Origin: Hymenobacter oligotrophus
GTDB lineage: Bacteria > Bacteroidota > Bacteroidia > Cytophagales > Hymenobacteraceae
Length of the DNA stretch: 64,000 bases
Reading direction: 5' to 3'
NCBI RefSeq assembly: GCF_003574965.1
Contig: NZ_CP032317.1
Coordinates: 3,162,001 to 3,226,000 of the forward strand
Below are positions 1-64,000 of this stretch, piece by piece. Under the pieces are notes generated by a model, which saw nothing but the letters and a program-made list of their open reading frames with translations, was not told the DNA's origin and made no database searches. A program made the position numbers and the translations under genes. Every line of letters begins with the position of its first letter. The stretch's first letter is position 1.

Positions 1-2
1 TG

Positions 3-335
3 CACGAGCACAAAATCGTGCAGCTTACTTACATTTTCTGCTCCGACGAGTACTTGCACCGCGTGAACGTGGAGTACCTCGACCACGACACGTACACCGA
101 CGTTATCACCTTCGACAACGCCGACGACGCCGACATCATCGAGGGCGACGTGTTCATTTCGGTGGAGCGGGTGCGCGAAAACGCCCAAAGCCACAACGTG
201 AGCTTCCGCGACGAGCTGCACCGCGTAATGATACACGGCGTGCTGCACCTGCTGGGCTACAAAGACAAAGACCTGCTGAGCCAGACGGCCATGCGCAAGA
301 AAGAAGACGACTGCTTGTCGCTGCGCACCTTCTAA
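3..335 (+). CDS. ybeY: YbeY endoribonuclease / 16S rRNA maturation factor, 5'-truncated by the window
   Basis: YbeY is a metal-dependent endoribonuclease acting in 16S rRNA 3'-end maturation and ribosome quality control. The reading frame is open back to base 3, so the N-terminus lies outside the window; the GTG at 18 is not a credible start. About 110 residues are visible. The fold signature is clear: YTDVITFD, then EGDVFISVERV, then the metal-site segment HGVLHLLGYKD. In most YbeY proteins the site is HxxxHxxxxxH; here the third position is Asp (HGVLH, then D six residues on), a form I recall from other Bacteroidota. A strong terminator follows about 20 bases after the stop, so this is the last gene of its transcript. 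Family call is confident; only the truncation limits it. Confidence 0.88.
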   Translation, partial: HEHKIVQLTYIFCSDEYLHRVNVEYLDHDTYTDVITFDNADDADIIEGDVFISVERVRENAQSHNVSFRDELHRVMIHGVLHLLGYKDKDLLSQTAMRKKEDDCLSLRTF

Positions 336-357
336 CTCATACCAGCTGCTACTTCAA

Positions 358-390
358 AACGCCCACTTCACCGTGGGCGTTTTTTGTTTT
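358..390 (+). terminator. Rho-independent terminator of ybeY
   Basis: A perfect 9-bp stem, AACGCCCAC (358-366) with GTGGGCGTT (373-381), closes a 6-base loop and runs into a T-rich tail. Confidence 0.88.
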
Positions 391-508
391 TATAGGGTCA
401 TTGACTGAGAAACAACCTCAACCACCTAGGGTTAGGAACTATCCGGCCTTGCGCGTACTCTTGTAGCTATTCGGCACCTAGGCAGCCCTGGGCCCGGCGC
501 TTTTTGCT

Positions 509-1237
509 ATGTCCGTTTCCCCGTCTTCGTTGCCCGTTATTCAGGGCGAGGTGCTCGATTTTTACTTAAGCCAGGGCTATTACCGGATGCACCAGGACTT
601 GTTTACCTGCCGGTTTTTGCCCCTCGACGAAAGCCTGTACACGGTGCATTGGCTGCGCCTCGACCTAGGCCGCGTATCGTTTGGCAGCGAGCAGCGCCGC
701 CTGTTGCGCCAGAACAAGCGGTTTACGGCCGTAGTGCGTCCGTTTCGGCTTACTGCCGAGTACGAGGAGTTGTACGCCCGCTACCGCAGCTCCATCACCT
801 TCGATGCGCCCGAAACGGTAGAGGCCTTCTTGCTGGCCGGCGCGCAGCACAACGTATTTACCACCCACGTCATCGAGCTGCGCGACGGGGAACAGCTGAT
901 AGCCGCCGGCATTTTCGACAGCGGCGAGCAGAGCCTGGCGGGCATCATGAACTTCTACGACCCAGCCTACCGCAAGCACAGCCTGGGCAAGCACCTGATG
1001 CTGCTCAAAATCATCTATGCCTTGCAGGAGGACAAGGCCTACTACTACCCGGGCTACGTGGTACACAACTACCCCAAGTTCGATTACAAGCTGTACCCGT
1101 GCCCAGCCGCTACCGAGGTGTACGATTGCGCCACCGGCTACTGGCTGCCTTTCTCCTGGGATGTTGTAGCGGCGCAATCGGCTGAATTGCTGAAGAATTG
1201 GCCGCCTAAGTTCAGCGAAGAAGGGGAGGCGGAGTAA
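509..1237 (+). CDS. Aminoacyl-tRNA--protein transferase-like protein (Bpt/ATE C-terminal domain, GNAT-like)
   Basis: This 242-residue protein resembles the catalytic C-terminal domain shared by arginyltransferases (ATE) and bacterial leucyltransferases (Bpt), which move an amino acid from a charged tRNA to a protein N-terminus in the N-degron pathway. Visible support is the GYYRM opening, a basic RRLLRQNKRF segment, the acetyltransferase-like core LRDGEQLIAAGIFDSGEQS, and the stretch YYYPGYVVHNYPKFDYKLY, which parallels the Bpt/ATE pattern YYYLGYYIxxCPKMxYK. The Cys-rich N-terminal domain of true ATE/Bpt proteins is absent, so it may have another substrate or use another N-acyl donor. It stands alone between the ybeY terminator and the mnmG promoter. 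Start is the first ATG of the frame. Alternative: an unrelated GNAT acyltransferase. Confidence 0.6.
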   Translation: MSVSPSSLPVIQGEVLDFYLSQGYYRMHQDLFTCRFLPLDESLYTVHWLRLDLGRVSFGSEQRRLLRQNKRFTAVVRPFRLTAEYEELYARYRSSITFDAPETVEAFLLAGAQHNVFTTHVIELRDGEQLIAAGIFDSGEQSLAGIMNFYDPAYRKHSLGKHLMLLKIIYALQEDKAYYYPGYVVHNYPKFDYKLYPCPAATEVYDCATGYWLPFSWDVVAAQSAELLKNWPPKFSEEGEAE

Positions 1238-1333
1238 GGTTTTTCAGCACCCTAGGTCGGTAAGCCTGCGCGCGCTACAGCAGCCTTATTGGGCTCATAA
1301 CCAGCTTATCATCTAGGAAAGCGGCGGAGTGCG

Positions 1334-1341
1334 TATCTTTG
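1334..1341 (+). promoter_or_regulatory. Bacteroidota -7 promoter box upstream of mnmG
   Basis: TATCTTTG matches the TAnnTTTG -7 element of the Bacteroidota primary sigma factor. It lies 137 bases before the mnmG ATG. It is flanked by a short GTGCG/CGCAC inverted repeat. No clear -33 TTG at the ideal spacing was seen. Confidence 0.5.
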
Positions 1342-1384
1342 CGCACGTTCTGAGCGGGTTAGACCACAAGTCACTTGATATACG

Positions 1385-1417
1385 AAAACCGTTTCTGCCG
1401 AGCGTAGAAGCGGTTTT
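1385..1417 (+). terminator. Leader hairpin with T-rich tail between the mnmG promoter box and start
   Basis: A 12-bp stem with one G-T wobble (1385-1396 with 1406-1417; arms AAAACCGTTTCT and AGAAGCGGTTTT) is followed by GTGTTTTGG. It lies 44 bases downstream of the TAnnTTTG box and before the mnmG ATG, so it could be a leader attenuator or simply the terminator of the upstream gene. Confidence 0.5.
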
Positions 1418-1477
1418 GTGTTTTGGCACAAAACGCGGGCTAACGCTGTTCATACCCTCCGAAACAACCCTCCAGCT

Positions 1478-3343
1478 ATGCTGACTCAGGAATACGATGT
1501 GATTGTGGTAGGCGCCGGCCACGCCGGTTGCGAAGCAGCGGCGGCCGCGGCCAACCTCGGCTCGAAGGTGCTGCTCATCACGATGAACATGAACACCATC
1601 GCGCAGATGTCGTGCAACCCGGCCATGGGCGGGGTGGCCAAAGGCCAGATTGTGCGCGAGGTGGACGCCCTGGGTGGCCAGAGCGGCATTATCACCGACA
1701 AAACCATGATTCAGTTTCGGATGCTGAACCGCTCGAAGGGCCCCGCCATGTGGAGCCCCCGCGCGCAAAGCGACCGGATGCGTTTTGCCGAAGAGTGGCG
1801 CCTGACGCTGGAAGGTATTTCGAACGTTGATTTCTGGCAGGAAGCCGTAACCGGCCTGTTGGTTGAAGGCGACGTGTGCGTGGGCGTGCGCACGCAACTC
1901 GGCATCGAGTTCCGTTCGAAAACGGTGGTGCTCACCAACGGCACCTTCCTGAACGGCCTCATTCACATCGGCGAGAAGCAATTTGGCGGGGGCCGCGCCG
2001 CTGAGAGCAAGAGCACCGGCATTACGGAGCAGCTGCGCGACCTGGGGTTTGAAACCGGCCGCATGAAGACGGGCACGCCGCCCCGCGTGGATGGCCGCAC
2101 GCTCGACTACGCACGCATGGAAGAGCAACCCGGCGACGAAGAGCCGAGCAAGTTCTCGTACCTCGATACGCCGCGCCTCGCCAAGCAGCGCCCCTGCTAC
2201 ATCACGTACACCAACGAAAAGGTGCACGACATTCTGCGCACTGGCTTCGAGAAGTCGCCCATGTTCCAGGGCCGCATCAAGGGCCTAGGCCCGCGCTATT
2301 GCCCGTCGGTGGAGGACAAGATCAATCGCTTTGCCGACAAGGACCGCCACCAGATTTTTGTGGAGCCCGAAGGATGGAGCACCGTGGAGGTGTACGTGAA
2401 CGGCTTTAGCAGCAGCCTGCCCGAAGACGTGCAGTACAACGCGCTGCGCCAGATTGCCGGCTTCGAAAACGCCAAGATGTTCCGGCCCGGTTACGCCATC
2501 GAGTACGACTTCTTCCCGCCCACGCAGCTGCACCTTACCTTGGAAACCAAGCCGGTGCGCAACCTGTACTTCGCGGGCCAGATCAACGGCACCACGGGTT
2601 ACGAGGAAGCCGCTTGCCAAGGCCTGATGGCCGGCATCAACGCCCATTTGCGCGTGCGCGAGCAGGAGCCGTTTGTGCTGCGCCGCTCCGAGGCCTACAT
2701 CGGCGTGCTCATCGACGACTTGGTAAACAAAGGCACCGACGAGCCCTACCGCATGTTTACCTCGCGCGCCGAGCACCGCATTTTGCTGCGCCAGGACAAC
2801 GCCGACCTGCGCCTTACGCCCTTGGCCCACAAGTTGGGCTTGGCTTCGGATGAGCGCCTGCAGCGCGTGGAGCAAAAGCGCCAGCAAACCGCCGACGTGC
2901 TGGAGTACCTCAACAAAAAAGCCGTGGAGCCGGGCGAAATCAACGGGCTGCTGGTGGAGCTGGGTTCGGCCCCGATCAGCGAGAAAACCCGTGCCGTAAA
3001 TCTGCTGCGTCGCCCGCAAATCGAACTTTCCGATTTGCAGCGCGCCCTGCCCGAGCTGAGCCAGTACCTAGGTACCTACGGCGCGGAGGCACTGGAGCAG
3101 GCCAGCATCCACGTGAAGTACGAGACCTACATCGAGAAGGAAAACCAGCAAGCCAAGCGCATGGGCGAGCTGGAGGACGTGCGCATTGTAGGCCGCCTGG
3201 ATTACAAGCAAATGCCGGCGCTGTCGCACGAAGCGCGCGAGAAGCTGCTGCGTATTCAGCCCGAAACCATTGGGCAAGCTTCGCGCATCAGCGGCATTTC
3301 GCCGGCCGATATTTCGGTGCTGATGGTTTACCTGGGCAAGTAA
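1478..3343 (+). CDS. mnmG: tRNA uridine-5-carboxymethylaminomethyl modification enzyme MnmG (GidA)
   Basis: MnmG, with MnmE, installs the carboxymethylaminomethyl group on the wobble uridine of several tRNAs, using FAD and methylene-tetrahydrofolate. The 621-residue length is normal. Seen: the N-terminal FAD Rossmann motif VIVVGAGHAGCEAA (about residues 8-21), MSCNPAMGGVAKG, the signature GGGRAAESKSTGITEQLRDL, TGTPPR, the second signature LYFAGQINGTTGYEEAA (about residue 370), and the helical C-terminal domain that contacts MnmE and tRNA. The ATG at 1478 is chosen because it begins directly before the FAD strand (MLTQEYDVIVVGAG); the frame is open 20 codons further up but that part shows no family similarity. 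It is monocistronic by appearance, with its own promoter box. Confidence 0.97.
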   Translation: MLTQEYDVIVVGAGHAGCEAAAAAANLGSKVLLITMNMNTIAQMSCNPAMGGVAKGQIVREVDALGGQSGIITDKTMIQFRMLNRSKGPAMWSPRAQSDRMRFAEEWRLTLEGISNVDFWQEAVTGLLVEGDVCVGVRTQLGIEFRSKTVVLTNGTFLNGLIHIGEKQFGGGRAAESKSTGITEQLRDLGFETGRMKTGTPPRVDGRTLDYARMEEQPGDEEPSKFSYLDTPRLAKQRPCYITYTNEKVHDILRTGFEKSPMFQGRIKGLGPRYCPSVEDKINRFADKDRHQIFVEPEGWSTVEVYVNGFSSSLPEDVQYNALRQIAGFENAKMFRPGYAIEYDFFPPTQLHLTLETKPVRNLYFAGQINGTTGYEEAACQGLMAGINAHLRVREQEPFVLRRSEAYIGVLIDDLVNKGTDEPYRMFTSRAEHRILLRQDNADLRLTPLAHKLGLASDERLQRVEQKRQQTADVLEYLNKKAVEPGEINGLLVELGSAPISEKTRAVNLLRRPQIELSDLQRALPELSQYLGTYGAEALEQASIHVKYETYIEKENQQAKRMGELEDVRIVGRLDYKQMPALSHEAREKLLRIQPETIGQASRISGISPADISVLMVYLGK

Positions 3344-3426
3344 TTCTGGGCTAAGAAGTTCTCAGTTAAGCACGCTACCGGCACGCGCCCGATTGGCCCC
3401 GTGCGCCGGCGCATTCCGCAAAAGCG

Positions 3427-3434
3427 TATTTTTG
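3427..3434 (+). promoter_or_regulatory. -7 promoter box upstream of the methyltransferase gene
   Basis: TATTTTTG fits TAnnTTTG and lies about 60 bases before the proposed start codon. Because it is inside the longest open frame, it argues that translation starts downstream, at the TTG/GTG near 3492-3495. Confidence 0.5.
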
Positions 3435-3445
3435 CAGCATTCCAG

Positions 3446-3475
3446 CAGCCGGCGTCAAAACCGGCTGTTTTGTTT
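3446..3475 (+). terminator. Hairpin with T-rich tail in the methyltransferase leader
   Basis: A 7-bp stem CAGCCGG/CCGGCTG (3446-3452 with 3461-3467) is followed by TTTTGTTTG. It follows the promoter box by about a dozen bases, as at mnmG. It may terminate mnmG read-through or attenuate this gene. Confidence 0.5.
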
Positions 3476-3494
3476 GTGTCTGAATCCTAGTTTG

Positions 3495-4397
3495 GTGTCG
3501 TACGAACGCGTAGAACAGTGCCCGGTATGCGGGCAAAACGACTTTCGGCCGCGGATGACGGTGGAGGATTACTCCGTCAGCCACGAGCAGTTTGCCATTG
3601 TGCAATGCACCAACTGCACGTTGCTGCTCACCAACCCGCGGCCCGACGCGGCCAGCATTGGCCGCTACTACGAAAGCAACGACTACGTTTCGCACTCCGA
3701 CACGCGCCAGGGGCTCATCAACCAGATTTACCAAGTGGCGCGCTCGTTTACGCTGCGCCGCAAGGTGGCCCTCATCAACCGCTTCGTTGCCAAGCCGGGC
3801 CGCGTGCTTGATTACGGCTGCGGCACGGGGTATTTTCTGGCGGCTTGCCAGAAGGCTGGCTGGCAGATTGCCGGCGTCGAGCCCAACGCTACAGCCCGGC
3901 AGCTAGCCGAGCAGCACACTGGCCAGCCCATCGGCGCCGGCAACCTAGGGCAGTTCGAGTCGGGCTCGTTTGATGTGATTACGCTTTGGCACGTGCTCGA
4001 ACACGTGCACGAGCTGAACGGTACGCTGGCCGAACTGACGCGCCTACTCAAGCCTAATGGCGTGCTGATTGTGGCCGTGCCCAACGCCGCCAGCCCCGAT
4101 GCGCAGTACTACCGCGAGCAGTGGGCCGCCTACGATGTGCCCCGGCATTTGTACCACTTTACCGACAAAACCATCGGCTTGCTGTTCGGCAAGCACCAGT
4201 TGCGCCTGCGCCAAACCCTGCCGCTGCCGCTCGATGCCTACTACGTGAGCATGCTGAGCGAAAAGTACCGCGCCGAGCGCAACGGCGGTTTGTTAGCCGC
4301 CGTGAAATCGGGGTACAAATCGAACACCCAAGCCAAGCAAAAAGGCGGACAATACTCCAGCCTGATTTTCGTGGCGGGCAAATCGCCCAGCGCGTAG
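3495..4397 (+). CDS. Class I SAM-dependent methyltransferase with N-terminal zinc ribbon
   Basis: A predicted methyltransferase of about 300 residues, substrate unknown. It opens with a treble-clef/zinc-ribbon pair, CPVCG (about residue 8) and CTNC (about residue 37), followed by LLLTNPRP, a layout common in bacterial methyltransferases of the Methyltransf_23 group, often found with surface polysaccharide or cell-envelope genes. The SAM motif I is VLDYGCGTGYFL, with the acidic residue of motif II in IAGVEPN, then SFDVITLWHVLEHVH and LLKPNGVLIVAVPN. The frame is open from 3393, but the promoter box at 3427 and a hairpin at 3446 sit inside that extension, so the TTG at 3492 or the GTG at 3495 (used here) is the likely start. 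No neighbour indicates a substrate. Confidence 0.82.
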   Translation: MSYERVEQCPVCGQNDFRPRMTVEDYSVSHEQFAIVQCTNCTLLLTNPRPDAASIGRYYESNDYVSHSDTRQGLINQIYQVARSFTLRRKVALINRFVAKPGRVLDYGCGTGYFLAACQKAGWQIAGVEPNATARQLAEQHTGQPIGAGNLGQFESGSFDVITLWHVLEHVHELNGTLAELTRLLKPNGVLIVAVPNAASPDAQYYREQWAAYDVPRHLYHFTDKTIGLLFGKHQLRLRQTLPLPLDAYYVSMLSEKYRAERNGGLLAAVKSGYKSNTQAKQKGGQYSSLIFVAGKSPSA

Positions 4398-4516
4398 GCT
4401 TTTCCGGTGCTGTAGGGTAGGAGGGGCTAAGCTGGCAGGGCTGTGGTTTTGCTGCGCCCACCTAGGCCATACTCTTGCGGGCGCAGGCACTTCCTAAGCG
4501 CCCCGCATCCCTTTTG

Positions 4517-4524
4517 TATTTTCG
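4517..4524 (+). promoter_or_regulatory. Possible -7 box upstream of the Ig-like lipoprotein
   Basis: TATTTTCG differs from TAnnTTTG at one base and lies 138 bases before the lipoprotein ATG at 4662. Weak on its own. Confidence 0.3.
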
Positions 4525-4661
4525 CCCGCAAGGCCGCGCCTGTGCGTACAAGCGCTGCCGGCAGCAAGTACTTAGCCTAGGTGGTATGCGTTAGCTTCGG
4601 CAAGGGCAACTCCGCCGCGGTCACGTGGCGTGCTGGTGTGCCTTTTACTTCTCGATTCTGC

Positions 4662-6281
4662 ATGTTCGTACGCCCTTATTTGCTGTTGTTGCTGCCCGTG
4701 GGGTTTTGGGTGGCGGGTTGCGCGGCCATTAGCCAGCCCGAAGGCGGCGCCCGCGACACCGTTGCGCCCAAATTTGTGAGCAGTTCGCCCAAAAACGGCG
4801 CTACCAATGTGTCGCAGCAAAGCATTCGGCTGGAGTTTTCGGAGCCCGTGCAGCTGAAGGACCTCAGCAAAAACCTCATCATCACGCCCAGCCTCGCCGA
4901 GGGCAACGAGTACAAAGTGCGCGAGGAGCGCAATGCCATCGAACTGCGTTTCGAGAAGCCCCTCGACGAAAACACCACGTATGTGTTCAACTTCGGGGAG
5001 GCGGTAACCGATATCACCGAGAACAACAAAGCCGCCAACGTGGTGCTGGCATTTAGCACTGGCGCCGCCCTCGACTCGGGCTCGGTAAGCGGCACGGTGG
5101 TGCAGCTGCTCACGGGCCAGCCCGAGGCCGATGCCGTGGTGGCCTTGTACCCCGCCCGCGACACGGCCGACATACGCCGAGCGCGGCCCTACTACCTAGG
5201 GCGCACCGATAAAAGCGGGGCGTTTCGGCTGAACAACCTGCGCGCCGACAATTACCGCCTCTACGCCCTGGTTGACAAAAACCAGAACACCCGCTACGAG
5301 GAGCCCGAGCGCATTGCTTATTTGCCCCAGCCCGTGCAGGTGCAGCCCCGCGCCGATTCGTTGCGGTTGTTTACGGTGCGGCCCGATGCCCGCCGGCCGC
5401 TCATCCAGTCGCAGCAACCCAGCGCGGCGCAGTTCCGCATTGGTTACAACGAAGGCCTGCGCCAACTTACCTTGGCGGCCCTAGGTCAGCCGCCCAAACC
5501 GGAGCAAAACCAGTTGGTGGCACTGGCCGAAAAAGGGCGCACGGCCGTGGTGTACCGCGCCGCCGCTATGCCCGCCGGCCGCTACCTTGTGTCGGCAACC
5601 GATAGCGCCGGCAACGTGGGCCTCGATACGGTGAACGTGCGCTTTGCCGGCGAAACGCTGCCACCGCGCAAGGGCCCGCAGTACCAATTGGCCAACAACC
5701 AGCGCGAAACCCCGGCTACCGGCCAGCTGCGCCTGCAGTTCAACGAGCCGCTGCGTTTGGTCACCAACAAGCCTTTTGCCACGCTGGTAGAAGACTCTAC
5801 CACGCGCCGCCCGTTGCGCGCCCCCGCCGATGGCCAGCTCAGCCCCGACCGCACCCAGCTCATCATTAACCTCAACACGCGCGCCCGCCGCGCCATCAGC
5901 ATTGTGCCCGATAGCACCGCCATTACCGGCGTTACGGGGCAGTCGTTGGGGCTGCGGCCGGTGCGGTTGCGCATAACCGAGCAAGCCACCACCGGCAGCT
6001 TATCGGGCACGGTACAAACCGCGGCCAAGCGTTTCGAGCTGCAACTGCTCGACGACAAATACCAACTGGTGGCCTCGTTGCAAAACCCGCGCACGTTCCG
6101 CTTCGACAACCTGGCGCCCGGCAGCTACCGCCTGCGCGTGCTGGTTGATGCCAACAACGATGGCCGCTGGCAAGGCGGCGACCCGGGCCTGCGCCGCCCG
6201 GCCGAGCCCGTCTGGATTTACCAGCAACCGCTAACGGTGCGCGCCAACTGGGAGGTCGAAGACATCCGTTTCGGCTTCTAG
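4662..6281 (+). CDS. Ig-like-domain lipoprotein (Big_5 domain)
   Basis: A 539-residue lipoprotein of a family widespread in Bacteroidota; function unknown. The N-terminus is a signal sequence with a lipobox, VAGC (about residues 20-23), followed by the family hallmark SQPEGGARDTVAPKFVSSSP and an Ig-like domain (about residues 30-135) containing NGATNVSQQSIRLEFSEPV and NTTYVFNFGEAVTD. A carnitine/CNA-B-like or prealbumin-type domain follows (GSVSGTVVQ..FRLNNLRADNYRLYALVDKN), and a second copy is at the C-terminus (GTVQT..FRFDNLAPGSYRLRVLVDANNDG). The start at 4662 is chosen because it gives an ideal signal peptide; the frame is open to 4581. A strong terminator follows at 6301. Location is inferred to be the periplasmic face of the envelope or the cell surface. 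Confidence 0.8.
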   Translation: MFVRPYLLLLLPVGFWVAGCAAISQPEGGARDTVAPKFVSSSPKNGATNVSQQSIRLEFSEPVQLKDLSKNLIITPSLAEGNEYKVREERNAIELRFEKPLDENTTYVFNFGEAVTDITENNKAANVVLAFSTGAALDSGSVSGTVVQLLTGQPEADAVVALYPARDTADIRRARPYYLGRTDKSGAFRLNNLRADNYRLYALVDKNQNTRYEEPERIAYLPQPVQVQPRADSLRLFTVRPDARRPLIQSQQPSAAQFRIGYNEGLRQLTLAALGQPPKPEQNQLVALAEKGRTAVVYRAAAMPAGRYLVSATDSAGNVGLDTVNVRFAGETLPPRKGPQYQLANNQRETPATGQLRLQFNEPLRLVTNKPFATLVEDSTTRRPLRAPADGQLSPDRTQLIINLNTRARRAISIVPDSTAITGVTGQSLGLRPVRLRITEQATTGSLSGTVQTAAKRFELQLLDDKYQLVASLQNPRTFRFDNLAPGSYRLRVLVDANNDGRWQGGDPGLRRPAEPVWIYQQPLTVRANWEVEDIRFGF

Positions 6282-6300
6282 CCCGCTTACCCAATTCGCT

Positions 6301-6332
6301 AGCCCCGGCGCCCTAGGTGCCGGGGCTTTTTT
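6301..6332 (+). terminator. Rho-independent terminator with CCTAGG in the loop
   Basis: A 9-bp stem AGCCCCGGC/GCCGGGGCT (6301-6309 with 6319-6327) is followed by five T. The 9-base loop carries the iterated palindrome CCTAGG. Confidence 0.88.
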
Positions 6333-6420
6333 GTGCGCCGGCACCTAGGGCTTGGCGGCCCATCCATATTCGCGGAAGTAACTATACTCTGATTTTCAGC
6401 AGCATTGTTTTGGGCTGATA

Positions 6421-6900
6421 TTCAGTTATCCACGAATCCACAGGGCATTGTGGACTACTCGGGCCGGTTTCGCGCGCCTAGGGCAACCTCCGGGGATAAG
6501 CCGTGGAAAACGACTGTATAACCAGTGGACACCGGTGGAGAACTTTCGGAAAAGTTTTTTTGGCTTTTCGCACCCCGTACCACTCCCAAACCGGTGTGAA
6601 TAGCGGTGGACAACTTCCCCACGGTTTTGGCGCTATCCACTATGCACACACATGTGAATTCACAGGGCTGTGCACAATTCTGTGGATTGTCGAAAAGCCT
6701 GTTAAGTAACTGAGGAACAAGCACCTAATTTTAACATGCCCTGTGGATAGGCAGTGTATAAATGAGTTCTTGTGCACATGTTATCAAGCCGTGTGCATAA
6801 GCCCCATTCTTATCCACTTATGCACCGCCCTAACAACTGAAGACAAAAAAGATTTTTAAAATTTTATTTAGTGAAAAGTTATTAGGCGAGTGGATAAGTC
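6421..6900. other. Candidate chromosomal replication origin (DnaA-box cluster)
   Basis: This gene-free stretch is dense in words close to the DnaA box TTATNCACA. On the minus strand TTATGCACA is exact at 6792-6800. One-mismatch copies are TTATCCACG 6426-6434, CTATGCACA 6640-6648, TGTGCACAA 6669-6677, TGTGGATAG 6742-6750, TTATCCACT 6810-6818, TTATGCACC 6818-6826 and AGTGGATAA 6889-6897; several two-mismatch copies lie between them. An AT-rich run follows at about 6840-6885. Clustered boxes of both orientations plus an adjacent AT-rich segment are the standard picture of oriC. Supporting context (inference): dciA, recF and a consensus parS site lie within 25 kb. dnaA itself is not in the window. 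A GC-skew minimum here would settle it. Confidence 0.68.
6840..6885. other. AT-rich run, possible DNA unwinding element
   Basis: The stretch holds GATTTTTAAAATTTTATTTA and little G or C, a sharp contrast with the G+C-rich surroundings. It lies between the DnaA-box-like words at 6792-6826 and the one at 6889, where an unwinding element would be expected. Confidence 0.5.
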
Positions 6901-7115
6901 GGGCCGGAAGAAAAAAGACCGAACAAACCGCCGGCTCCGGGAAAGCAGCGCTACCGCTGGTGCGGAGAAAGCATTGCCGCGAAAAGAGCAGCGGCCTAGG
7001 TCGGAAAAAGGCACCGCGCCAAAAGCAGGTGCCGGCCGCCGCGTTACCCAGGCTCGGCAAATCATTTGGGTAGCTGAGTTGCGTATAAAGCCACTCATCG
7101 CTTCCGCGCTGCCTT

Positions 7116-7607
7116 ATGCCGTTCGATTACACCCTCGATTTTCACCACGTCGATTTCCGGAAACACCCCGAGCTCTACCGGGTGGGCAAGGGCGAGCAAG
7201 GTGTTTTGCTTGTGGAGCCCTATAAGAGCGAGATCTTGCCCTTCTGGCGCTTTCGTACGCCCGAGGTAGCCCGCGAGTCGTCGGAAGAGATTTACGGCCT
7301 GTTTCTGGCTTATTTGGCCAAGGAGGATTTTGTGGGGGCCGATATGGCCCGTAAGTTTTTGCAAATGGGCTTCACCAGGGCCCGTCGCTACGCCAACCAC
7401 CGCGGCGGCAAAAAGTACGACGGCCCCGTGCCCGACGACAAAAAGGGCCAAAGCGGCGCCCACGGCCGCGCCGAGCTGCCGCGTAGCCCCGAAGACCCCG
7501 TAAAAGCCGAGGCGGCGGCCATCTTTAAAGCCAAGTGGGACGAAGCCAAGCAACACCCCGACTACTTGCGCCAGAAAGCCGAGTTCGAAGCGCGCTACGG
7601 GAAATGA
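7116..7607 (+). CDS. DUF4385 family protein
   Basis: A 163-residue cytoplasmic protein that I recognise as DUF4385, a family of unknown function. The conserved run is visible: GEQGVLLVEPYKSEILPFWRF (split here as GEQGVLLVEPYKSEI and LPFWRF), then TPEVARESSEEIYGLF, DFVGADMARKFLQMG and TRARRYANHRGGKKYDG. The charged, lysine-rich C-terminus ends in HPDYLRQKAEFEARYG. No catalytic motif is apparent. It lies just right of the candidate oriC, separated by an open but unconvincing stretch. It could alternatively start at an in-frame codon upstream, but the ATG at 7116 begins the family alignment (MPFDYTLDFHHVDF). Confidence 0.82.
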   Translation: MPFDYTLDFHHVDFRKHPELYRVGKGEQGVLLVEPYKSEILPFWRFRTPEVARESSEEIYGLFLAYLAKEDFVGADMARKFLQMGFTRARRYANHRGGKKYDGPVPDDKKGQSGAHGRAELPRSPEDPVKAEAAAIFKAKWDEAKQHPDYLRQKAEFEARYGK

Positions 7608-7614
7608 GTTGCCT

Positions 7615-7717
7615 GTTGTCAGTTGTCAGTTGTGGGTGACCAAGCGCCTTTAGTCAGATTGCATGAATGGCGGCCTGCGGACAGACAACCGACAACTCTC
7701 AACTGACAACTGACAAC
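7615..7717. repeat. Inverted repeat of TTGTCAG units
   Basis: A perfect 17-bp inverted repeat (7615-7631 with 7701-7717) built from tandem GTTGTCA units; the right side continues with related degenerate units to about 7735. It fills most of the gap between two small genes. Such units are common interspersed intergenic elements in bacterial genomes. Confidence 0.7.
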
Positions 7718-7787
7718 TGACGACCGACAACTGAAACCAACACCTACCTTTACCTCACTACCAACCCTACAAACCTCCCTCCGCGAT

Positions 7788-8267
7788 ATGAATACGACCC
7801 AACCCCGCAGCACCGAGGAAAACGAAATCGTGTTGGGCCAAGGCATGGGCCCGCTGAAGTTTGGTGCCAGCATGGACGAAGTGCGCGCCCTGATGGGTGA
7901 GCCCGAAGAAATTGAAGAGGCGGAAGAAGACGACGAGTTCGAGCACCAGGCCTGGAACTACCTCGAGGAAGGCTACTCGCTCTACTTCGACCGCGAAGAC
8001 GACTACCGCCTCTCCTGCATCGAAACCGACCACCCCGGCATGCGCCTCTACGGCGAGCCAATTCATGGCAAGTCGCTCGAGCACGTGCAGGAGCTCATGC
8101 GCCGCCACGGCCACGGCGCCGGCGAAATGGAAAAGGTGGACACCGGCGAGGTGCGCCTTTCCTACGAGAAGGAGATGATAGACCTTTACTTTGACGAGGA
8201 CGAGCTACAGTTCGTGAACTTCGGCGTGTTCATCAACGACGACTTGGAGGTGCAGTGGCCCGCCTAG
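7788..8267 (+). CDS. Hypothetical acidic protein
   Basis: I do not recognise this 159-residue protein with certainty. It is very acidic (EEIEEAEEDDEFEHQ near residue 44). The opening IVLGQGMGPLKFGASMDEVR, with GEP shortly after, resembles small bacterial domains that begin with a G-x-x-KFG-x-x-M-x-x-V pattern (SmpA/BamE-like or bacterial immunity-type folds), and the rest alternates strands typical of a small alpha/beta domain (WNYLEEGYSLYFD, YRLSCIETDH, VRLSYEKEMIDLYFDED). There is no signal peptide or membrane segment. A TACCTTTA box near 7744 could be a promoter. The gene ends just before a perfect DnaA-box word at 8275. Its real status as a gene is well supported by codon pattern and a good start. 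Confidence 0.6.
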   Translation: MNTTQPRSTEENEIVLGQGMGPLKFGASMDEVRALMGEPEEIEEAEEDDEFEHQAWNYLEEGYSLYFDREDDYRLSCIETDHPGMRLYGEPIHGKSLEHVQELMRRHGHGAGEMEKVDTGEVRLSYEKEMIDLYFDEDELQFVNFGVFINDDLEVQWPA

Positions 8268-8274
8268 GTGCTAC

Positions 8275-8309
8275 TTATCCACAAAAACAGCGTTTTTCGG
8301 TGTTGATAA
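8275..8309. other. Second small cluster of DnaA-box-like words
   Basis: TTATCCACA (8275-8283) is an exact DnaA box. TGTTGATAA at about 8301-8309 is one mismatch from the reverse form TGTGGATAA. Together with the cluster at 6.4-6.9 kb this could form a bipartite origin or an accessory DnaA-binding site. Confidence 0.4.
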
Positions 8310-8408
8310 GTTGATAAGTATTTGAAAACAAAAGATCAACGCCCCAAAACCAACGATTTGTTAGCAAGGCTCGTATAAGGCTGCTTCGGCGCCTGGTACC
8401 GGCCAAAT

Positions 8409-8442
8409 AAAAAAGCCGCCCCGTTGCTGGGGCGGCTTTTTT
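8409..8442. terminator. Bidirectional terminator between the acidic protein gene and pit
   Basis: A 10-bp stem AAGCCGCCCC/GGGGCGGCTT (8413-8422 with 8429-8438) is flanked by A-tract on the left and T-tract on the right, so it can stop both the rightward gene and the leftward pit gene. Confidence 0.88.
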
Positions 8443-8468
8443 GTGCCTTTCGAAGAATAGGGTTGCGT

Positions 8469-9869
8469 TTACAGCAGCGCCCGGAACAGCAAGAACAGTA
8501 CGCCCGAAAGGGCCATGGTTACGGGCAGCGTAAGTACCCAGGCCAGCGCAATGTTGCGCACCATGCCGGGGTTGAGGTTGCGAATGCCGCGGTTGGCTAC
8601 CATGGAGCCGGCAATAGCTGACGACAGCACGTGCGTGGTAGAAGAGGGTAGGCCCGAAGCCGTGCTCAGGCCAATCATGGTGGCGGCAATGAGCTCCGAG
8701 GAGGCGCCTTGCGCGTAGGTGAGGTGCTCTTTGCCGATACGCTCGCCAATGGTTACCACAATGCGCTTCCAGCCAATCATGGTGCCGATACCCAGGGACA
8801 GCGACACGATCAGCACCACCCATTTCGGGGCGTAGTCGGTAAAGCTGCGCATGTCCTTGATGCCTTCTTCGTAGGCTTTGCGGTCGGCGGGGCTAAGGCT
8901 TACCCGGTCGCTATCCATCAGCTTTTTGGCCCGGTTGTACGTCAGCAGAATAGCCTTGCGGATCTGGAAACGGTCGGTTTCGGGCAGCTGCTTCACGTCG
9001 GTTTTGCCGGCAAAAATGCGGTCGAGGTTACCCGTTTGCTGGTTGATGTCGGCCAGTGCTTTCTGCTCGTCGGGAGCCAGCTCGGCGGGGTTGATCTTGC
9101 GCATCACCTGCTCCACACGCACCAGCGAATCACGCATGTCGAGCGGGTTCTTCGACTCGTCCAAAGCGAACTTGATGGGCACAATGCCAATCAGGATCAG
9201 CATAATCAGGCCCACGCCCTTCTGGCCGTCGTTGGAGCCGTGGAAGAAGCTCACCAGGGTGCAGGTGGCAATCAGGATCAGGCGAATCCAGAGGGGTGGC
9301 GGCTTGCGCTTGTGCGGCTCCTTGAAGATAGCCTTCGACTTGACAAACCGCTTCAGGATAAACATTACCAGAATGGTAAGCGTGAAGCCAAACAGCGGAC
9401 CAATCAGCAGCGCAATACCCGTTTCGGTGGCCTTGCCCCAGTTTACGGCCGCTCCGCTCGAGTCGGGCAGCAGCGAGTAGGCAATGCCAACGCCCAGGAT
9501 GGAGCCAATAAGCGCGTGCGACGACGAGGCCGGAATGCCGTAGTACCAGGTACCCACGTTCCAGATAATGGCCGCCAGGATAAGCGCGCCTACCATGGCT
9601 ATGCCGTGATAAATGTTCTGATCGACCAAACTCTCGACGGGCAGCAAATACACAATGCCCATGGCCACGGTGATGCCGCCGCCAAACACGCCGATGAAGT
9701 TCCAGAAAGCCGACCAGACTACGGCTATCCAGGGCCGCAGCGTATTGGTGTAAATTACGGTTGCTACTGCGTTAGCAGTGTCGTGAAAGCCGTTGACGAA
9801 TTCGAACGCGCAAGCGGCTATCAGACACACCAGCAGCAGCAGGAGCACTTGGGGCTCTAAGCCAAGCAT
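8469..9869 (-). CDS. pit: Inorganic phosphate transporter, PiT family
   Basis: A 466-residue inner-membrane permease that takes up phosphate with a cation. Two PiT repeats are visible: near the N-terminus FEFVNGFHDTANAVATVI (the family GANDVAN-type motif, residues about 21-38), and the second SFFHGSNDGQKGVGLIMLI (about residue 215). SSSHALIGSILG and LPSSTTHVLSSAIAG are the conserved permease segments. About ten hydrophobic segments are apparent. A charged insert of roughly 100 residues (about 240-345, with VEQVMRKINPAELAPDEQKALADI in part) separates the repeats and is probably cytoplasmic. It is divergent from glyS with a well-formed promoter 38 bases upstream, and ends at a shared bidirectional terminator. 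Confidence 0.95.
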   Translation of the reverse strand: MLGLEPQVLLLLLVCLIAACAFEFVNGFHDTANAVATVIYTNTLRPWIAVVWSAFWNFIGVFGGGITVAMGIVYLLPVESLVDQNIYHGIAMVGALILAAIIWNVGTWYYGIPASSSHALIGSILGVGIAYSLLPDSSGAAVNWGKATETGIALLIGPLFGFTLTILVMFILKRFVKSKAIFKEPHKRKPPPLWIRLILIATCTLVSFFHGSNDGQKGVGLIMLILIGIVPIKFALDESKNPLDMRDSLVRVEQVMRKINPAELAPDEQKALADINQQTGNLDRIFAGKTDVKQLPETDRFQIRKAILLTYNRAKKLMDSDRVSLSPADRKAYEEGIKDMRSFTDYAPKWVVLIVSLSLGIGTMIGWKRIVVTIGERIGKEHLTYAQGASSELIAATMIGLSTASGLPSSTTHVLSSAIAGSMVANRGIRNLNPGMVRNIALAWVLTLPVTMALSGVLFLLFRALL

Positions 9870-9906
9870 ATTGGTGAGGGTTAGTGAGCAAAAAAGTTTG
9901 GCCGCC

Positions 9907-9936
9907 CAAAAGTACGGGCCACCTAAAAGGGCACAA
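9907..9936 (-). promoter_or_regulatory. Promoter of pit (-33 TTG and -7 TAnnTTTG)
   Basis: On the minus strand TACTTTTG (plus 9907-9914) is a full TAnnTTTG match, 19 bases downstream of a TTG (plus 9934-9936). This spacing is that of Bacteroidota housekeeping promoters, and the start codon follows 38 bases on. Confidence 0.65.
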
Positions 9937-10041
9937 GATTATGAAATTGTTATTCGATACGCCCACACCGCGGTGTGCAGAATAGGCCTTGTACCATTGC
10001 TTCTACAAAAAGTTTAGTCGACAGGCTTTTATCGGAAGCCG

Positions 10042-10049
10042 TACTTTTG
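10042..10049 (+). promoter_or_regulatory. -7 promoter box of glyS
   Basis: TACTTTTG fits TAnnTTTG and ends only 5 bases before the glyS ATG at 10055, implying a leaderless or nearly leaderless transcript if it is used. Confidence 0.5.
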
Positions 10050-10054
10050 CCCCT

Positions 10055-11572
10055 ATGAGCAACCCGACGCAGAAACCAACCCTCGAAAATACCCAGCTGA
10101 AAGATATTGTAGCCCACGCCAAGGAATACGGCTTCGTGTTCCCGTCGTCGGAAATCTACGACGGCCTCGCGGCCGTGTACGATTACGGCCCCAACGGCGT
10201 GGAGCTCAAGAACAACCTGAAGCGCCTGTGGTGGGAAGCCATGACGCAGCTCAACCCCAACGTGGTGGGCATTGATGCGGCCATCTTCATGCACCCGCTT
10301 ACGTGGCACGCTTCGGGCCACGTGGCTGGTTTCAACGATCCGCTCATCGACAACCTCGACAGCAAGAAGCGCTACCGCGCCGACGTGCTGGTGGAGGAAA
10401 AGGCCGCTCAGTACGAAAACAACGGCGAAGCAGAGCGCGCGCAAGCGTTGCTGCAGCACCTGGGCCGCCTGCTCACCGACAACGACCTAGGGGGCGTAAA
10501 GCAGCTCATCATCGACGAGAAGATTACCTGCCCCGTTTCGGGTACCGGCAACTGGACGGATGTGCGCCAGTTTAACCTGATGTTCTCGACGCAGGGCTCG
10601 GCCGTGGAAAGCGACGCCGCCCAGATTTACCTGCGCCCCGAAACCGCCCAGGGCATTTTCGTGAACTTCCTGAACGTGCAGAAGTCGGCCCGCATGAAGG
10701 TGCCCTTCGGCATTGCGCAAATCGGCAAGGCCTTCCGCAACGAGATTGTGGCCCGCCAGTTCATCTTCCGGATGCGTGAGTTCGAGCAAATGGAAATGCA
10801 GTTTTTTGTGCGCCCCGGCACCGAGATGGAGTGGTACCAGCAGTGGAAGGAAACCCGCCGCCGTTGGCACGAGGCCCTAGGTCTGCCCGCTGCTAAGCTG
10901 CGCTTCCACGACCACGAGAAGCTGGCCCACTACGCCAACGCCGCCGTTGATATCGAGTTTGAATTCCCCTTCGGCTTCAAAGAAATCGAGGGCATTCACT
11001 CGCGCACCGACTTCGACCTGACCCAGCACCAGGAGCTGTCGAAGAAAAAGCAGCAGTACTTCGATGCCGACGTGAACCCCGAAACCGGCAAGCCCTACGG
11101 CAATTACGTGCCCTACGTGGTAGAAACCTCGGTGGGCGCCGACCGCCTGTTCCTGGCTACGCTTTGCAACGCCTACACCGAGGAAACCCTGACCGAGGGC
11201 GAAGGCGAAGCCCAGCAAACCAAGCAACGCACTTACCTGAAGCTGCACCCCGCGGTGGCGCCCATTAAGGCGGCCATCTTCCCGCTGGTGCGCAAGGATG
11301 GTTTGCCCGAAAAAGCCCAGCAGATTTTTGACGAATTGCGCCACGACTTCCGCATCATCATGGAAGAACGCGACGCCATCGGCAAGCGTTACACCCGCCA
11401 AGACCTCATCGGCACGCCGTTTTGCATTGCCGTCGACCACCAGACTCTGGAAGACGAAACCGTGACCGTGCGCCACCGCGACTCGCGTGAGCAAACGCGC
11501 ATGCCCATTGCCGAGCTGCGTCAGTACATCGGCCAGGCCGTAAGCTTCCGCCGCATTTTCGAGCAGCTCTAA
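10055..11572 (+). CDS. glyS: Glycine--tRNA ligase (homodimeric type)
   Basis: A 505-residue class II aminoacyl-tRNA synthetase that charges tRNA-Gly. It is the alpha2 (eukaryote-like) form, not the bacterial alpha2beta2 form. Seen: LKDIVAHAKEYGFVFPSSEI and the YDYGPNGVELKNNLK glycine-site segment at the N-terminus, YLRPETAQGIFVNF and the motif 2 region GKAFRNEIVARQFIFRMREF (about residues 227-246), and SVGADRLFLATL (motif 3 area). The anticodon-binding domain follows, with KRYTRQDLIGTPFCIAVD near the C-terminus. The ATG at 10055 is chosen as it directly follows the promoter box and gives the usual N-terminus; the frame is open to 9989. A strong terminator ends the unit. Confidence 0.96.
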   Translation: MSNPTQKPTLENTQLKDIVAHAKEYGFVFPSSEIYDGLAAVYDYGPNGVELKNNLKRLWWEAMTQLNPNVVGIDAAIFMHPLTWHASGHVAGFNDPLIDNLDSKKRYRADVLVEEKAAQYENNGEAERAQALLQHLGRLLTDNDLGGVKQLIIDEKITCPVSGTGNWTDVRQFNLMFSTQGSAVESDAAQIYLRPETAQGIFVNFLNVQKSARMKVPFGIAQIGKAFRNEIVARQFIFRMREFEQMEMQFFVRPGTEMEWYQQWKETRRRWHEALGLPAAKLRFHDHEKLAHYANAAVDIEFEFPFGFKEIEGIHSRTDFDLTQHQELSKKKQQYFDADVNPETGKPYGNYVPYVVETSVGADRLFLATLCNAYTEETLTEGEGEAQQTKQRTYLKLHPAVAPIKAAIFPLVRKDGLPEKAQQIFDELRHDFRIIMEERDAIGKRYTRQDLIGTPFCIAVDHQTLEDETVTVRHRDSREQTRMPIAELRQYIGQAVSFRRIFEQL

Positions 11573-11604
11573 GCCCTAGGTGCTGATAGGTGCTGAACAA
11601 AGCA

Positions 11605-11638
11605 AGAGGCCCCGGACAAGCGTCCGGGGCCTCTTTGT
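11605..11638 (+). terminator. Rho-independent terminator of glyS
   Basis: A perfect 13-bp stem (11605-11617 with 11622-11634, AGAGGCCCCGGAC on the left) with a 4-base loop runs into TTTG. Confidence 0.85.
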
Positions 11639-11671
11639 ATGTTGGTGGTACGGGATACCTAGGGCCGCGGC

Positions 11672-12058
11672 CTACATGCCACGCGAAGCCACGTAGCTAA
11701 ACCGAACCTGCTCGGGCCGAAATGTGCTGCCGATGGGGCCGGCGCCAATGCTGTAGCAATACTGGCCCTCCTGGGCGGGCGAGGCCATAAACAGCGGCTG
11801 CGCCGGGCGGCGCAACCGGGGCCCTAGGTGCACCTCGGTTAGCCACTGCTCGTAGGAGAGCGAGGCCTGATGGCTGCGCTGCAGGTTAAGCAACAACCTG
11901 CCAACGTGCTGGGCCAACATATGCTCGAGGGCACCGTGGTAAGCCCCGCCAAAGGATAACTGACGAAAGGTTGCGGAAGCGGTAAGCGAAAACGTATCGG
12001 ATACGGCACCGTGGTTAGGCGCTGCGTCCGGAGTAATAAACCATGTCATTGCGTGCAT
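11672..12058 (-). CDS. Hypothetical protein
   Basis: I do not recognise this protein of about 128 residues. The frame is open to 12109; the ATG at 12058 (MHAMTWFITPDAAPNHG) or at 12049 seems more likely than the farthest one. The sequence has no signal peptide, membrane span or obvious motif: LTASATFRQLSFGGAYHG, a helical stretch HMLAQHVGRLLLNLQRSHQ, and a C-terminus SIGAGPIGSTFRPEQVRFSY. It lies between the glyS terminator and the promoter of the rightward MMPL gene. Codon use resembles its neighbours, so it may be a lineage-specific gene; a chance frame is possible. Confidence 0.45.
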   Translation of the reverse strand: MHAMTWFITPDAAPNHGAVSDTFSLTASATFRQLSFGGAYHGALEHMLAQHVGRLLLNLQRSHQASLSYEQWLTEVHLGPRLRRPAQPLFMASPAQEGQYCYSIGAGPIGSTFRPEQVRFSYVASRGM

Positions 12059-12214
12059 ACGGGCCGCCAAGCAAGGGTGGGTTGCGTTGACTGGCAGAAA
12101 ACTAAGCACTTATACGCGCTTAGCAACCTAGTGAGTTACAAATACTTGCAGTATTGCTGCTTTTTCAGTGCTAGGTGCAATTGCCCCCGAAAAAATAGCC
12201 CCACCAGCATTGCG

Positions 12215-12222
12215 TACCTTTG
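12215..12222 (+). promoter_or_regulatory. -7 promoter box of the MMPL exporter gene
   Basis: TACCTTTG fits TAnnTTTG and is 24 bases upstream of the ATG at 12246. Confidence 0.55.
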
Positions 12223-12245
12223 CCCCAATTTTCCTGCCGTAGCCG

Positions 12246-14705
12246 ATGTGGAGTAAGCTTGCCCTGCTGATTATCAAGAACCGCCGCCTGCTGGTTGGGC
12301 TGCTGGCCGTGGTTACCGTGTTCATGGCCTGGAAGGCCAAGGACGTGGAAATGACCTACGACTTTGCCCAGGTTGTCTCGCCCGACGACCCGGACATGGT
12401 GTATTTCCAGGAGTTCAAGAAAACCTTCGGCGAAGACGGCAACGTGCTGGTGCTCGGCATGCAGGACAGCTCGGTGTACAAGCTGGGCAACTTCAACGAG
12501 CTGCGCATGCTTACCGATACCCTGGGCAAGGTGGAGGGCGTGAACGGCGTGCTTTCGGTAACCAAGCTAATCCAACTTACCAAGGACACGGCGGGCCAGC
12601 GCTTTGCCGCCGCGCCCATCTTCCGCACGTTTCCGCAAACCCAGAAGGAGCTCGACTCGCTGATGCAGATCGTGAACCGGCAGGAGTTTTACAAAGGGCA
12701 GCTCATCAGCCCCAGCACCGGAGCCACGCTCATGGCCCTTACCATGGACCCCAAGTACCTGAACTCCTCGCGGCGGCAAGCCGTGATGCAGGACATTCTG
12801 GCCCATGCTGAGCGCTTCACGCAAAAAACCGGCATTAAGCTGCACTACGCTGGCCTGCCCTACGTGCGCTCCACCATGACGAGCAAAGTAGCCAGCGAAA
12901 TGAAGTTTTTCCTCATTTTGGCGGCCCTGGTTACCAGCGCCACGCTGCTAGTGTTTTTCCGCACGTGGTCGGCGGTGGTGTTTCCGCTACTGATTGTGGG
13001 CGTGGCCGTTATTTGGTGCGTGGGCACCATTGTGCTGCTGGGTTACAAGATTACCCTGCTCACCGGCCTGATCCCGAGCATCCTCATCGTTATCGGCATC
13101 CCCAACTGCACGTACCTGCTCTCGCGCTACCACTACGACTACCGCATCTCGGGCAACCAGGTGCTGGCCATGGTGCGCGTAGTGCGCAAAATTGGCTTGG
13201 TAACGTTGATGAATAACACGGCCACGGCTACGGGCTTTTTCGTGTTCTGCTTCACCAACATTGCCATTCTGTACCAGTTTGGCTGGGTGGCTACCATCAG
13301 CATTTTTGCGGCGTTCTTTATCTCGATCATCCTCATCCCGATCGTATTTACCTACCTGCCGCCGCCCACGCCCAAGCAGCTGGAGCACCTCGATGCCAAG
13401 CCGCTAACCAAGCTGCTCGAGTTTTTCGACTACTTGGTGCTGGAGCGCCGCGGCCTGGTGTACGGCACCGCCATTGTGCTGTGCGCCCTAGGTGCTTTGG
13501 GGGCCAGCCGGCTGCAGTCGGTGGCGTACATGGTCGACGATCTGCCCAAAAACTCGTCCGTCAACGCCGACCTCAAATTCTTCGAGCAGCACTTCAACGG
13601 CATTATGCCGCTTGAAATCGTGGTGGATACGGGCAAGAAGCGCGGCATTCTAAAGCTGAAAAACCTCGAGCGCATCGACCGGCTCGAGAACTACCTGCGC
13701 ACGCAGCCGGTGCTTACCTCGCCCATCAGCATTGTTACGTTCCTGAAGGCCTCTACGCAGGCTTTCTACAACGGCGACCCGGCTTATTACCGCCTGCCCG
13801 ATAACTCCGAGCGCAACTTTATTCTGAGCTACCTGGCTCGCTCGCAGGGCAAAGAGGGCTCGGGCATGGACAACAAGCTGCTGCGCTCCTTTGCCGACTC
13901 GACGGGCCAGAAAGCGCGCATCTCGCTTAAGATTGCCGACATCGGCTCGCGCAACCTCGATACCCTGTTGCTCAACAAGATTCAGCCCAAAATCCGCGAA
14001 ATCTTCAACGGCACGGGCATGGAGGTGAAGCTCACCGGCACCACCATCCTGTTCACCAAAGGCAATGAGTACATCATTGGTACGCTGCGCAACAGCCTCA
14101 TTCACGCGTTTGGGTTGGTGGGCCTGATCGTGCTGGTGCTGTTCCGCTCCATTCGCTCGGTGTTCTTTACGTTGCTGCCCAACTTCGTTACGCTGCTGCT
14201 CACGGCCGGCCTGATGGGCTACTTCGGCATTGCCCTGAAGCCCGCTACGGCCCTGATCTTCTGCATTGCCCTAGGTATCGACGGCGACAACTCCATTCAC
14301 CTGTTGGCCAAGTTCCGGCAGGAGATGGCCACCAACGGGCGCCGCGTGCGGGCTGCTATCAGCACCACGCTTTCGGAGGCCGGCACCAGCATGATTTACA
14401 CCAGCATCGTGCTCTTCGTTGGCTTCAGCATTTTCGCTTTCTCAGAGTTTGGCGGCACCAAAGCCCTAGGTCTGCTGATGTCGGCCTCGCTGCTGATTAC
14501 CAACTTCTCGAACCTGATTTTGCTGCCCGCGCTGCTGGTAACCTTCGAGCACGGCAAGGACGAAACCATCGACCGCGCCCTCATTCAGCACTACGACGAC
14601 CAGTACCACGAGGAGGACGACGACCTGGAACTAAACCTCGATAAGATGACCGTGCAGCCGCGTTTGCCGCAAGGCTCGCAACCCGACCGCGGTGCCAACG
14701 TCTAG
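12246..14705 (+). CDS. MMPL/RND-superfamily transporter
   Basis: An 819-residue inner-membrane protein of the RND superfamily, in the group annotated as predicted exporters or HpnN/MMPL-like proteins. Such proteins move lipids, hopanoids or other hydrophobic molecules using the proton gradient; the substrate here is unknown. The topology is two repeats, each with one membrane span, a large periplasmic domain, and a block of about five spans (SSD-like): spans near residues 15-30, 220-375, 405-420 and 615-790. Visible segments include YDFAQVVSPDDPDMVYFQEF early in loop 1 and LGIDGDNSIHLLAKFRQEM in the second block, where the acidic residues fit the proton-relay position. The C-terminal tail is acidic (HEEDDDLELNLDK). 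It appears to be a single-gene unit with its own promoter box. Confidence 0.85.
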   Translation: MWSKLALLIIKNRRLLVGLLAVVTVFMAWKAKDVEMTYDFAQVVSPDDPDMVYFQEFKKTFGEDGNVLVLGMQDSSVYKLGNFNELRMLTDTLGKVEGVNGVLSVTKLIQLTKDTAGQRFAAAPIFRTFPQTQKELDSLMQIVNRQEFYKGQLISPSTGATLMALTMDPKYLNSSRRQAVMQDILAHAERFTQKTGIKLHYAGLPYVRSTMTSKVASEMKFFLILAALVTSATLLVFFRTWSAVVFPLLIVGVAVIWCVGTIVLLGYKITLLTGLIPSILIVIGIPNCTYLLSRYHYDYRISGNQVLAMVRVVRKIGLVTLMNNTATATGFFVFCFTNIAILYQFGWVATISIFAAFFISIILIPIVFTYLPPPTPKQLEHLDAKPLTKLLEFFDYLVLERRGLVYGTAIVLCALGALGASRLQSVAYMVDDLPKNSSVNADLKFFEQHFNGIMPLEIVVDTGKKRGILKLKNLERIDRLENYLRTQPVLTSPISIVTFLKASTQAFYNGDPAYYRLPDNSERNFILSYLARSQGKEGSGMDNKLLRSFADSTGQKARISLKIADIGSRNLDTLLLNKIQPKIREIFNGTGMEVKLTGTTILFTKGNEYIIGTLRNSLIHAFGLVGLIVLVLFRSIRSVFFTLLPNFVTLLLTAGLMGYFGIALKPATALIFCIALGIDGDNSIHLLAKFRQEMATNGRRVRAAISTTLSEAGTSMIYTSIVLFVGFSIFAFSEFGGTKALGLLMSASLLITNFSNLILLPALLVTFEHGKDETIDRALIQHYDDQYHEEDDDLELNLDKMTVQPRLPQGSQPDRGANV

Positions 14706-14853
14706 GCGTGTAGCTTGTTGCTACTGAGCCTTTTTGCCCTCTCCTTTGTTTGCTTTCGATAACCGACTTTCCTAGCCAAATCCAGCGCTAAAAACCAGTG
14801 CCACGGGCTGCCTTCAAGCGGAGGGCAGCCCTAGTGCCGAGGCCGTCTGACCG

Positions 14854-17800
14854 ATGAAATACCCCGAATACAAACAGCCCTTCAACTACGCCCAAGTAGG
14901 CGCCGACATCCTGCGTTGGTGGCAGGAAAACGGCATTTTCGAGAAGAGCGTGAGCACCCGCGAAGGGCGCCCCAGCTTCGTGTTCTACGAGGGCCCGCCC
15001 TCGGCCAACGGCGCGCCGGGCATTCACCACGTAATGGCCCGTACGGTGAAAGACATCTTCTGCCGTTACCAAACGCTCAAGGGTTTTCAGGTAAATCGCA
15101 AGGGCGGCTGGGATACCCACGGCCTGCCCATTGAACTGCAGGTAGAGAAGGAGCTGGGCATTACGAAGGAGGACATCGGGAAGAAGATTACGGTTGAGGA
15201 GTACAACCAGCGCTGCCGCGAAACGGTAATGCGCTTTAAGCACCAGTGGGACGAGCTGACGGAGAAGATGGGCTACTGGGTTGACCTCTCCGACCCGTAC
15301 ATCACCTTTGAGCCCGCGTACATCGAAAGCTGCTGGGCTTTGCTCAAGAAGCTCTACGACAAGGGTTTGCTCTACAAGGGCTACACCATTCAGCCATACT
15401 CCCCGGCCGCCGGTACGGGCTTGTCCTCGCACGAGTTGAACCAGCCCGGCACCTACAAGGACGTGAAGGACACGACCATCGTGGCCGAGTTCGAGGTGAA
15501 GCGCAATGAGCAATCGGAGAAGCTGTTTGCCTTGGCCGATAGCTTGCCCGTGTTCATCCTAGCTTGGACGACCACGCCCTGGACTTTGCCCGCCAACACC
15601 GGCCTAGCCGTGGGCAAAAACATCCGCTACGCCGTGGTGCGCACCTTCAACCCCTATACCCGCGAGCCTCAGGTAGTGGTGCTGGCCAAGGATTTGCTCG
15701 GCCGTCACTTCTCCGAAAAGGGCGCCGAAGCCTCGCTGGATGAGTACAAAGCCGGCGACAAAGTGCTGCCCTGGCGGCAACTGGCCGAATTCAGCGGCGC
15801 CGAACTGGTGGGCATTAGCTACCAGCGCTTGTTTGGCACGGAAGCTGGCTTCCCGGCATTCGAAGGGGAGGAGCGGGCCTTCCGCGTTATTCCCGGCGAC
15901 TTTGTAACGACCGAGGACGGCACCGGTATCGTGCACATTTCGCCTACGTTTGGTGCCGACGACTTCCGGGTAGCGCAGCAAAACGACATTCCGGCTTTGC
16001 TGGTAGCCGACGACCAGGGTAAGTTCGGTCCCATTGTCGACCGCACCGGCCGCTATGTGGCCCAAATGGGCGAATTCGGCAGTCGTTGGGTGAAAAACTA
16101 CGACGGCCACGACGAATCGGCCGCCGAATACCGCACACTCGATGTCGATATCAGCGTGCGCCTGAAGGAGCGCGGTCGGGCCTTTAAGGTGGAAAAGTAC
16201 GAGCATACCTACCCGCACTGCTGGCGTACGGACAAGCCCGTGCTGTACTACCCCCTGGACTCGTGGTTTATCAAGACCACGGCCGTGAAGGACCGCCTCA
16301 TCGAGCTCAACAAAACCATCAACTGGAAGCCCGAAAGCACCGGCACCGGCCGCTTTGGCAACTGGCTTGAAAACCTGGTCGACTGGAACCTGAGCCGCTC
16401 GCGCTACTGGGGCACGCCGCTGCCCATCTGGCGCACGCAGGATGGCTCGGAGGAAATCTGCATCGGCTCCATTGCCGAGCTGAGCGCCGAAATCGACAAA
16501 GCCGTAGCTGCACAGGTGATGACGCATAACCCCATCAAGAGCGGGGAAATGACCGATTTACACCGGCCCTACGTCGACGACATCTTCCTGGTATCGCCTT
16601 CGGGCCAGCCGATGTACCGCGAAACCGACCTCATCGACGTGTGGTTCGACAGCGGCGCCATGCCCTACGCGCAGTGGCATTACCCCTTCGAAAACCACGA
16701 CACTTTTGAGCGCAACTTCCCGGCCGATTTCATTGCCGAAGGCGTCGACCAAACCCGCGGCTGGTTCTTCACGCTGCACGCCCTAGGGGTAATGCTTGAA
16801 GACTCGGTAGCTTTCAAAAACGTGATTGCCAACGGCCTGGTACTCGATAAGAACGGCAACAAGATGTCGAAGCGCCTCGGCAACGCCATCGACCCGTTCA
16901 AAACCATCGACCAATACGGACCCGACGCCACCCGTTGGTACATGATTGCCAATGCCCAGCCCTGGGACAACCTCAAGTTCGACCTCGCGGGCATTACGGA
17001 GGTGCAGCGCCGCTTCTTCGGCACGCTGTTCAACACCTACTCGTTCTACGCCCTCTACGCCAACCTCGACGAGTTTCAGACCCGCGAGTTCGACCGCGTG
17101 TCCTTAACCGAGCTGTCGGAGCTGGACCGTTGGATTCTCTCCAAACTGCAGTCGTTAATTCTCGAAGCGCGCGGCCATTTCGACAACTACGACCCCACGA
17201 AAGCGGCCCGCGCCATTCAGGATTTCGTTACCGATCAGCTCTCCAACTGGTACGTGCGCCTCTCGCGCGGCCGTTTCCGCAAAGGTGAGCTGACTGCCGA
17301 TAAGCAGGCTGCCTTCGAGACCCTGCAGGAGTGCTTGGTGGTGGTAGCGCAGCTGATGTCGCCCATTGCGCCCTTCTTCGCCGAGTGGCTTTACAAGAAC
17401 ATGACCGACGGCATGCGCGCCGAGGCCATGGAGAAAAACACGCCCTTGCGCCACGAATCGGTGCACCTCTCGGAGCTGGTAGAGGTCGAGGAAGACCTTA
17501 TTGACAAGGCATTGGAGGAGCGCATGGACTTGGCGCAGCGCATCAGTTCGCTCACGCACTCGCTGCGGAAGAAATCGGGTATTAAGGTGCGGCAACCGCT
17601 GCAGCGCATACTGGTGCCGGTGCTTACCGAAACCACGCGCGAGCAAGTAGGGCAGGTAGAGGACCTGATTTGCGCCGAGGTGAACGTGAAGCACGTGGAG
17701 TTCCTCGACGATACCAGTGGCGTGCTGGTGAAGTCGGTGAAGCCCAACTTCAAGCGCCTAGGTCAGCAGTTTGGCCCGCGCCTGAAGGCCGTAGCTGCTC

Positions 17801-18258
17801 GCATTCAGCAAATGACTTCGGAGGAAATTGCTGAGCTGGAAAAAGCCGGCCAATTGGCGGTAGAGGTTGATGGTCAGGCAGTAACGCTTACGCCCGAAGA
17901 CGTCGAAATCCGGACCGAAGATTTGCCTGGCTGGTTGGTAGCCACCGACGGCCCGCTCACCGTAGCCCTCGACGTTACCCTAACCGACGAGCTGCGCCAC
18001 GAGGGCGTGGCCCGTGAGCTGGTGAACCGCCTGCAAAACTTGCGCAAGGATTCGGGCCTGGAGGTGCAGGATAAAATCCGCGTAACCCTAGGTGCCGATC
18101 AGCCCGAGCTGGTGCAGGCAGTAGAGGCGTTTGGCGAGTACATCCGCACCGAAACGCAGGCCTTATCGCTCGACCTGGTCAGCGGTGTAGCCGATGGCGC
18201 CGTGCTCGAATTTGACGAGTACAGTGTGCCAGTGCGCCTAGAGGTCGTAAAAAGCTGA
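14854..18258 (+). CDS. ileS: Isoleucine--tRNA ligase
   Basis: A 1134-residue class Ia synthetase charging tRNA-Ile. The HIGH-type motif is GPPSANGAPGIHHVMA (about residues 48-63) and the KMSKS motif is NGNKMSKRLGNAIDPF (about residue 668). Between them is the CP1 editing domain (AWTTTPWTLPANTGLAVG and GTGIVHISPTFGADDF). The C-terminal part is the anticodon-binding and DUF5915-type extension seen in the long, eukaryote-like IleS2 class, which is usual for Bacteroidota and, in that class, associated with natural mupirocin tolerance (family knowledge, not tested here). The upstream 148 bases hold no convincing promoter box. lspA follows after about 225 bases. Confidence 0.97.
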   Translation: MKYPEYKQPFNYAQVGADILRWWQENGIFEKSVSTREGRPSFVFYEGPPSANGAPGIHHVMARTVKDIFCRYQTLKGFQVNRKGGWDTHGLPIELQVEKELGITKEDIGKKITVEEYNQRCRETVMRFKHQWDELTEKMGYWVDLSDPYITFEPAYIESCWALLKKLYDKGLLYKGYTIQPYSPAAGTGLSSHELNQPGTYKDVKDTTIVAEFEVKRNEQSEKLFALADSLPVFILAWTTTPWTLPANTGLAVGKNIRYAVVRTFNPYTREPQVVVLAKDLLGRHFSEKGAEASLDEYKAGDKVLPWRQLAEFSGAELVGISYQRLFGTEAGFPAFEGEERAFRVIPGDFVTTEDGTGIVHISPTFGADDFRVAQQNDIPALLVADDQGKFGPIVDRTGRYVAQMGEFGSRWVKNYDGHDESAAEYRTLDVDISVRLKERGRAFKVEKYEHTYPHCWRTDKPVLYYPLDSWFIKTTAVKDRLIELNKTINWKPESTGTGRFGNWLENLVDWNLSRSRYWGTPLPIWRTQDGSEEICIGSIAELSAEIDKAVAAQVMTHNPIKSGEMTDLHRPYVDDIFLVSPSGQPMYRETDLIDVWFDSGAMPYAQWHYPFENHDTFERNFPADFIAEGVDQTRGWFFTLHALGVMLEDSVAFKNVIANGLVLDKNGNKMSKRLGNAIDPFKTIDQYGPDATRWYMIANAQPWDNLKFDLAGITEVQRRFFGTLFNTYSFYALYANLDEFQTREFDRVSLTELSELDRWILSKLQSLILEARGHFDNYDPTKAARAIQDFVTDQLSNWYVRLSRGRFRKGELTADKQAAFETLQECLVVVAQLMSPIAPFFAEWLYKNMTDGMRAEAMEKNTPLRHESVHLSELVEVEEDLIDKALEERMDLAQRISSLTHSLRKKSGIKVRQPLQRILVPVLTETTREQVGQVEDLICAEVNVKHVEFLDDTSGVLVKSVKPNFKRLGQQFGPRLKAVAARIQQMTSEEIAELEKAGQLAVEVDGQAVTLTPEDVEIRTEDLPGWLVATDGPLTVALDVTLTDELRHEGVARELVNRLQNLRKDSGLEVQDKIRVTLGADQPELVQAVEAFGEYIRTETQALSLDLVSGVADGAVLEFDEYSVPVRLEVVKS

Positions 18259-18483
18259 ACCACAGTAGCCGGGCGGCGTGCTAAATTCGCCGCCCGGCAT
18301 ACCGGCGCACAAAATGCCGTCGGAGTAGTCCGAAAAGGTCAAAAATCCCGATTTTCAAGCCCGCAAGGGCAAACCCATCGGCACAAAGCTCGACAGAATC
18401 TTGTGCTAAGCTAGTCTAAGGTTGGGGTGTGGTTGTGTGCCAACTGCAGTCCAATTCGGCCCGCCGGCTAAATCCGCGAATTC

Positions 18484-19122
18484 ATGAAATACTGGAAGTA
18501 CTACCTGCTCGCGTTGCTGGTAATTGTTATCGACCAACTCTCGAAGTGGGCCGTGCACACCTACATGCAACCGGGCATGCCGGGCGAAATTCCGCTGCTG
18601 GGCGACTGGTTTAAGCTACACTACACCCTAAACCCGGGTATGGCTTTCGGGGTGGAGCTGCCGCCGCCTTACGGCAAGGTGTTGCTAACCAGCTTTCGGT
18701 TGGTAGCCGTTACGGGCATTGCGTACTACATCTACCGGCTGCGCAAAAACGGTATGCACAGTGGCCTGATCTGGTGCGTGGCCGCCATTCTGGGAGGGGC
18801 CATAGGCAACCTTATCGACTCGATTTTTTACGGGCTGATTTACGACAACGCCCCGTTTACCGCGCCCACACCGTGGTTCCACGGCCAGGTTATCGACATG
18901 CTGTACCTCGATTTGTACGAAGGCTTCTTGCCCGACTCGTGGCCTTTGGTTGGCAACATGCACGTGTCGCTCTGGCCCATTTTCAACATCGCCGACGCGG
19001 CCATTTTCATGGGTGTGGTGTTCATTTTGCTGAACCAGAACCGTTTTTTTCACCCACATCCGCAGCCAGCGCACCACGCTGAGCACCGTTCCGACGCTGA
19101 AACAGCAACGGAAGTCGCCTAG
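18484..19122 (+). CDS. lspA: Signal peptidase II (prolipoprotein signal peptidase)
   Basis: LspA is the inner-membrane aspartic protease that cleaves lipoprotein signal peptides after diacylglyceryl transfer; the window encodes several of its likely substrates. The 212-residue protein shows the family blocks: IDQLSKWAV in the first span, LNPGMAFGV, GGAIGNLIDSIFYG carrying the first catalytic Asp (about residue 110), and FNIADAAIF carrying the second (about residue 173). It is longer than the typical 160-170 residues because of an insert before the second Asp (YEGFLPDSWPLVGNMHVS) and a hydrophilic C-terminal tail rich in His; this insert is familiar in Bacteroidota. It follows ileS, a linkage also common in other phyla. 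Confidence 0.95.
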   Translation: MKYWKYYLLALLVIVIDQLSKWAVHTYMQPGMPGEIPLLGDWFKLHYTLNPGMAFGVELPPPYGKVLLTSFRLVAVTGIAYYIYRLRKNGMHSGLIWCVAAILGGAIGNLIDSIFYGLIYDNAPFTAPTPWFHGQVIDMLYLDLYEGFLPDSWPLVGNMHVSLWPIFNIADAAIFMGVVFILLNQNRFFHPHPQPAHHAEHRSDAETATEVA

Positions 19123-19166
19123 GTACTCCGGATTATGTTAAGTAGCTGGGTTTAGCCACTTTTTCG

Positions 19167-19203
19167 CAACAGCCCGCGCCGAAAGCGCGGGCTGTTGAAT
19201 TTT
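19167..19203 (+). terminator. Rho-independent terminator of lspA
   Basis: A perfect 13-bp stem (CAACAGCCCGCGC at 19167-19179 with 19185-19197) with a 5-base loop precedes AATTTTT. Confidence 0.88.
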
Positions 19204-19263
19204 TACGCCGAACGTTGCCGTTCTTGCAACTGCGCAGCTGTGTGCTGACGCCGTTTACCTCGC

Positions 19264-21273
19264 TTGCCTTTGAAGCCGCTGCTCGACATACGCGACCTAA
19301 CCATTGATTTTGCCTCGCAATACGGCACCACGCGTGCTGTAGAAGGAATTTCCTTTCAGCTAAGCGCGGGAGAAACAGTGGCTATAGTAGGCGAGTCGGG
19401 CTCGGGTAAATCGGTGACTTCGCTGGCGCTGCTAGGACTGATTCCGATGCCGCCGGGCAAGCTTAGTGGGGGAGAAGCGCGCTTTCAGTCGCAGGCCCTA
19501 GGTGCCGAGGTCGATTTGCTGCGCCTATCGGAAGAGGAGCTGCAGCGGGTACGCGGCAACGAAATTTCGATGATTTTTCAGGAGCCGATGACCTCCTTGA
19601 ACCCTGTGCACACCTGCGGGGAGCAAGTGGTAGAGGCGCTGTTGCTGCACACTTCGCTGAGCAAGCAAGAAGCCGCTGCCCGCACCATCGAGCTGTTTAC
19701 CGAAGCGCAACTGCCGCGGCCTGAGAAAATATTCAAATCCTACCCGCACGAAATCAGCGGCGGGCAAAAGCAGCGGGTGATGATTGCCATGGCCATGGCC
19801 TGTCAGCCCGCGATCCTGATTGCCGACGAGCCCACCACGGCCCTCGACGTAACGGTGCAGGCCCGCATCTTGCAGCTTATTGACGATTTGCGCCGGCAGC
19901 GCAACACGGCCGTGCTGTTCATCACCCACGACCTAGGCGTGGTGGCCGAAATAGCCGACCGCATTTTGGTGATGTACCGCGGCAAAGTGGTAGAGCAGGG
20001 TAGCGTGCTCGAAATCTTCACCAACCCCAGGCACCCGTACACCAAAGGGCTGCTGGCGTGCCGGCCAAAATTGTCGCAAGGCAAAAAAAGATTGCCTACC
20101 GTGGCCGATTTCATGCGCGAAGACGCCGCCGGAGGCTTTTTCAGTACTGAAGGAACAACACTGCAAAGCCCTGCTAACGAAGTAGCTGCTTTAGTCGACG
20201 AACCATCTCAGAACGCAGACGAAACTGCCAAATTGTTCCCCGTGGAACATCGAACTGATGTTCCACAAGCGGCCGATGCATTGGTAGGTTTTGAGCAAGC
20301 GCCGCTGCTCGAAACCGGGGTGCCAGTGCCTGGCACGGCCGCTCCCGTAGCACCCGAGCCGGCCGAGCCCGCTGCTGCTGATGTGGCTCCGAGCAATGCC
20401 CTAGGTGTTGCCGCGGTTAGCAGCCAAGGCATGCTGGCCGGAGAGGTGCTGCTGCGGGTGCAAGATTTGCGCGTGTATTACCCGGTACGCAAAGGCTTCT
20501 GGGGCCGAGCTACCGAAGTGGTGCGGGCCGTCGATGGCGTAAGCTTTGATATTTACCGCGGCGAAACCGTGGGGCTGGTAGGGGAGTCGGGCTGCGGCAA
20601 AACTACCTTGGGGCGCACACTGCTGAGGTTGGTGGAACCAACAAGCGGCAGCATTATGTTCGACGGTACCGACTGGGCAAAGCTGCGGGCGGGCGAGTTG
20701 CGCCGCCGCCGCCGCGATTTCCAGATGGTGTTTCAGGACCCCTACGCTGCCCTCAACCCCATGCTTACGGTGGGCGAGGCCATTTTGGAGCCAATGCGCG
20801 TGCACAACGTAGGAGGGACCCGCCAGCAGCAAAAAGACCGCGTATTAGAGCTGCTGCGCACCGTTGGCCTGAAAGAAGAGCACTACCTCCGCTACCCGCA
20901 CGAGTTCAGCGGCGGCCAGCGCCAGCGCATTTGCATTGCGCGGGCTTTGGCCCTGCAGCCCAAGTGCATCATCTGCGACGAATCCGTATCGGCGCTCGAT
21001 GTGTCGGTGCAGGCGCAGGTGCTCAATTTGCTCAACGACCTGAAACGTGACTTCGGCATTACGTACCTTTTCATCACCCACGATTTGTCGGTGGCCCGGT
21101 TTATGAGCGACCGGCTGCTGGTGATGAACCAAGGGCAGATTGTGGAGCAAGGCCCCGCGGCCGAGCTGTATGCCAACCCGCAGCACGAGTACACCAAGCG
21201 TTTGCTATCGGCCATTCCGAAAGACACGCCGGCGGATATTCGGGCGGCTGTGGCCCGCCGCCAATTGGCGTAG
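19264..21273 (+). CDS. Fused oligopeptide/dipeptide ABC transporter ATPase (DppD-DppF type)
   Basis: A 669-residue protein with two complete ABC ATPase domains, equivalent to DppD and DppF or OppD and OppF joined. Domain 1 (about 5-260): Walker A GESGSGKS, signature ISGGQKQR, Walker [13 protein letters not shown]. Domain 2 (about 395-665): Walker A GESGCGKT, signature FSGGQRQR, Walker [13 protein letters not shown]. Each is followed by the oligopeptide-family C-terminal extension ([32 protein letters not shown]). The linker (about 275-395) is Ala/Pro-rich, poorly conserved in appearance and contains parS-like DNA words. No permease or binding-protein gene is adjacent, so the partners must lie elsewhere. 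The start is a TTG at 19264; another TTG at 19270 is possible. Confidence 0.92.
20234..20249. other. Degenerate parS-like site inside the ABC ATPase linker
   Basis: TGTTCCCCGTGGAACA matches the near-universal ParB site TGTTNCACGTGNAACA except for one base in the central CACGTG. A half-site TGTTCCAC follows at 20259-20266. It lies in the fast-evolving linker of the fused ATPase, where DNA-level constraint would be tolerated. Confidence 0.4.
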
Positions 21274-21716
21274 CGCCGGTACGTCAGCCCAGGTGGGTAA
21301 CAATTATTTAACCGTTGGCTTTAACCAGTCACACCCTAAGCATAGGCTTGCGCTGCGCTGCTGAGCGCATTGCAGCTCTTTTACGGGCACATTGCAGCTC
21401 GGCTGTGGTTGATGTTCATCGAAACATCGTAGAGGCTTACAAGCCCTGAAAACCGCACAAATACCTCTCGGCTGCTTACCACGTATCATCTCGCAGCGGC
21501 CATTACCAGCGAAATATTCAGAAGTTCTGTTTTTTCGCACAACCTAAGTCGGCACTTTGCCGAACAACTACTGCCCGCAGGCCCCTAGGTCCGGAGGGCA
21601 GTTACCATCCACCCGTGGGCAAGCCCGGTACCCAACCCAGCGGCTACCCACTGTTTCAAGCTAACTCGCCGCCCGTCAGAGATACCCAAAAGCAGCCCGG
21701 CGGCGACCCTTTTCGA
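21274..21716. other. Gene-free stretch upstream of rnr
   Basis: I see no gene here. It holds a direct repeat ATTGCAGCTC (about 21370 and 21391), a small hairpin followed by six T (CAGAA/TTCTG at 21519-21529) that could weakly terminate the ABC gene, and a leader hairpin ACTGCCC/GGGCAGT (21570-21576 with 21596-21602) whose loop carries CCTAGG. Confidence 0.4.
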
Positions 21717-24293
21717 ATGAGAAGAAACCATGACTCGGCCGATGCGCCGCGCCCCTCGCGCGACCCGGCCCGCCGCCGTGATGCAGCCGCTCCGGCTCCC
21801 CTGTCGAAAACCCAAGTGTTCCGGATTTTTTCCGAGAACCCAGGCAAGGTGTTCAGCTACCGCCAGATTTCGCGCCGCCTAGGTGTCGTGAGCAAAGAGC
21901 AGCGCGAGGAGGTGTTTCACTACCTCAAGGACCTTAAGCGAAGCGGGCACATTGCCTTGCTCCAGAACGACGATTACCGCCTGGTGGAGCTGCCGGGTCG
22001 CTCCTTCAACGAGCGCCCCGACAACGACAAGCCCGCCCGCGACCGTGGCCCCAAGCGCGGCAAATTTGACCCCGGCTTTGTGGCCGAATTGGGCCAAGAG
22101 CCCGTGACGCATCGCCGCCGCACGCCCGGCTTCGACTTCCCTGGCACCACCGACCGCACCCACCGCCCCGGCAACTACCGGCACCGCGAGAATGGCGCCG
22201 GCGGACAGGAAATTACCGGCACCGTCGACCTGGCCAACAACAAGTACGCCTACATCGTGAGCGAAGAGCTCAGCGAAGATCTGCGCGTGTACACCGACCG
22301 CCTTGGCTTTGCCCTCGACGGTGACACCGTGCGGGTGCGCCTAGGCAAAGCCCGCGACGGCCGCCCCTCGGGCGACGTGGTGGAGGTAGTGGAGCGCCGC
22401 AAGGAAGAAGTAGTCGGCCGCCTGATGATGCAGGCTGGCTTCGGCTTTGTGCAGCCCGACAACAAGCGCATCTACTTCGATGTGTTTGTGCCCGGCCACG
22501 CGTTTGCCGATGCCAAGAACGGCGACAAAGTGCTCGTGAAGATTACCGAATGGCCCGACGAGTTTGGCCGCCAGCCGGTGGGCGAAGTGCTGCGCAGCTT
22601 TGGCGCGGCCGGGGAGCACGAGGCCGAGATCCACGCCATCATGGCGGAGTTCGGTTTGCCCTTCGAGTTTCCCGAAGAAGTAGAGCGCGAGGCCAACGAA
22701 ATTCCGGCCAACATCTCGGCCGAGGAAATTGCCAAGCGCCGCGACTTCCGCGACATCACCACTTTCACCATCGACCCCGTCGATGCCAAAGACTTCGACG
22801 ATGCCCTCTCCTTGCGCAAGCTCGAGAACGGCAACTGGGAAGTAGGTGTGCACATCGCCGACGTGACGCACTACGTGCTGCCCGGCACCCGCCTCGAGAA
22901 GGAAGCCCATTGGCGGGCCACCTCGGTCTACCTCGTCGACCGCACCATCCCGATGCTGCCCGAGCGCCTCTCCAACGGCCTATGCTCGCTGCGCCCACAC
23001 GAAGACAAGCTGACTTTCTCGGCCGTGTTCGAGCTCGACGAGCAAGGCAAGCTCTACGACGCGTGGTTTGGCCGCACCGTGATTCACTCCGACCGCCGCT
23101 TCACTTACGAGGAGGCGCAGGAGCGCATTGAGTCGGGCGAGGGCGACTTTGCCGACGAGGTAAACCTGCTCAACCGCATTGCCAAGGAGTTGCAGGCGGC
23201 CCGTTTCCGCAAGGGCGCCATCAGCTTTGAGGCTCCCGAGGTGAAGTTTAAGCTCGACGAGCACGGCAAGCCCGTGGGCGTGTATGTGAAGGAGCGCAAG
23301 GACGCGCACAAGCTGATTGAGGAGTTTATGCTGCTCGCCAACCGCAAAGTGGCTGAGTTTGTGTACCGCCTCAAAAAGACGAAGCCGCGCTTCACGATGG
23401 TATACCGCACCCACAACGCCCCCGACCCCGAACGGCTCGAGAACTTCGCGCTGTTTGCCCGCCAGTTTGGCTACGACCTGAACCTAGGCGAAGACGCCAA
23501 CGTGAGCAAGGAGCTGAACAAGCTGACTGCTGAGGTAGAAGGCAAGCCCGAGCAGTCGGTGATTCAGGCGCTGGCCGTACGCTCCATGGCCAAGGCTATT
23601 TACACCACCGAAGCCCTAGGTCACTTCGGCCTGGCTTTCGACCACTACTCGCACTTCACCTCGCCCATCCGTCGCTACCCCGACATGATGGCCCACCGCC
23701 TGCTCGAGCACTACCTGCAGGGCGGCAAGAACGTGGATGCCGAGGAGCTAGAAGAAGACTGCAAGCACTCTTCGGAACGTGAGAAGCGGGCTGCCCAAGC
23801 CGAGCGCGCCAGCATCAAATACAAGCAAGTCGAGTTTATGGCCGAGCATGTAGGCGAAACGTTCACCGGCGTGGTTTCGGGCCTTACCGAGTGGGGCCTG
23901 TACGTGGAGATGGGCGAAACCAAGAGCGAAGGAATGGCCCGCCTGGCCGATATTCAGGAAGACTTTTTCGAGCTCGACAAGGAGAACCTGCGCATTATTG
24001 GCCGCAACACGGGCCGCATCATTCGCTTCGGCGACGAGGTGAAGGTGATCATCAAAGCTGCCAACTTGCTCGACCGTACCATCGACCTGGAGCTGGTGTC
24101 GTTGCCGCGCAATGCCGGCCGCGCTGCCCGCCCCCGCGAAGAGTTCGGCGACCGGGCTCCGCGCCAGCGCCCCAGCGGCCGCGGTGTGGCAGGTGGTACT
24201 GGCGGCGATGGCCGCTCGCGCCGCGAAGGCGGCCGCTCGGCTTCCGACAAGCCCAAGCCCAAAGGCAAAGGCCGCAGCCGCTACCACGGCTAA
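21717..24293 (+). CDS. rnr: Ribonuclease R (RNB-family 3'-5' exoribonuclease)
   Basis: RNase R degrades structured RNA processively from the 3' end, including rRNA and tmRNA-tagged messages. About 858 residues. Order of domains: a disordered basic head, a winged-helix domain (KTQVFRIFSENPGKVFSYRQ, about 30-80), two cold-shock domains (for example TGTVDLANNKYAYIVSEE and RLMMQAGFGFVQPDNKRI), the RNB catalytic domain with the metal-binding Asp cluster TIDPVDAKDFDDALS (about residue 350) and FDHYSHFTSPIRRYPD (about 645), an S1 domain (GETFTGVVSGLTEWGLYVEM) and a Gly/Arg/Lys tail suited to RNA binding. The ATG at 21717 (MRRNHDSADAPR) is preferred; the frame is open to 21615 but that part is unlike the family. 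A terminator follows. Confidence 0.94.
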   Translation: MRRNHDSADAPRPSRDPARRRDAAAPAPLSKTQVFRIFSENPGKVFSYRQISRRLGVVSKEQREEVFHYLKDLKRSGHIALLQNDDYRLVELPGRSFNERPDNDKPARDRGPKRGKFDPGFVAELGQEPVTHRRRTPGFDFPGTTDRTHRPGNYRHRENGAGGQEITGTVDLANNKYAYIVSEELSEDLRVYTDRLGFALDGDTVRVRLGKARDGRPSGDVVEVVERRKEEVVGRLMMQAGFGFVQPDNKRIYFDVFVPGHAFADAKNGDKVLVKITEWPDEFGRQPVGEVLRSFGAAGEHEAEIHAIMAEFGLPFEFPEEVEREANEIPANISAEEIAKRRDFRDITTFTIDPVDAKDFDDALSLRKLENGNWEVGVHIADVTHYVLPGTRLEKEAHWRATSVYLVDRTIPMLPERLSNGLCSLRPHEDKLTFSAVFELDEQGKLYDAWFGRTVIHSDRRFTYEEAQERIESGEGDFADEVNLLNRIAKELQAARFRKGAISFEAPEVKFKLDEHGKPVGVYVKERKDAHKLIEEFMLLANRKVAEFVYRLKKTKPRFTMVYRTHNAPDPERLENFALFARQFGYDLNLGEDANVSKELNKLTAEVEGKPEQSVIQALAVRSMAKAIYTTEALGHFGLAFDHYSHFTSPIRRYPDMMAHRLLEHYLQGGKNVDAEELEEDCKHSSEREKRAAQAERASIKYKQVEFMAEHVGETFTGVVSGLTEWGLYVEMGETKSEGMARLADIQEDFFELDKENLRIIGRNTGRIIRFGDEVKVIIKAANLLDRTIDLELVSLPRNAGRAARPREEFGDRAPRQRPSGRGVAGGTGGDGRSRREGGRSASDKPKPKGKGRSRYHG

Positions 24294-24314
24294 GCGAGCG
24301 TATTGCAGATAACT

Positions 24315-24353
24315 AAAACCGCCCTGTTGGCCTAGCGCCAGCGGGGCGGTTTT
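24315..24353 (+). terminator. Rho-independent terminator of rnr
   Basis: AAAACCGCCC and GGGCGGTTTT form the outer stem, with TTGGC/GCCA pairs inside, followed by T-rich sequence within the right arm. Confidence 0.75.
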
Positions 24354-24356
24354 GCC

Positions 24357-24585
24357 TGTAGCGCGGACTTTGCAGTCCGCGTCCCCGGATAGTAATTTCT
24401 GTTTTAGACCTAGGAATGCAGCGCGTGTAGCGCGGGCTTTAGTCCGCGTTGGCATGAAGAAATCCTAGGTGCGAAACCGCGCATCACCGGCTGTTCTGGC
24501 AAACGCGGGCTAAAGCCCGCGCTACACGCGCTACCAATCACGATTAAGATTACTATCCGGGGACGCGGATTTAAGTCCGCGCTAC
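24357..24585. repeat. Nested REP-like inverted repeat array
   Basis: Four related units of the form TGTAGCGCGGACTTnnAGTCCGCG are arranged as a nested inverted repeat. The outer pair (24357-24396 and 24549-24585) shares TAGCGCGGACTT and the flank CCCCGGATAGTAAT; the inner pair (24426-24450 and 24502-24528) shares GTGTAGCGCGGGCTTTAG. Each unit is itself a hairpin. This is the pattern of repetitive extragenic palindromes in REP-doublet or BIME-like arrangement. No transposase is adjacent. It fills most of the gap between rnr and the polyprenyl synthase. Confidence 0.82.
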
Positions 24586-24663
24586 ATCGCGCTGCCACCC
24601 TCGTGCAACTGCCCGTGCCACCTAGGCGTCGTACCTTGCATCCGACGACTTACTGCCGCCTCT

Positions 24664-25638
24664 GTGGATCTTTCTGTATTCTCTAACACCCTTACCTCTG
24701 CCCTGGCTGAGCTGCGCTACGGCGACCAACCCCAGGAACTGTACGAGCCCATTCGCTACTCCATGAGCATGGGTGGCAAGCGCATCCGGCCGCTGCTTAC
24801 GCTCCTAGGTGCCCAGCTTTTCACCAACGACTGGCAGCGTGCCTTGCGCCCCGCCATGGCCGTTGAGGTGTTTCACAACTTCACGCTGCTCCACGACGAC
24901 ATCATGGACCAGGCTCCGCTGCGCCGCGGCCAGCCCACGGTGCACGTTAAGTGGAATCCCAACGTGGCTATCCTGTCGGGCGACGTGATGCTGGTGCGCG
25001 CCTACGAGCTGCTTTTCGACATCGAGCCGGCCTTGCTGCCCGAGGCCCTGCGCCGCTTTAGCCAAACGGCTGCGGAAGTGTGCGAAGGCCAGCAGCTCGA
25101 CATGAACTTCGAGAAGGAGGCGCACGTCAGCATTGCGCAGTACCTCGATATGATCCGCCTGAAGACGGCCGTGCTGCTGGGCTTTGCCCTGGAGCTAGGC
25201 GCGCGCCTAGGTGGCGCCTCGCCCGAAGACGCCGACCACCTGCGCCGCTTCGGTACCGACATTGGCGTGGCCTTCCAGCTGCGCGACGATTTGCTCGATG
25301 TGTACGGCGACGCGGCCACTTTCGGCAAGCGCGTGGGCGGCGACATCGTTTCAGACAAGAAGACCTACTTGCTACTGACGGCCCTAGAACAAGCCAACGA
25401 AGCCCAGCAAGCCACGCTGCACCGCTGGATAGGCAACAACGCCCCCGAGGATGCTGAGGCCAAGGTGGCGGCCGTGAGGGCCGTTTACGACGAGCTGCAA
25501 ATTAGGCCACGTACCGAAGAGCTGATCAACGCGTACTTCCAAGATGCGCTGGCGCACCTAGAGGCTGTGCAGGCTCCCGCCGAACGCAAGCAACTATTGC
25601 GCGGCTTGGCCTTGCAGCTGATGGAGCGCGAAAACTAA
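24664..25638 (+). CDS. Polyprenyl diphosphate synthase (trans-isoprenyl, class I)
   Basis: A 324-residue all-helical enzyme that condenses isopentenyl diphosphate with an allylic diphosphate to make chains for quinones, carotenoids or cell-wall lipids. The first Asp-rich motif is LLHDDIMDQAPLRRG (about residue 76-90), the second QLRDDLLDVYGDAATFGK (about 205-222). GGKRIRPLLTLLGA at about residue 36 is the conserved IPP-binding block. Residues before the first Asp-rich motif (VEVFHNFTLLHDD) set the product length; bulky Phe there suggests a short-to-medium product, but I cannot assign farnesyl, geranylgeranyl or longer. The start is GTG at 24664; no ATG gives the right N-terminus. A near-promoter box TACCTTGC lies at 24632. 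Confidence 0.9.
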   Translation: MDLSVFSNTLTSALAELRYGDQPQELYEPIRYSMSMGGKRIRPLLTLLGAQLFTNDWQRALRPAMAVEVFHNFTLLHDDIMDQAPLRRGQPTVHVKWNPNVAILSGDVMLVRAYELLFDIEPALLPEALRRFSQTAAEVCEGQQLDMNFEKEAHVSIAQYLDMIRLKTAVLLGFALELGARLGGASPEDADHLRRFGTDIGVAFQLRDDLLDVYGDAATFGKRVGGDIVSDKKTYLLLTALEQANEAQQATLHRWIGNNAPEDAEAKVAAVRAVYDELQIRPRTEELINAYFQDALAHLEAVQAPAERKQLLRGLALQLMEREN

Positions 25639-25689
25639 GGGCCTGCATTCCGGCCGCTGTTTGTTTCTGAATCCACTCCCCCAACCTTC

Positions 25690-26331
25690 ATGGACATCGA
25701 CCTTGTAGTGCTGCTAATCATCGTTACCAGCGGCATTTCCATTTACGCCTGGCAAAACCATTCGCTGCTCGAGCGTTGGATTTTCAGCCCGTACCGCGTG
25801 CAGAAAAACCGCGAGTACCACCGCTTCCTCACGTCGGGCTTTCTGCACGCCGACTGGATGCACCTCATCTTTAACATGTTTTCGTTTTACTCGTTTGGCC
25901 AGCTCGTGCTTCAGCGCATGCAAATCGAGTTCGGCGGATTGAACGGCATGTTGGTGTTTCTACTGCTTTACGTCGGCGGCATTATCGTGTCGGATATTCC
26001 TACCTTCTTCCGGCACCGCCGCGATGCGCGCTACGTCAGCCTAGGTGCTTCGGGCGGGGTGGCCTCGGTCATTTTTGCGGCCGTGCTGTTTTACCCGGTA
26101 GCGCCCGAGGGTGGTGGCATCCTCATCTTTCCCATCCCGTTCCGCATTCAGCCGTTTGTGTTCGGCTTCCTATACTTGGCCTACTCCTACTACCAAGGCC
26201 GCCGTATGGGCGACAACATCAACCACGACGCGCACTTCTACGGCGCGCTCTACGGCGTGGTGCTCACCATGCTCATCAACCCACAGGCTGGGTTGGATTT
26301 CTGGCAGCAAATAAGTGATAAGTATTTGTAA
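25690..26331 (+). CDS. Rhomboid family intramembrane serine protease
   Basis: A 213-residue inner-membrane protease predicted to cleave transmembrane substrates inside the lipid bilayer. Six spans are apparent. Catalytic features: the serine in LGASGGVASVIFA (GxSG motif, about residue 120) and the histidine in INHDAHFYGALYGV (about residue 178). HRFLTSGFLHADWMHLIFNMFS is the conserved early segment with the His and Asn that shape the oxyanion site. It follows the polyprenyl synthase by about 50 bases, perhaps in one transcript. Substrates cannot be inferred. Confidence 0.92.
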   Translation: MDIDLVVLLIIVTSGISIYAWQNHSLLERWIFSPYRVQKNREYHRFLTSGFLHADWMHLIFNMFSFYSFGQLVLQRMQIEFGGLNGMLVFLLLYVGGIIVSDIPTFFRHRRDARYVSLGASGGVASVIFAAVLFYPVAPEGGGILIFPIPFRIQPFVFGFLYLAYSYYQGRRMGDNINHDAHFYGALYGVVLTMLINPQAGLDFWQQISDKYL

Positions 26332-26436
26332 ATCAATTATTTATATACAAAATAAGCTCTTCAATATATCTAATGTGCGAGGCTTGCGTAAAGAGACCAA
26401 ATTGAACGCTCCTTTCTTACCTAAGCCAAACACCAC

Positions 26437-26715
26437 ATGAACTTCCTCGCAAAATACTCCTTGCGCCCAGCCGTTACGGCCTGCCTGATGACGTTGCTCA
26501 CCTTAAGCATGTCGGCCTGCAGCCGGCGTTCGTCGAGCGGCAGTCTTACCATCTTCGGCGGCATCATTCTAATTCTTGACGTCTTGGCGCTGATCGATAT
26601 TCTGCGCCAGCCCTGGTCGCTGGGCAAGAAAATTCTTTGGGTAGCCATCATCTGGTTCCTGCCCCTCCTGGGTCTTATTCTGTACTACCTGCTGGCTGGG
26701 CGCGGCAAGTCGTAA
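26437..26715 (+). CDS. Small lipoprotein/membrane protein with PLDc_N domain
   Basis: A 92-residue protein. The N-terminus is a signal with lipobox-like SMSAC (about residues 24-28). After a Ser/Arg stretch come two membrane spans with the PLDc_N (phospholipase D nuclease N-terminal) pattern: LILDVLALIDILRQPWSLGKK, then ILWVAIIWFLPLLGLILYYL and a basic end GRGKS. Here the domain stands alone, as it often does in small bacterial membrane proteins; there is no nuclease part. Function unknown. A very strong bidirectional terminator follows. Confidence 0.72.
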   Translation: MNFLAKYSLRPAVTACLMTLLTLSMSACSRRSSSGSLTIFGGIILILDVLALIDILRQPWSLGKKILWVAIIWFLPLLGLILYYLLAGRGKS

Positions 26716-26733
26716 TAGACGTTGCTCAAACCC

Positions 26734-26774
26734 AAAAGAAAGGCCCGCTGCCATTGGCAGCGGGCCTTTCTTTT
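26734..26774. terminator. Bidirectional terminator
   Basis: A perfect 19-bp stem (26734-26752 with 26756-26774; left arm begins AAAAGAAAGGCCCGC) with a 3-base loop, with A-rich left and T-rich right ends. It serves the rightward PLDc_N gene and the leftward DUF2939 gene. Confidence 0.9.
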
Positions 26775-26822
26775 GTAGGCGCCTAGGGTAATTGCTCAAC
26801 CGCAGCAACCTGTACTTGCGGG

Positions 26823-27455
26823 TTATGGCCGCCGACCGAAAAGGCGTTGCTTTTCGAGCCGTGCCGTTTGCTGCAACACCTCTCCTAGATTGGTTATTTC
26901 GGTTACCTGCCAATAGTCGCCTCGGTCGCGCATTTGCAGTTCAAGCACCAGTGTAGTGTCGAGCTTTGGCTGCGTAAACTCCAAGCCCACCAAAGCCAGC
27001 TCGCCTTGCTCTTGCAAGTACTTTACGCCTTTGAAACTGCTTTCGGGGGTTACAATTCGGCTGGCCAGCCCTGCCAACGAAAGCTTAACTACGCGCTCAA
27101 GTTCGTTGCTGGCGTTGGCGTCAAACGAGCCTGTAGCCACGTAATGCTGCACCTCTTTGCGGGCTGCCTGGGCCAGTTGTGGCTTCGCCAGGTTTAGGGC
27201 CCCGCGCAGCATTAGGCTATTGGTATTGGCGCCCAACAACCCGAGCACCTCGTCTTGCGCAGCTACCTGATCGACGAGGCGGCTGCTTACGCTTTGCACG
27301 TCCACGTACTTTTCGAAACTGGCCACGTCGTGGTCGTGTACTGCCTTTGCGGCTTTGGCTAAGGCATATTTGGGCCCGGTAGTCACCGATCGGTAGTACA
27401 AATAGCCGCCCACGGCCAGTACAATCAGTAGCAACAAAACAAGAATACGCTTCAT
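26823..27455 (-). CDS. DUF2939 domain-containing protein
   Basis: A 210-residue membrane-anchored protein that I recognise as DUF2939, function unknown. It starts with a basic residue pair and one membrane span (KRILVLLLLIVLAVGGYLYY), followed by the family segment GPKYALAKAAKAVHDHDVA and YVDVQSVSSRLVDQV. The remaining part is a soluble domain, presumably periplasmic, with helices then a beta region (ELALVGLEFTQPKLDTTLVL; DYWQVTEITNL). The start at 27455 (MKRILVLL) is preferred over the open frame to 27551 because it begins the membrane anchor. Confidence 0.75.
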   Translation of the reverse strand: MKRILVLLLLIVLAVGGYLYYRSVTTGPKYALAKAAKAVHDHDVASFEKYVDVQSVSSRLVDQVAAQDEVLGLLGANTNSLMLRGALNLAKPQLAQAARKEVQHYVATGSFDANASNELERVVKLSLAGLASRIVTPESSFKGVKYLQEQGELALVGLEFTQPKLDTTLVLELQMRDRGDYWQVTEITNLGEVLQQTARLEKQRLFGRRP

Positions 27456-27699
27456 AGGGAGGTTTGGTAAGCCAATTGAACCCGCTGGTAGCTGGCAAAA
27501 TAGCGTTTTGCGCCCTCTTGAGAGTTCTGCTATGCTCAACAGTAGGTGCATAGCGGTTTGTGCCCATATGGCATTTTAAAGCACTTACAGTGCCTAATAA
27601 CCTATTGGCAAAGCACTTTAAGGTCGCCTGATTAGTCTTCAATAGACCGTTGCTTCGCCCGATTCTAATCGTCGGTTCGCGTGCTGCGTATGCAACAAC

Positions 27700-28551
27700 A
27701 TGGCTCGTGGTTCCCAGTTGTTGCAGCGCCCGCGCATTTACGGCCACCGTGGTTGCCGAGGCTTGCGCCCCGAAAACACCTTGGCTGCGTTCTTGCACGC
27801 GCTCGAGTGGCCCATCGATGGCCTAGAGCTCGATGTAGTGCTTTCGGCCGATAACCAGGTGGTGGTTTCGCACGAGCCTTGGCTAAATGCTGACATCTGC
27901 CTAGGTCCTACCGGAGAGCGGCTTACTCCGGAGCAAGGCCGCGGCTTTAACTTATACCAGCAGCCCTACGCCACCATCAGGCGCTGCGACTGTGGAAGCC
28001 TCCGCCACCCCAGCTTTCCGGAGCAGCAATTAGCACCCGCCTACAAGCCTCTGCTGAGCGAAGTGCTGGAGGCCGTAGCACGCCGCAGCGCCGAGCTGCA
28101 TAGGCCCGTACCCGCCTACTCCATCGAGCTAAAAAGCGAGCCGCACGCCGATGGTTTGCTGCAACCGGCTCCGGCCGTGTTTGTAGCGCGCGTGTTGGCC
28201 GAACTCGATGCCTATTTGCACCGGCCATGGCCCGAATTACTCATCATGTCTTTTGACCATCGAGTAGTACAAGCCGCGCGCATGCTTTCGAGCCTTCCGG
28301 TGTGCTTGCTCATCGAAGACAATTTGGCAGTAGAAGAGCATGTGCATCAGCTCGGCTTTTTGCCGGATGTACTGGGGCCCCAACACACGTTGCTTACGCC
28401 CGACTTGCTGCGCTGGTGCCAAGCGGCTCAATTGCCCATCGTAACCTGGACGGTAAATGCCCTAAGCGACCTAGGCGCCGTCGCAAAGTTGGGTGTCCAC
28501 GGCATAACAACCGATTATCCCAACCGCGCTGCAAGTCTGTTAGGCTTGTAA
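27700..28551 (+). CDS. Glycerophosphodiester phosphodiesterase family protein
   Basis: A 283-residue TIM-barrel enzyme predicted to hydrolyse glycerophosphodiesters to glycerol-3-phosphate and an alcohol. Family motifs: IYGHRGCRGLRPENTLAAF near the N-terminus (catalytic HR and ENT), DGLELDVVLSADNQVVVSHE (metal-binding E and D, catalytic H, about residues 40-58), AYSIELKSE (about 144) and VTWTVNAL then HGITTDYP at the end. There is no signal peptide, so it is probably cytoplasmic, as for UgpQ-type enzymes. It stands alone between a leftward gene and the AT-rich island. Confidence 0.9.
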   Translation: MARGSQLLQRPRIYGHRGCRGLRPENTLAAFLHALEWPIDGLELDVVLSADNQVVVSHEPWLNADICLGPTGERLTPEQGRGFNLYQQPYATIRRCDCGSLRHPSFPEQQLAPAYKPLLSEVLEAVARRSAELHRPVPAYSIELKSEPHADGLLQPAPAVFVARVLAELDAYLHRPWPELLIMSFDHRVVQAARMLSSLPVCLLIEDNLAVEEHVHQLGFLPDVLGPQHTLLTPDLLRWCQAAQLPIVTWTVNALSDLGAVAKLGVHGITTDYPNRAASLLGL

Positions 28552-28758
28552 CGCGCGGCTGCCCAACACCGAGCTCTTCACGCCATTCGCCCGTGCTCTT
28601 TCGGGCCGGTACAGTATTGGCCCAGCGGGTAGGGGAGTGGTACAAAGCTGCAGCGTGAGTTTATGCCGAGCGCAACGTAAACGCGCTCAGCCATACTAAC
28701 TGCTCATAATTGTATGCGACGGCCCCGGCTGAATGCCACGCAGCTTCGTGTTATGTAT

Positions 28759-28776
28759 AGGTGTATCATTACACCT
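28759..28776. promoter_or_regulatory. Operator-like inverted repeat upstream of the HTH gene
   Basis: A perfect 7-bp inverted repeat AGGTGTA-TCAT-TACACCT. Parts of it recur in and around the HTH gene (TGTATCATTACA, TACACCTG), which suggests a binding site for that regulator. Confidence 0.4.
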
Positions 28777-28802
28777 GTTCAATTGTATCTGTAAAATAGA
28801 TT

Positions 28803-28835
28803 GTGTAACACTGTATCATTGCTTTAGTGTTACAC
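28803..28835. promoter_or_regulatory. Second inverted repeat upstream of the HTH gene
   Basis: A perfect 10-bp inverted repeat GTGTAACACT (28803-28812) with AGTGTTACAC (28826-28835), spacing 13 bases, with a TGTATCATT word beginning at its left arm and running into the spacer. It lies 100 bases before the HTH gene start. Confidence 0.45.
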
Positions 28836-28935
28836 TTGCAGATCTGTTTTTGTAACAAACAATTTTTGTTGTTGTGTTTGATACAATGAAACAATTTGAC
28901 ATCTTTACAATACACCTCGTTACGACACACTGTAT

Positions 28936-29310
28936 ATGGCTCACCAAGGCGAAATCTTGCAGGAAGCAATCAAAAACAGCGGTATTTCGATTAGTAAGCT
29001 GGTGCAAGAGTTGGGTATTACACGCCCGACTATTTACCGTAAATTCAAAGAGACAACCCTAGATTACAGTTTTGTACAACGCGTAGGGGAGTTGATACAA
29101 CACGACTTTACGAACGAATTTGATACACCTGTTCAGTCTCAATTACACTTTACACCTGCACCTGTAAAGCAACAGCCCGCTTTACGATCTGTATCATTAC
29201 AGCCTGTGGATCAGGACCCTGCAAAAGCATTAATGACACTTCAGGCTAAGTATATAGCCTTGCTAGAAGCATATAATGAGCTCCTGTTAAAAGTATATGG
29301 TTCGAGGTGA
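28936..29310 (+). CDS. Helix-turn-helix DNA-binding protein
   Basis: A 124-residue protein whose first 60 residues form a Cro/CI (XRE)-type helix-turn-helix: EILQEAIKNSGISISKLVQE, then ELGITRPTIYRKFKE as turn and recognition helix. A Pro/Gln-rich linker follows (TPAPVKQQPALRSVS), and the C-terminus is a predicted helix or short coiled coil (ALMTLQAKYIALLEAYNELLLK), which would allow dimerisation. Its codons are markedly more AT-rich than neighbouring genes. Upstream DNA carries two perfect inverted repeats and repeated TGTATC words, some of which recur inside the gene, so autoregulation is plausible. Its stop is 8 bases before a consensus parS site. No toxin, phage or plasmid gene is adjacent. 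Confidence 0.72.
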   Translation: MAHQGEILQEAIKNSGISISKLVQELGITRPTIYRKFKETTLDYSFVQRVGELIQHDFTNEFDTPVQSQLHFTPAPVKQQPALRSVSLQPVDQDPAKALMTLQAKYIALLEAYNELLLKVYGSR

Positions 29311-29317
29311 ACAAAAA

Positions 29318-29333
29318 TGTTTCACGTGGAACA
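29318..29333. other. parS centromere site (ParB-binding)
   Basis: TGTTTCACGTGGAACA fully matches the conserved chromosomal parS consensus TGTTNCACGTGNAACA. In the ParABS system ParB loads on such sites near oriC to drive origin segregation. It sits between the HTH gene and the hairpin-rich non-coding region. parA and parB are not in the window. Confidence 0.8.
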
Positions 29334-30008
29334 TTGCAGTGTTATCCAGCTTGTCAAAACTGTAGCGGCCTATACACAACAAACACAGTCGCCGGTGGGG
29401 GAAGTGTAAGCAGGTGCCTTGGCTAACGAGCCCAGCTTCTAGGCTTGGGGAAGCCGGTGGTTTAACTGTTATCAGTTCAACAGGAGTAACCGATAGATCG
29501 GTCGATACACATGAACGCAATAAAAATCATAGCACACGGTATTTGGGTGTGTGCCCAGACTAGGATTGGAATAAGGTGCGGTGCTGCCTAAAGGGCAGGA
29601 ACGAGTGATTGTATCAACTAAATGTTTAGTGAAATTCCCTTTTAAAAATTGTACAGGAAAGTACTTCGGTAAAGGGCCGAGGTATAGAAGCAATAAGAGG
29701 AACACAAGTAGGTATGCTCACATACCTAGAAGCCTATAGGTATAGGGCCACCAAACCCATACGGGGGAGGAAAATAGGCCGAGTGAAAAGCCGCAGGGAT
29801 ATTTTTCTGAAACACCTTAAAGCAGGCGCAACATTACTGAGCTAGCGCAGGTGCTAAGGCAACCTGCATGGTAACGCTAACTAGTAGGAGAGGGGTAACT
29901 TGTGAATGGGCATAACAATGCTCTTCATCTGACTAAACAGAGAAGTGATTGAAGGCTAAATCAAGTTGATAACCGGCTCGGCTATATCCAGCCCTTCCCT
30001 AAAGGGAT
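29334..30008 (+). ncRNA. Hairpin-rich non-coding region, possible large structured RNA
   Basis: About 670 bases with no credible ORF and lower G+C than the rest of the window. Many short stems with small loops follow each other: GGCT/AGCC 29421-29432, AACTG/CAGTT 29464-29477, ACCGAT/ATCGGT 29489-29502, GCACAC/GTGTGC 29532-29554, CTGCC/GGCAG 29584-29598, ACTAA/TTAGT 29617-29630, GTAC/GTAC near 29651-29664, CCCTTT/AAAGGG 29637-29676, AGGTATG/CATACCT 29710-29727, CCTATA/TATAGG 29733-29746, GCAGGT/ACCTGC 29847-29867. I find none of the hallmark sequences of RNase P RNA, tmRNA, SRP RNA or a group II intron domain V. It could be an undescribed large RNA, a degraded element or a protein-binding region. 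The strand is a guess. Confidence 0.33.
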
Positions 30009-30326
30009 CTAAAGGAACACGACCTCATGCACAATGTCTTCGCCAACTTCGCTGTTGATGATTTCAGCAACCCGCGTTTTAGCCATGAAGAGCTCGTGCT
30101 TAAGCGGAGCCGAGGTGAGGCGAACAAACAGCTTGTTGTTGCGGAAATACACCTCTTGGGTTTTAAGGGCAACAGCCCGGCCCATGATTCGCTCCCACGA
30201 GGCGACAACGTAAACCTCGTTCATCTTGCCCTGCAGACGGTACGCCTTCAGCAGTGCCTGGATTCCCTCTTTAAGAGGTACTACATCGGCCCTGCGGGAA
30301 AATTCGGAGGCGTTACGTGATTTCAA
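30009..30326 (-). CDS. dciA: DUF721 / DciA-like protein (replicative helicase loader family)
   Basis: A 105-residue protein of the DUF721 family. DciA is the ancestral bacterial loader of the replicative helicase DnaB in phyla without DnaC or DnaI. Seen: VPLKEGIQALLKAYRLQGKM, NEVYVVASWERIMGRAVA (conserved W and G), TQEVYFRNNKLFVRLTSAPL and HELFMAKTRVAEIIN, i.e. a KH-like alpha/beta core with the conserved N/L/V pattern. The short form lacking a long C-terminal tail is usual in Bacteroidota. It is transcribed in the same direction as recF and lies 90 bases downstream of it, a linkage that fits a replication role. The symbol is by family, not by test. Confidence 0.75.
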   Translation of the reverse strand: MKSRNASEFSRRADVVPLKEGIQALLKAYRLQGKMNEVYVVASWERIMGRAVALKTQEVYFRNNKLFVRLTSAPLKHELFMAKTRVAEIINSEVGEDIVHEVVFL

Positions 30327-30416
30327 GGCGGATTGAGTAAAATAATGCGCGAAAAGCCATCGAAAGGCTTAAGCGCAACGGGTAATTATGCTACGCAAAG
30401 GTAGCCCTGCTTGGGC

Positions 30417-31526
30417 CTAAAGTGGCCGAACAGACCCATTATCTACCGTAAAACGCTTGATTTGTTCGGATAGCCCAGCCAATGCCTGGTCGGTGCGCTC
30501 AAGGTGGGTATCGGTGAGAAACACTTGCCCAAAAGTGTGGTTGGCTACCAACTGAAGCAAGCGCGTGATGCGGCGTTCGTCGAGCCGGTCGAAAATGTCA
30601 TCAAGCAACAGCAAAGGTTTGTGCTGCTTTTGGGAAGCCATTACCTCGAAGTGCGCAAGCTTAAGAGCAATTGCGTAGGACTTCTGCTGGCCTTGCGAGC
30701 CAAAGCTCTTGACAGGCGACTCGTTCATCAGGAAAACGTAATCGTCTTTGTGGGGCCCGGTGGTAGTGCGTTGCAAGGCTAGGTCCTTGCGCTCGTTTTG
30801 ACGAAGCAGCAAGGCAAAGTCCTGGCCCGGCAGTTGGCTTTTGTATTCCAGGGTTACCTGCTCGCGGCTATCGGCTAGCTCTTGGTAATGGCGCTGGAAC
30901 ACCGGCGTGAACTGCTTCAAAAACTCTTGTCGGCGAGCTACCAGCTGCTGGCCCGCTGGCACCAACTGTTCATCGAGCACGTGCAAGTAGTCGCGGTCAA
31001 AGGTGTGGCGGTCGGCGAACTGCTTCAGCAGTGCGTTGCGTTGTTTCAGCAGAAAGCTATACTGAATGAGCAGCTCAAGGTACGCATGGTCGAGCTGCGA
31101 GATAATGCTATCGAAGTACTTGCGTCTTTCTTCGCTGCCTTGCCGTATAAGGTCGGTATCGTAGGGCGAAATGAGGACAACCGGACAACGGCCAATGTGG
31201 TCGGAGATACGGTCGTAGGGCTGCTTGTTATGCGTCACCAGTTTTTTCTGGCCGGTGCGCAAGCTGCACTGGATGACTTCGGGGGTGGGGGAGGAAGGCA
31301 GTGAGAAGCCGCCCTTTACAAGAAAGAAATCGGCACCTTGCTTGAGGCACTGGGCATCGGAAGCGGCAAAGGCGCTTTTGGTCATGGAGAGGTAATGAAT
31401 GGCATCGAGCAAATTGGTTTTGCCGCTGCCGTTCTCGCCAATAAAGCAGTTGATATGAGGCGAAAGAGTTAAGCTGGCCTCGTCGTAATTCTTGAAAAAA
31501 AGGAGTTGCAGCGAGTCCAGCGTCAT
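30417..31526 (-). CDS. recF: DNA replication and repair protein RecF
   Basis: RecF (369 residues) is an SMC-like ATPase that binds gapped DNA and, with RecO and RecR, loads RecA. Seen: the N-terminal LFFKNYDEASLTLSPHINCF and Walker A IGENGSGKTNLLDAIH (about residues 30-45), RCPVVLISPYDTDLI, the RecF block RKYFDSIISQLD, GPHKDDYVF (about 240), the ABC-type signature region KSFGSQGQQKSYAIALKLA and Walker B KPLLLLDDIFDRLD (about 310). The start at 31526 (MTLDSLQLL) is used; the frame is open to 31589 but that overlaps the pdhA promoter. It is divergent from pdhA and upstream of dciA on the same strand. Confidence 0.96.
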   Translation of the reverse strand: MTLDSLQLLFFKNYDEASLTLSPHINCFIGENGSGKTNLLDAIHYLSMTKSAFAASDAQCLKQGADFFLVKGGFSLPSSPTPEVIQCSLRTGQKKLVTHNKQPYDRISDHIGRCPVVLISPYDTDLIRQGSEERRKYFDSIISQLDHAYLELLIQYSFLLKQRNALLKQFADRHTFDRDYLHVLDEQLVPAGQQLVARRQEFLKQFTPVFQRHYQELADSREQVTLEYKSQLPGQDFALLLRQNERKDLALQRTTTGPHKDDYVFLMNESPVKSFGSQGQQKSYAIALKLAHFEVMASQKQHKPLLLLDDIFDRLDERRITRLLQLVANHTFGQVFLTDTHLERTDQALAGLSEQIKRFTVDNGSVRPL

Positions 31527-31562
31527 GAAAAGCGAAGGTTTCGGAGTTGCAATGCTTTTACG

Positions 31563-31570
31563 TACTTTCG
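31563..31570 (+). promoter_or_regulatory. Probable -7 box of pdhA
   Basis: TACTTTCG differs from TAnnTTTG at one base and lies 31 bases before the pdhA ATG, in the short divergent interval with recF. Confidence 0.4.
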
Positions 31571-31601
31571 CATTCCAAAACCCGAACAAGAAGAGCTACT
31601 A

Positions 31602-32699
31602 ATGGCGGATACGAAGGTAAAGGCTGCCTCCAAGGCATCCAATTCGGTAGGCAAAGCCAAGAACGGTGCCCAGCAGCAAGGCCAGGCGCCGGAGGCTGCT
31701 GCCGCCGGCAACGCCGAGTTCAATAAGGAGACTTACCTGAACTGGTACGAGAGCATGATGCTCATGCGCCGGTTCGAGGAAAAGGCTGGTCAGCTATACG
31801 GTCAGCAAAAGATTAAAGGTTTCTGCCACCTCTACATTGGGCAGGAGGCTTGCGTAGCGGGCGCTGTATCGGCGCTGCAGAAGGACGATAAGTGGATTAC
31901 CGCTTACCGCGACCACGCGCACCCGCTGGCCCTAGGTACCTCGCCCAACGCCCTGATGGCAGAGCTATTTGCCAAAGAGACCGGTTGCTCTAAGGGCAAA
32001 GGCGGCTCCATGCACATGTTCGATAAGAACGTGAACTTTATGGGTGGCCACGGTATCGTGGGCGGCCAAGTGCCCCTAGGTGCCGGCGTTGCTTTTGCCG
32101 AGAAGTACAACAAGACGGGCAACCTGTGCATTTGCTACATGGGCGACGGCGCTGTGCGGCAAGGCGCTTTGCACGAGGCTTTCAACATGGCCATGCTGTG
32201 GAAGCTGCCCGTAATTTTCGTGGTTGAGAACAACGGCTACGCTATGGGTACCTCGGTGAGTCGTACCTCCAATGTAACCGACCTGTACACCATAGGCGAG
32301 GGTTACGACATGCCGTCGGAGCCGGTTGATGCTATGCAGGTGGAGGAAGTACACCGCGCCGTGGCGCGTGCTGCCGAGCGTGCGCGGGCCGGCGAGGGGC
32401 CTACCTTCTTGGAGTTCAAAACCTACCGGTACAAAGGCCACTCCATGTCGGACCCGGCCAAGTACCGCACCAAGGAAGAAGTGGAGGGCTACCGCCAGCG
32501 CGATTCGATTGAGAACGTGCGGGCCGTAATTCTGGAGCGCCAATACGCTACCGAAGGCGACCTGAACGCTATCGACGAAAAGATTAAGGCTGTGGTGGCC
32601 GAGTCGGTTGAATTTGCCGAAAACTCGCCGTTCCCGCCTGCCGATGAGTTGTTCCAGGACGTTTACGTGCAAGCGGACTACCCCTACATCCGCGAGTAA
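31602..32699 (+). CDS. pdhA: Pyruvate dehydrogenase E1 component, alpha subunit
   Basis: The alpha chain (365 residues) of the heterotetrameric E1 that decarboxylates pyruvate with thiamine diphosphate. Seen: YESMMLMRRFEEKAGQLYGQ, GFCHLYIGQEACVAGA, ITAYRDHAHPLALG, GCSKGKGGSMHMF, the thiamine-diphosphate motif beginning GDGAVRQGALHEAFNMA and closing VVENNGYAMGTSV (about residues 180-225), and the phosphorylation-loop equivalent YKGHSMSDPAKYR. An Ala/Lys-rich extension of about 40 residues precedes the domain. The beta subunit and E2 are not in the window. A TPR membrane protein follows 57 bases downstream. The start is the ATG at 31602, downstream of the promoter box. Confidence 0.95.
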   Translation: MADTKVKAASKASNSVGKAKNGAQQQGQAPEAAAAGNAEFNKETYLNWYESMMLMRRFEEKAGQLYGQQKIKGFCHLYIGQEACVAGAVSALQKDDKWITAYRDHAHPLALGTSPNALMAELFAKETGCSKGKGGSMHMFDKNVNFMGGHGIVGGQVPLGAGVAFAEKYNKTGNLCICYMGDGAVRQGALHEAFNMAMLWKLPVIFVVENNGYAMGTSVSRTSNVTDLYTIGEGYDMPSEPVDAMQVEEVHRAVARAAERARAGEGPTFLEFKTYRYKGHSMSDPAKYRTKEEVEGYRQRDSIENVRAVILERQYATEGDLNAIDEKIKAVVAESVEFAENSPFPPADELFQDVYVQADYPYIRE

Positions 32700-32756
32700 C
32701 CACCGCTTACGCAAAGCTGGGCGGCCCGCAAGGGCATGCCTCCCTTTTCTGCACTC

Positions 32757-33533
32757 ATGTCGAAGATTCCCTTTACGCGCAACTCGCCGCTAGCGCGCCA
32801 AAACCAGCCGCAGCAGCAACCCGAGTCGGGTCAGCCGGACCCCAACGCGCCCGCTGCCCATCCTTTGCTGGAAGACCCCAACGCCTTAGCAACGCGCCTA
32901 GGCGAATCGGAAGTTTTTGTTCGCCGCAACAAGAACATCTTGTTTGGCGTGCTAGGCGCGGTGGTGCTGCTGGTGGTAGCTGGCTTTGGTTATTTCACCT
33001 GGCGCAGCTCACAGGACGAGAAAGCCCAGGCTGCCATGTTCCAGGCTGTGCACTACTGGGAGGCCGATTCGCTGAAGAAAGCCATGAAGGGCGACGGGCA
33101 GTACGCCGGCCTGGAGGCAGTGGCCAACGAGTACAGCGGCACCAAGGCCGCTAACCTGGCAAACTTTTACGCTGGTACGGCCGCCCTTAAAAACGGCGAG
33201 TTCCAAAAGGCCATCGATTACCTCGAAGACTTTAGCTCCGACGACCTGCTGCTGCAGGCCCGCGCTTACGCTTTAGTTGGCGACGCGAACATGGAACTGA
33301 AGAAGTACAAAGAGGCCGCCGACTACTACCAGAAAGCAGCCGATTACAAAACGAACGATTACTTCACGCCAGCTTACTTGATGAAACTGGCGCTGGCGCA
33401 GGAGATGCAAAAAGACTTCGCCGCCGCCGAGCAGACGTACAATAAGATCGTAAACGATTACCCCACCTCTTCGGAAATAACCGATGCCAAGGTGTACCAA
33501 GCCCGGGCCAAAGCCATGTTGGGTGGCAAGTAA
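32757..33533 (+). CDS. TPR-repeat protein with one membrane span (YfgM-like)
   Basis: A 258-residue protein with a Gln/Pro-rich cytoplasmic head, one membrane span (NILFGVLGAVVLLVVAGFGY, about residues 58-78) and a TPR domain outside (about 90-255). TPR units are visible in SGTKAANLANFYAGTAALK, QKAIDYLEDF, ARAYALVGDANMELKKYKEA and MKLALAQEMQKDFAAAEQ. The layout resembles YfgM/TPR_21 proteins, which help periplasmic chaperone trafficking at the Sec translocon; that role is inferred only. The ATG at 32757 (MSKIPFTR) is preferred; an earlier ATG at 32736 is also possible. A 70-bp palindrome begins 2 bases after the stop. Confidence 0.75.
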   Translation: MSKIPFTRNSPLARQNQPQQQPESGQPDPNAPAAHPLLEDPNALATRLGESEVFVRRNKNILFGVLGAVVLLVVAGFGYFTWRSSQDEKAQAAMFQAVHYWEADSLKKAMKGDGQYAGLEAVANEYSGTKAANLANFYAGTAALKNGEFQKAIDYLEDFSSDDLLLQARAYALVGDANMELKKYKEAADYYQKAADYKTNDYFTPAYLMKLALAQEMQKDFAAAEQTYNKIVNDYPTSSEITDAKVYQARAKAMLGGK

Positions 33534-33534
33534 T

Positions 33535-33604
33535 CCCTAGGTGGTAAAACAGCGTCGCCGCTGCCTAACGTTAGGCAGCGGCGACGCTGTTTTACCACCT
33601 AGGG
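33535..33604. terminator. Perfect 70-bp palindrome, probable bidirectional terminator
   Basis: Bases 33535-33569 and 33570-33604 are exact reverse complements: 35-bp arms with no spacer. Each arm holds CCTAGGTGGTAAAACAGCG and then CGCCGCTGCCTAAC to the centre. A/T tracts inside the arms (AAAACAGCG, CGCTGTTTT) would give terminator-like U-runs in either direction. The next gene, ribH, is in the same direction. Confidence 0.85.
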
Positions 33605-33658
33605 GTATTGTACGCGCCGAAGCAGATATTTGCAGCCTCTAACCCCAAAGCTTTGCCC

Positions 33659-34135
33659 ATGGCCACTTCCCTCAAAAACCTCAGCGACTACACCTCCGAT
33701 CAGTTTATCGACATCAGCGATAAGCGCTTTGGCCTGGTGGTGGCCGAGTGGAACCGCACCATTACCGATACCCTTTGCCAGGGGGCCTACGAAACCCTGC
33801 TGAAGCACGGCGCTAAAGAAGAGAACATTTACCGCAACACCGTACCCGGCAGCTTCGAGTTGGGCCTAGGTGCGCAGCTGCTGGCCCAGCACGAGGAGAT
33901 TGATGCGGTAATCTGCTTGGGCGTTATCATCAAAGGCGAAACGCGTCACGACGAGTTTATATCTCATGCCGTGGCCCAAGGCCTCATGAACGTAGGCCTC
34001 AAGTTCAACAAGCCCGTGATATTTGGCGTGCTTACCACCGAAAACGAAGAGCAAGCCTGGGACCGTGCCGGCGGCAAGCACGGCAACAAAGGCGTAGAGG
34101 CTGCCGTAACGGCCATCCATATGTTGGGTTTCTGA
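33659..34135 (+). CDS. ribH: 6,7-dimethyl-8-ribityllumazine synthase
   Basis: RibH (158 residues) makes the riboflavin precursor lumazine from the ribityl-uracil and dihydroxybutanone phosphate and usually assembles as a pentamer or icosahedral shell. Seen: the substrate segment VVAEWNRTITDTL (W/N-type, about residue 22), NTVPGSFELGLGAQLL, CLGVIIKGETRHDEFISHAVAQGL with the catalytic His region, and PVIFGVLTTENEEQAWDRA, GKHGNKGVEAAVTAIHM. The start ATG at 33659 (MATSLKNLSDY) matches the family. No other riboflavin gene is adjacent. A near-match TATTTG box lies at 33627; the palindrome just upstream insulates it from the TPR gene. Confidence 0.96.
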   Translation: MATSLKNLSDYTSDQFIDISDKRFGLVVAEWNRTITDTLCQGAYETLLKHGAKEENIYRNTVPGSFELGLGAQLLAQHEEIDAVICLGVIIKGETRHDEFISHAVAQGLMNVGLKFNKPVIFGVLTTENEEQAWDRAGGKHGNKGVEAAVTAIHMLGF

Positions 34136-34156
34136 ACCTTGCCAAGCTCGACAGGG

Positions 34157-34184
34157 TTGGTGTAGCAGTAAAGTCTTAGCTTTG
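34157..34184 (+). promoter_or_regulatory. Promoter of the DksA-like gene
   Basis: TTG (34157-34159) and TAGCTTTG (34177-34184) are separated by 17 bases, close to the Bacteroidota -33/-7 arrangement. The leader to the ATG at 34368 is about 180 bases. Confidence 0.5.
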
Positions 34185-34367
34185 TGCTACGAAAACCGGG
34201 CTGATTGGTCGGCCGGAACACCTTGAAACACTTGGCATTGCCGCAGCAGAGCAACTATTTTGCTCGACCTGCCTGGCCAACGTCACAAGTTTAATGCGGT
34301 TCCGCAACTAATGCGCTTTTGGTAAGTTATTTAATTTCAACTGCTTACACCATTTTCCTGCCTCACC

Positions 34368-34751
34368 ATGAGTGAAGAATCACTACGCTACTCCCGGGAA
34401 GAGCTGGCCGAGTTTGAAGCCATCATTCAGGAAAAGCTAGCCGCCGCCCGGAAAGAAGTAGCGTTCATTAAAGAAACGCTGAGCCGCCGCAACGACTCAG
34501 GTACCGATACCACTGCCTCGCCCTCCAAGGTGCTGGAAGATGGTGCTGATACCGCCGAGAAGGAAAGCCTCAACCAATTGGCTTCGCGGCAGATGAAGTT
34601 TATTCAGCAGCTCGAAAACGCCCTTATTCGCATAAAGAACGGTACGTACGGTGTTTGCATCGGTACCGGCAAGCTTATCCCGAAGGAGCGCCTGCGGGCC
34701 GTGCCGCACACGCAGCACTCGATCGAAGCTAAAATGGCGCGCCGCGACTAA
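34368..34751 (+). CDS. TraR/DksA-family zinc-finger-like protein
   Basis: A 127-residue relative of DksA, the RNA-polymerase secondary-channel factor that works with ppGpp. The N-terminal half is a coiled-coil helix (EELAEFEAIIQEKLAAARKE), followed by SGTDTTASPSKVLEDGADTA, where the acidic residues fit the DksA coiled-coil tip, a second helix (LASRQMKFIQQLENALIRIK) and the finger segment NGTYGVCIGTGKLIPKERL and RAVPHTQHSIEAK. Canonical DksA has four Cys; here only one is kept (YGVC) and the others are Thr/Pro/His, the form usual in Bacteroidota. It may bind zinc poorly or not at all. Monocistronic with a long leader. Confidence 0.85.
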   Translation: MSEESLRYSREELAEFEAIIQEKLAAARKEVAFIKETLSRRNDSGTDTTASPSKVLEDGADTAEKESLNQLASRQMKFIQQLENALIRIKNGTYGVCIGTGKLIPKERLRAVPHTQHSIEAKMARRD

Positions 34752-34951
34752 CCTTCGCCAAACGCTGTACTACTAGCCGCCCGGATTTGCGCGGTCGACT
34801 TTGCTCCTGATCGGAGGGAAGCCGTGCGCGAAATCCGGGCGCTGTTTTCGCAGGCACTTAGTTGCACGAAAACGCCCCGCCTGACGTTTGTCAGATTTTA
34901 CAAGTCACATCATTAGTCCGGCAGCGATGCCGTGCGTCTGAATACTCCCAC

Positions 34952-36712
34952 ATGGGTAACAAGCAGCAATCCTTTGGTGGCCCCGGCAACCGCCGGCCCG
35001 GCCGCCCCGACTCCGCCAACAACCGCGGAGGCAAACCATTCAATTCGTCGTATGGCGACGACCGCCGTTCTGGCGGTGCGCCGCGCCGCGCCGAGGGCGG
35101 TAACGAGTTTCCTTCGCGGCCGCCGTTTGGCCGCCCGGCGGGCAAGCCCAGCTACGGCGCTGGCTCTGATCGGCGGTTTGGCCGCCCGGCCGGCGACGAG
35201 CGCCGTTTTGAGCGCCCGCGCTACAACAAGCCGGCCGAGCCCGATGGCGCGACCGACTTTATGCGCAGCCGCCTGAACAAACCCGACTTCCGCAAGGACG
35301 AGCGCCCCGAGCGCCCCAGCAACGACGAGCGCGGCCCGCGCCGCAGCTTCGACCGCCGCCCCGAGGGCAACGACCGTCCGCGACGCAGCTTCGGTAACGA
35401 GCGCGGCAGCTTTGGCAACGACCGCGGCGGTTTCGGCAACGAACGTGGCGGAGCCGGCGCACGCGGTGGCAATTTCGGTGGTGAGTCGCGCTTTGGCCGC
35501 GACGAACGTCCGGCGCGTCGGTTTGAGCGCGACGGCGACGCTCCGCGCCCGAGCCGCGGCTACCGTGGCCCTGGCAACGACGAACAGCGCTCCGAGCGCG
35601 GCCCTGCGCGCCGTTTCGAGCGCGCTGACCAACGGCCCGAGCGCTCGGAACGTCCCGAACGCCGCTTTGGCAACAACGATGAGCGTGGCGGAGCGGGCCG
35701 GTTTGGCCGCCCCGCCGATGACCGGCCGCGCTTTGGCGGTGCAGGTCGATTCGAGCGCCCGCAGCGTGAGGAGCGCCCGCAGCGTGAGGAGCGCCCCAGC
35801 CGGACCGAACGCCCCGAGCGAACCGAGCGTTTTGGCCGCGATGAGCGCCCCGGCTTCGACCGGAAGCCCCGTGCTCCGCGCGAAAACCGCTTTGGCCGCC
35901 CCAACGACGAGCAGCAGGAAGCACCGGCTTACAAAAACCTCAAGTTTTACGAAGAGGATAAAACCCGCGGCAACAAACGCCGCCGCGAGGAGGTCGAAGG
36001 CGACGAAACCGTACGCCTGAACCGCTACATTGCCAACGCGGGCATCTGTTCGCGCCGCGAGGCTGATCAGCTGATCGAGGCGGGCGAAATTCGGGTGAAC
36101 GGTGAAGTGGTAACAGAGTTGGGCTACAAAGTGAAGCCCAGCGACACCGTACACTACGGCAAAACCAACCTCAAGCGCGAGAAGCTGGTGTACGTGCTGC
36201 TGAACAAGCCCAAGGACTTCCTGACAACTACCGAAGACCCGGAAGGCCGCAAAACGGTAATGGACCTCGTGAAGAACGCCTCCAAGGAGCGCATCTTCCC
36301 GGTAGGCCGCCTTGACCGGAATACCACCGGCCTGTTGCTGTTCACCAACGACGGCGAGGTAGCCCAAAAGCTCAGCCACCCTTCGCACCGCAACAAAAAG
36401 GTGTACCAGGTGGAGCTCGACAAGGAACTCACCGACGAGCACCTAGGGCAAATTGCCGCCGGCCTCGAGCTGGAGGACGGCAAAGCCGAGGTTGACGACG
36501 TAGCCGTGGTAGCGGGCAACCGCTACTTTGTAGGCGTGGAAATCCATATTGGTCGCAACCGCATTGTGCGCCGCATTTTTGAGCACCTGGGTTACGAGGT
36601 AAAAACCCTCGACCGGGTGCAGTACGCAGGCCTTACCAAAAAGGACTTGCCCCGCGGCAACTGGCGCTACCTCACCGAAAAAGAGGTAATCCGCCTGAAA
36701 TATTTCATGTAA
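34952..36712 (+). CDS. Pseudouridine synthase (RsuA/RluB family) with long disordered Arg-rich head
   Basis: A 586-residue protein. The C-terminal 240 residues are a complete large-subunit/small-subunit rRNA pseudouridine synthase: an S4 RNA-binding domain (RLNRYIANAGICSRREADQL, about 355-375) and the catalytic domain with the nucleophilic Asp in FPVGRLDRNTTGLLLFTNDG (about 450), HRNKKVYQVELDKELT and GRNRIVRRIFEHLGYEVKTL. The first 350 residues are unlike the family: Arg, Gly, Asp, Glu, Pro and Phe dominate, with repeats such as RFGR, ERPER, GGFGNERGG and a tandem RPQREE duplication. Such tails bind RNA or promote condensation. The start at 34952 (MGNKQQSFGG) is preferred; the frame is open to 34862. 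Target site on rRNA unknown. Confidence 0.88.
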   Translation: MGNKQQSFGGPGNRRPGRPDSANNRGGKPFNSSYGDDRRSGGAPRRAEGGNEFPSRPPFGRPAGKPSYGAGSDRRFGRPAGDERRFERPRYNKPAEPDGATDFMRSRLNKPDFRKDERPERPSNDERGPRRSFDRRPEGNDRPRRSFGNERGSFGNDRGGFGNERGGAGARGGNFGGESRFGRDERPARRFERDGDAPRPSRGYRGPGNDEQRSERGPARRFERADQRPERSERPERRFGNNDERGGAGRFGRPADDRPRFGGAGRFERPQREERPQREERPSRTERPERTERFGRDERPGFDRKPRAPRENRFGRPNDEQQEAPAYKNLKFYEEDKTRGNKRRREEVEGDETVRLNRYIANAGICSRREADQLIEAGEIRVNGEVVTELGYKVKPSDTVHYGKTNLKREKLVYVLLNKPKDFLTTTEDPEGRKTVMDLVKNASKERIFPVGRLDRNTTGLLLFTNDGEVAQKLSHPSHRNKKVYQVELDKELTDEHLGQIAAGLELEDGKAEVDDVAVVAGNRYFVGVEIHIGRNRIVRRIFEHLGYEVKTLDRVQYAGLTKKDLPRGNWRYLTEKEVIRLKYFM

Positions 36713-36795
36713 GCACGCAACCCCGGCTACGCGTTCGGGGCTCTTACCGGCGGCGGTCTGGCCTTAAACAAGCCAGGCCGCCGTTGTTCGGTAGC

Positions 36796-37539
36796 ATGAC
36801 CACACTGGTACTCGACATTGGCAACACAGCGGCTAAGTACGGCTGCTTTCGGGGGGCGGCTTTGGCCGAAGCCGGCAGCGTAGCTACGCCTGCCGAGTTG
36901 CGGGCCGTTGCGCAGCGTGTGCAGGCCGAGCACGTGTTGCTGGCCTCGGTGGCGGCACCGGCCGATGTGTGGGCTGCGGCCCTAGGTGGGGCGGTGAGCG
37001 GCAAGGTGATTGTGCTGAGGCCGGGCGAAACGCCGCTGCCTATTGCAAATGCCTACGCCACTCCGCATACCCTAGGTGCCGACCGCCTGGCTGCTGCCGT
37101 GGGAGCTGCCCACCTGCTGCCGGGCCGCCCGGTACTGATAGTTGATGCCGGCACTTGCATAAAGTGCGACTTGGTAGCGGCCGATGGTACCTTTTTGGGT
37201 GGTAGTATTGCACCGGGTTTGCGCATGCGCTTGCAAGCCATGCACCACTTTACGGACCGCCTGCCCGAGTTGGCGCTGCCGAGTGCACACGACGCAGTAA
37301 CGCTTGCGTTGTGCGGCACCGATACGCGTACGGCCATGCTGAGCGGGGCCCTGCACGGGGCCGTAGCCGAGGTAAATGGCCTGCTCAGCAGCTACCGCCA
37401 GCAACACCCTACCTTAGCGGTGGCGCTGGCCGGTGGCGACGCTGCATTTTTTGAATCGCGCCTTAAAGGCCACATCTTTGTACTGACCGAGCTGGTTTTG
37501 CTTGGTCTTCACCGAATACTGGTGCATAATGTCGGGTAA
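36796..37539 (+). CDS. coaX: Type III pantothenate kinase
   Basis: CoaX (247 residues) phosphorylates pantothenate, the first step of coenzyme A synthesis, and needs a monovalent cation. Seen: the ASKHA phosphate-1 motif TLVLDIGNTAAKYGCF at the N-terminus, ADRLAAAVGAAHLLPG (pantothenate site), IVDAGTCIKCDLV (about residue 115) and FLGGSIAPGLRMRLQAMH. It overlaps the following outer-membrane protein gene by 11 bases (that gene's ATG is at 37529), which suggests translational coupling. panC and panD, the preceding steps of the pathway, lie 26 kb away in the same window. Confidence 0.94.
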   Translation: MTTLVLDIGNTAAKYGCFRGAALAEAGSVATPAELRAVAQRVQAEHVLLASVAAPADVWAAALGGAVSGKVIVLRPGETPLPIANAYATPHTLGADRLAAAVGAAHLLPGRPVLIVDAGTCIKCDLVAADGTFLGGSIAPGLRMRLQAMHHFTDRLPELALPSAHDAVTLALCGTDTRTAMLSGALHGAVAEVNGLLSSYRQQHPTLAVALAGGDAAFFESRLKGHIFVLTELVLLGLHRILVHNVG

Positions 37540-38863
37540 CAAACTGACCGCACTGGCTCTGCTGAGCCTGCTGGGGGCTGCTTCAGCTGCTTCAGGGCAG
37601 GGTCTTGGCAACTCCCCTTACTCACGCTTGGGCCTAGGCGACTTCAATCCGAATGCCGGCGGCGTTCGGCAACAGGGCATGGGCGGCGTTGGCTTGGCGG
37701 CACCCAATGCCATTCAAATCAACGAGCTAAACCCCGCGCTGCTGTACTACACTAGCCGCACCACCTACGAGGCGGCCTTCACAGGGCAGCTAAAGCAGTT
37801 GCGCAGCAACACGGCTTCGCAGCGCACGGGCAGCGGCACGCTCGGTTACCTAGCCTTGGGCATCCCTATTTCGCGGAGCTGGGCGCTGGCTGCCGGCCTG
37901 AAGCCCTTGTCGGCCGTGGATTACGAATCGGTGGTTACCCGGAACGTCGACGGCAGCACCGGCGCGTTGGTGCGCAACGAGTCTACTGGTTCGGGCGGTT
38001 TGTCGGAGGTATACCTAGGGCACGGCGTGCGCGTGGGCAAAGGGTTGAGCGTGGGCGTTACCACTTCGTACATCTTTGGCAACATCGACCGCGCCGCATA
38101 CGCCATTGTGCAGCCACCGCTGGAAGAGCAGGAGCCCGACGAAATCCTGAAGCGCGTAGGCACCGTCGACCGCACGAAGTACACCGATTTTAGCTTCCGG
38201 ACGGGCGTGCACTACCGCTACGACCTGAGCAAGAAAATAGCGGCCAACGTGGCGGCGGTGTACACATTCGGCACCAACCTGAACGGCCGCCGTACGCTGC
38301 TGCAGGAAACGCAAGACATAAACGGCACCAACCTGCAAGAGCCGCGCGTTTTGCAGAACGAGGCGCGGGGCGAAGCCGTGCTGCCGGGCTCGTTGCAGCT
38401 GGGCGTAAGCTTCGACAACAACAAGAACTGGAGCCTGAGCGCCGACGTGGCCCAGCAGCGCTGGTCGAAGTACCGCGACTTCAACGGCACGCAGCAGGTG
38501 TTCAACGACACGTGGCGCGTGGGCATTGGCGGCGAACTGGCCCCCGATCCGGGTTCGGTTACCAACTACTTTCAGCGCGTTACCTACCGTTTTGGCTTGA
38601 GCGCGGCCCAGTTGCCGTACCGCCCGGGCGGCCAAACGCTCTACGACCGGGCCGTGAGCTGGGGCTTCAGCTTTCCGTTCCCGACGTCGTCGGCGCTGGA
38701 GGCTACCAACATGAACCTGAGCTTTACCTACGGGCAGCGCGGCAACACCGAAGTGGTTAGCGAGGGCACCACGCGCTTCTCGAACATCAAGGAAAACTAC
38801 GTGCGGGTGCAATTGGGCGTATCGCTCAACAGCCGCTGGTTCCTGAAGCGTCGTATTGAATAA
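37529..38863 (+). CDS. Outer-membrane beta-barrel protein, secreted
   Basis: A 444-residue protein with a signal peptide (MSGNKLTALALLSLLGAASA, cleavage near residue 25) and a long beta-rich sequence with alternating aromatic and polar residues, ending in an aromatic-rich C-terminal strand. The mature N-terminus, GLGNSPYSRLGLGDFN then GMGGVGLAAPNAIQINELNP, resembles FadL/PorV-like outer-membrane proteins of Bacteroidota; the NPA-type turn (ELNPALLYYTSRTTYE) is a FadL-family feature. Function unknown. It is sandwiched between coaX (overlap) and lptC (overlap of about 8 bases), so it is probably in one operon with lptC, fitting an envelope role. Confidence 0.72.
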   Translation: MSGNKLTALALLSLLGAASAASGQGLGNSPYSRLGLGDFNPNAGGVRQQGMGGVGLAAPNAIQINELNPALLYYTSRTTYEAAFTGQLKQLRSNTASQRTGSGTLGYLALGIPISRSWALAAGLKPLSAVDYESVVTRNVDGSTGALVRNESTGSGGLSEVYLGHGVRVGKGLSVGVTTSYIFGNIDRAAYAIVQPPLEEQEPDEILKRVGTVDRTKYTDFSFRTGVHYRYDLSKKIAANVAAVYTFGTNLNGRRTLLQETQDINGTNLQEPRVLQNEARGEAVLPGSLQLGVSFDNNKNWSLSADVAQQRWSKYRDFNGTQQVFNDTWRVGIGGELAPDPGSVTNYFQRVTYRFGLSAAQLPYRPGGQTLYDRAVSWGFSFPFPTSSALEATNMNLSFTYGQRGNTEVVSEGTTRFSNIKENYVRVQLGVSLNSRWFLKRRIE

Positions 38864-39461
38864 GTCTGCCGTGAAAGCCACGGAATGCACTGCCAACCAA
38901 ACCCAATGGGGTGCCCTGTTGCTGGGCGCCGCATTGGCGCTGGTCGGCTGCCAGGAAAAAGCGGCCGAGCCCGCCAAGAAAGTGGTGTACACGGGCCCCA
39001 CGCTCGAAACTTCCAACGTTACCACGCTTTTTAGCGACTCGGCCCGGTTGCAGGTGCGCTTAACAGCTCCGCTCGAGCAAACCTTTGAAAACGGCGACCT
39101 GGTGTACCCCAAAGGCGTGAACATTGTGTTTTACGCCAAAGACGGCACCACCGTGGTGAATAACCTGCGCGGCAACTACGGCAAGTATACCCGCACCGAA
39201 AACGTGTACGTGGTGCGCGGCGACGTGCGCGTACGCAACGAGCAAAAGCAGCAGGGCATGCGCTCCGAGGAACTGTACTACGACCGGCCGCGGGCGCGCA
39301 TCTACACCCAAAAGTTTGTGCGGGTAGAAACCCCTACCGAAATTCTGACGGGCCAAGGGCTTGAAGCGAACGAAGATTTTTCGCGCTACAAAATTTTGAA
39401 GCCCGAAGGCGTGTTTACCCTCGACCAGGGCACGGCCCCCGCCGGTACGGTTACTCCCTAG
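38856..39461 (+). CDS. lptC: LPS export periplasmic protein LptC, lipoprotein form
   Basis: LptC links the inner-membrane LptBFG exporter to the periplasmic LptA bridge. This 201-residue protein has a signal with a lipobox (ALVGC, about residue 34), so unlike the E. coli single-span protein it should be lipid-anchored, as is usual in Bacteroidota. The jelly-roll pattern is visible: LETSNVTTLFSDSARLQVRL, YPKGVNIVFYAKDG, NVYVVRGDVRVRN, LYYDRPRARIYTQKFVRV and LEANEDFSRYKILKPEGVF, a typical LptC/LptA strand ending. It starts at TTG 38856, overlapping the preceding stop; a GTG at 38871 is an alternative. lptB lies 9 kb away. Confidence 0.82.
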   Translation: MNKSAVKATECTANQTQWGALLLGAALALVGCQEKAAEPAKKVVYTGPTLETSNVTTLFSDSARLQVRLTAPLEQTFENGDLVYPKGVNIVFYAKDGTTVVNNLRGNYGKYTRTENVYVVRGDVRVRNEQKQQGMRSEELYYDRPRARIYTQKFVRVETPTEILTGQGLEANEDFSRYKILKPEGVFTLDQGTAPAGTVTP

Positions 39462-39470
39462 GTTCTGATC

Positions 39471-39722
39471 ATGAAGTTTCCTTCTTTCGACCGCGGCCTC
39501 GCGCGCACGGTGTTGTTTTCGGTAGCGGTGGTGGCGTTCATCATCGGGGTGTACGAAACGCTGCTCACCAACGACATCATGCGCAACTATGTGTTTTTCA
39601 TGGTCAGCATCATTTGCTTGCTGGTGTACCGGCGCCTGAAGATTGCCGAACAGGAGGCCGCACCCGCGGCCCCCGAGCCCAAGCGCAAAACCACCAAGCC
39701 CAAGGGCAAGGGCCGCCGCTAG
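39471..39722 (+). CDS. Small two-span membrane protein
   Basis: An 83-residue protein with two membrane spans (TVLFSVAVVAFIIGVYETLL, about 12-32; NYVFFMVSIICLLVYRRL, about 38-56) and a basic, Lys/Arg-rich cytoplasmic tail (KRKTTKPKGKGRR). I do not recognise the family. It starts 9 bases after lptC and is followed by ppiD after about 80 bases, so it is probably part of the coaX-lptC transcript. Similar small proteins occur beside lptC in related genomes as far as I recall; no function is known to me. Confidence 0.65.
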   Translation: MKFPSFDRGLARTVLFSVAVVAFIIGVYETLLTNDIMRNYVFFMVSIICLLVYRRLKIAEQEAAPAAPEPKRKTTKPKGKGRR

Positions 39723-39801
39723 GTCGGCTTTTGTCATTTGCCTCAAAAGGGGTTATTTTGCGCGTCTTACTGCGTTTTCTTTGCTGCTTACTTTCAACTA
39801 A

Positions 39802-41910
39802 ATGGCTTTAATCAACACCATCCGGGAAAAATCAGGCTGGGCCGTTGGCACCGTAGCCATCGGGATGCTGCTGTTCATCGTGGGCGGTGACCTGATCGGC
39901 GGACAAAACAATCTGTTTAACCGGCAGGATACCTCCGTGGGCGAAATAGCCGGCGACGAGGTAAGCCTCGACGAGTTTAACGCCGCCCTGGAGCAGTCGA
40001 AAGAAGCGTTTGCCGCCCAAAACGGCCGCCAGCCCACCGAGCAGGAGCAGCAGCAACTGCGCGACCAAGCCTGGAACCAGATTGTGTTTCAGCGCGCCTT
40101 TCAGCCCCAGTTCGAAGCCCTAGGTCTGAAAGTGACCGACGAGGAGCTGACCGACATGGTGCAGGGCAAGAACATTCACCCCACCATTCAGCAGGCCTTC
40201 ACCAACCCGCAAACCGGCCAGTTCGACCGCGCCCGCGTAATTGAGTACCTGCGCGCTTTGGATAAGCTGCCTCCGCAGCAGCTGCAGGCGTGGCTGAGCT
40301 TCGAGCAAAACCTGCCGCAGGAGCGCATGGGCAACAAATACTACGCCCTGCTGAAGAACTCGGACTATGTAACCAGCGCCGAAGCCCAGCGTTTCGACGT
40401 GTCGCAAAACAGCCGCGCCAACCTGCGCTACCTGTTTGTGCCGTACTTCAGCATCTCCGATTCGGCCGTGAAGGTGAACGACTCGCAGCTGCAAGACTAC
40501 ATTACCCGCAACAAGGCCCGCTACAAGGTGCAAGACGGCCGCGACCTGGAGTTTGCGGTAGTAAACGTGGTGCCTTCGAAGGAAGACTCGGCTGCGGTTC
40601 GCCAAACGGTAGACCAGCTGGCCCAGCAGTTCCGCACCGCCCCGAACGACTCGCTGTTCGTGCGCCTGAACTCCGATCAGCCCTACAACGGTCAGTTTGT
40701 ATCGCCGGCCGATCTGCCCGAGAAGCTGCGCCAGCAACTGCCGCTGCAGCAAGGCCAGGTGTACGGCCCCTTCGCCGAAAACGGCACGTACTCGCTCTAC
40801 AAAATTACCGGTACCAAAGCCGGCGCTACGCAGGCAGCCCGTGCTAGCCACATTCTTATCAAGCCCGAAGGCACCACGCCCGAGGCCGATGCCGCTGCCA
40901 AGGCCAAAGCCCAGGGTATCCTGAACCAGATTAAAGGCGGCGCCGATTTCGCTGCCATGGCCCGCCAGCACGGCACCGACGGCACCGCGCCCCTAGGTGG
41001 CGACCTGGGTTGGTTTACTTCGGGCCGCATGGTGCCCGAGTTCGAAAAGGCCGTGTTCGGCGCCTCGTCGGCTGGTTTGCTGCCGAGCTTGGTGAAAACC
41101 TCGTTTGGTTACCACATCATTAAGGTGACGGCGCCCAAAACCAGCCAAACCTACCGCGTTGCGGCCGTGCAAAAAGGCATTACGCCTTCCGACGCTACCA
41201 ACGAAACCGCCTACCAGCGCGCACAGGAGCTGAAGGCCAAGGCCACCGACCTCGAGTCGTTCCGCAAAGCCGTAGCCGCCGACAAAGCCCTGCAAAAGCA
41301 GGAAGCCCGCGGCGTAGGCAAGTCGGATGCCGTGGTGGGCAACGTGCCAAACGCCCGCGAAGTAGTGCGCTGGGCCTTCAACAAAGAAACCGAGGTTGGC
41401 CAGGTTTCGGAGGTGTTTCAGGTGAACGACCAGTACGTGATTGCGGCCCTCACCGGCACGCGCACCGAAGGCACCGCCGACGTAGCCGCCGTGAAGCCGG
41501 AAGTTTCGGCCTTCGTGCGCAATGAGGAGAAGGCCAAGCAAATTATGGCCAAACTGAAAGGCAGCACCCTGGAGCAAATGGCCACCGCTTACGGCGCCAA
41601 CGCGCAGGTGCGCACCGCCAACGACGTAACCCTAGGTCAGGGCGTGATTCCGGGCCTGGGCAACGAGCCAGTGGCCGTGGGTACGGCGTTCGGCCTGAAG
41701 CCCGGTCAGCGTTCGGCTCCCATCAAAGGCGAGCAGGGCGTATTGGTAGTCGAGCTGGTAAACAAAAACGAGCCGGCTGCTCCCTCAACCGACCTGAAGA
41801 CGGTACGCAACCAGCTGCAGCAAATGCGCGGTGCCCGCTCGACCGGCGCCATCTACGAAACCGTGCGCCAGAAGGCTGAGGTGAAAGACGAACGCGTGAA
41901 GTTCTTCTAA
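39802..41910 (+). CDS. ppiD: Peptidylprolyl isomerase/periplasmic chaperone (PpiD-like)
   Basis: A 702-residue inner-membrane-anchored chaperone of the SurA/PpiD group that assists outer-membrane and secreted protein folding. It has one N-terminal span (SGWAVGTVAIGMLLFIVGGD, about 11-30), a SurA_N-type domain (GDEVSLDEFNAALEQSKEAF and LRDQAWNQIVFQRAF), and a parvulin (rotamase) domain with ASHILIKPEG (about residue 345), FAAMARQHGTDGTAPLGGD, LGWFTSGRMVPEFEKAVF and VKTSFGYHIIKV. A second degenerate region follows to the C-terminus (ARSTGAIYETVRQKAEVKD). Its own promoter is uncertain: a near-match TTATTTTG lies 45 bases upstream. A hairpin terminator follows. Confidence 0.9.
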   Translation: MALINTIREKSGWAVGTVAIGMLLFIVGGDLIGGQNNLFNRQDTSVGEIAGDEVSLDEFNAALEQSKEAFAAQNGRQPTEQEQQQLRDQAWNQIVFQRAFQPQFEALGLKVTDEELTDMVQGKNIHPTIQQAFTNPQTGQFDRARVIEYLRALDKLPPQQLQAWLSFEQNLPQERMGNKYYALLKNSDYVTSAEAQRFDVSQNSRANLRYLFVPYFSISDSAVKVNDSQLQDYITRNKARYKVQDGRDLEFAVVNVVPSKEDSAAVRQTVDQLAQQFRTAPNDSLFVRLNSDQPYNGQFVSPADLPEKLRQQLPLQQGQVYGPFAENGTYSLYKITGTKAGATQAARASHILIKPEGTTPEADAAAKAKAQGILNQIKGGADFAAMARQHGTDGTAPLGGDLGWFTSGRMVPEFEKAVFGASSAGLLPSLVKTSFGYHIIKVTAPKTSQTYRVAAVQKGITPSDATNETAYQRAQELKAKATDLESFRKAVAADKALQKQEARGVGKSDAVVGNVPNAREVVRWAFNKETEVGQVSEVFQVNDQYVIAALTGTRTEGTADVAAVKPEVSAFVRNEEKAKQIMAKLKGSTLEQMATAYGANAQVRTANDVTLGQGVIPGLGNEPVAVGTAFGLKPGQRSAPIKGEQGVLVVELVNKNEPAAPSTDLKTVRNQLQQMRGARSTGAIYETVRQKAEVKDERVKFF

Positions 41911-41935
41911 ACCACTGCCGCTACCACAAGTGCCG

Positions 41936-41969
41936 AAGGGCCGTATCTTTCAAGGGTACGGCCCTTTTG
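41936..41969 (+). terminator. Rho-independent terminator of ppiD
   Basis: A perfect 10-bp stem AAGGGCCGTA/TACGGCCCTT (41936-41945 with 41957-41966) is followed by TTG. A TATCTTTC word spans the stem and loop and mimics a promoter box. Confidence 0.8.
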
Positions 41970-42105
41970 CTTTGCGCAACGGCGGCGGTATTGGCTGGTC
42001 TTTAGCGTTTGGAGGCCGAGCTTGAATGAAACCCCGGCGGTAGATGTTGAGCGCCCAAAGCCACCCCCGTTTGTTGTTACGAAGCTCGTTATCCGTTTGC
42101 CTGCC

Positions 42106-43941
42106 ATGAGCCTGTTATCTGCGTTGAGGAAGAAAAGCTACCTAGGGCTAGTGGGCCTGCTGCTGGCCGCCGGGCCCGCGCTGGGGCAGGAGGGGGGCGG
42201 CCCCATTGCCAGTGCCCGCGAGTACGCCCGCAAAGGCCAGTGGCTGAAAGCCGAAGCAATGTTCGAAGGCTTGCCCAAGGATGCGCAATTGGCCCCCAAC
42301 GTGCTGCCCGATTACCTGCGCGTGTTGGTAGAGCTGAAGAAGTACAAAGACGCCGAAAAGTTGGCCCGCCGCGCCATCAAAAAAAGCCCTGCCGAGCCAA
42401 CGCTGGGCGTGGCCCTAGGTAGCGTGTACGCCGCCGCCGGCGACAGTGCCGCTGCCAACAAGCAATACGGCCGGGTGGTAGCCAGCCTCAAGCCCGAGCA
42501 GGTGCTGCCGCTGGCGTCCGAGTTTCAGCAGCGGGGCTTGGTACGCTGGTCGGAGCAGGCCTATTTGCAGGGCCGGCAGCTGGCAAATAACCGCACCGAG
42601 TACGCCCAGCAGCTCATTGACCTATACAGCCGCCAGAGCCGCGTAGAGCCGCTGGTAGGCGAGGCGCTGAACTTGGTGGAGCAAGACGAAAAGCAGCTGC
42701 CCTTCGTGCGCAACATGCTCCAGAACCTAGGGCAAAACGAGCAGGCATTTGGCGCGCTCGAGAAGTCCCTCATCACGCGCACCCAAAGCAACCCCGAGCA
42801 AAGCGCCTGGCCCGAGCTGTTGCTGTGGCTTTACCAGCAGCGCCGCGACTTTAGCAATGCTTTGGTGCAGGCCCGTGCCCTCGATCGGCGCCAGCGTACC
42901 GAGGGCCGCCACGTGATGGATGTGGCCACCATTGCCCAGCGCAACAAGGATTACGACACGGCCATTGAAGGCTACGCGTACCTGGCCAAGGAGTACCGCG
43001 GCGGCCAATTTTACCAACCCGCCCGCCAAAAACTGATTCAGGCTCGCGAGGAGCAGGTGCGCAATACCTTCCCCGTCGACCAAGCCAAGCTGCGTGCGCT
43101 GGCAGCCGATTACCAACAGTTGCTTACCGAGCTGGGCCGCACCGCCCAAAGCGCCGACGTGCTACGCAACTTGGCCCTGCTGTACGCCTTTCAGCTCGAT
43201 GAAAAGAACAAGGGCATGCAGCTGCTGCAGGAAGTAATTGACCTGCCTCGTGCCGACCCGCAGCTCGTTGACGAAGCCAAAATTGCCCTAGGTGATATTT
43301 ACCTGCTGCGGGGCGAGCCGTGGGAAGCCACGCTGCTGTACTCGCAAGTGGAAAAGTCGCGCAAGGACCAACCGCTGGGCTACGAGGCCAAGTTGCGCAA
43401 CGCCCGCCTCAGCTACTTTGCCGGCGACTTTAAGCTGGCGCAAAGCCACCTCGATATCCTGAAGCTGGCCACCAGCCGCGAAATAGCCAACGACGCCATG
43501 CAGCTCAGCCTGCTCATCGGCGACAACACCGCCATGGACACGTCGGGCGTGGCCATGCGCGCCTACGCCGCTGCCGAGCTGCAGGTGTTCCAAAACAAAA
43601 TACCGCAGGCCATCAAAGCCCTCGACGATTTGCTGACCAAGTATCCCGGCCACGCCCTCACCGACGAGGCTTGGTACCTGAAGGCCCAGCTGCAGCGCCG
43701 CTCCGGCGACTACAACGGCGCCCTGGAAACCCTGCAGCGCATCGTGGGCAACCCCAAATACGATATTCTTTCCGACGACGCTTTGTTCCTGACGGCCGAG
43801 ATACAGGAGCAAAACCGCCAAGACCGCGTGCGGGCGCAGGAGCTTTACACCTCGTTGCTCACCAAGTACCCTGGCAGCATCTACGGCGCCGAGGCCCGCA
43901 AACGCGTGCGCCTTTTGCGCGGCAACGCGGTGCCGCAGTAA
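42106..43941 (+). CDS. Secreted TPR-repeat protein
   Basis: A 611-residue protein with a signal peptide (LLSALRKKSYLGLVGLLLAA, cleavage after ALG near residue 27) and TPR units along its whole length: GQWLKAEAMFEGLPKDA, KKYKDAEKLARRAIKKSP, ALGSVYAAAGDSAAANKQYG, DYDTAIEGYAYLAKEYRG, AKIALGDIYLLRGEPWEATL, ARLSYFAGDFKLAQSHLDIL and PQAIKALDDLLTKYPGHA, ending YTSLLTKYPGSIYGAEARKR, typical of outer-membrane assembly TPR proteins (YbgF/BamD-like C-terminus). It is presumably periplasmic. The ATG at 42106 gives the signal peptide; the open frame back to 42022 lacks one. Partners cannot be inferred from the neighbours. Confidence 0.82.
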   Translation: MSLLSALRKKSYLGLVGLLLAAGPALGQEGGGPIASAREYARKGQWLKAEAMFEGLPKDAQLAPNVLPDYLRVLVELKKYKDAEKLARRAIKKSPAEPTLGVALGSVYAAAGDSAAANKQYGRVVASLKPEQVLPLASEFQQRGLVRWSEQAYLQGRQLANNRTEYAQQLIDLYSRQSRVEPLVGEALNLVEQDEKQLPFVRNMLQNLGQNEQAFGALEKSLITRTQSNPEQSAWPELLLWLYQQRRDFSNALVQARALDRRQRTEGRHVMDVATIAQRNKDYDTAIEGYAYLAKEYRGGQFYQPARQKLIQAREEQVRNTFPVDQAKLRALAADYQQLLTELGRTAQSADVLRNLALLYAFQLDEKNKGMQLLQEVIDLPRADPQLVDEAKIALGDIYLLRGEPWEATLLYSQVEKSRKDQPLGYEAKLRNARLSYFAGDFKLAQSHLDILKLATSREIANDAMQLSLLIGDNTAMDTSGVAMRAYAAAELQVFQNKIPQAIKALDDLLTKYPGHALTDEAWYLKAQLQRRSGDYNGALETLQRIVGNPKYDILSDDALFLTAEIQEQNRQDRVRAQELYTSLLTKYPGSIYGAEARKRVRLLRGNAVPQ

Positions 43942-43964
43942 CGCGAACCCGCACTTACCTAGGG

Positions 43965-44078
43965 CTACCCGAAGAACACAAACATCAGCAACAGCGCCAC
44001 GATGAACGCTATGTACATCAGCCCATCGGTGAGGATGTACTGCTTGTAGCGTTGGTAAAAATCGCGGAGGGGCTGCAT
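43965..44078 (-). CDS. Small single-span membrane protein (37 residues)
   Basis: A short gene on the minus strand encoding 37 residues: a basic, aromatic head (MQPLRDFYQRYKQYILTDG) followed by one membrane span (MYIAFIVALLLMFVFFG) that runs to the stop. The head is positive, so it should stay in the cytoplasm, giving an N-in orientation. It is too short for usual gene finders. It lies convergent to the TPR gene and divergent from recJ, in an interval that would otherwise be oddly long. The pattern (cytoplasmic head plus span, normal start and stop) is that of real small membrane proteins, but no homologue was checked. Confidence 0.55.
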   Translation of the reverse strand: MQPLRDFYQRYKQYILTDGLMYIAFIVALLLMFVFFG

Positions 44079-44167
44079 GGCTGAAAAAGAGCAAAATGGT
44101 GCCCAAAATTACTCCTGCCGAGGTGGCGTTTCGCAAAATTGGGGCTGAAAGCGTGCCGTTTTCTTCT

Positions 44168-44175
44168 TACTTTTG
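44168..44175 (+). promoter_or_regulatory. -7 promoter box of recJ
   Basis: TACTTTTG is a full TAnnTTTG match, 20 bases before the recJ ATG. Confidence 0.55.
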
Positions 44176-44195
44176 AAGGTATTGCCCTCCCCACC

Positions 44196-45917
44196 ATGCT
44201 AAAACGTTGGATTCGTAAGCCTGCTCCCGACCGCGAGAAGGTCGAGCACCTGTCGGCAGCCCTGCGCGTAAACGAGTCCATCATTGCTTTGCTGTGTCAG
44301 CGGGGCATTTGCTCCTTCGACGAGGCCAAGGCGTACTTCCGCCCCACGCTCGAAGCGCTGCCCGACCCCATGCTCATGCGCGACATGGACTTGGCCGTGC
44401 AGCGTTTGGTGGAGGCGCTTTTTCAGGAAGAAAAAGTGCTGGTGTACGGCGACTACGACGTGGACGGCACCACCTCCGTGGCGCTGGTGTACTCGTACCT
44501 GCGCTCGTTGTTCGGCCCGGCCCGCATCGATTACTACATCCCCGACCGCTACATCGAGGGCTACGGCATCTCGAACATGGGCATTGATTGGGCGGCTGCT
44601 AACGGCTTCAAGCTGATTGTGGCACTCGACTGCGGCGTAAAAGCCGTGGACAAAATCAGTTACGCCCGCGACAAAGGCGTCGATTTTATCGTGTGCGACC
44701 ACCACTTGCCCGGCGACGAACTGCCGCCCGCCGTGGCCGTGCTCGACCCCAAACGTTCCGATTGCCCGTATCCGTACAAAGAGCTATCGGGGTGCGGCGT
44801 AGGTTTTAAGCTGATGCAGGCCCTGTGCCGCAGCCAAGGCTTCGACGAAGAGCCCCTGCACGAGCTGATGGACTTGCTGGCCGTGAGCATTGCGGCTGAT
44901 ATTGTGCCCATCACCGGCGAAAACCGCACGCTGATGTACCACGGCCTGCGCCGCCTCAACGACCCCAGCATCGAAACGCGGCCCGGCCTGTATGCCTTGC
45001 GCCAGCTGGCCGGCCTGCGCGAAGGCCCGCTTACGGTAAGCAGCCTGGTGTTTGGCTTTGCGCCGCGCATCAACGCCGCCGGGCGCCTAGGTGATGCCAA
45101 GCGCTCCGTGGCCATGCTGCTCTCCGAAACGGCCGAGCAGGCCCTGGCTACGGCCAGCGTAGTCGACCAAACCAATACCGAGCGCCGCGGCTTCGATACA
45201 CGCATTACCGAGGAAGCCCTGCAGATGATCGAAACCGATCTGGAGCTGCGCAATGCCCGCTCCACGGTGCTGTTCAAGCAGGACTGGCACAAGGGCGTAA
45301 TCGGCATTGTGGCTTCGCGCTGCCTCGATAAGTACTACCGCCCCACGGTTATCCTCACAGAGTCGAACGGCAAGGCCACAGGTTCGGCCCGCTCGGTGGC
45401 GGGGTTTGATGTGCACCAAGCCATTTTGGAGTGCTCCGATTTGCTCGAGCAGTTTGGCGGCCACATGTACGCGGCAGGCCTTACGCTACCGCTCGAGAAT
45501 GTGGCCGAGTTCCGCCGCCGTTTCGAGGCCGTGGTGGCCTCGCGCATCAAAGAAGAGCAGCTCATTCCGCCCGTTGAGATTGACTTGCCGCTGCGCCTGC
45601 GCGAGGTAACCTGGAACTTCTTCAACCTGCTGCGCCAGATGGAGCCCTTTGGCCCCGGCAACCCCAGCCCGGTATTTGAGGCCCAGCAGGTGTACGCCGT
45701 GCCCGGCACCGCGAAGGTGGTAGGCACCTCGCACCTCAAGCTGACCTTGATGCAGGAAGATTCAAACCAGATCGACGCCATCGGCTTCGGCTTGTCGGAT
45801 CATTACGGGCGCATCTCCAAAGGCCAGCCGTTCAATATCTGCTACACCGTGGATGTAAACGAATGGCGCGGTCAAAAATCGCTGCAGCTACGCCTCAAAG
45901 ACATAGGCTGGGAATAA
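44196..45917 (+). CDS. recJ: Single-stranded-DNA-specific exonuclease RecJ
   Basis: RecJ (573 residues) degrades single-stranded DNA 5'-3' in recombination and mismatch or base-excision repair. Seen: the DHH phosphoesterase motifs VYGDYDVDGTTSVALVYSYL (about residues 86-105), LDCGVKAVDKISYA, FIVCDHHLPGDELP (DHH, about 167) and VSIAADIVPITGENR, then the DHHA1 domain with HKGVIGIVASRCLDKY and ATGSARSVAGFDVHQAI and GGHMYAAGLTL. The OB domain at the C-terminus includes GPGNPSPVFEAQQVY. The ATG at 44196 directly follows the promoter box; an earlier frame start at 44139 lies before the box and is unlikely. Confidence 0.96.
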   Translation: MLKRWIRKPAPDREKVEHLSAALRVNESIIALLCQRGICSFDEAKAYFRPTLEALPDPMLMRDMDLAVQRLVEALFQEEKVLVYGDYDVDGTTSVALVYSYLRSLFGPARIDYYIPDRYIEGYGISNMGIDWAAANGFKLIVALDCGVKAVDKISYARDKGVDFIVCDHHLPGDELPPAVAVLDPKRSDCPYPYKELSGCGVGFKLMQALCRSQGFDEEPLHELMDLLAVSIAADIVPITGENRTLMYHGLRRLNDPSIETRPGLYALRQLAGLREGPLTVSSLVFGFAPRINAAGRLGDAKRSVAMLLSETAEQALATASVVDQTNTERRGFDTRITEEALQMIETDLELRNARSTVLFKQDWHKGVIGIVASRCLDKYYRPTVILTESNGKATGSARSVAGFDVHQAILECSDLLEQFGGHMYAAGLTLPLENVAEFRRRFEAVVASRIKEEQLIPPVEIDLPLRLREVTWNFFNLLRQMEPFGPGNPSPVFEAQQVYAVPGTAKVVGTSHLKLTLMQEDSNQIDAIGFGLSDHYGRISKGQPFNICYTVDVNEWRGQKSLQLRLKDIGWE

Positions 45918-46022
45918 AGCGCCTAGGGCGGCCGCGTCGTCGCATTTGGCTAACCATTACCTTAGTAGCCTAGGTTCTCAGCCGAACCTGGGCTATTCGC
46001 TTTTCTATCCTTTCCTAGGTTG

Positions 46023-47885
46023 ATGAAATCAATCCTGCTTAGCGCCGGCCTCGGCAGCTTACTGGCTTATGGCGCCCACGCGCAAACTCCTGCCACCGGC
46101 ACCTACCGCATTACCGTCGACACGCAGCCCGCTGCCAGCTCCGATCAGTTGCGCGTCATCATCCAGACGCCACCCGTGCGCGATGAGCGCGTAACGTACG
46201 TGATGCCGAGCGTGGTGCCCGGCTCGTACTCCAAAAAGGATTACGGCCGCTTTGTGCAAAGTTTGAAAGCATTCGACGAGCGGGGCAAGGCGCTGAAGGT
46301 GACGCGCGAAGGCCAGAACCTGTTTACCATCGACAAAGCCACCAAGCTCGCCCGCATCGAGTACCTCGTGGATGACACCTGGGATGCCAAGCAGGACGAC
46401 AGCTACATCTTTCAGCCGGGCGGTACCAACTTCGACGCCCGCTCGCCCTTCCGCAACTTCGTGCTGAACCACTACGGGCTGTACGGCTACCTCGAGGGCT
46501 ACAAAATGGTGCCTTACGAAGTAACCGTGAAGCACGCGCCCGAGCTCTACGCCAGCACCGCGCTGCCGGTGCAGCGCTCGGCCACGCAGGATGTATTTCG
46601 GGCCGATAGCTACGTAACCCTGGCCGATGGCCCCATCCTGTACAGCAAGCCCGATACCACCAGCTTTGTGGCCGGTGGGGCGCGCATTGGCGTGTCGGTA
46701 GTATCGGAGCTGGGCAAGGTAAAAGCGGCGCAAATCAGCCAAACCATGCGCCCGATGGCCGAAGCCCTAGGTCAGTTTTTTGGGAAGATGCCGGTACCCA
46801 ACTACCAGTTCCTGATGTACTTCCCCGATTACCAAACCTCACAGGTAATCAACCGCAGCACGGGCGGCTTCGGGGCCATGGAGCACTCGTACTCGTCGTT
46901 GTACTTTTTGCCCGAGCGCAACACCGAAGCCGAGCTGACGGAAATGGTGCGCGAGGTGGCTTCGCACGAGTTTTTGCACATGCTGGCCCCGCTGAACATC
47001 CACTCCCGCGAAATCGGCGAGTTCGATTTTCGCAACCCCAAAATGTCGCAGCACCTGTGGCTGTACGAGGGCGTGACGGAGTACTTCGCCCACTTGGTGC
47101 AAGTGCGGGCCGGACTCACTACCGAAGAGCAGTTCCGCGGCACCATGCAGGAGAAAATCCGCGACGCGGAGAAATACCCGGCTGGCGTGTCGTTTACGGA
47201 AATGAGCCGCCGCATTCTGGAGTCGCCCTACGACAAAATGTACGAAAACGTATACAAGAAGGGCGCGCTCATTGGTTTGCTGCTCGATATCCGCATTCAG
47301 GAGCTTACCAAAGGTCAGAAAACCCTCCGCGACGTGCTGCTGACCCTGCGCGACAAGTACGGCCCCACGCGCTCCTTCGAAGATGCGCAGCTAATACCGG
47401 AGGTAGTAGCCCTCACGCACCCCGATGTGCAGCAGTTCTTCGACCGCTACGTGGTGGGCACCGAAGCCCTGCCGCTAACCGAGTACCTCGACAAAATTGG
47501 CTGGCGCTACGCCGATAAAGCCCCGGCCCGCATCAAAGCATTTGGGCAGCTAGGGTTCCGCTACGACGAGGCCAAAAAGGAGTTTGCCGCTGCCGACGTA
47601 ACGGCCGAAACCAATGCTTTTGGCCTGCAGAACGGCGACGTGATTGTGGCCGTAAATGGCAAGCCCGTAACGCTCGACACGGCCGAGCAACTGCTGCGCC
47701 CCTTGGTAGAGCCCGCCACCGATACGCCCGTGCGCCTCACGCTGCGCCGCGGCGCAGCCACCAAGGAGGCCCAAGCCGCGCCGCGCGAGTTCGATGTAGA
47801 AATCCGGAACCACCTGGCCCCCAACCCTACGCCCACGCCGGCACAGCTGGCCCTGCGTCGGCAGCTGCTCAACAGCAAAAGCTAA
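46023..47885 (+). CDS. M61-family metallopeptidase with PDZ domain
   Basis: A 620-residue secreted or periplasmic peptidase of the M61 (glycyl aminopeptidase-like) family. It has a signal peptide (SILLSAGLGSLLAYGAHAQ, cleavage near residue 20), an N-terminal beta domain (YVMPSVVPGSYSKKDYGRF), a gluzincin catalytic domain with zinc motif ASHEFLHMLAPLNIHS (HExxH, about residues 314-318), and the downstream Glu in LWLYEGVTEYFAHLV. A PDZ domain lies near the C-terminus (FRYDEAKKEFAAAD, QNGDVIVAVNGKPVT). The ATG at 46023 is used. It stands as a single gene, ended by a strong bidirectional terminator. Confidence 0.92.
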   Translation: MKSILLSAGLGSLLAYGAHAQTPATGTYRITVDTQPAASSDQLRVIIQTPPVRDERVTYVMPSVVPGSYSKKDYGRFVQSLKAFDERGKALKVTREGQNLFTIDKATKLARIEYLVDDTWDAKQDDSYIFQPGGTNFDARSPFRNFVLNHYGLYGYLEGYKMVPYEVTVKHAPELYASTALPVQRSATQDVFRADSYVTLADGPILYSKPDTTSFVAGGARIGVSVVSELGKVKAAQISQTMRPMAEALGQFFGKMPVPNYQFLMYFPDYQTSQVINRSTGGFGAMEHSYSSLYFLPERNTEAELTEMVREVASHEFLHMLAPLNIHSREIGEFDFRNPKMSQHLWLYEGVTEYFAHLVQVRAGLTTEEQFRGTMQEKIRDAEKYPAGVSFTEMSRRILESPYDKMYENVYKKGALIGLLLDIRIQELTKGQKTLRDVLLTLRDKYGPTRSFEDAQLIPEVVALTHPDVQQFFDRYVVGTEALPLTEYLDKIGWRYADKAPARIKAFGQLGFRYDEAKKEFAAADVTAETNAFGLQNGDVIVAVNGKPVTLDTAEQLLRPLVEPATDTPVRLTLRRGAATKEAQAAPREFDVEIRNHLAPNPTPTPAQLALRRQLLNSKS

Positions 47886-47906
47886 CAAGCACCTAGGGCT
47901 TATCCG

Positions 47907-47950
47907 CAAACAAACGTGCCGGCGACTACTCTTGCCGGCACGTTTGTTTG
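47907..47950. terminator. Bidirectional terminator
   Basis: A perfect 17-bp stem (47907-47923 with 47934-47950; core ACGTGCCGGC) with a 10-base loop, ending in A-rich/T-rich flanks (CAAACAAACG and CGTTTGTTTG). It serves both the M61 gene and the leftward gene. Confidence 0.88.
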
Positions 47951-47956
47951 TAGCCG

Positions 47957-48496
47957 CTAGTTGTTGGCAGCAGTGGGTACGATGAAAGTCTCGGTACCCC
48001 AACGCACGTAGCCACTGCTCGAAAGCCAACCTTGCTTGGCAACCGTGGGCAACGATACGTAGGGCGTCCACTTGTAGCGCGTGACGCGCACGTAGGTAAG
48101 TTGGCCGTTGTGCCGGGTTTCCTCCAGCACGGGGTGTTTGCCCTGGTAGCCGTAGAACCGATCGAGCGTGGTGCCGTTGCGCCGAATACGGCGTACGTGC
48201 TTCCAGAGCAACACTTGTTTGGTTGTGCGACCCCCGCTAGACGCACTAGCCGTAGCCATCAAGCGTTCTGGCTGAGCGTAGCCCCGCGCTACTACCCGGC
48301 GCTTGCCAGCAGCTGGCGCTTTGGTTTTGAAGCCAATGGTGCGGCTTTGCAACTCTTGGCGCAGCGTATTGGCCGCGTGCACCACCGAGTCGCGCGCGGC
48401 GGTGGCTTTCCCTGGGTCTGTAACCACCTGGGCAGTGGCCCAGCCAGGCAATAGGCTAATAGCGGCAACAACACCAGCACGAGTAATCGTAAGCAT
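47957..48496 (-). CDS. Secreted hypothetical protein
   Basis: I do not recognise this 179-residue protein. It has a plausible signal peptide (TRAGVVAAISLLPGWATAQ, cleavage near residue 23). The mature part starts with a helical segment (ATAARDSVVHAANTLRQELQ), then a basic region (KAPAAGKRRVVARGYAQPER) and a Tyr/Trp-rich C-terminal region (DRFYGYQGKHPVLEETRHNG, VTRYKWTPYVSLPTV, SSGYVRWGTETFIV). It is divergent from lptB and shares a terminator with the M61 peptidase gene. It could be periplasmic or a minor envelope protein. Confidence 0.6.
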   Translation of the reverse strand: MLTITRAGVVAAISLLPGWATAQVVTDPGKATAARDSVVHAANTLRQELQSRTIGFKTKAPAAGKRRVVARGYAQPERLMATASASSGGRTTKQVLLWKHVRRIRRNGTTLDRFYGYQGKHPVLEETRHNGQLTYVRVTRYKWTPYVSLPTVAKQGWLSSSGYVRWGTETFIVPTAANN

Positions 48497-48586
48497 GCAA
48501 ATTGATTGTTAGGTGGACTAAATCCGGCTCAAAAACGTTGCCAAGCTCGACTATAGCGTTTGCGGTAGCATTGTGCGCCGCCCCCT

Positions 48587-48594
48587 TACCTTTG
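48587..48594 (+). promoter_or_regulatory. -7 promoter box of lptB
   Basis: TACCTTTG fits TAnnTTTG and is 8 bases before the lptB ATG at 48603, implying a very short leader. Confidence 0.5.
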
Positions 48595-48602
48595 CTGACA
48601 GC

Positions 48603-49334
48603 ATGATTCTGCGCGCCGAACACCTCGTCAAGAAATACAAGCAACGCACCGTTGTAAGTGATATGTCCCTGCACGTGGAGCAGGGCGAAATCGTAGGCTT
48701 GCTAGGGCCCAACGGGGCCGGCAAAACCACCTCGTTTTACATGACGGTGGGCATGGTGAAGCCCAACTCGGGCCGCATCTTCCTCGACGACGAAGACATC
48801 ACCGGCCTGCCCATTTACCAGCGCGCCCGCCGCGGCATCGGCTACTTGGCCCAAGAGGCCTCCGTTTTTCGCGACCTGACGGTGGAGGAAAACATCCTGT
48901 CGGTGCTGGAAATGACCAAGCTCAGCAAGCAGCAGCAACACGATAAGGTAGAAGAGCTGCTCAACGAGTTCAGCCTCACGCACGTGCGCAAAAACCTAGG
49001 GCGCGTGCTCTCGGGCGGCGAGCGGCGGCGCACCGAAATTGCGCGCGCCCTGGCCGTCGACCCCAAGTTTGTGCTGCTCGATGAACCCTTTGCCGGCGTC
49101 GACCCGATTGCGGTGGAGGAAATCCAAGGCATTGTGGCCAAGCTGAAGCACAAGAACATCGGCATCCTCATCACCGACCACAACGTGAACGAGACGCTGA
49201 GCATCGTCGATCGGGCTTATTTGCTGTTCGAAGGCAAGCTGCTGAAGGCCGGCACCGCCGAAGAACTGGCTGCCGACGAAATGGTGCGCCGCGTATACCT
49301 AGGCCGCCATTTTGAGCTGAAGCGCAAAATCTAA
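48603..49334 (+). CDS. lptB: LPS export ABC transporter ATPase LptB
   Basis: LptB (243 residues) powers lipopolysaccharide extraction by LptFG from the inner membrane. Seen: the N-terminal [20 protein letters not shown], Walker [17 protein letters not shown] (about residues 35-50), the Q-loop region [20 protein letters not shown], the signature [15 protein letters not shown] (about 138) and Walker [21 protein letters not shown], followed by [18 protein letters not shown], all specific to LptB rather than other ABC ATPases. The start at 48603 is used; the frame is open to 48573 but that would place the promoter box inside the gene. lptC is in the same window, lptFG are not. Confidence 0.95.
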
Positions 49335-49509
49335 ATCGCTGATTAATGCCGATTACCCTGATTTCGCTGATTTTCGAAGCCAGACGGCTTGTGGTGGTGG
49401 CGTATCGGGGTGTTTTGGGCGCTCGGCCAGCCGCCCTTGCGTAAATCAAGCCCTCGGAGCCAAATCTGCGTAATCTGCGTAATCAGCGAAATCACAAAAA
49501 TCAGCGATT
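49334..49509. repeat. Imperfect inverted repeat of AATCAGCG words
   Basis: AATCGCTGATT near 49334 and AATCAGCGATT near 49499 form the outer arms of an imperfect inverted repeat; GATTTCGCTGATTTT (left) pairs with AATCAGCGAAATC (right). It fills the gap between lptB and the GH3-like gene and touches the start region of the latter. It looks like an interspersed non-coding element. Confidence 0.65.
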
Positions 49510-49510
49510 G

Positions 49511-51022
49511 ATGATTGATACCCTGCTCACCTGGATGGTAAAGCCGCGCATGGTGCGCCTCGAGCGCATGCGCTCCGAGCCGCATGCTACCCAGCGCGAG
49601 GTGCTGCAGGATTTACTTCAGACCGCCCGCCACACCGATTGGGGCCGCATGTACGGCTACGCCGACGGGCTGAACGCCCGCGAGTTTGCCCAGCGCGTGC
49701 CCGTGAGTAGCTACGAGCAGCTGTACCCTTGGATTGAGCGCGTGCTGCACGGCGAGGACGACGTGCTGTGGCCCGGGCGCGTGCAGTGGTTTGCCAAAAG
49801 CAGCGGCACCACCAACGCCCGCAGCAAGTACATACCCGTTACGCCGCAGTCGCTCGAAGATTGCCACTACCGCGCCGGCCGCGACATGGTGGCCGTAGCC
49901 CAAACTTTGTATCCCGAAGCGGGAATCCTGCGCGGCAAAACCCTTTCCCTAGGTGGCACGCACGTGCCCAACCCCTTCCGGCCCGACGACCCCGCCTCGC
50001 GCGTGGGCGACGTGTCGGCGGTGATCATGCAAAACCTGCCGGCCTGGGCCGAGTCGCGCCGCACGCCGCCGCTCGAGCTGGCTTTGCTTGATGAGTGGGA
50101 GGAAAAGCTGGAGCGCATGGCCCAGCACGTGCTGCACGAAAATGTATCGTGCTTGGCCGGCGTGCCCACCTGGATGATCATGCTGCTGCGCCGCGTATCG
50201 GAGCTGGCTGGCGGCCGGCCCATTCCGGAAGTGTGGCCCAACCTACGCCTGTTTATGCACGGCGCCGTGGCTTTTGGGCCGTACCGCGAGCTGTTTCGGC
50301 AGCTGATACCGGAAGCCCAGATGCGGTACCTGGAAATCTACAATGCCTCCGAAGGCTACTTGGCGTTCCAGGACCAGCCCGACTCGCAGGACTTGCTGCT
50401 GCTGCTCGACCACGGCATTTACTACGAGTTCATTCCCATTGATGAGCTCGGGAAGGAGCACCCGCGCACGCTTACGCTCGAAGAGGTAGAGGTAGGACCC
50501 AGCTACGCCCTCGTCATCAGCACCAACGCGGGGCTGTGGCGCTACCAAATCGGCGATACGGTGCGCTTTACTTCTGTGGCGCCGTACCGCATCCGCATTT
50601 CGGGCCGCACCAAGCACTTTCTCAACGCTTTTGGCGAAGAAGTGGTAGTAGAAAACGCCGATGCCGCCATTGCTGCCGCCGCTGCTACCACCGGCGCGTT
50701 GGTGAAAGAGTACACGGCCGCGCCTATTTACTTCAGCACCGGCGAAGGCTCGCGCGGCGGGCACCAGTGGCTCATCGAGTTTTCGCAACCGCCCGCCAGC
50801 GAGGCACAGTTTGCGCAAGTACTCGACGAAACCCTGCGCCAACTCAACTCCGATTACGACGCCAAGCGCCACCGCGACATAGCCCTGCAGCCGCCCGTAC
50901 TTACGGTGGCCGCGCCGGGCACGTTTGAGCAGTGGCTGGCGCGCCGCGGCAAGCTGGGCGGGCAGCACAAAGTACCCCGCCTCAGCAACAACCGCGAGCT
51001 GCTGGAAGAACTGCTGAGCTAG
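49511..51022 (+). CDS. GH3-family acyl-adenylate/amido synthetase-like protein
   Basis: A 503-residue enzyme of the GH3 family, named after plant auxin-conjugating enzymes, which adenylate a carboxylic acid and join it to an amine. Bacterial members are of unknown substrate. Seen: the phosphate-binding motif FAKSSGTTNARSKYIPVT (about residues 97-114), AGVPTWMIMLLRRV, MRYLEIYNASEGYLAFQDQ (about 277) and the C-terminal ISGRTKHFLNAFGEEVVVEN, the adenylate-forming loop. It starts at ATG 49511 right at the end of an inverted repeat. No neighbour identifies the substrate. Confidence 0.88.
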   Translation: MIDTLLTWMVKPRMVRLERMRSEPHATQREVLQDLLQTARHTDWGRMYGYADGLNAREFAQRVPVSSYEQLYPWIERVLHGEDDVLWPGRVQWFAKSSGTTNARSKYIPVTPQSLEDCHYRAGRDMVAVAQTLYPEAGILRGKTLSLGGTHVPNPFRPDDPASRVGDVSAVIMQNLPAWAESRRTPPLELALLDEWEEKLERMAQHVLHENVSCLAGVPTWMIMLLRRVSELAGGRPIPEVWPNLRLFMHGAVAFGPYRELFRQLIPEAQMRYLEIYNASEGYLAFQDQPDSQDLLLLLDHGIYYEFIPIDELGKEHPRTLTLEEVEVGPSYALVISTNAGLWRYQIGDTVRFTSVAPYRIRISGRTKHFLNAFGEEVVVENADAAIAAAAATTGALVKEYTAAPIYFSTGEGSRGGHQWLIEFSQPPASEAQFAQVLDETLRQLNSDYDAKRHRDIALQPPVLTVAAPGTFEQWLARRGKLGGQHKVPRLSNNRELLEELLS

Positions 51023-51083
51023 CCACCTTACCCTAGGTGGGCCGGCAGTTGCAGCGGGTTGGCAGGGCTGCTACCTTGGCCCG

Positions 51084-51599
51084 ATGGATTTATTACCTAG
51101 GGTAGCATTGGTAGGTAGCTGCGCGTTGTTGGCCGCTGCGTTAGCTGCCTGCCAGGCGCCGCGCGGCCCCGTGGGCTTTTGGTCGCGTAACCGCCTCGAT
51201 GCGCAGCAGGAGCGCCACGGCCCTTGGCGCGCGTACTTCGATAGCGCCGCCACCAAACTGGCATCGCGCGGACACTACCGGCACGGCCGGCCCCGTGGCC
51301 ATTGGCGCTACTACGCCTACCAAGGCCAACTCGACCACGACGACCGGTACCGCTCGGGCGGGCTAATGCTGGTGCGCCATTTCCACGCCAACGGGCAAGT
51401 GGCCCGGCAGGGCCAAGCCCATTTGGAGAGCGACAGCGCGGTGGTGCAGTACTACTGGTTTGGGCGGTGGCTGCTTTACGACACAATCGGGCGCGAAATC
51501 GGATGGGAGCTCTACGACAAAGGCTACCGCATGGCCCAAGGCAAGGGTGCGACCAATGTATCGCACAAACCCCGCAGCAGCAGGCAGGGCAGCAAATAA
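51084..51599 (+). CDS. Lipoprotein with MORN-like repeats
   Basis: A 171-residue lipoprotein. The signal ends in a lipobox (AAALAAC, about residue 23). The mature protein has repeats of the MORN/YwqK type, alternating Gly and aromatic residues: RHGPWRAYFDSAATKLASRG, HYRHGRPRGHWRYYAYQGQL and HFHANGQVARQGQAHLESD. Such repeats occur in many Bacteroidota lipoproteins and in YwqK-type proteins; function is unknown. The C-terminus is basic. The ATG at 51084 gives a good signal peptide. No terminator is apparent. Confidence 0.7.
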   Translation: MDLLPRVALVGSCALLAAALAACQAPRGPVGFWSRNRLDAQQERHGPWRAYFDSAATKLASRGHYRHGRPRGHWRYYAYQGQLDHDDRYRSGGLMLVRHFHANGQVARQGQAHLESDSAVVQYYWFGRWLLYDTIGREIGWELYDKGYRMAQGKGATNVSHKPRSSRQGSK

Positions 51600-51677
51600 T
51601 CCTATTGTCTTTATTTGTTTATTATTAAGGCGATTATATATTTATCGTATTCGTTCTGCTACTAAATACCACCTGCA

Positions 51678-51878
51678 TTGCACACTTTTACTGCCACCGA
51701 ACTCGCTTCGCAGCCGTACGTTTCGCGCAAGAAGCGCTACCGCCGCCGGGTTGTAACCGAGCCCAAAAGCATTCTGGGGAAACGAACCACGCTAGCTTTG
51801 CTGGGGCTGCTGGTGCTAGCCTTGCTGGCCAGCCTGGGGGTGATTGCCGGCTCCCTGGCAAGCGGCATCCCAACGTAA
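51678..51878 (+). CDS. Small single-span membrane protein
   Basis: A 66-residue protein with TTG start, a strongly basic head (RKKRYRRRVVTEPKS) and one membrane span (TTLALLGLLVLALLASLGVIAG). It lies alone in an AT-richer gap. The layout is that of a real small inner-membrane protein with cytoplasmic N-terminus, but TTG start and lack of a recognisable family leave it uncertain. Confidence 0.45.
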   Translation: MHTFTATELASQPYVSRKKRYRRRVVTEPKSILGKRTTLALLGLLVLALLASLGVIAGSLASGIPT

Positions 51879-51926
51879 CCATTCATCGGACCAAACGGCT
51901 CTGTACTAATTAGCTATAGCGCAGCC

Positions 51927-51968
51927 CGGCAACGGCGGCACCCCAACGTTGGAGTGCCGCCGTTGCCG
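51927..51968. repeat. Hairpin between converging genes
   Basis: A perfect 15-bp inverted repeat (CGGCAACGGCGGCAC at 51927-51941 with 51954-51968); the 12-base centre is itself nearly palindromic (CCAACGTTGG). It lies between the small membrane protein gene and the leftward AIM24 gene. There is no strong T-tract, so it is only a possible terminator. Confidence 0.6.
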
Positions 51969-51991
51969 TTGATTGGTAGGGGGCAGTTGGC

Positions 51992-52771
51992 TTATTGGTC
52001 GAACACGCGGCCTAGGCCACCTAGCACCGAGCCGCTTTCTTTTTGGGCATTGCCACCGTTGGGCATCAGGGCCTGAATAAGTTTTTTCACGGGCATGCTT
52101 TGCAGCCACACGCGGCCGGTGCCACGCAGCGTGGCCAGCAGCAGGCCTTCGCCGCCAAAAATCATCGACTTGAGGTTGCCGGCGCGGGCAATGCTGAACT
52201 CGATGCCCGGCTCGAAGGCCACCACGCAGCCGGTATCTACGCGCAGCATTTCGCCGTTCAGGCGGCGCTCAATTACGGTGCCGCCCGCATGAATAAATGC
52301 CTTGCCGTCGCCGGTAAGCTTCTGCAAGATAAATCCTTCGCCCCCGAAAAAGCCCGAACCGAGGCGCTGGTTGAAGTGAATGCCGATTTTGGTGCCCCGC
52401 GCGGCAGCCAAAAAGCCGTCTTTCTGCACAATCAGGCCGTTGGGCAGGGTGCTCAGGTCGAGGGGCATAATGGTGCCGGGGTAGGGGGCCGAAAAGCCCA
52501 CCCGGGCTTTGCCGTGGTGCCCGGCGTGGGTAAAGTGCGTCATGAAGAGCGACTCGCCGGTAATCATGCGCGTGCCAGCCGAAAGCAGCTTGCCGAAAAA
52601 GCCCTGATCAGGCTCCGAGCCGTCGCCCATGCGCGTATCCCAGGCAATGGGCTCGTCCATGTACACCATGGTGCCGGCCTCGGCAATAACCGATTCGCCC
52701 GGGTCGAGCTCAATTTCTACTACCTGAATATCGTGGCCAATAATGCGGTAATCAACGTCGTGTGAACGCAT
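51992..52771 (-). CDS. AIM24/TIGR00266 family protein
   Basis: A 259-residue protein of the AIM24 (TIGR00266) family, beta-helix-like proteins of unknown function found in bacteria and mitochondria. Seen: [53 protein letters not shown], the repeat [60 protein letters not shown] and [11 protein letters not shown] followed by [20 protein letters not shown]. Some members are linked to membrane or stress functions, which cannot be inferred here. No signal peptide. Confidence 0.9.
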
Positions 52772-52824
52772 GGGTAAGCAGCTGATTGGTGCAGCAGCAA
52801 GTATAGCGAAGTGCTAATTAAAAA

Positions 52825-52872
52825 GCAGCGCCCCGGCACCTAGGCCACTTGACCTAGGTGCCGGGGCGCTGC
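52825..52872 (-). terminator. Terminator with CCTAGG in both arms
   Basis: A perfect 20-bp stem (52825-52844 with 52853-52872; core GCGCCCCGGCACCTAGG) with an 8-base loop. On the minus strand it is followed by TTTTTAATT, so it ends the leftward gene starting at 53284. Confidence 0.88.
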
Positions 52873-52894
52873 CAGCAGCCACGCGCGGCGGGTG

Positions 52895-53284
52895 TTATTC
52901 TTCGGGCTCGGCGGTGGTTCCGCCGGTGGGCAATGCGGTGTCGTCGTCGGTTTTTTTGCTGCGTTTGGCCTCGCGCGAGGTACGCCGCATGAAGTCCTCG
53001 TCTGTTTCCTCGGGTTCGGCGGCTTCGCCTTCCTCCAGCGGAAAATCCTCCTCGTCTTCGGCGGCGGCATCGGCCAAGGCTTTTTCGCCAAACTGGCCTT
53101 CGCGGTTCACCAGTTTCTTGTCGCGCACGTGGCGGTTCAAGAATTCGTTGATCTGCTCGATGCTGTACGTAGAGGTGATTTCGCCCAGCGGGTTCACTTT
53201 GATTTCAAAGCCTTCCAGCTCTTTGTGCACCCGGGGCTTCTTGGCCGGGTCCTGCTGCTTTTTTTTAACGGGTTTCTTGGCCAT
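52895..53284 (-). CDS. Conserved hypothetical charged protein
   Basis: A 129-residue hydrophilic protein. The first 60 residues are the conserved-looking part: a Lys-rich head, RVHKELEGFEIKVNPLGEIT and STYSIEQINEFLNRHVRDKK. The rest is acidic and low in complexity (AAAEDEEDFPLEEGEAAEPE, then RRTSREAKRSKKTDDD), so probably disordered. I recall proteins with a PLGEI-T-STYSIE core as conserved in Cytophagales, without a function. It ends at a strong terminator. Confidence 0.65.
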   Translation of the reverse strand: MAKKPVKKKQQDPAKKPRVHKELEGFEIKVNPLGEITSTYSIEQINEFLNRHVRDKKLVNREGQFGEKALADAAAEDEEDFPLEEGEAAEPEETDEDFMRRTSREAKRSKKTDDDTALPTGGTTAEPEE

Positions 53285-53452
53285 GATGGGTCGCGCCTAG
53301 GGTTGGGGTGTGCTGGCGGCTTCGTCTGCGTTTGCAGCGCAACCAAAGCCGCTGTGTGGCTTCACAATTACGTAGGGGCTAGCTTCTCGGATGCGTTGCG
53401 CAACGGATTAGGCCGCGGGGCCCGCCAAGCACAAGCAGCCCGGGTGCAAACA

Positions 53453-53488
53453 AAAAGCCCATCGACAACAAACTGCCGATGGGCTTTT
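53453..53488 (-). terminator. Terminator of gltX
   Basis: A perfect 12-bp stem AAAAGCCCATCG/CGATGGGCTTTT (53453-53464 with 53477-53488) with A/T tracts at both ends, 28 bases beyond the gltX stop on the minus strand. Confidence 0.85.
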
Positions 53489-53516
53489 CAAAGCCAAGCT
53501 AGAACAAGCCTGCCGG

Positions 53517-55073
53517 TTAGCTGGCTTGCGGCGCAAGGGCCGCCACGGCGGCCTCAATTCGCTCGGCCGTTTCCTGAGTGCCCAGAATGCTCATGATGGC
53601 CATCAAATCGGGGCCGGCGGCGGCGCCGGTAACGGCTACGCGCAGCGCTTGCAGCACTTGGCCAATCTTGATGCCCAGGCGCTCGAGAACCTGCGTGAGC
53701 AGCGCCTTGATGCCGTCGGGGGTGGTGTCGGTTGCCGCGGGCAGCGCCTGGGCAAATTCACCTAGGGCGCCGGCTACCTGGGCGTTCCACTTCTTGCTGA
53801 TTACCTGCTCGTCGTAGCCGTTGGGGCGCTCGAAAAACAAGCGAGCTTCGCGGGCCAAATCGGCCGGGAAGGTGGCGCGCTCTTTCACCAGCCCGGCAAT
53901 TTGCTCGGCTTTGTCGGCGGGTACTTCGGCCGTAATGCCTTGCTCTTGCAGCGAGGCCACGAGGTACTGCGCCAGCTCGCTATCGGGCTTGGCGCGCAGG
54001 TACTGCTCGTTGTACCAGCGCACTTTGTTTTGGTCGAAGCGGGCCGGCGACTTGCTTACGCGCTCAATCGTAAAGGCCTCGATCAGCTCCGGCATCGAGA
54101 ACAGCTCCTGCGTGGTGCCGGGGTTCCAGCCCAAGAAAGCCAGGAAGTTGATGAACGCCTCGGGCAAGTAGCCCGCTTCGCGGTAGCCGCTGCTCACGGT
54201 TGGCTCGCCGGTTTCGGCGTCCTTGCCGTGGAATTCAAGCGGAAATACCGGGAAACCCAGCCGGTCGCCGTCGCGCTTGCTCAGCTTGCCGGTGCCGTCG
54301 GGCTTCAGCAGCAGGGGCAAGTGGGCAAATTGCGGCATGGTACTTTCCCAGCCTAGGTAGCGGTACAGCAGCACGTGCAACGGGGCCGAGGGCAGCCACT
54401 CCTCACCCCGAATCACGTGGGTGATTTCCATGAGGTGGTCGTCCACGATGTTGGCCAGGTGGTATGTAGGCATGCCGTCCGACTTCATCAGCACCTTGTC
54501 GTCGATCGACGAGGAATGCACCACCACCCAACCGCGGATCAGGTCGTTGAAGCGAACTTCCTCCTTGCGTGGCACCTTCAGGCGAATGACGTAGGGCGCG
54601 CCGCTTTCGAGCAGCTGCTTTACTTCCTCGTCGGGCAGCGTGAGGGAATTGCGCATTTGGGTACGCGTAATGCTGTTGTACTGCGGGTTGGGCACTTTGG
54701 CCGCCGTGAGGCGCGCGCGCATGGCGTCGAGCTCCTCGGGCGTGTCGAAGGCGTAGTACGCGTGGCCCGCCTCGATGAGCTGCATGGCGTACTGCATGTA
54801 CATGGGCTTCCGCTCGCTTTGGCGGTACGGCGCGTGCGGGCCGCCTTGCTCGGGGCCTTCGTCAATCTCGATGCCGCACCACCGCAGCGAATCCATGATG
54901 TACTGCTCGGCGCCGGGTACGAAACGGTTCTGGTCGGTGTCTTCGATGCGTAGCAGCATCTTGCCGCCCAGCTTGCGGGCCAGCAGGTAGTTATACAGCG
55001 CAGTGCGCACGCCGCCAATGTGCAGCGGCCCGGTCGGGCTGGGCGCAAAACGCACCCGAACTTCTCTTTCCAT
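53517..55073 (-). CDS. gltX: Glutamate--tRNA ligase
   Basis: A 518-residue class Ib synthetase charging tRNA-Glu. Seen: the HIGH region RFAPSPTGPLHIGGVRTALY (about residues 8-27), RIEDTDQNRFVPGAEQYI, YAFDTPEELDAMRARL, VHSSSIDDKVLMKSDGMPTY, HLPLLLKPDGTGKLSKRDGD with the KMSKS-type KLSKRDGD (about 265) and LGFPVFPLEF. The C-terminal anticodon-binding helices end in TQEVLERLGIKIGQVLQ-like sequence (here LTQVLERLGIKIGQVLQALR) and AAAGPDLMAIMSILGTQET. The start at 55073 is used; the ORF is open to 55085. It is a single gene in a leftward unit. Confidence 0.95.
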   Translation of the reverse strand: MEREVRVRFAPSPTGPLHIGGVRTALYNYLLARKLGGKMLLRIEDTDQNRFVPGAEQYIMDSLRWCGIEIDEGPEQGGPHAPYRQSERKPMYMQYAMQLIEAGHAYYAFDTPEELDAMRARLTAAKVPNPQYNSITRTQMRNSLTLPDEEVKQLLESGAPYVIRLKVPRKEEVRFNDLIRGWVVVHSSSIDDKVLMKSDGMPTYHLANIVDDHLMEITHVIRGEEWLPSAPLHVLLYRYLGWESTMPQFAHLPLLLKPDGTGKLSKRDGDRLGFPVFPLEFHGKDAETGEPTVSSGYREAGYLPEAFINFLAFLGWNPGTTQELFSMPELIEAFTIERVSKSPARFDQNKVRWYNEQYLRAKPDSELAQYLVASLQEQGITAEVPADKAEQIAGLVKERATFPADLAREARLFFERPNGYDEQVISKKWNAQVAGALGEFAQALPAATDTTPDGIKALLTQVLERLGIKIGQVLQALRVAVTGAAAGPDLMAIMSILGTQETAERIEAAVAALAPQAS

Positions 55074-55135
55074 ACAAAACGACAATATCGGGCCCCAACC
55101 AACTGCAGGGGCCTAACAGCGGCGCAAAGGTAGGA

Positions 55136-55204
55136 AGGAAGTTAGGTAGTTTAGGAGTTAATGAGTTAGGCAGTTGAAGAGTAGATGAGTTTGTGAGTTA
55201 AGGA
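55136..55204. repeat. Degenerate GAGTTA-rich tract
   Basis: A low-complexity stretch of AGTTA/GAGTT units (for example AGTTAATGAGTTAGGCAGTT) in the gap upstream of gltX. No gene or promoter was seen in it. Confidence 0.45.
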
Positions 55205-55316
55205 AAGCTACGCAGAGCAGTAGAGCAAGCGAGGCCCTAGGTCGCGCGTGCGCGTCGGGGCCCAGGCACCTCGGCACTCTTGCTTTCGCTAACCCACAAA
55301 CTCCTAAACCCTGTAG

Positions 55317-55508
55317 CTAAGCTTCGCCCCGGTTTCGGAACGCGAGCCAAAGCGCCAGCCCGAGCAGCGTTACGCCGCCCCGGATTAGCCAAGCCGTGGT
55401 TTCGCCCCACTGCTCGATCCAGCTCAGGAACATGAATTTCATGCCCACAAAGGGCAACACCAACGACACCAGCCCCACCAGCAGTAAGCCAAGGCCTAGC
55501 TCTTTCAT
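55317..55508 (-). CDS. Small two-span membrane protein
   Basis: A 63-residue protein with two membrane spans (ELGLGLLLVGLVSLVLPFVG; WLIRGGVTLLGLALWLAF), separated by MKFMFLSWIEQWGETTA and ending in RNRGEA. The start at 55508 (MKELGLGLL) is preferred to the frame start at 55538. Similar short proteins with a W-rich middle are common in this phylum; I know no function. Confidence 0.62.
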   Translation of the reverse strand: MKELGLGLLLVGLVSLVLPFVGMKFMFLSWIEQWGETTAWLIRGGVTLLGLALWLAFRNRGEA

Positions 55509-55563
55509 AACGGCTTTGTTTAGAGTACTTGGGGGCAACGCCGCGCCGCCGAGCTTAGTACAC

Positions 55564-55953
55564 CTAGGCCTTCACGGCAATGCACGAAATTTCCACCAGC
55601 ACGTCTTTGGGCAGGCGGGCTACCTCCACGGTTTCGCGGGCGGGGTAGGGACCGGCGCCAAAGTACGAGCCGTAGATTTCGTTGATGGTGCCGAAGTGCC
55701 CTAGGTCTTTCACGAAGATGCTGCACTTCACCACGTCGGGCAGGGCGTAGCCGCCGGCGGCCAGCACGGCCTGCAGGTTGCGCATTACTTGGTGGGTTTG
55801 GGCCTGCACGTCGCCTTCGCCGATGAGCTGTCCGCCCGAGGCGTCGAGGGCAATTTGGCCCGATACGTAGATGGTGTTGCCGGCCTGCACGGCCTGGCTG
55901 TAGGGCCCGATGGGGGCCGGCGCCTCGGGCGAGTTGATGATGGTATTTGCCAT
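55564..55953 (-). CDS. ridA: RidA family reactive intermediate deaminase
   Basis: RidA (129 residues) hydrolyses reactive 2-aminoacrylate and other enamines/imines from PLP enzymes, releasing ammonia. Seen: PIGPYSQAVQAGNTIYVSGQ (substrate pocket, Tyr and Gln positions), QTHQVMRNLQAVLAAGGYAL, DVVKCSIFVKDLGHFGTINE and the catalytic Arg in PARETVEVARLPKDVLVEIS (about residue 105). Full length for a RidA trimer subunit. It is divergent from the 3HCDH-like gene over a 57-base interval that should hold both promoters. Confidence 0.95.
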   Translation of the reverse strand: MANTIINSPEAPAPIGPYSQAVQAGNTIYVSGQIALDASGGQLIGEGDVQAQTHQVMRNLQAVLAAGGYALPDVVKCSIFVKDLGHFGTINEIYGSYFGAGPYPARETVEVARLPKDVLVEISCIAVKA

Positions 55954-56010
55954 GAGAAAGGTAAAGGCGGGCCGAAACCCTATTTTCGTGGCCTGAACTT
56001 AGCCAAAACG

Positions 56011-56706
56011 ATGCACCTGCTCATCCTCGACGGTCAACACCTTGCAGCCGAACTCCGCGAAAAGTTCGGCGCGCAGCACCAATACACCTTCGTGCCCGAG
56101 GCCGGCGGCCGCCTCGTCGACGAGCTCGAATCGGCCATGCCGCTGCTCGACGACGCGCTGCCCACCGCCGACGTGGTGTTCGATTTCGGCAACTACGGCC
56201 CGCTCTACGAAGAAAAAGAAGGCATTGTAGCTTTTGTAGAGGCTGCTACCGAGTCGTTGGCTTCGCGCTTTGGTGCCGACAAGCCCGCGTACCCGGTTTT
56301 TGGCTTTTGCGGATTGCCCACCTTGCTCAACCGCAGTTTGCTCGAGGTAAGCCTCTACGACCCCGCCGATGCTGCGCTGCTCGCCAGCACCTGCGCGGCC
56401 CTAGGCACCGCGTACCGCGTGGTAGAAGACCGCGTGGGCCTGGTAACCCCGCGCGTGGTTTGCATGATCATCAACGAAGCCTGCTATACCCTGCAGGAAG
56501 GCACGGCCAGTATCCGCGACATCGACCTAGGGATGAAGCTCGGCACCAACTACCCCAAGGGCCCGTTTGAGTGGGCCAACGCCATAGGCGTGGAGCGGGT
56601 GTACGAGGTGCTGAATATGCTCTGGGAAGATACCCGCGACGAGCGGTACAAAATCTCCCCTTTGCTTAAGCACATGGTGCAGCGGCAAGAAACTTTCGTG
56701 CTTTAG
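56011..56706 (+). CDS. 3-hydroxyacyl-CoA dehydrogenase C-terminal domain protein
   Basis: A 231-residue protein resembling 3-hydroxyacyl-CoA dehydrogenase (3HCDH). The C-terminal half is a good 3HCDH C-terminal domain: EDRVGLVTPRVVCMIINEAC, YTLQEGTASIRDIDLGMKLG and TNYPKGPFEWANAIGVERVY. The N-terminal half keeps the size and rhythm of the NAD-binding domain but lacks GxGxxG (MHLLILDGQHLAAELREKFG) and has a divergent catalytic His segment (FGFCGLPTLLNRSLLEVSLY, where GxHFFNPxxxxxLVEV is expected). Thus the family is clear but NAD-dependent activity is doubtful; it might act as a non-catalytic or different enzyme. A TATTTTCG box lies at 55981. It overlaps the convergent gene by 4 bases. Confidence 0.8.
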   Translation: MHLLILDGQHLAAELREKFGAQHQYTFVPEAGGRLVDELESAMPLLDDALPTADVVFDFGNYGPLYEEKEGIVAFVEAATESLASRFGADKPAYPVFGFCGLPTLLNRSLLEVSLYDPADAALLASTCAALGTAYRVVEDRVGLVTPRVVCMIINEACYTLQEGTASIRDIDLGMKLGTNYPKGPFEWANAIGVERVYEVLNMLWEDTRDERYKISPLLKHMVQRQETFVL

Positions 56707-58193
56707 GGCTGCCGAGAATCGGCGGTCGGCGGCTCGGGCACCCGGATGCTGCGCTTGCCAAAGTACTCGGCGTAGGCTTGGTTGGCCCAATCGTTGGGGT
56801 TGGTTTCCAGGTCTGAAAACAAGACGGTGGCGGGCGGGTCGAGCAGGCGTTCTACCATTACATCGGGCGGGGTGGCAGTGCGTAGATAGGCGTAGCGGGC
56901 AGTCAGCTGCCGGTCGTAACGTGCCGCTGCACCACCTAGCCAGTCGCGGTAAGCCACCACAATGTTGTTGGCGTTATCGCGCGGTTCGCGGCCGCGCATG
57001 CGGCGCGTGTGCCCAAAGGCAAACACAACTACCACCCATAAAATTAGCCCCCACTGCAGCGCCCTAGGTACCGCAAGCCGCTGCACGCCAAGCTTGCTCC
57101 AGCCGTAGCGCGCCCAGGCGTAAGCATGCAAAAACCACCACACCAGAAAGAATAGGTACAGCACGTTTTTCGACCTAGGCGGCATGGCAAGGCTCGTCGT
57201 CCAGAAAGCCACAAACATCAGGAACATCAACGACACGGCCATCAGCACGAGCATAAGCAGAGGGCGCTTGGCCAAGCGGTTCAGGGGCAGCGTGGGCACT
57301 TTGTGTAAGCCAATGCCGACTGGAGCCAGCAGCACCGTAAGCGCAAGTAGTACCCCATTGCCGAGCCAGTTTACCACAAGGCGGTAGGCGGCTAACCCGC
57401 CTTTATCGAGTGCCTGCCAAACGGTGTATTGCCGCGTGGATTGATCGAGGCGCACAAAATTGCCCGGCGCCAAAAAGGTAGCCGTGCAGGCCGCCCCCAC
57501 CACCAGGGCCAGCAGTACGTATGGCCAGGCAATGCGGCGTTGCTCCAGGCTGCACAGTATGGCAAAGGCGCCCGCACCTAGGAGCAGGGGCACGGCATTG
57601 GTTTCGTTGCCGCCCACAATCACGACGGCAAGCAAGCAGGCGGCCACTAGCCAGTTGCGCCGGCTGCGGGCGGCGGTGCTGCTGGCGTGTTTGCCCAAGG
57701 CGCCCAACCAGATTAGGCTCAGCAGGGCGGGCAATAAATAATTGAAGTTGCTGGTAATCCAGTAAAAGGCTTCCGCAGTGCTCGGCATCTGATACAAGAA
57801 CAGTAAAGTGAGCAAGCCGCTGGCCAGCCACAGTTGCCAGCGGCCGTATTGCGTACCCAGCAGCATCCGCAGCAGCGCGTACCACGCTGCCGGCACCGCC
57901 AAAATCATCAGCAGGCAAACAGCACCGTATCCTTCGGTAATGAAGCCGTACGTTACCGGGTGCAGCAAGGCCCACAACACCGCCGAGGTGTAACGGCCCG
58001 TCCACTGCATGTACAGGTAAGTTATTTGCCCGAAATGACCGTTTTGGTCCACTTGGGTAGCCATTAGAAAATCATCGGCCGACGGGTGCGCGTACCAGCA
58101 CAGCACCAAGAAGGGCAACAAGCCAAGTGCCGCCGCCGCTGCCAGCAACCAAGTACCTAAGCGAAAGCGGGAAGCTGATAACGCAGTTTTCAC
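56703..58193 (-). CDS. DUF6056-type polytopic membrane protein
   Basis: A membrane protein of about 496 residues with roughly ten to twelve spans. The first loop carries WYAHPSADDFLMATQVDQNG, the acidic motif typical of DUF6056 and reminiscent of GT-C glycosyltransferases, where an Asp pair after the first span binds a metal and a polyprenyl-linked sugar; NYLLPALLSLIWLG and GGNETNAVPLLLGAG follow. A soluble C-terminal part (YDRQLTARYAYLRTATPPDV) ends the protein. GT-C activity is an inference. The ORF is open to 58253, but that start would lie in the glmS terminator tail, so the GTG at 58193 (VKTALSASRFRLG) is a better guess. It lies immediately after glmS on the same strand. Confidence 0.68.
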   Translation of the reverse strand: MKTALSASRFRLGTWLLAAAAALGLLPFLVLCWYAHPSADDFLMATQVDQNGHFGQITYLYMQWTGRYTSAVLWALLHPVTYGFITEGYGAVCLLMILAVPAAWYALLRMLLGTQYGRWQLWLASGLLTLLFLYQMPSTAEAFYWITSNFNYLLPALLSLIWLGALGKHASSTAARSRRNWLVAACLLAVVIVGGNETNAVPLLLGAGAFAILCSLEQRRIAWPYVLLALVVGAACTATFLAPGNFVRLDQSTRQYTVWQALDKGGLAAYRLVVNWLGNGVLLALTVLLAPVGIGLHKVPTLPLNRLAKRPLLMLVLMAVSLMFLMFVAFWTTSLAMPPRSKNVLYLFFLVWWFLHAYAWARYGWSKLGVQRLAVPRALQWGLILWVVVVFAFGHTRRMRGREPRDNANNIVVAYRDWLGGAAARYDRQLTARYAYLRTATPPDVMVERLLDPPATVLFSDLETNPNDWANQAYAEYFGKRSIRVPEPPTADSRQP

Positions 58194-58251
58194 GGCCGCA
58201 AAGCTGGCAGGAACGGTGGAACTGTCCGAACGAAGCGTTTCGAAAATGCAC

Positions 58252-58285
58252 AAAAAAAGCGCCCACCAGGGGGCGCTTTTCTCTT
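58252..58285 (-). terminator. Terminator of glmS
   Basis: AAAAGCGCCC (58255-58264) pairs with GGGCGCTTTT (58271-58280), with a 6-base loop and A/T tracts on both sides, 25 bases beyond the glmS stop. Read leftward it ends in TTTTTTTG. Confidence 0.85.
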
Positions 58286-58306
58286 TTGTTGCTTGGTTGA
58301 TGTGGA

Positions 58307-60142
58307 TTACTCCACCGTAACCGATTTGGCCAGGTTACGCGGCTGATCGACGTTGCAGCCCCGCAGCACGGCAATGTGGTACGAAAGCAGCTGCAGCGGA
58401 ATCACCGAAACCAACGGCATCAGCTCGTCGGAGGTGTGCGGCACTTCCACCACAAACTCAGCCATTGGCGGAATCACCTTGTCGCCCTCGCTCACGATGG
58501 CAATGATGCGGCCTTTGCGCGCCTTCACCTCCTGAATGTTCGATACGATCTTCTCGTACGAGCTGTCGCGGGTGGCAATAACCACCACCGGCATGTTCTC
58601 GTCGATCAGGGCGATGGGGCCGTGCTTCATCTCGGCCGCCGGGTAACCCTCGGCGTGGATGTAGCTGATTTCCTTTAGCTTTAGAGCGCCTTCCAAAGCC
58701 ACCGGGAAGTTGTAACCGCGGCCTAGGTACAGGAAGTTGGCGGCGTCTTTGAAGATTTCGGAAATCTGGCGAATCTCGGTGTCGAGCTCCAATGCCTTTT
58801 CCACTTTCTGCGGAATGGTATGGAGCTCCATGGTCAGTTCGCGCAGGCGCTGATCGGAAAGCGTACCACGGCGATGGCCTACAATCATGGCCAGCAGCGT
58901 CAGCACGGTTACCTGGGCGGTAAAGGCTTTCGTCGAGGCTACGCCGATTTCCGGACCAGCGTGGGTGTAGGCACCAGCATCGGTAGCACGGGCAATGCTC
59001 GAGCCTACCACGTTGCAGATACCAAAGATGGTAGCGCCCTTGCTCTTGGCTAGCTCGATGGCCGCCAGCGTATCGGCCGTTTCGCCCGATTGCGAAATGG
59101 CAATTACGATGTCGCGCTCCGAAAGCACCGGGTTGCGGTAGCGGAACTCCGAAGCATACTCTACTTCTACCGGAATGCGCGCTAGGTCCTCAATCAGGTA
59201 CTCGGCCACCAGGCCAGCGTGCCACGAGGTACCGCACGCCACGATGATGATGCGCTGAGCATTGATGAACTTCTGCTCGAAAGCGCGCACGCCGCCCATG
59301 TTCAGGTGACCTGCCTCCAACTCCAAACGGCCGCGCATCGAGTCGAGAATCGACTTGGGCTGCTCGTAGATTTCTTTCAGCATGAAGTGCTCGTAGCCGC
59401 CCTTCTCAATGCTGTCGAGCTCCAACTCCAGCTTCTGGATGTAGGGCGTCTGCGGTACATCTTCCTTGCTGCGAATATCAAGCTTGCCGTTGCGTATTAC
59501 CGCAATTTCGTAGTCGTTCACATACACCACCTCGTTCGTGTACTCGATAATGGGAGTAGCATCCGAAGCGAGGAAGAACTCGTTGTCGCCAACTCCAATT
59601 ACCATGGGCGAGCCTTTACGGGCTGCAATAAGCTGGTCAGGCTCGTCCTTGCTCAGCACCACAATGGCGTAAGCACCTACCACTTCGTGAAGAGCCAAGC
59701 GTACAGCTTCCTCCAGCGAGCATTTGTTTTGCTTCTGAATTTCCTCAATCAGGTTCACGAACACCTCCGTGTCCGTGTCAGAGTGAAATTCGTGGCCCTG
59801 CTGGATCAAGTGTTGCTTTAGAGCAGCGTAGTTCTCGATGATGCCATTGTGAATAATAGCAATACGTTCAGACGTGGAGTAGTGCGGGTGCGCATTTACA
59901 TCGTTCGGCTCGCCGTGCGTAGCCCAACGCGTGTGGCCCATGCCCACGTGAGCGTGCACGTTCTTGTCGGCGATGAATGCTTCTAGGTCGGCAACCTTGC
60001 CTTTCTTTTTGAATACGTTCAGATCGCCGTTGAGCAAGGCAACACCCGCCGAGTCGTAGCCGCGGTACTCCAAGCGGCGCAGACCTTTAATGATGATGGG
60101 GCAGGCTTCGCGGTGCCCGATGTAAGCTACAATTCCGCACAT
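58307..60142 (-). CDS. glmS: Glutamine--fructose-6-phosphate aminotransferase (isomerizing)
   Basis: GlmS (611 residues) makes glucosamine-6-phosphate, the first step toward UDP-GlcNAc, peptidoglycan and LPS. Seen: the Ntn glutaminase start CGIVAYIGHREACP with nucleophile Cys2, LRRLEYRGYDSAGVAL, MGHTRWATHGEPNDVNAHPH, and HNGIIENYAALKQHL; then two SIS domains, first with ACGTSWHAGLVAEYLIEDLA and AISQSGETADTLAAIELAK, second with FLYLGRGYNFPVALEGALKL and EISYIHAEGYPAAEMKHGPI. It ends in QPRNLAKSVTVE, the canonical GlmS tail. No glmS riboswitch-like sequence was seen in the 78 bases upstream. It follows the DUF4270 gene on the same strand. Confidence 0.97.
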   Translation of the reverse strand: MCGIVAYIGHREACPIIIKGLRRLEYRGYDSAGVALLNGDLNVFKKKGKVADLEAFIADKNVHAHVGMGHTRWATHGEPNDVNAHPHYSTSERIAIIHNGIIENYAALKQHLIQQGHEFHSDTDTEVFVNLIEEIQKQNKCSLEEAVRLALHEVVGAYAIVVLSKDEPDQLIAARKGSPMVIGVGDNEFFLASDATPIIEYTNEVVYVNDYEIAVIRNGKLDIRSKEDVPQTPYIQKLELELDSIEKGGYEHFMLKEIYEQPKSILDSMRGRLELEAGHLNMGGVRAFEQKFINAQRIIIVACGTSWHAGLVAEYLIEDLARIPVEVEYASEFRYRNPVLSERDIVIAISQSGETADTLAAIELAKSKGATIFGICNVVGSSIARATDAGAYTHAGPEIGVASTKAFTAQVTVLTLLAMIVGHRRGTLSDQRLRELTMELHTIPQKVEKALELDTEIRQISEIFKDAANFLYLGRGYNFPVALEGALKLKEISYIHAEGYPAAEMKHGPIALIDENMPVVVIATRDSSYEKIVSNIQEVKARKGRIIAIVSEGDKVIPPMAEFVVEVPHTSDELMPLVSVIPLQLLSYHIAVLRGCNVDQPRNLAKSVTVE

Positions 60143-60220
60143 AGCGTGTCAGAAGAAAAGTAAACAGTTAAAAAAGTCGGCCCTTAGCAAAGCTTGTGCC
60201 GATGTTAGTAGAGCAGGGTT

Positions 60221-61693
60221 TTACTGAGCTCCGGGTTTGGAGTAGTACACACGCAAGCGAATGTTGCTGGCGTCGATGGTAGCACGGTCCAGTGAAAGCG
60301 GCAAACTGGTTTCGTTGGAGCGTAGTTCCCGACGCAACGTTGGCGACAAAATAAATGCTGCCGGGTACGGCGTTGGCAACTGGTTGGTTACATACGTTTG
60401 AACGTAAGTCGTCAGCAGCGTTGTGTAGTTGTTGCTGGGGCCCGTAGCTGTGCTTTGGCGGTTTAGTTGTGCTTCGAGCCGCTGACCTTGGGCATTTGCG
60501 TTTTCGCCCAGCACAAACCGCAACGACTGGCTTGCGCCAGTAGTCGTTTTCAACACTTGGTTGCGCGCGTTGGCCTCGTAGAGGTAGAGGCTGGTCGGCG
60601 CCGGGTACACCAAGTTGGTGCCCGATTTCAGCGGCACAATCAGCTCGGCACGGTTCACGATAATGTTTTCGCGCTGTTGCAGGGCCCGGAGTTGCTCCAG
60701 CCCAGGAATTAGCAGCTTGGTGGCCAAGCCGGTGCCATCTTGCGTGTAGCTGGTGTTATTTAGCAGGCTAGCAGGTACCTCGGCGGCGCGGTTGTTGTTG
60801 AGCGAGCTAAAGGGGGCCCCGGCACCGCTCAAATCGTATTGAATGCCGGTGAAAAAACGCGGCTCGAATACGGCACCCGAGCTGTTCACGTAACTGAAGC
60901 GGTATATTTTCTGCTCAGTGGCCGGAGTGCCCGACGTGGTATTTACCCGGTAGTAAACCAGAATTTGCGAAATCACCGATCGGTCGAAGCCGATTACAGT
61001 GCGCTCGGTACCAGCGCCCGGAATAATGGCCAAACCCCGCCAAACACGTTGCAGCTCCTGCTGCGACAGCGTTTCGGTGGTAGTGGCCTTCATCAGGTCG
61101 AACAGGCTGGTGGCAAAAGCGGTGGGCTGCGGGCCGGAAATCAGGATGCGCAACGGCAATTGCAAGCTGTCGGCCGTGTTGGCTTTGTTGCGAATAATGC
61201 GGTTCAACGACACCGGAGCATTTTCCACAATCGCCTGACCTAGAGCCGGGCGGCTGGCTGCGTTGTAAGTGGTGCGTTCGTCAAGCGGCTTGTCTAGGTC
61301 GTACAAGCTCAGCCGCACGGGTTGGGTAGCGCTGCCATATACCCGGTCGAAACCGCCCGTGAGGACGATGGAATCGAGCCGGGGATTTTGCGCAGCAAAT
61401 TTGGAGGGCAGCGGGTCGGAGGTGGCGTTGAGGCTGGGCTGCACCTCTGAATAGGCGCGTGCCTCCAGCGTAGCGCCCGTGTTGGCATCGGTAAGCCTGC
61501 CCACCAAAAAGCGGGTACGGCGCAGTGTAGGCACCGAATCCTGGTGGATGGTGGAAGCCGTTACCGGGAAGTCCTCGTACTTCGTATCGACGGATGCGGA
61601 ACCCGGCAGGTCAAGGCCAAGCTCGTTGGGGTCTTCGCACGAGCCGAGCGAAAACAAAGCGGACGCCAACAGCAAGGCCGTCGACGTCCGCAT
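60221..61693 (-). CDS. DUF4270 family lipoprotein
   Basis: A 490-residue lipoprotein of family DUF4270, restricted to Bacteroidota and of unknown function. It has a signal with lipobox SLGSC (about residue 19), followed by EDPNELGLDLPGSASVDTKY. The family block near the start (DSVPTLRRTRFLVGRLTDAN, with a G-x-x-x-D pattern) and beta-rich body follow; the C-terminus includes LRRELRSNETSLPLSLDRAT and IRLRVYYSKPG, which is the typical YY-T-KP-type ending. It is probably surface or outer-membrane attached. The start at 61693 gives the best signal; 61720 is also possible and would overlap the preceding gene. It follows the GT5-like gene and precedes glmS, a familiar linkage in the phylum. Confidence 0.82.
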   Translation of the reverse strand: MRTSTALLLASALFSLGSCEDPNELGLDLPGSASVDTKYEDFPVTASTIHQDSVPTLRRTRFLVGRLTDANTGATLEARAYSEVQPSLNATSDPLPSKFAAQNPRLDSIVLTGGFDRVYGSATQPVRLSLYDLDKPLDERTTYNAASRPALGQAIVENAPVSLNRIIRNKANTADSLQLPLRILISGPQPTAFATSLFDLMKATTTETLSQQELQRVWRGLAIIPGAGTERTVIGFDRSVISQILVYYRVNTTSGTPATEQKIYRFSYVNSSGAVFEPRFFTGIQYDLSGAGAPFSSLNNNRAAEVPASLLNNTSYTQDGTGLATKLLIPGLEQLRALQQRENIIVNRAELIVPLKSGTNLVYPAPTSLYLYEANARNQVLKTTTGASQSLRFVLGENANAQGQRLEAQLNRQSTATGPSNNYTTLLTTYVQTYVTNQLPTPYPAAFILSPTLRRELRSNETSLPLSLDRATIDASNIRLRVYYSKPGAQ

Positions 61694-61703
61694 GTTCAAT
61701 AGC

Positions 61704-62516
61704 CTAGTTGGCCAATTCATTATACAGGGCGTAGTATGAGCTAAGCAGGTTCTCGTCGTCGGCCACTTGGCCAAGGCTATGGCGCTGGGCGTATTCTTGA
61801 AACAGCGCGTTCAGGTTTTCGCTGAAATCTTCGTCGGAGCGTACCACCGAATCGGCGTATTCCATGCCAATCTTCACAAAACCCGTAAAGTCGGCCGATT
61901 GCAAGGCTGCCAGCATCGAGTCGTCGATATCAAGCATTTTGGCCTTCTCGATGATGTCGCCTTCGAATTTGTAATCGAACTCGTTGTTGTAAACGGTAAA
62001 GATCGACTTCGCATCTTTGAAGATGGGGTCTTTCTTGTACGTCGTTTTGAGGTACAACGGCATCAGGCCCGTCATCCAGTCGTTGCAGTGCACGATGTCG
62101 GGGGCCCAACCAAGTTTCTTGACGGTTTCGAGCACACCTTTGCAGAAAAAGATAGCGCGCTCGTCGTTATCGGCGTGGAACTGGTCGTTCTTGTCGCGCA
62201 ATACCGACTTGCGGTGGAAGTAATCTTCGTTATCGATGAAGTATACTTGCAGCTTTGCGTTCGGAATAGAGGCCACTTTGATAATGAGCGGCTTTTCGTC
62301 CTCGCCTACGGCAATGTTGATGCCCGACAAGCGCACCACCTCGTGCAGGCGGTTTTTGCGTTCGTTGATAATGCCGAAGCGGGGTACGAAAATGCGGATT
62401 TCCATCCCCATCTCTTGCATGCCTTGCGGCAGGCGCCGCAGGAACTCCGCTACCCGGGTCGTTTGCAAAAACGGATTGATTTCCGTGGCAGCATAGAGAA
62501 TTCTCAGCTTCGACAT
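61704..62516 (-). CDS. Glycogen/starch synthase catalytic (GT5) domain only
   Basis: A 270-residue protein corresponding to the N-terminal GT5 half of bacterial glycogen synthase. Seen: KLRILYAATEINPFLQTTRV, GMEIRIFVPRFGIINERKN, YFIDNEDYFHRKSVLRDKND, FCKGVLETVKKLGWAPDIVH, CNDWMTGLMPLYLKTTYKKD and DAKSIFTVYNNEFDYKFEGD. The ADP-glucose-binding KxGGL motif expected near residue 15 is absent (FLQTTRVAEFLRR), and the C-terminal GT1 domain is missing, so ordinary glycogen synthase activity is doubtful. This short form, in this place beside panC and DUF4270, is conserved in Bacteroidota as I recall, suggesting a real but different function. It is divergent from panC. Confidence 0.78.
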   Translation of the reverse strand: MSKLRILYAATEINPFLQTTRVAEFLRRLPQGMQEMGMEIRIFVPRFGIINERKNRLHEVVRLSGINIAVGEDEKPLIIKVASIPNAKLQVYFIDNEDYFHRKSVLRDKNDQFHADNDERAIFFCKGVLETVKKLGWAPDIVHCNDWMTGLMPLYLKTTYKKDPIFKDAKSIFTVYNNEFDYKFEGDIIEKAKMLDIDDSMLAALQSADFTGFVKIGMEYADSVVRSDEDFSENLNALFQEYAQRHSLGQVADDENLLSSYYALYNELAN

Positions 62517-62603
62517 ACGGGGTTAATGGAGAAGTTAGGAAAAGGAAACACCATTGGGACGCACAAAATTAAACAATTTTGCCCGATAAATCCACTATGC
62601 TTA

Positions 62604-62619
62604 CCCCGGACGTCCGGGG
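62604..62619. repeat. Short perfect palindrome before panC
   Basis: CCCCGGACGTCCGGGG is a perfect 16-bp palindrome in the panC leader, 14 bases before the ATG. It could be an operator or a leader hairpin. Confidence 0.45.
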
Positions 62620-62632
62620 CCGTCTGCCTGAC

Positions 62633-63487
62633 ATGGAGATACTTGAAACCGCCGCCGCGTTGCAAGCCCTTACCGAAAAATGGCGCCGCGAAGGCCGCAG
62701 CATCGGCTTAGTGCCCACTATGGGTGCCCTACACGAGGGTCATTTGCAACTGGTGCGCACCGCCGCCGCCCAAAACGACGAGGTGGTGGTAAGCATATTT
62801 GTGAACCCCACGCAGTTCAACAACAGCGAAGATTTCAAATTATATCCCCGCGTACCCGATTCGGATGCGGAAATGCTGCGCGGAACCGGCTGCACTGTTT
62901 TGTTTACGCCCACGGTGGAGGAGGTGTACCCGCGCCCCACGGTGCTGCAGTTTAATTTCGGGGCGCTGGAGAACGTGATGGAAGGCGCGCACCGGCCGGG
63001 CCACTTCAACGGGGTGGCTACTGTGGTGAGCAAGTTGTTTCACCTAGGGCGCCCGCACCGCGCGTACTTCGGGCAGAAGGATTGGCAACAAGTGGCCGTG
63101 GTGCGCCAGTTGGTGCAAGACTTAAGTTTTGACCTGGACTTGATTAGCTGCCCAACCATTCGCGAAACCGATGGCCTGGCTATGTCGTCGCGCAACCGGC
63201 GGCTTTCGCCCGAAGCGCGGGCCGTGGCCCCGCGCCTGTACGAGGCCTTGCAGCTGGCCGCTGCACAGCTCCAACACACCCGGCAGCCGGAGCTAGCGCA
63301 ACAAGCGGCGCTGGACTTCCTAGGTGCCTACCCGCAAATTGAAGTGGAGTACCTGCAAGTGGCCGACGCCCGTTTGCTGCAACCACTGCCGGCCGGTACG
63401 GAGCCTGGGCAAGAAGCCGTGATTTGCTTGGCGGCGTGGCTCGGTGGCGTGCGCCTGATTGACAACGTGGTACTCTTGCTTACCTAG
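62633..63487 (+). CDS. panC: Pantothenate synthetase (pantoate--beta-alanine ligase)
   Basis: PanC (284 residues) joins pantoate and beta-alanine with ATP to make pantothenate. Seen: [20 protein letters not shown] (HxGH nucleotide-binding, about residues 24-43), [60 protein letters not shown] and [20 protein letters not shown] with the KMSKS-like MSSRN. The start at 62633 ([10 protein letters not shown]) is chosen as the family start; the frame is open to 62579. panD follows 70 bases downstream with its own promoter box, so pantothenate and its beta-alanine are made from adjacent genes; coaX for the next step is also in the window. Confidence 0.96.
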
Positions 63488-63522
63488 GGCTGGCACCCGC
63501 GGCAGAGCGGGGCTTATTTGCG

Positions 63523-63530
63523 TATCTTTG
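63523..63530 (+). promoter_or_regulatory. -7 promoter box of panD
   Basis: TATCTTTG fits TAnnTTTG exactly and lies 27 bases before the panD ATG at 63558. Confidence 0.55.
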
Positions 63531-63557
63531 CCGCCTTGTTACCCGCACCGCTTACCC

Positions 63558-63905
63558 ATGCACATTGAGGTTTTAAAATCCAAGATACACCGCGCCAAAG
63601 TCACCCAGGCCGAGCTCCACTACGTGGGCAGCATCACCATTGATGAGGACCTGCTCGACGCGGCCAACATGGTGGAAAACGAGAAGGTCACGGTCGTGAA
63701 CGTCAACAACGGCGAGCGGTTCGAAACCTATACCATCAAAGGCGAACGAGGCTCGGGCATGGTTTGCCTGAACGGCCCGGCAGCCCGCCGCGTCGCCGTT
63801 GGCGACATCGTTATCGTCTTCTCGTACTGCCTGATCGACTTTGCCGTAGCGCGCGAACACAAACCAACTTTGGTGTTCCCCGATCAGCACAACCGGTTGG
63901 TATAG
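63558..63905 (+). CDS. panD: Aspartate 1-decarboxylase proenzyme
   Basis: PanD (115 residues) decarboxylates aspartate to beta-alanine for PanC. It is made as a proenzyme and self-cleaves to give a pyruvoyl group. The cleavage site is Gly24-Ser25 in [20 protein letters not shown]. Other family blocks: [40 protein letters not shown] and [14 protein letters not shown]. The ATG at 63558 ([17 protein letters not shown]) is the family start. A terminator-like hairpin follows. Confidence 0.97.
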
Positions 63906-63925
63906 CCACGTTGCTTCCGCCTCCG

Positions 63926-63957
63926 AAGCCAGTAGCCCCGCTGCTGGCTTTGTTTTT
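63926..63957 (+). terminator. Rho-independent terminator of panD
   Basis: AAGCCAGTAG (63926-63935) pairs with CTGCTGGCTT (63941-63950) with one G-T wobble and a 5-base loop, followed by TGTTTTT. Confidence 0.75.
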
Positions 63958-64000
63958 AGTGCTCAGCCCCGATTAGTATTACCCAATCAGTTAGAGTGAA

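Follow-up and report, generated by a model that had tools for sequence, protein, structure and literature searches.

It is an old argument, for the uptake sequences USS and DUS as for HIP1, whether selection, biased uptake or mutation saturates genomes with a short word; the orientation of another such word, Chi, follows the leading strand. The DUS of the Neisseriaceae and the USS of the Pasteurellaceae, as described in PMC3630211, are short asymmetric words present near once per kb, both within and between genes, with dialects among relatives; inverted pairs are a described trait of DUS, and the 10-mer DUS of N. meningitidis has about 1900 copies. Unequal orientation inside genes is also reported for uptake sequences. 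Cyanobacterial HIP1 and the alternative HIPs have a palindromic core, reach 1,000–2,000 copies per Mb, lie at synonymous sites in genes, and are sporadic and variable among relatives (PMC4390886), and 1,008 copies of the Chi octamer are given for E. coli (PMC1939737). Our literature searches found no uptake word for the Bacteroidota, and Riemerella genetics points to a transformation machinery unlike that of Neisseria.

The window, a stretch of 64,000 nucleotides of the Hymenobacter oligotrophus genome, is rich in CCTAGG. A sequence-only reading had counted 94 copies against near 20 expected at 60–62 percent G+C; there are exactly 94 (the first at 425, the last at 63483–63488), and base composition does predict 20.3, at a G+C content of 58.9%. 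CCTAGG ranks first of the 64 palindromic hexamers for excess over base composition in the window, where Markov models of order 2 and order 3 expect 11.1 and 20.5 copies, and models fitted with the sites removed expect 3.5–7.0. The comparison originally proposed for disproving the excess, a maximal-order Markov model, comes close to the observed count with 79 expected against 94, and we consider it invalid as a null because the pentamers CCTAG and CTAGG mostly represent the site itself. A whole-genome density much lower than that of the window, the other refutation named in the same reading, is not seen: the 4.19 Mb genome contains 5,678 copies, about eight times the order-2 expectation, at 1.36/kb (1,356 per Mb, or about one per 0.74 kb) compared with 1.47/kb in the window. 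The genome-wide excess of this highly iterated word is thereby confirmed as real; its density is near the one per kb, chromosome-wide, of DUS and USS and among the hundreds to thousands per Mb of HIPs. We found no report in the open-access literature of CCTAGG as an iterated word in Hymenobacter.

The unit in the window's lineage proves to be an asymmetric 8- to 11-mer, S-CCTAGG-T, instead of the palindrome first supposed, and in this it resembles DUS and USS. The preferred context given earlier, CCCTAGGTGC, is correct and is itself asymmetric. Copies flanked by T on both sides or by G on both sides are strongly depleted within genes and between genes, the asymmetry is present in both coding orientations and in intergenic DNA, and the intergenic form of the word is GCCCTAGGTGC. 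The copies in the window and the features containing them are as follows.

425–63488, no single strand: the 94 CCTAGG copies taken together, 75 of which match SCCTAGGT on one strand (45 plus, 30 minus).
6301–6333, plus strand: predicted terminator hairpin whose loop and upper stem hold the word, followed by a run of T.
6311–6350, no single strand: convergent pair of CCCTAGGT (6312, plus) and ACCTAGGG (6344, minus), reading GCCCTAGGTGC...GCACCTAGGGC.
47881–47907, minus strand: predicted terminator with one copy (47892).
52825–52872, minus strand: predicted terminator with two copies (52839 and 52853).

An asymmetric, over-represented octamer recalls Chi, and the chromosome-wide spread and conserved positions of SCCTAGGT could likewise reflect binding by a nucleoid, segregation or recombination protein, whether Chi-like or architectural. 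The strand and spacing comparisons suggested by the sequence-only reading give this little encouragement: the 4,682 genomic copies, many more than those of Chi, divide into 2,332 forward and 2,350 reverse with no replication-strand bias genome-wide, strand choice is unrelated to GC skew across 19 stretches, and the spacing is close to Poisson (CV 0.94). Chi-like polarity is rejected on these grounds and, with absence of the word from sister species being unlike core chromosome machinery, we consider a chromosomal binding site distinctly unlikely.

CCTAGG occurs at 2.93 per kb in intergenic DNA and 1.03 per kb in coding DNA, with genes taken from a home-made hexamer caller whose starts and intergenic edges are approximate. 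Codon-pair preference as the cause was rejected because the intergenic DNA is the richer. Oriented pairs of the word 20–40 bp apart are mostly convergent (14 of 18, p=4e-6; two of 20 pairs, each with an unoriented member, were left out), and copies in terminators are borne out too, though they are in the minority: of 141 intergenic terminators predicted in 424 kb, 13 contain the word, with a hairpin that scores on both strands counted twice. Inverted pairs, frequently at terminators, likewise characterise DUS and USS. Inside genes the two orientations are unequal (193 vs 153, p=0.036), and unlike the USS of Pasteurellaceae the Hymenobacter word has no bias toward gene ends. The small contigs C2–C4 contain only two copies in 82.6 kb, and the word is also scarce in two poor stretches. 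An Rfam search of the window gave no hits, nor did a search for the motif hairpin in IMG/VR viral contigs.

The word also marks codon choice. As the sequence-only reading had proposed for synonymous sites and the uncommon CTA leucine codons, 58 of the 154 CTA codons in the window lie in C-CTA-GG, and synonymous-codon shuffling predicts 40 coding copies where 365 are observed. Comparison of orthologues, which had been recommended, shows that CTA codons within the word are kept in 46 of 58 and 39 of 58 cases, and elsewhere in 21 of 96 and 16 of 96. Leu-Gly pairs carry the word in 30–46% of cases in seven carriers sampled and in 1–2% in four non-carriers. A DNA-level signal reshapes codon choice, and apparently dipeptide content too. 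The Leu-Gly content of carrier proteins is apparently raised by nearly a fifth.

Thirteen of 204 Hymenobacteraceae genomes have more than 1,000 copies of CCTAGG, nine of them more than 5,000, and the thirteen fall in separate groups with different flanks. H. gummosus, a low-copy relative, has no copy in 23 kb. The Hymenobacter species compared have either 5,325–6,212 copies or 123–249, a 21- to 50-fold difference, and the state flips between close relatives. In other Hymenobacter lineages the core is unchanged and the flanks are lineage-specific, resembling dialects of DUS and USS in samples that are small (20–40 kb for most carriers). In H. cavernae, which matches the carrier G070, the asymmetry is absent, the flanks are apparently independent and ACCTAGGT is the commonest form, so that the word there, unlike in the window's genome, is not the non-palindromic kind typical of DUS and USS; in G125 and G140 the asymmetry is weaker.

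Individual sites in the window can be compared with their counterparts in two other carriers (G007 and G005) and in aligned non-carriers.

13486–13493, plus strand: CCCTAGGT, intact in both carriers; each of the six aligned non-carrier rows has one to three mismatches over its eight letters.
16781–16788, no single strand: CCCTAGGG in ileS, with the rare S on both sides, intact in both carriers and absent from six aligned non-carrier rows.
18086–18093, plus strand: CCCTAGGT in ileS, intact in both carriers and in none of the six aligned non-carrier rows.
21877–21884, plus strand: GCCTAGGT, with CCTCGG in all six aligned non-carrier rows.
26039–26046, plus strand: GCCTAGGT, a recent gain found in the window only; both carriers have CCTGGG.

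The site at 21877–21884 arose by transversion, because all six aligned non-carrier rows have CCTCGG. Thirteen of 14 recent single-change gains are CCTGGG or CCCAGG to CCTAGG, in a count leaving out 43 of 60 one-carrier sites at which the other two carriers disagree. This is what might be seen if an endonuclease or mismatch-repair enzyme turned near-cognate sites into CCTAGG during replication or recombination at no benefit to the cell, and such conversion, also in keeping with the sporadic presence of the word, is the main rival to DNA uptake, one we nonetheless rate as unlikely. Of the words one letter away, CCCAGG shows the strongest reduction, at 0.69 relative to non-carriers, but this ratio falls within the 5–95% range of all hexamers (0.53–1.73), and the other neighbours are not reduced, several being raised (CCTAGA 2.14, CCTAGC 1.71). 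Of the 22 older sites with an agreed outgroup (the other 27 of 49, whose outgroups were mixed, were left out), 12 took two or three changes of various kinds to arise, the changes at the centre (16 C>T vs 5 G>T) are similar to the baseline (739 vs 287), and the flank rule would require an asymmetric enzyme. Mutational drive, one of the roles originally listed, is weakened, as a single mutational bias accounts neither for the flank rule nor for the sites needing two or three changes. The recent gains look like Dcm-type deamination of CCAGG, an explanation set aside because G000 has no PF00145 match; it is also disfavoured by the rarity in the window of ACTAGG (1), GCTAGG (9) and TCTAGG (5).

The likeness to HIP1 that had been proposed holds for abundance and for upkeep at synonymous sites, and is not supported for the palindromic unit in the window's lineage or, in the five Pfam families searched, for a methyltransferase shared by seven carriers. 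Under Elhai's model a CCTAGG methyltransferase would mark the sites, and methylation-guided repair would make and keep them; the palindromic core, the sporadic replacement among relatives that is described for alternative HIPs (PMC4390886) and the symmetric flanks of H. cavernae are all consistent with this. Hymenobacter is, unlike HIP hosts, no cyanobacterium, and the asymmetric unit of the window's lineage is unlike that of HIPs. The methyltransferase comparison covered five Pfam families (PF00145, PF01555, PF02384, PF07669 and PF02086) in seven carriers, with seven enzymes classified and target-recognition segments compared; no enzyme in these families is common to the seven carriers, and a HIP-type explanation is weak for this reason. 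G007 has a single hit over all five families (PF01555), which is absent from G000; the HsdM of G000 lies in a motif-poor stretch, with two copies in 17 kb; and the target-recognition segment of the resident type IIG, MmeI-like enzyme is not the same in G000 and G005, two carriers of the same motif, while a non-carrier has an ortholog of this enzyme. Methyltransferase-guided marking, as originally suggested, is not supported by these searches, and we regard HIP proper as very unlikely.

The features of the word suggest a self-DNA label rather than a DNA-methylation mark. The best fit, which we hold tentatively and at slightly under even confidence, is an asymmetric self-DNA signal with dialects, built on a CCTAGG core and similar to a DNA uptake sequence; a binding protein is the best surviving of the roles first listed. 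We infer a protein reader of the word with a part in DNA uptake, and transformation as the force behind the spread. A putative DNA receptor of the transformation machinery would prefer DNA carrying the word, kin DNA would be preferentially taken up and recombined, and copies would then spread and be kept where positions tolerate them, with other Hymenobacter lineages using other flanks as dialects. This DNA-uptake interpretation is supported by density in the DUS and USS range, asymmetry, intergenic enrichment, convergent pairs, lineage-specific flanks, scarcity on C2–C4, the kept CTA codons, orientation bias inside genes, and comEC, which provides a transformation channel and is free of stops in each of the 13 carriers searched; comEC does not discriminate, because six of seven non-carriers also have a match. 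Arguing against it are the lack of gene-end bias, the absent asymmetry in H. cavernae and weaker asymmetry in G125 and G140, recent gains that are mostly one transition, as mutational or conversion drive might give, presence that flips between close relatives, faster than we would expect of DUS, and the literature, in which our searches found no uptake word for the Bacteroidota and the Riemerella machinery is unlike that of Neisseria. The Hymenobacter word further differs from DUS and USS in its palindromic core and in belonging to another phylum.

More broadly, it is possible, at rather less than an even chance, that Hymenobacter has a self-DNA uptake code, perhaps evolved several times, in which a constant CCTAGG core is combined with lineage-specific flanks and which raises Leu-Gly. 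If true, this would be an uptake-sequence system in the Bacteroidota with sister species both having and lacking it. With carriers and sister species without the word in one genus, the driver should be findable by presence and absence and uptake is directly testable, and the word bears on the question of whether selection, biased uptake or mutation fills genomes with a short sequence.

The window holds exactly 94 copies of CCTAGG, as the sequence-only reading had counted approximately, in DNA of 58.9% G+C at C1:3162001-3226000 of a genome of 4,188,814 bases in four contigs (C1 being the chromosome); among the matches listed the closest named species is Hymenobacter gummosus, with 92% identity in IleRS. 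The predicted genome-wide excess is confirmed, with 5,678 copies against 67 of the reversed control GGATCC. Of the hexamers with 40 or more copies in 424 kb of the chromosome, CCTAGG is the most strongly over-represented under both order-1 and order-2 models, and 1,178 both-strand copies are observed with 144 expected at order 2 and 974 at order 4. The proposed maximal-order Markov check, applied to the window, expects 79 copies, near the 94 observed, a null that we judge circular; models estimated after removal of the sites expect 3.5–7.0. Coding copies number 365, as against 40 +/- 5.6 after within-gene synonymous codon shuffling (40 shuffles, maximum 54). We also note that GATC is scarce in the window and the stretches L001-L018, at about one per kb, and that GGATCC has 0 copies in the window.

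The unit had been described as palindromic, but in this genome it is asymmetric, usually with T at one flank and G or C at the other (SCCTAGGT, where S is G or C), and the window starts are typed accordingly.

Starts of CCTAGG in the window, by strand and flanks
Plus strand, SCCTAGGT: 1251, 4576, 5480, 6312, 6995, 8263, 10876, 11575, 11823, 13487, 14270, 14465, 17757, 18087, 19118, 19497, 20400, 21584, 21878, 23615, 25206, 26040, 27900, 31931, 32075, 33536, 33865, 36981, 37071, 39457, 40119, 40992, 41631, 42414, 43287, 45086, 45969, 46766, 49948, 51032, 54352, 55236, 55700, 57063, 58722
Minus strand, ACCTAGGS: 425, 477, 664, 3944, 4461, 5195, 6344, 10486, 11658, 19932, 23483, 24621, 28470, 33598, 36442, 38014, 42141, 42726, 43958, 47892, 48995, 49298, 51096, 52839, 53761, 55563, 56526, 57174, 63043, 63483
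No strand, other flanks: 2284, 3067, 6477, 16782, 22340, 24409, 24464, 24804, 26782, 32897, 37633, 45922, 46014, 52011, 52853, 53296, 56400, 57577, 63319

SCCTAGGT lies on one strand at 304 of the 369 genic sites analysed in the genome. Relative to independent flanks, ACCTAGGT is seen 7 times in genes with 78 expected and CCCTAGGG twice with 27 expected (369 sites); between genes (186 sites) they are seen 8 times with 46 expected and once with 20 expected, respectively. There is no clear depletion of GCCTAGGC (16 against 19.8 expected in genes, 1 against 3.9 between genes), a word that an excerpt of PMC1939737 gives as under-represented in one genome. Genic copies run in both orientations, 173 along the gene and 131 opposite to it, so codon meaning is not the source of the flank rule; the intergenic consensus is GCCCTAGGTGC.

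Copies are denser between genes than within them (2.93 versus 1.03 per kb; 589 sites, with 188 intergenic, 369 genic and 32 on edges), and reach 4.37 per kb in convergent, 3.48 in tandem and 2.15 in divergent intergenic regions. Among oriented pairs 20–40 bp apart 14 of 18 are convergent (p=4e-6), and hairpin folding is predicted for many convergent close pairs. No replication-strand bias of CCTAGG was found, and spacing is near Poisson (CV 0.94). Some stretches are poor in the word: contigs C2-C4 have two copies in the 82.6 kb read, the chromosomal stretch L015 has seven in 20 kb, with 0 inside predicted genes beyond 8.3 kb, and the chromosomal stretch L250, around the type I methyltransferase, has two in 17 kb. 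The L015 genes include a graspetide-like peptide locus (L015:11536-19029, chromosome near 2.81 Mb) with an MvdD-type pre-ATP-grasp domain, DUF6734, a C39-peptidase ABC exporter and an HlyD protein. C2 (L019), the one of the three small contigs compared, partly resembles plasmids of other Hymenobacter (79–89% identity among ten matches listed); heavy-metal efflux systems (RND, P-type ATPase) are encoded on those plasmids.

Among 204 Hymenobacteraceae genomes, 13 have more than 1,000 copies (carriers; nine of these exceed 5,000, with a maximum of 8,806), eight have 500–999 and the remaining 183 fewer; elsewhere in the order SCCTAGGT occurs 0–136 times per strand (22 genomes). The carriers are confined to two of six genera, g1 (that of the window) and g5, and a one-gene IleRS tree (48 rows) places them in separate groups: G000 (the window's genome) with G005 and G007; G109, G125 and G140; G070 (matching H. 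cavernae), G158 and G076; and G080, G082, G164 and G172. Low-copy G083 and G161 adjoin G140, and in the window's genus the carriers and six non-carrier rows join at an unresolved fork. DNA around IleRS contradicts the tree (identity to G140: G125 86.0%, G161 85.7%, G083 82.8%) and, with the fork, leaves gain versus loss unsettled by it. Most compared site positions are common to G140 and G125, and parallel gains are likely too as their source, permissive positions being saturated. Outward flanks form dialects: T, G or C under a one-T rule in G000, G005 and G007; similar and weaker in G125 and G140; T-rich in G158 and G076; G 62% and C 29% in G109; C 55–71% in G080, G082, G172 and G164; and T 76% with the two flanks independent in G070 (samples of 49–88 sites for G005, G007, G125, G140, G109 and G070, 30–35 for G158 and G076, and 7–15 for the C-rich four). 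Separately, sister non-carriers (L117-L118, L120-L135, L021) seem to avoid CTCGAG, which is some nine times more frequent in the window's genome.

Marking guided by a methyltransferase had been offered as a role. For METHYLTRANSFERASES, ten genomes were searched with five methyltransferase families, comprising seven of the 13 carriers (G000, G005, G007, G070, G125, G140, G109) and non-carriers G001, G003 and G083. G000 encodes HsdM together with a type IIG enzyme that resembles MmeI (under the PF07669 cut-off, clear with MmeI models); G007 has one PF01555 match only, which lacks a counterpart in G000, and an MmeI-like enzyme there could fall under threshold; G140 and G070 each have a type IIG enzyme, both fitting the same PADLOC model; and G005, G125 and G109 each have several others. 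PF00145 is restricted to G005, G070 and non-carrier G001, PF02086 to non-carrier G003, and G001 has an ortholog of the MmeI-like enzyme. Thus no single methyltransferase found with these five families in the seven searched carriers explains the carriers; HIPs and methyltransferases are treated together in an excerpt of PMC4390886. Between G000 and G005 the MmeI-like enzymes agree in 91–99 of 100 alignment columns in blocks 100–800 and 1000–1100, versus 56 and 44 of 100 in 800–1000, approximately where Pfam places the target-recognition domain; these enzymes of two close species (L243, L244), near-identical apart from that segment, look like a specificity swap.

Over the region orthologous to the window, G000 has 94 copies in 64 kb, G005 has 88 in 67.8 kb and G007 has 83 in 66.8 kb, with 1–4 in 36–74 kb of five non-carriers of the genus and 0 in 23 kb of H. 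gummosus. Genic copies are kept at 45/60 (G007) and 40/60 (G005), versus 53% and 55% for same-composition hexamers, and intergenic copies at 13/26 and 16/26, versus 36% and 40%. Genic copies are read as (C)CTA-GG in 336 of 369 cases and as CCT-AGG in 33, and the proposed tie between the word and CTA leucine codons stands: in the window CTA accounts for 58 of 85 Leu codons in C-Leu-GG context versus 96 of 1,852 elsewhere, and is kept at 46/58 (G007) and 39/58 (G005) inside the word and at 21/96 and 16/96 outside it. CCTAGG encodes 33% of Leu-Gly pairs in G000, 30% in G005, 40% in G007, 44% in G140, 46% in G125, 30% in G109 and 35% in G070, with 1–2% in non-carriers G002, G003, G004 and G006; Pro-Arg pairs are CCT-AGG in 33/345 cases in G000 versus 0/217 in the same four. 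Leu-Gly itself occurs 9.05–9.51 times per 1,000 codons in three carriers versus 7.55–7.98 in four non-carriers (orthologous 158-kb region, G003 over a shorter stretch). The word thus appears to have changed protein sequence too, the compared species being non-independent samples.

Among the three close carriers, 100 sites are present in all, 73 are absent from one and 60 occur in one only. At 49 of the common sites at least three outgroups are aligned, and at 22 of these the outgroups agree on one hexamer, which departs from CCTAGG at a single position in 10 cases, at two in 10 and at three in two; when folded, the changes comprise 16 C>T and five G>T at the centre, 10 outer G>C and five others (baseline elsewhere, 739 C>T versus 287 C>A). 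Seventeen gains are recent (in one carrier, the other two agreeing without the word), and 13 of the 14 single-change gains are CCTGGG/CCCAGG to CCTAGG, the result that most favours a contribution from mutation or conversion. Of the one-off neighbours, only CCCAGG falls below 0.8 of its non-carrier frequency (0.69, a ratio inside the 5–95% range across hexamers as a whole); CCTAGA and CCTAGC are instead more frequent than in non-carriers, as site decay would give.

Excerpts of the uptake literature describe dialects and inverted pairs of DUS (PMC3630211), orientation and gene-end bias of uptake sequences (PMC2346458), Riemerella transformation genes (PMC8459023), and a preference of R. columbina for its own DNA, with a k-mer table of A/T-rich words of unproven role (PMC7965970). 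Matches to comEC occur in 19 of 20 genomes (13/13 carriers and 6/7 others, the lone miss being G161, 82% complete); as carriers and non-carriers alike have them, they permit an uptake reading and do not discriminate. Tentatively, we read the CCTAGG word as a candidate DNA uptake signal, which its DUS-like behaviour makes quite possible.
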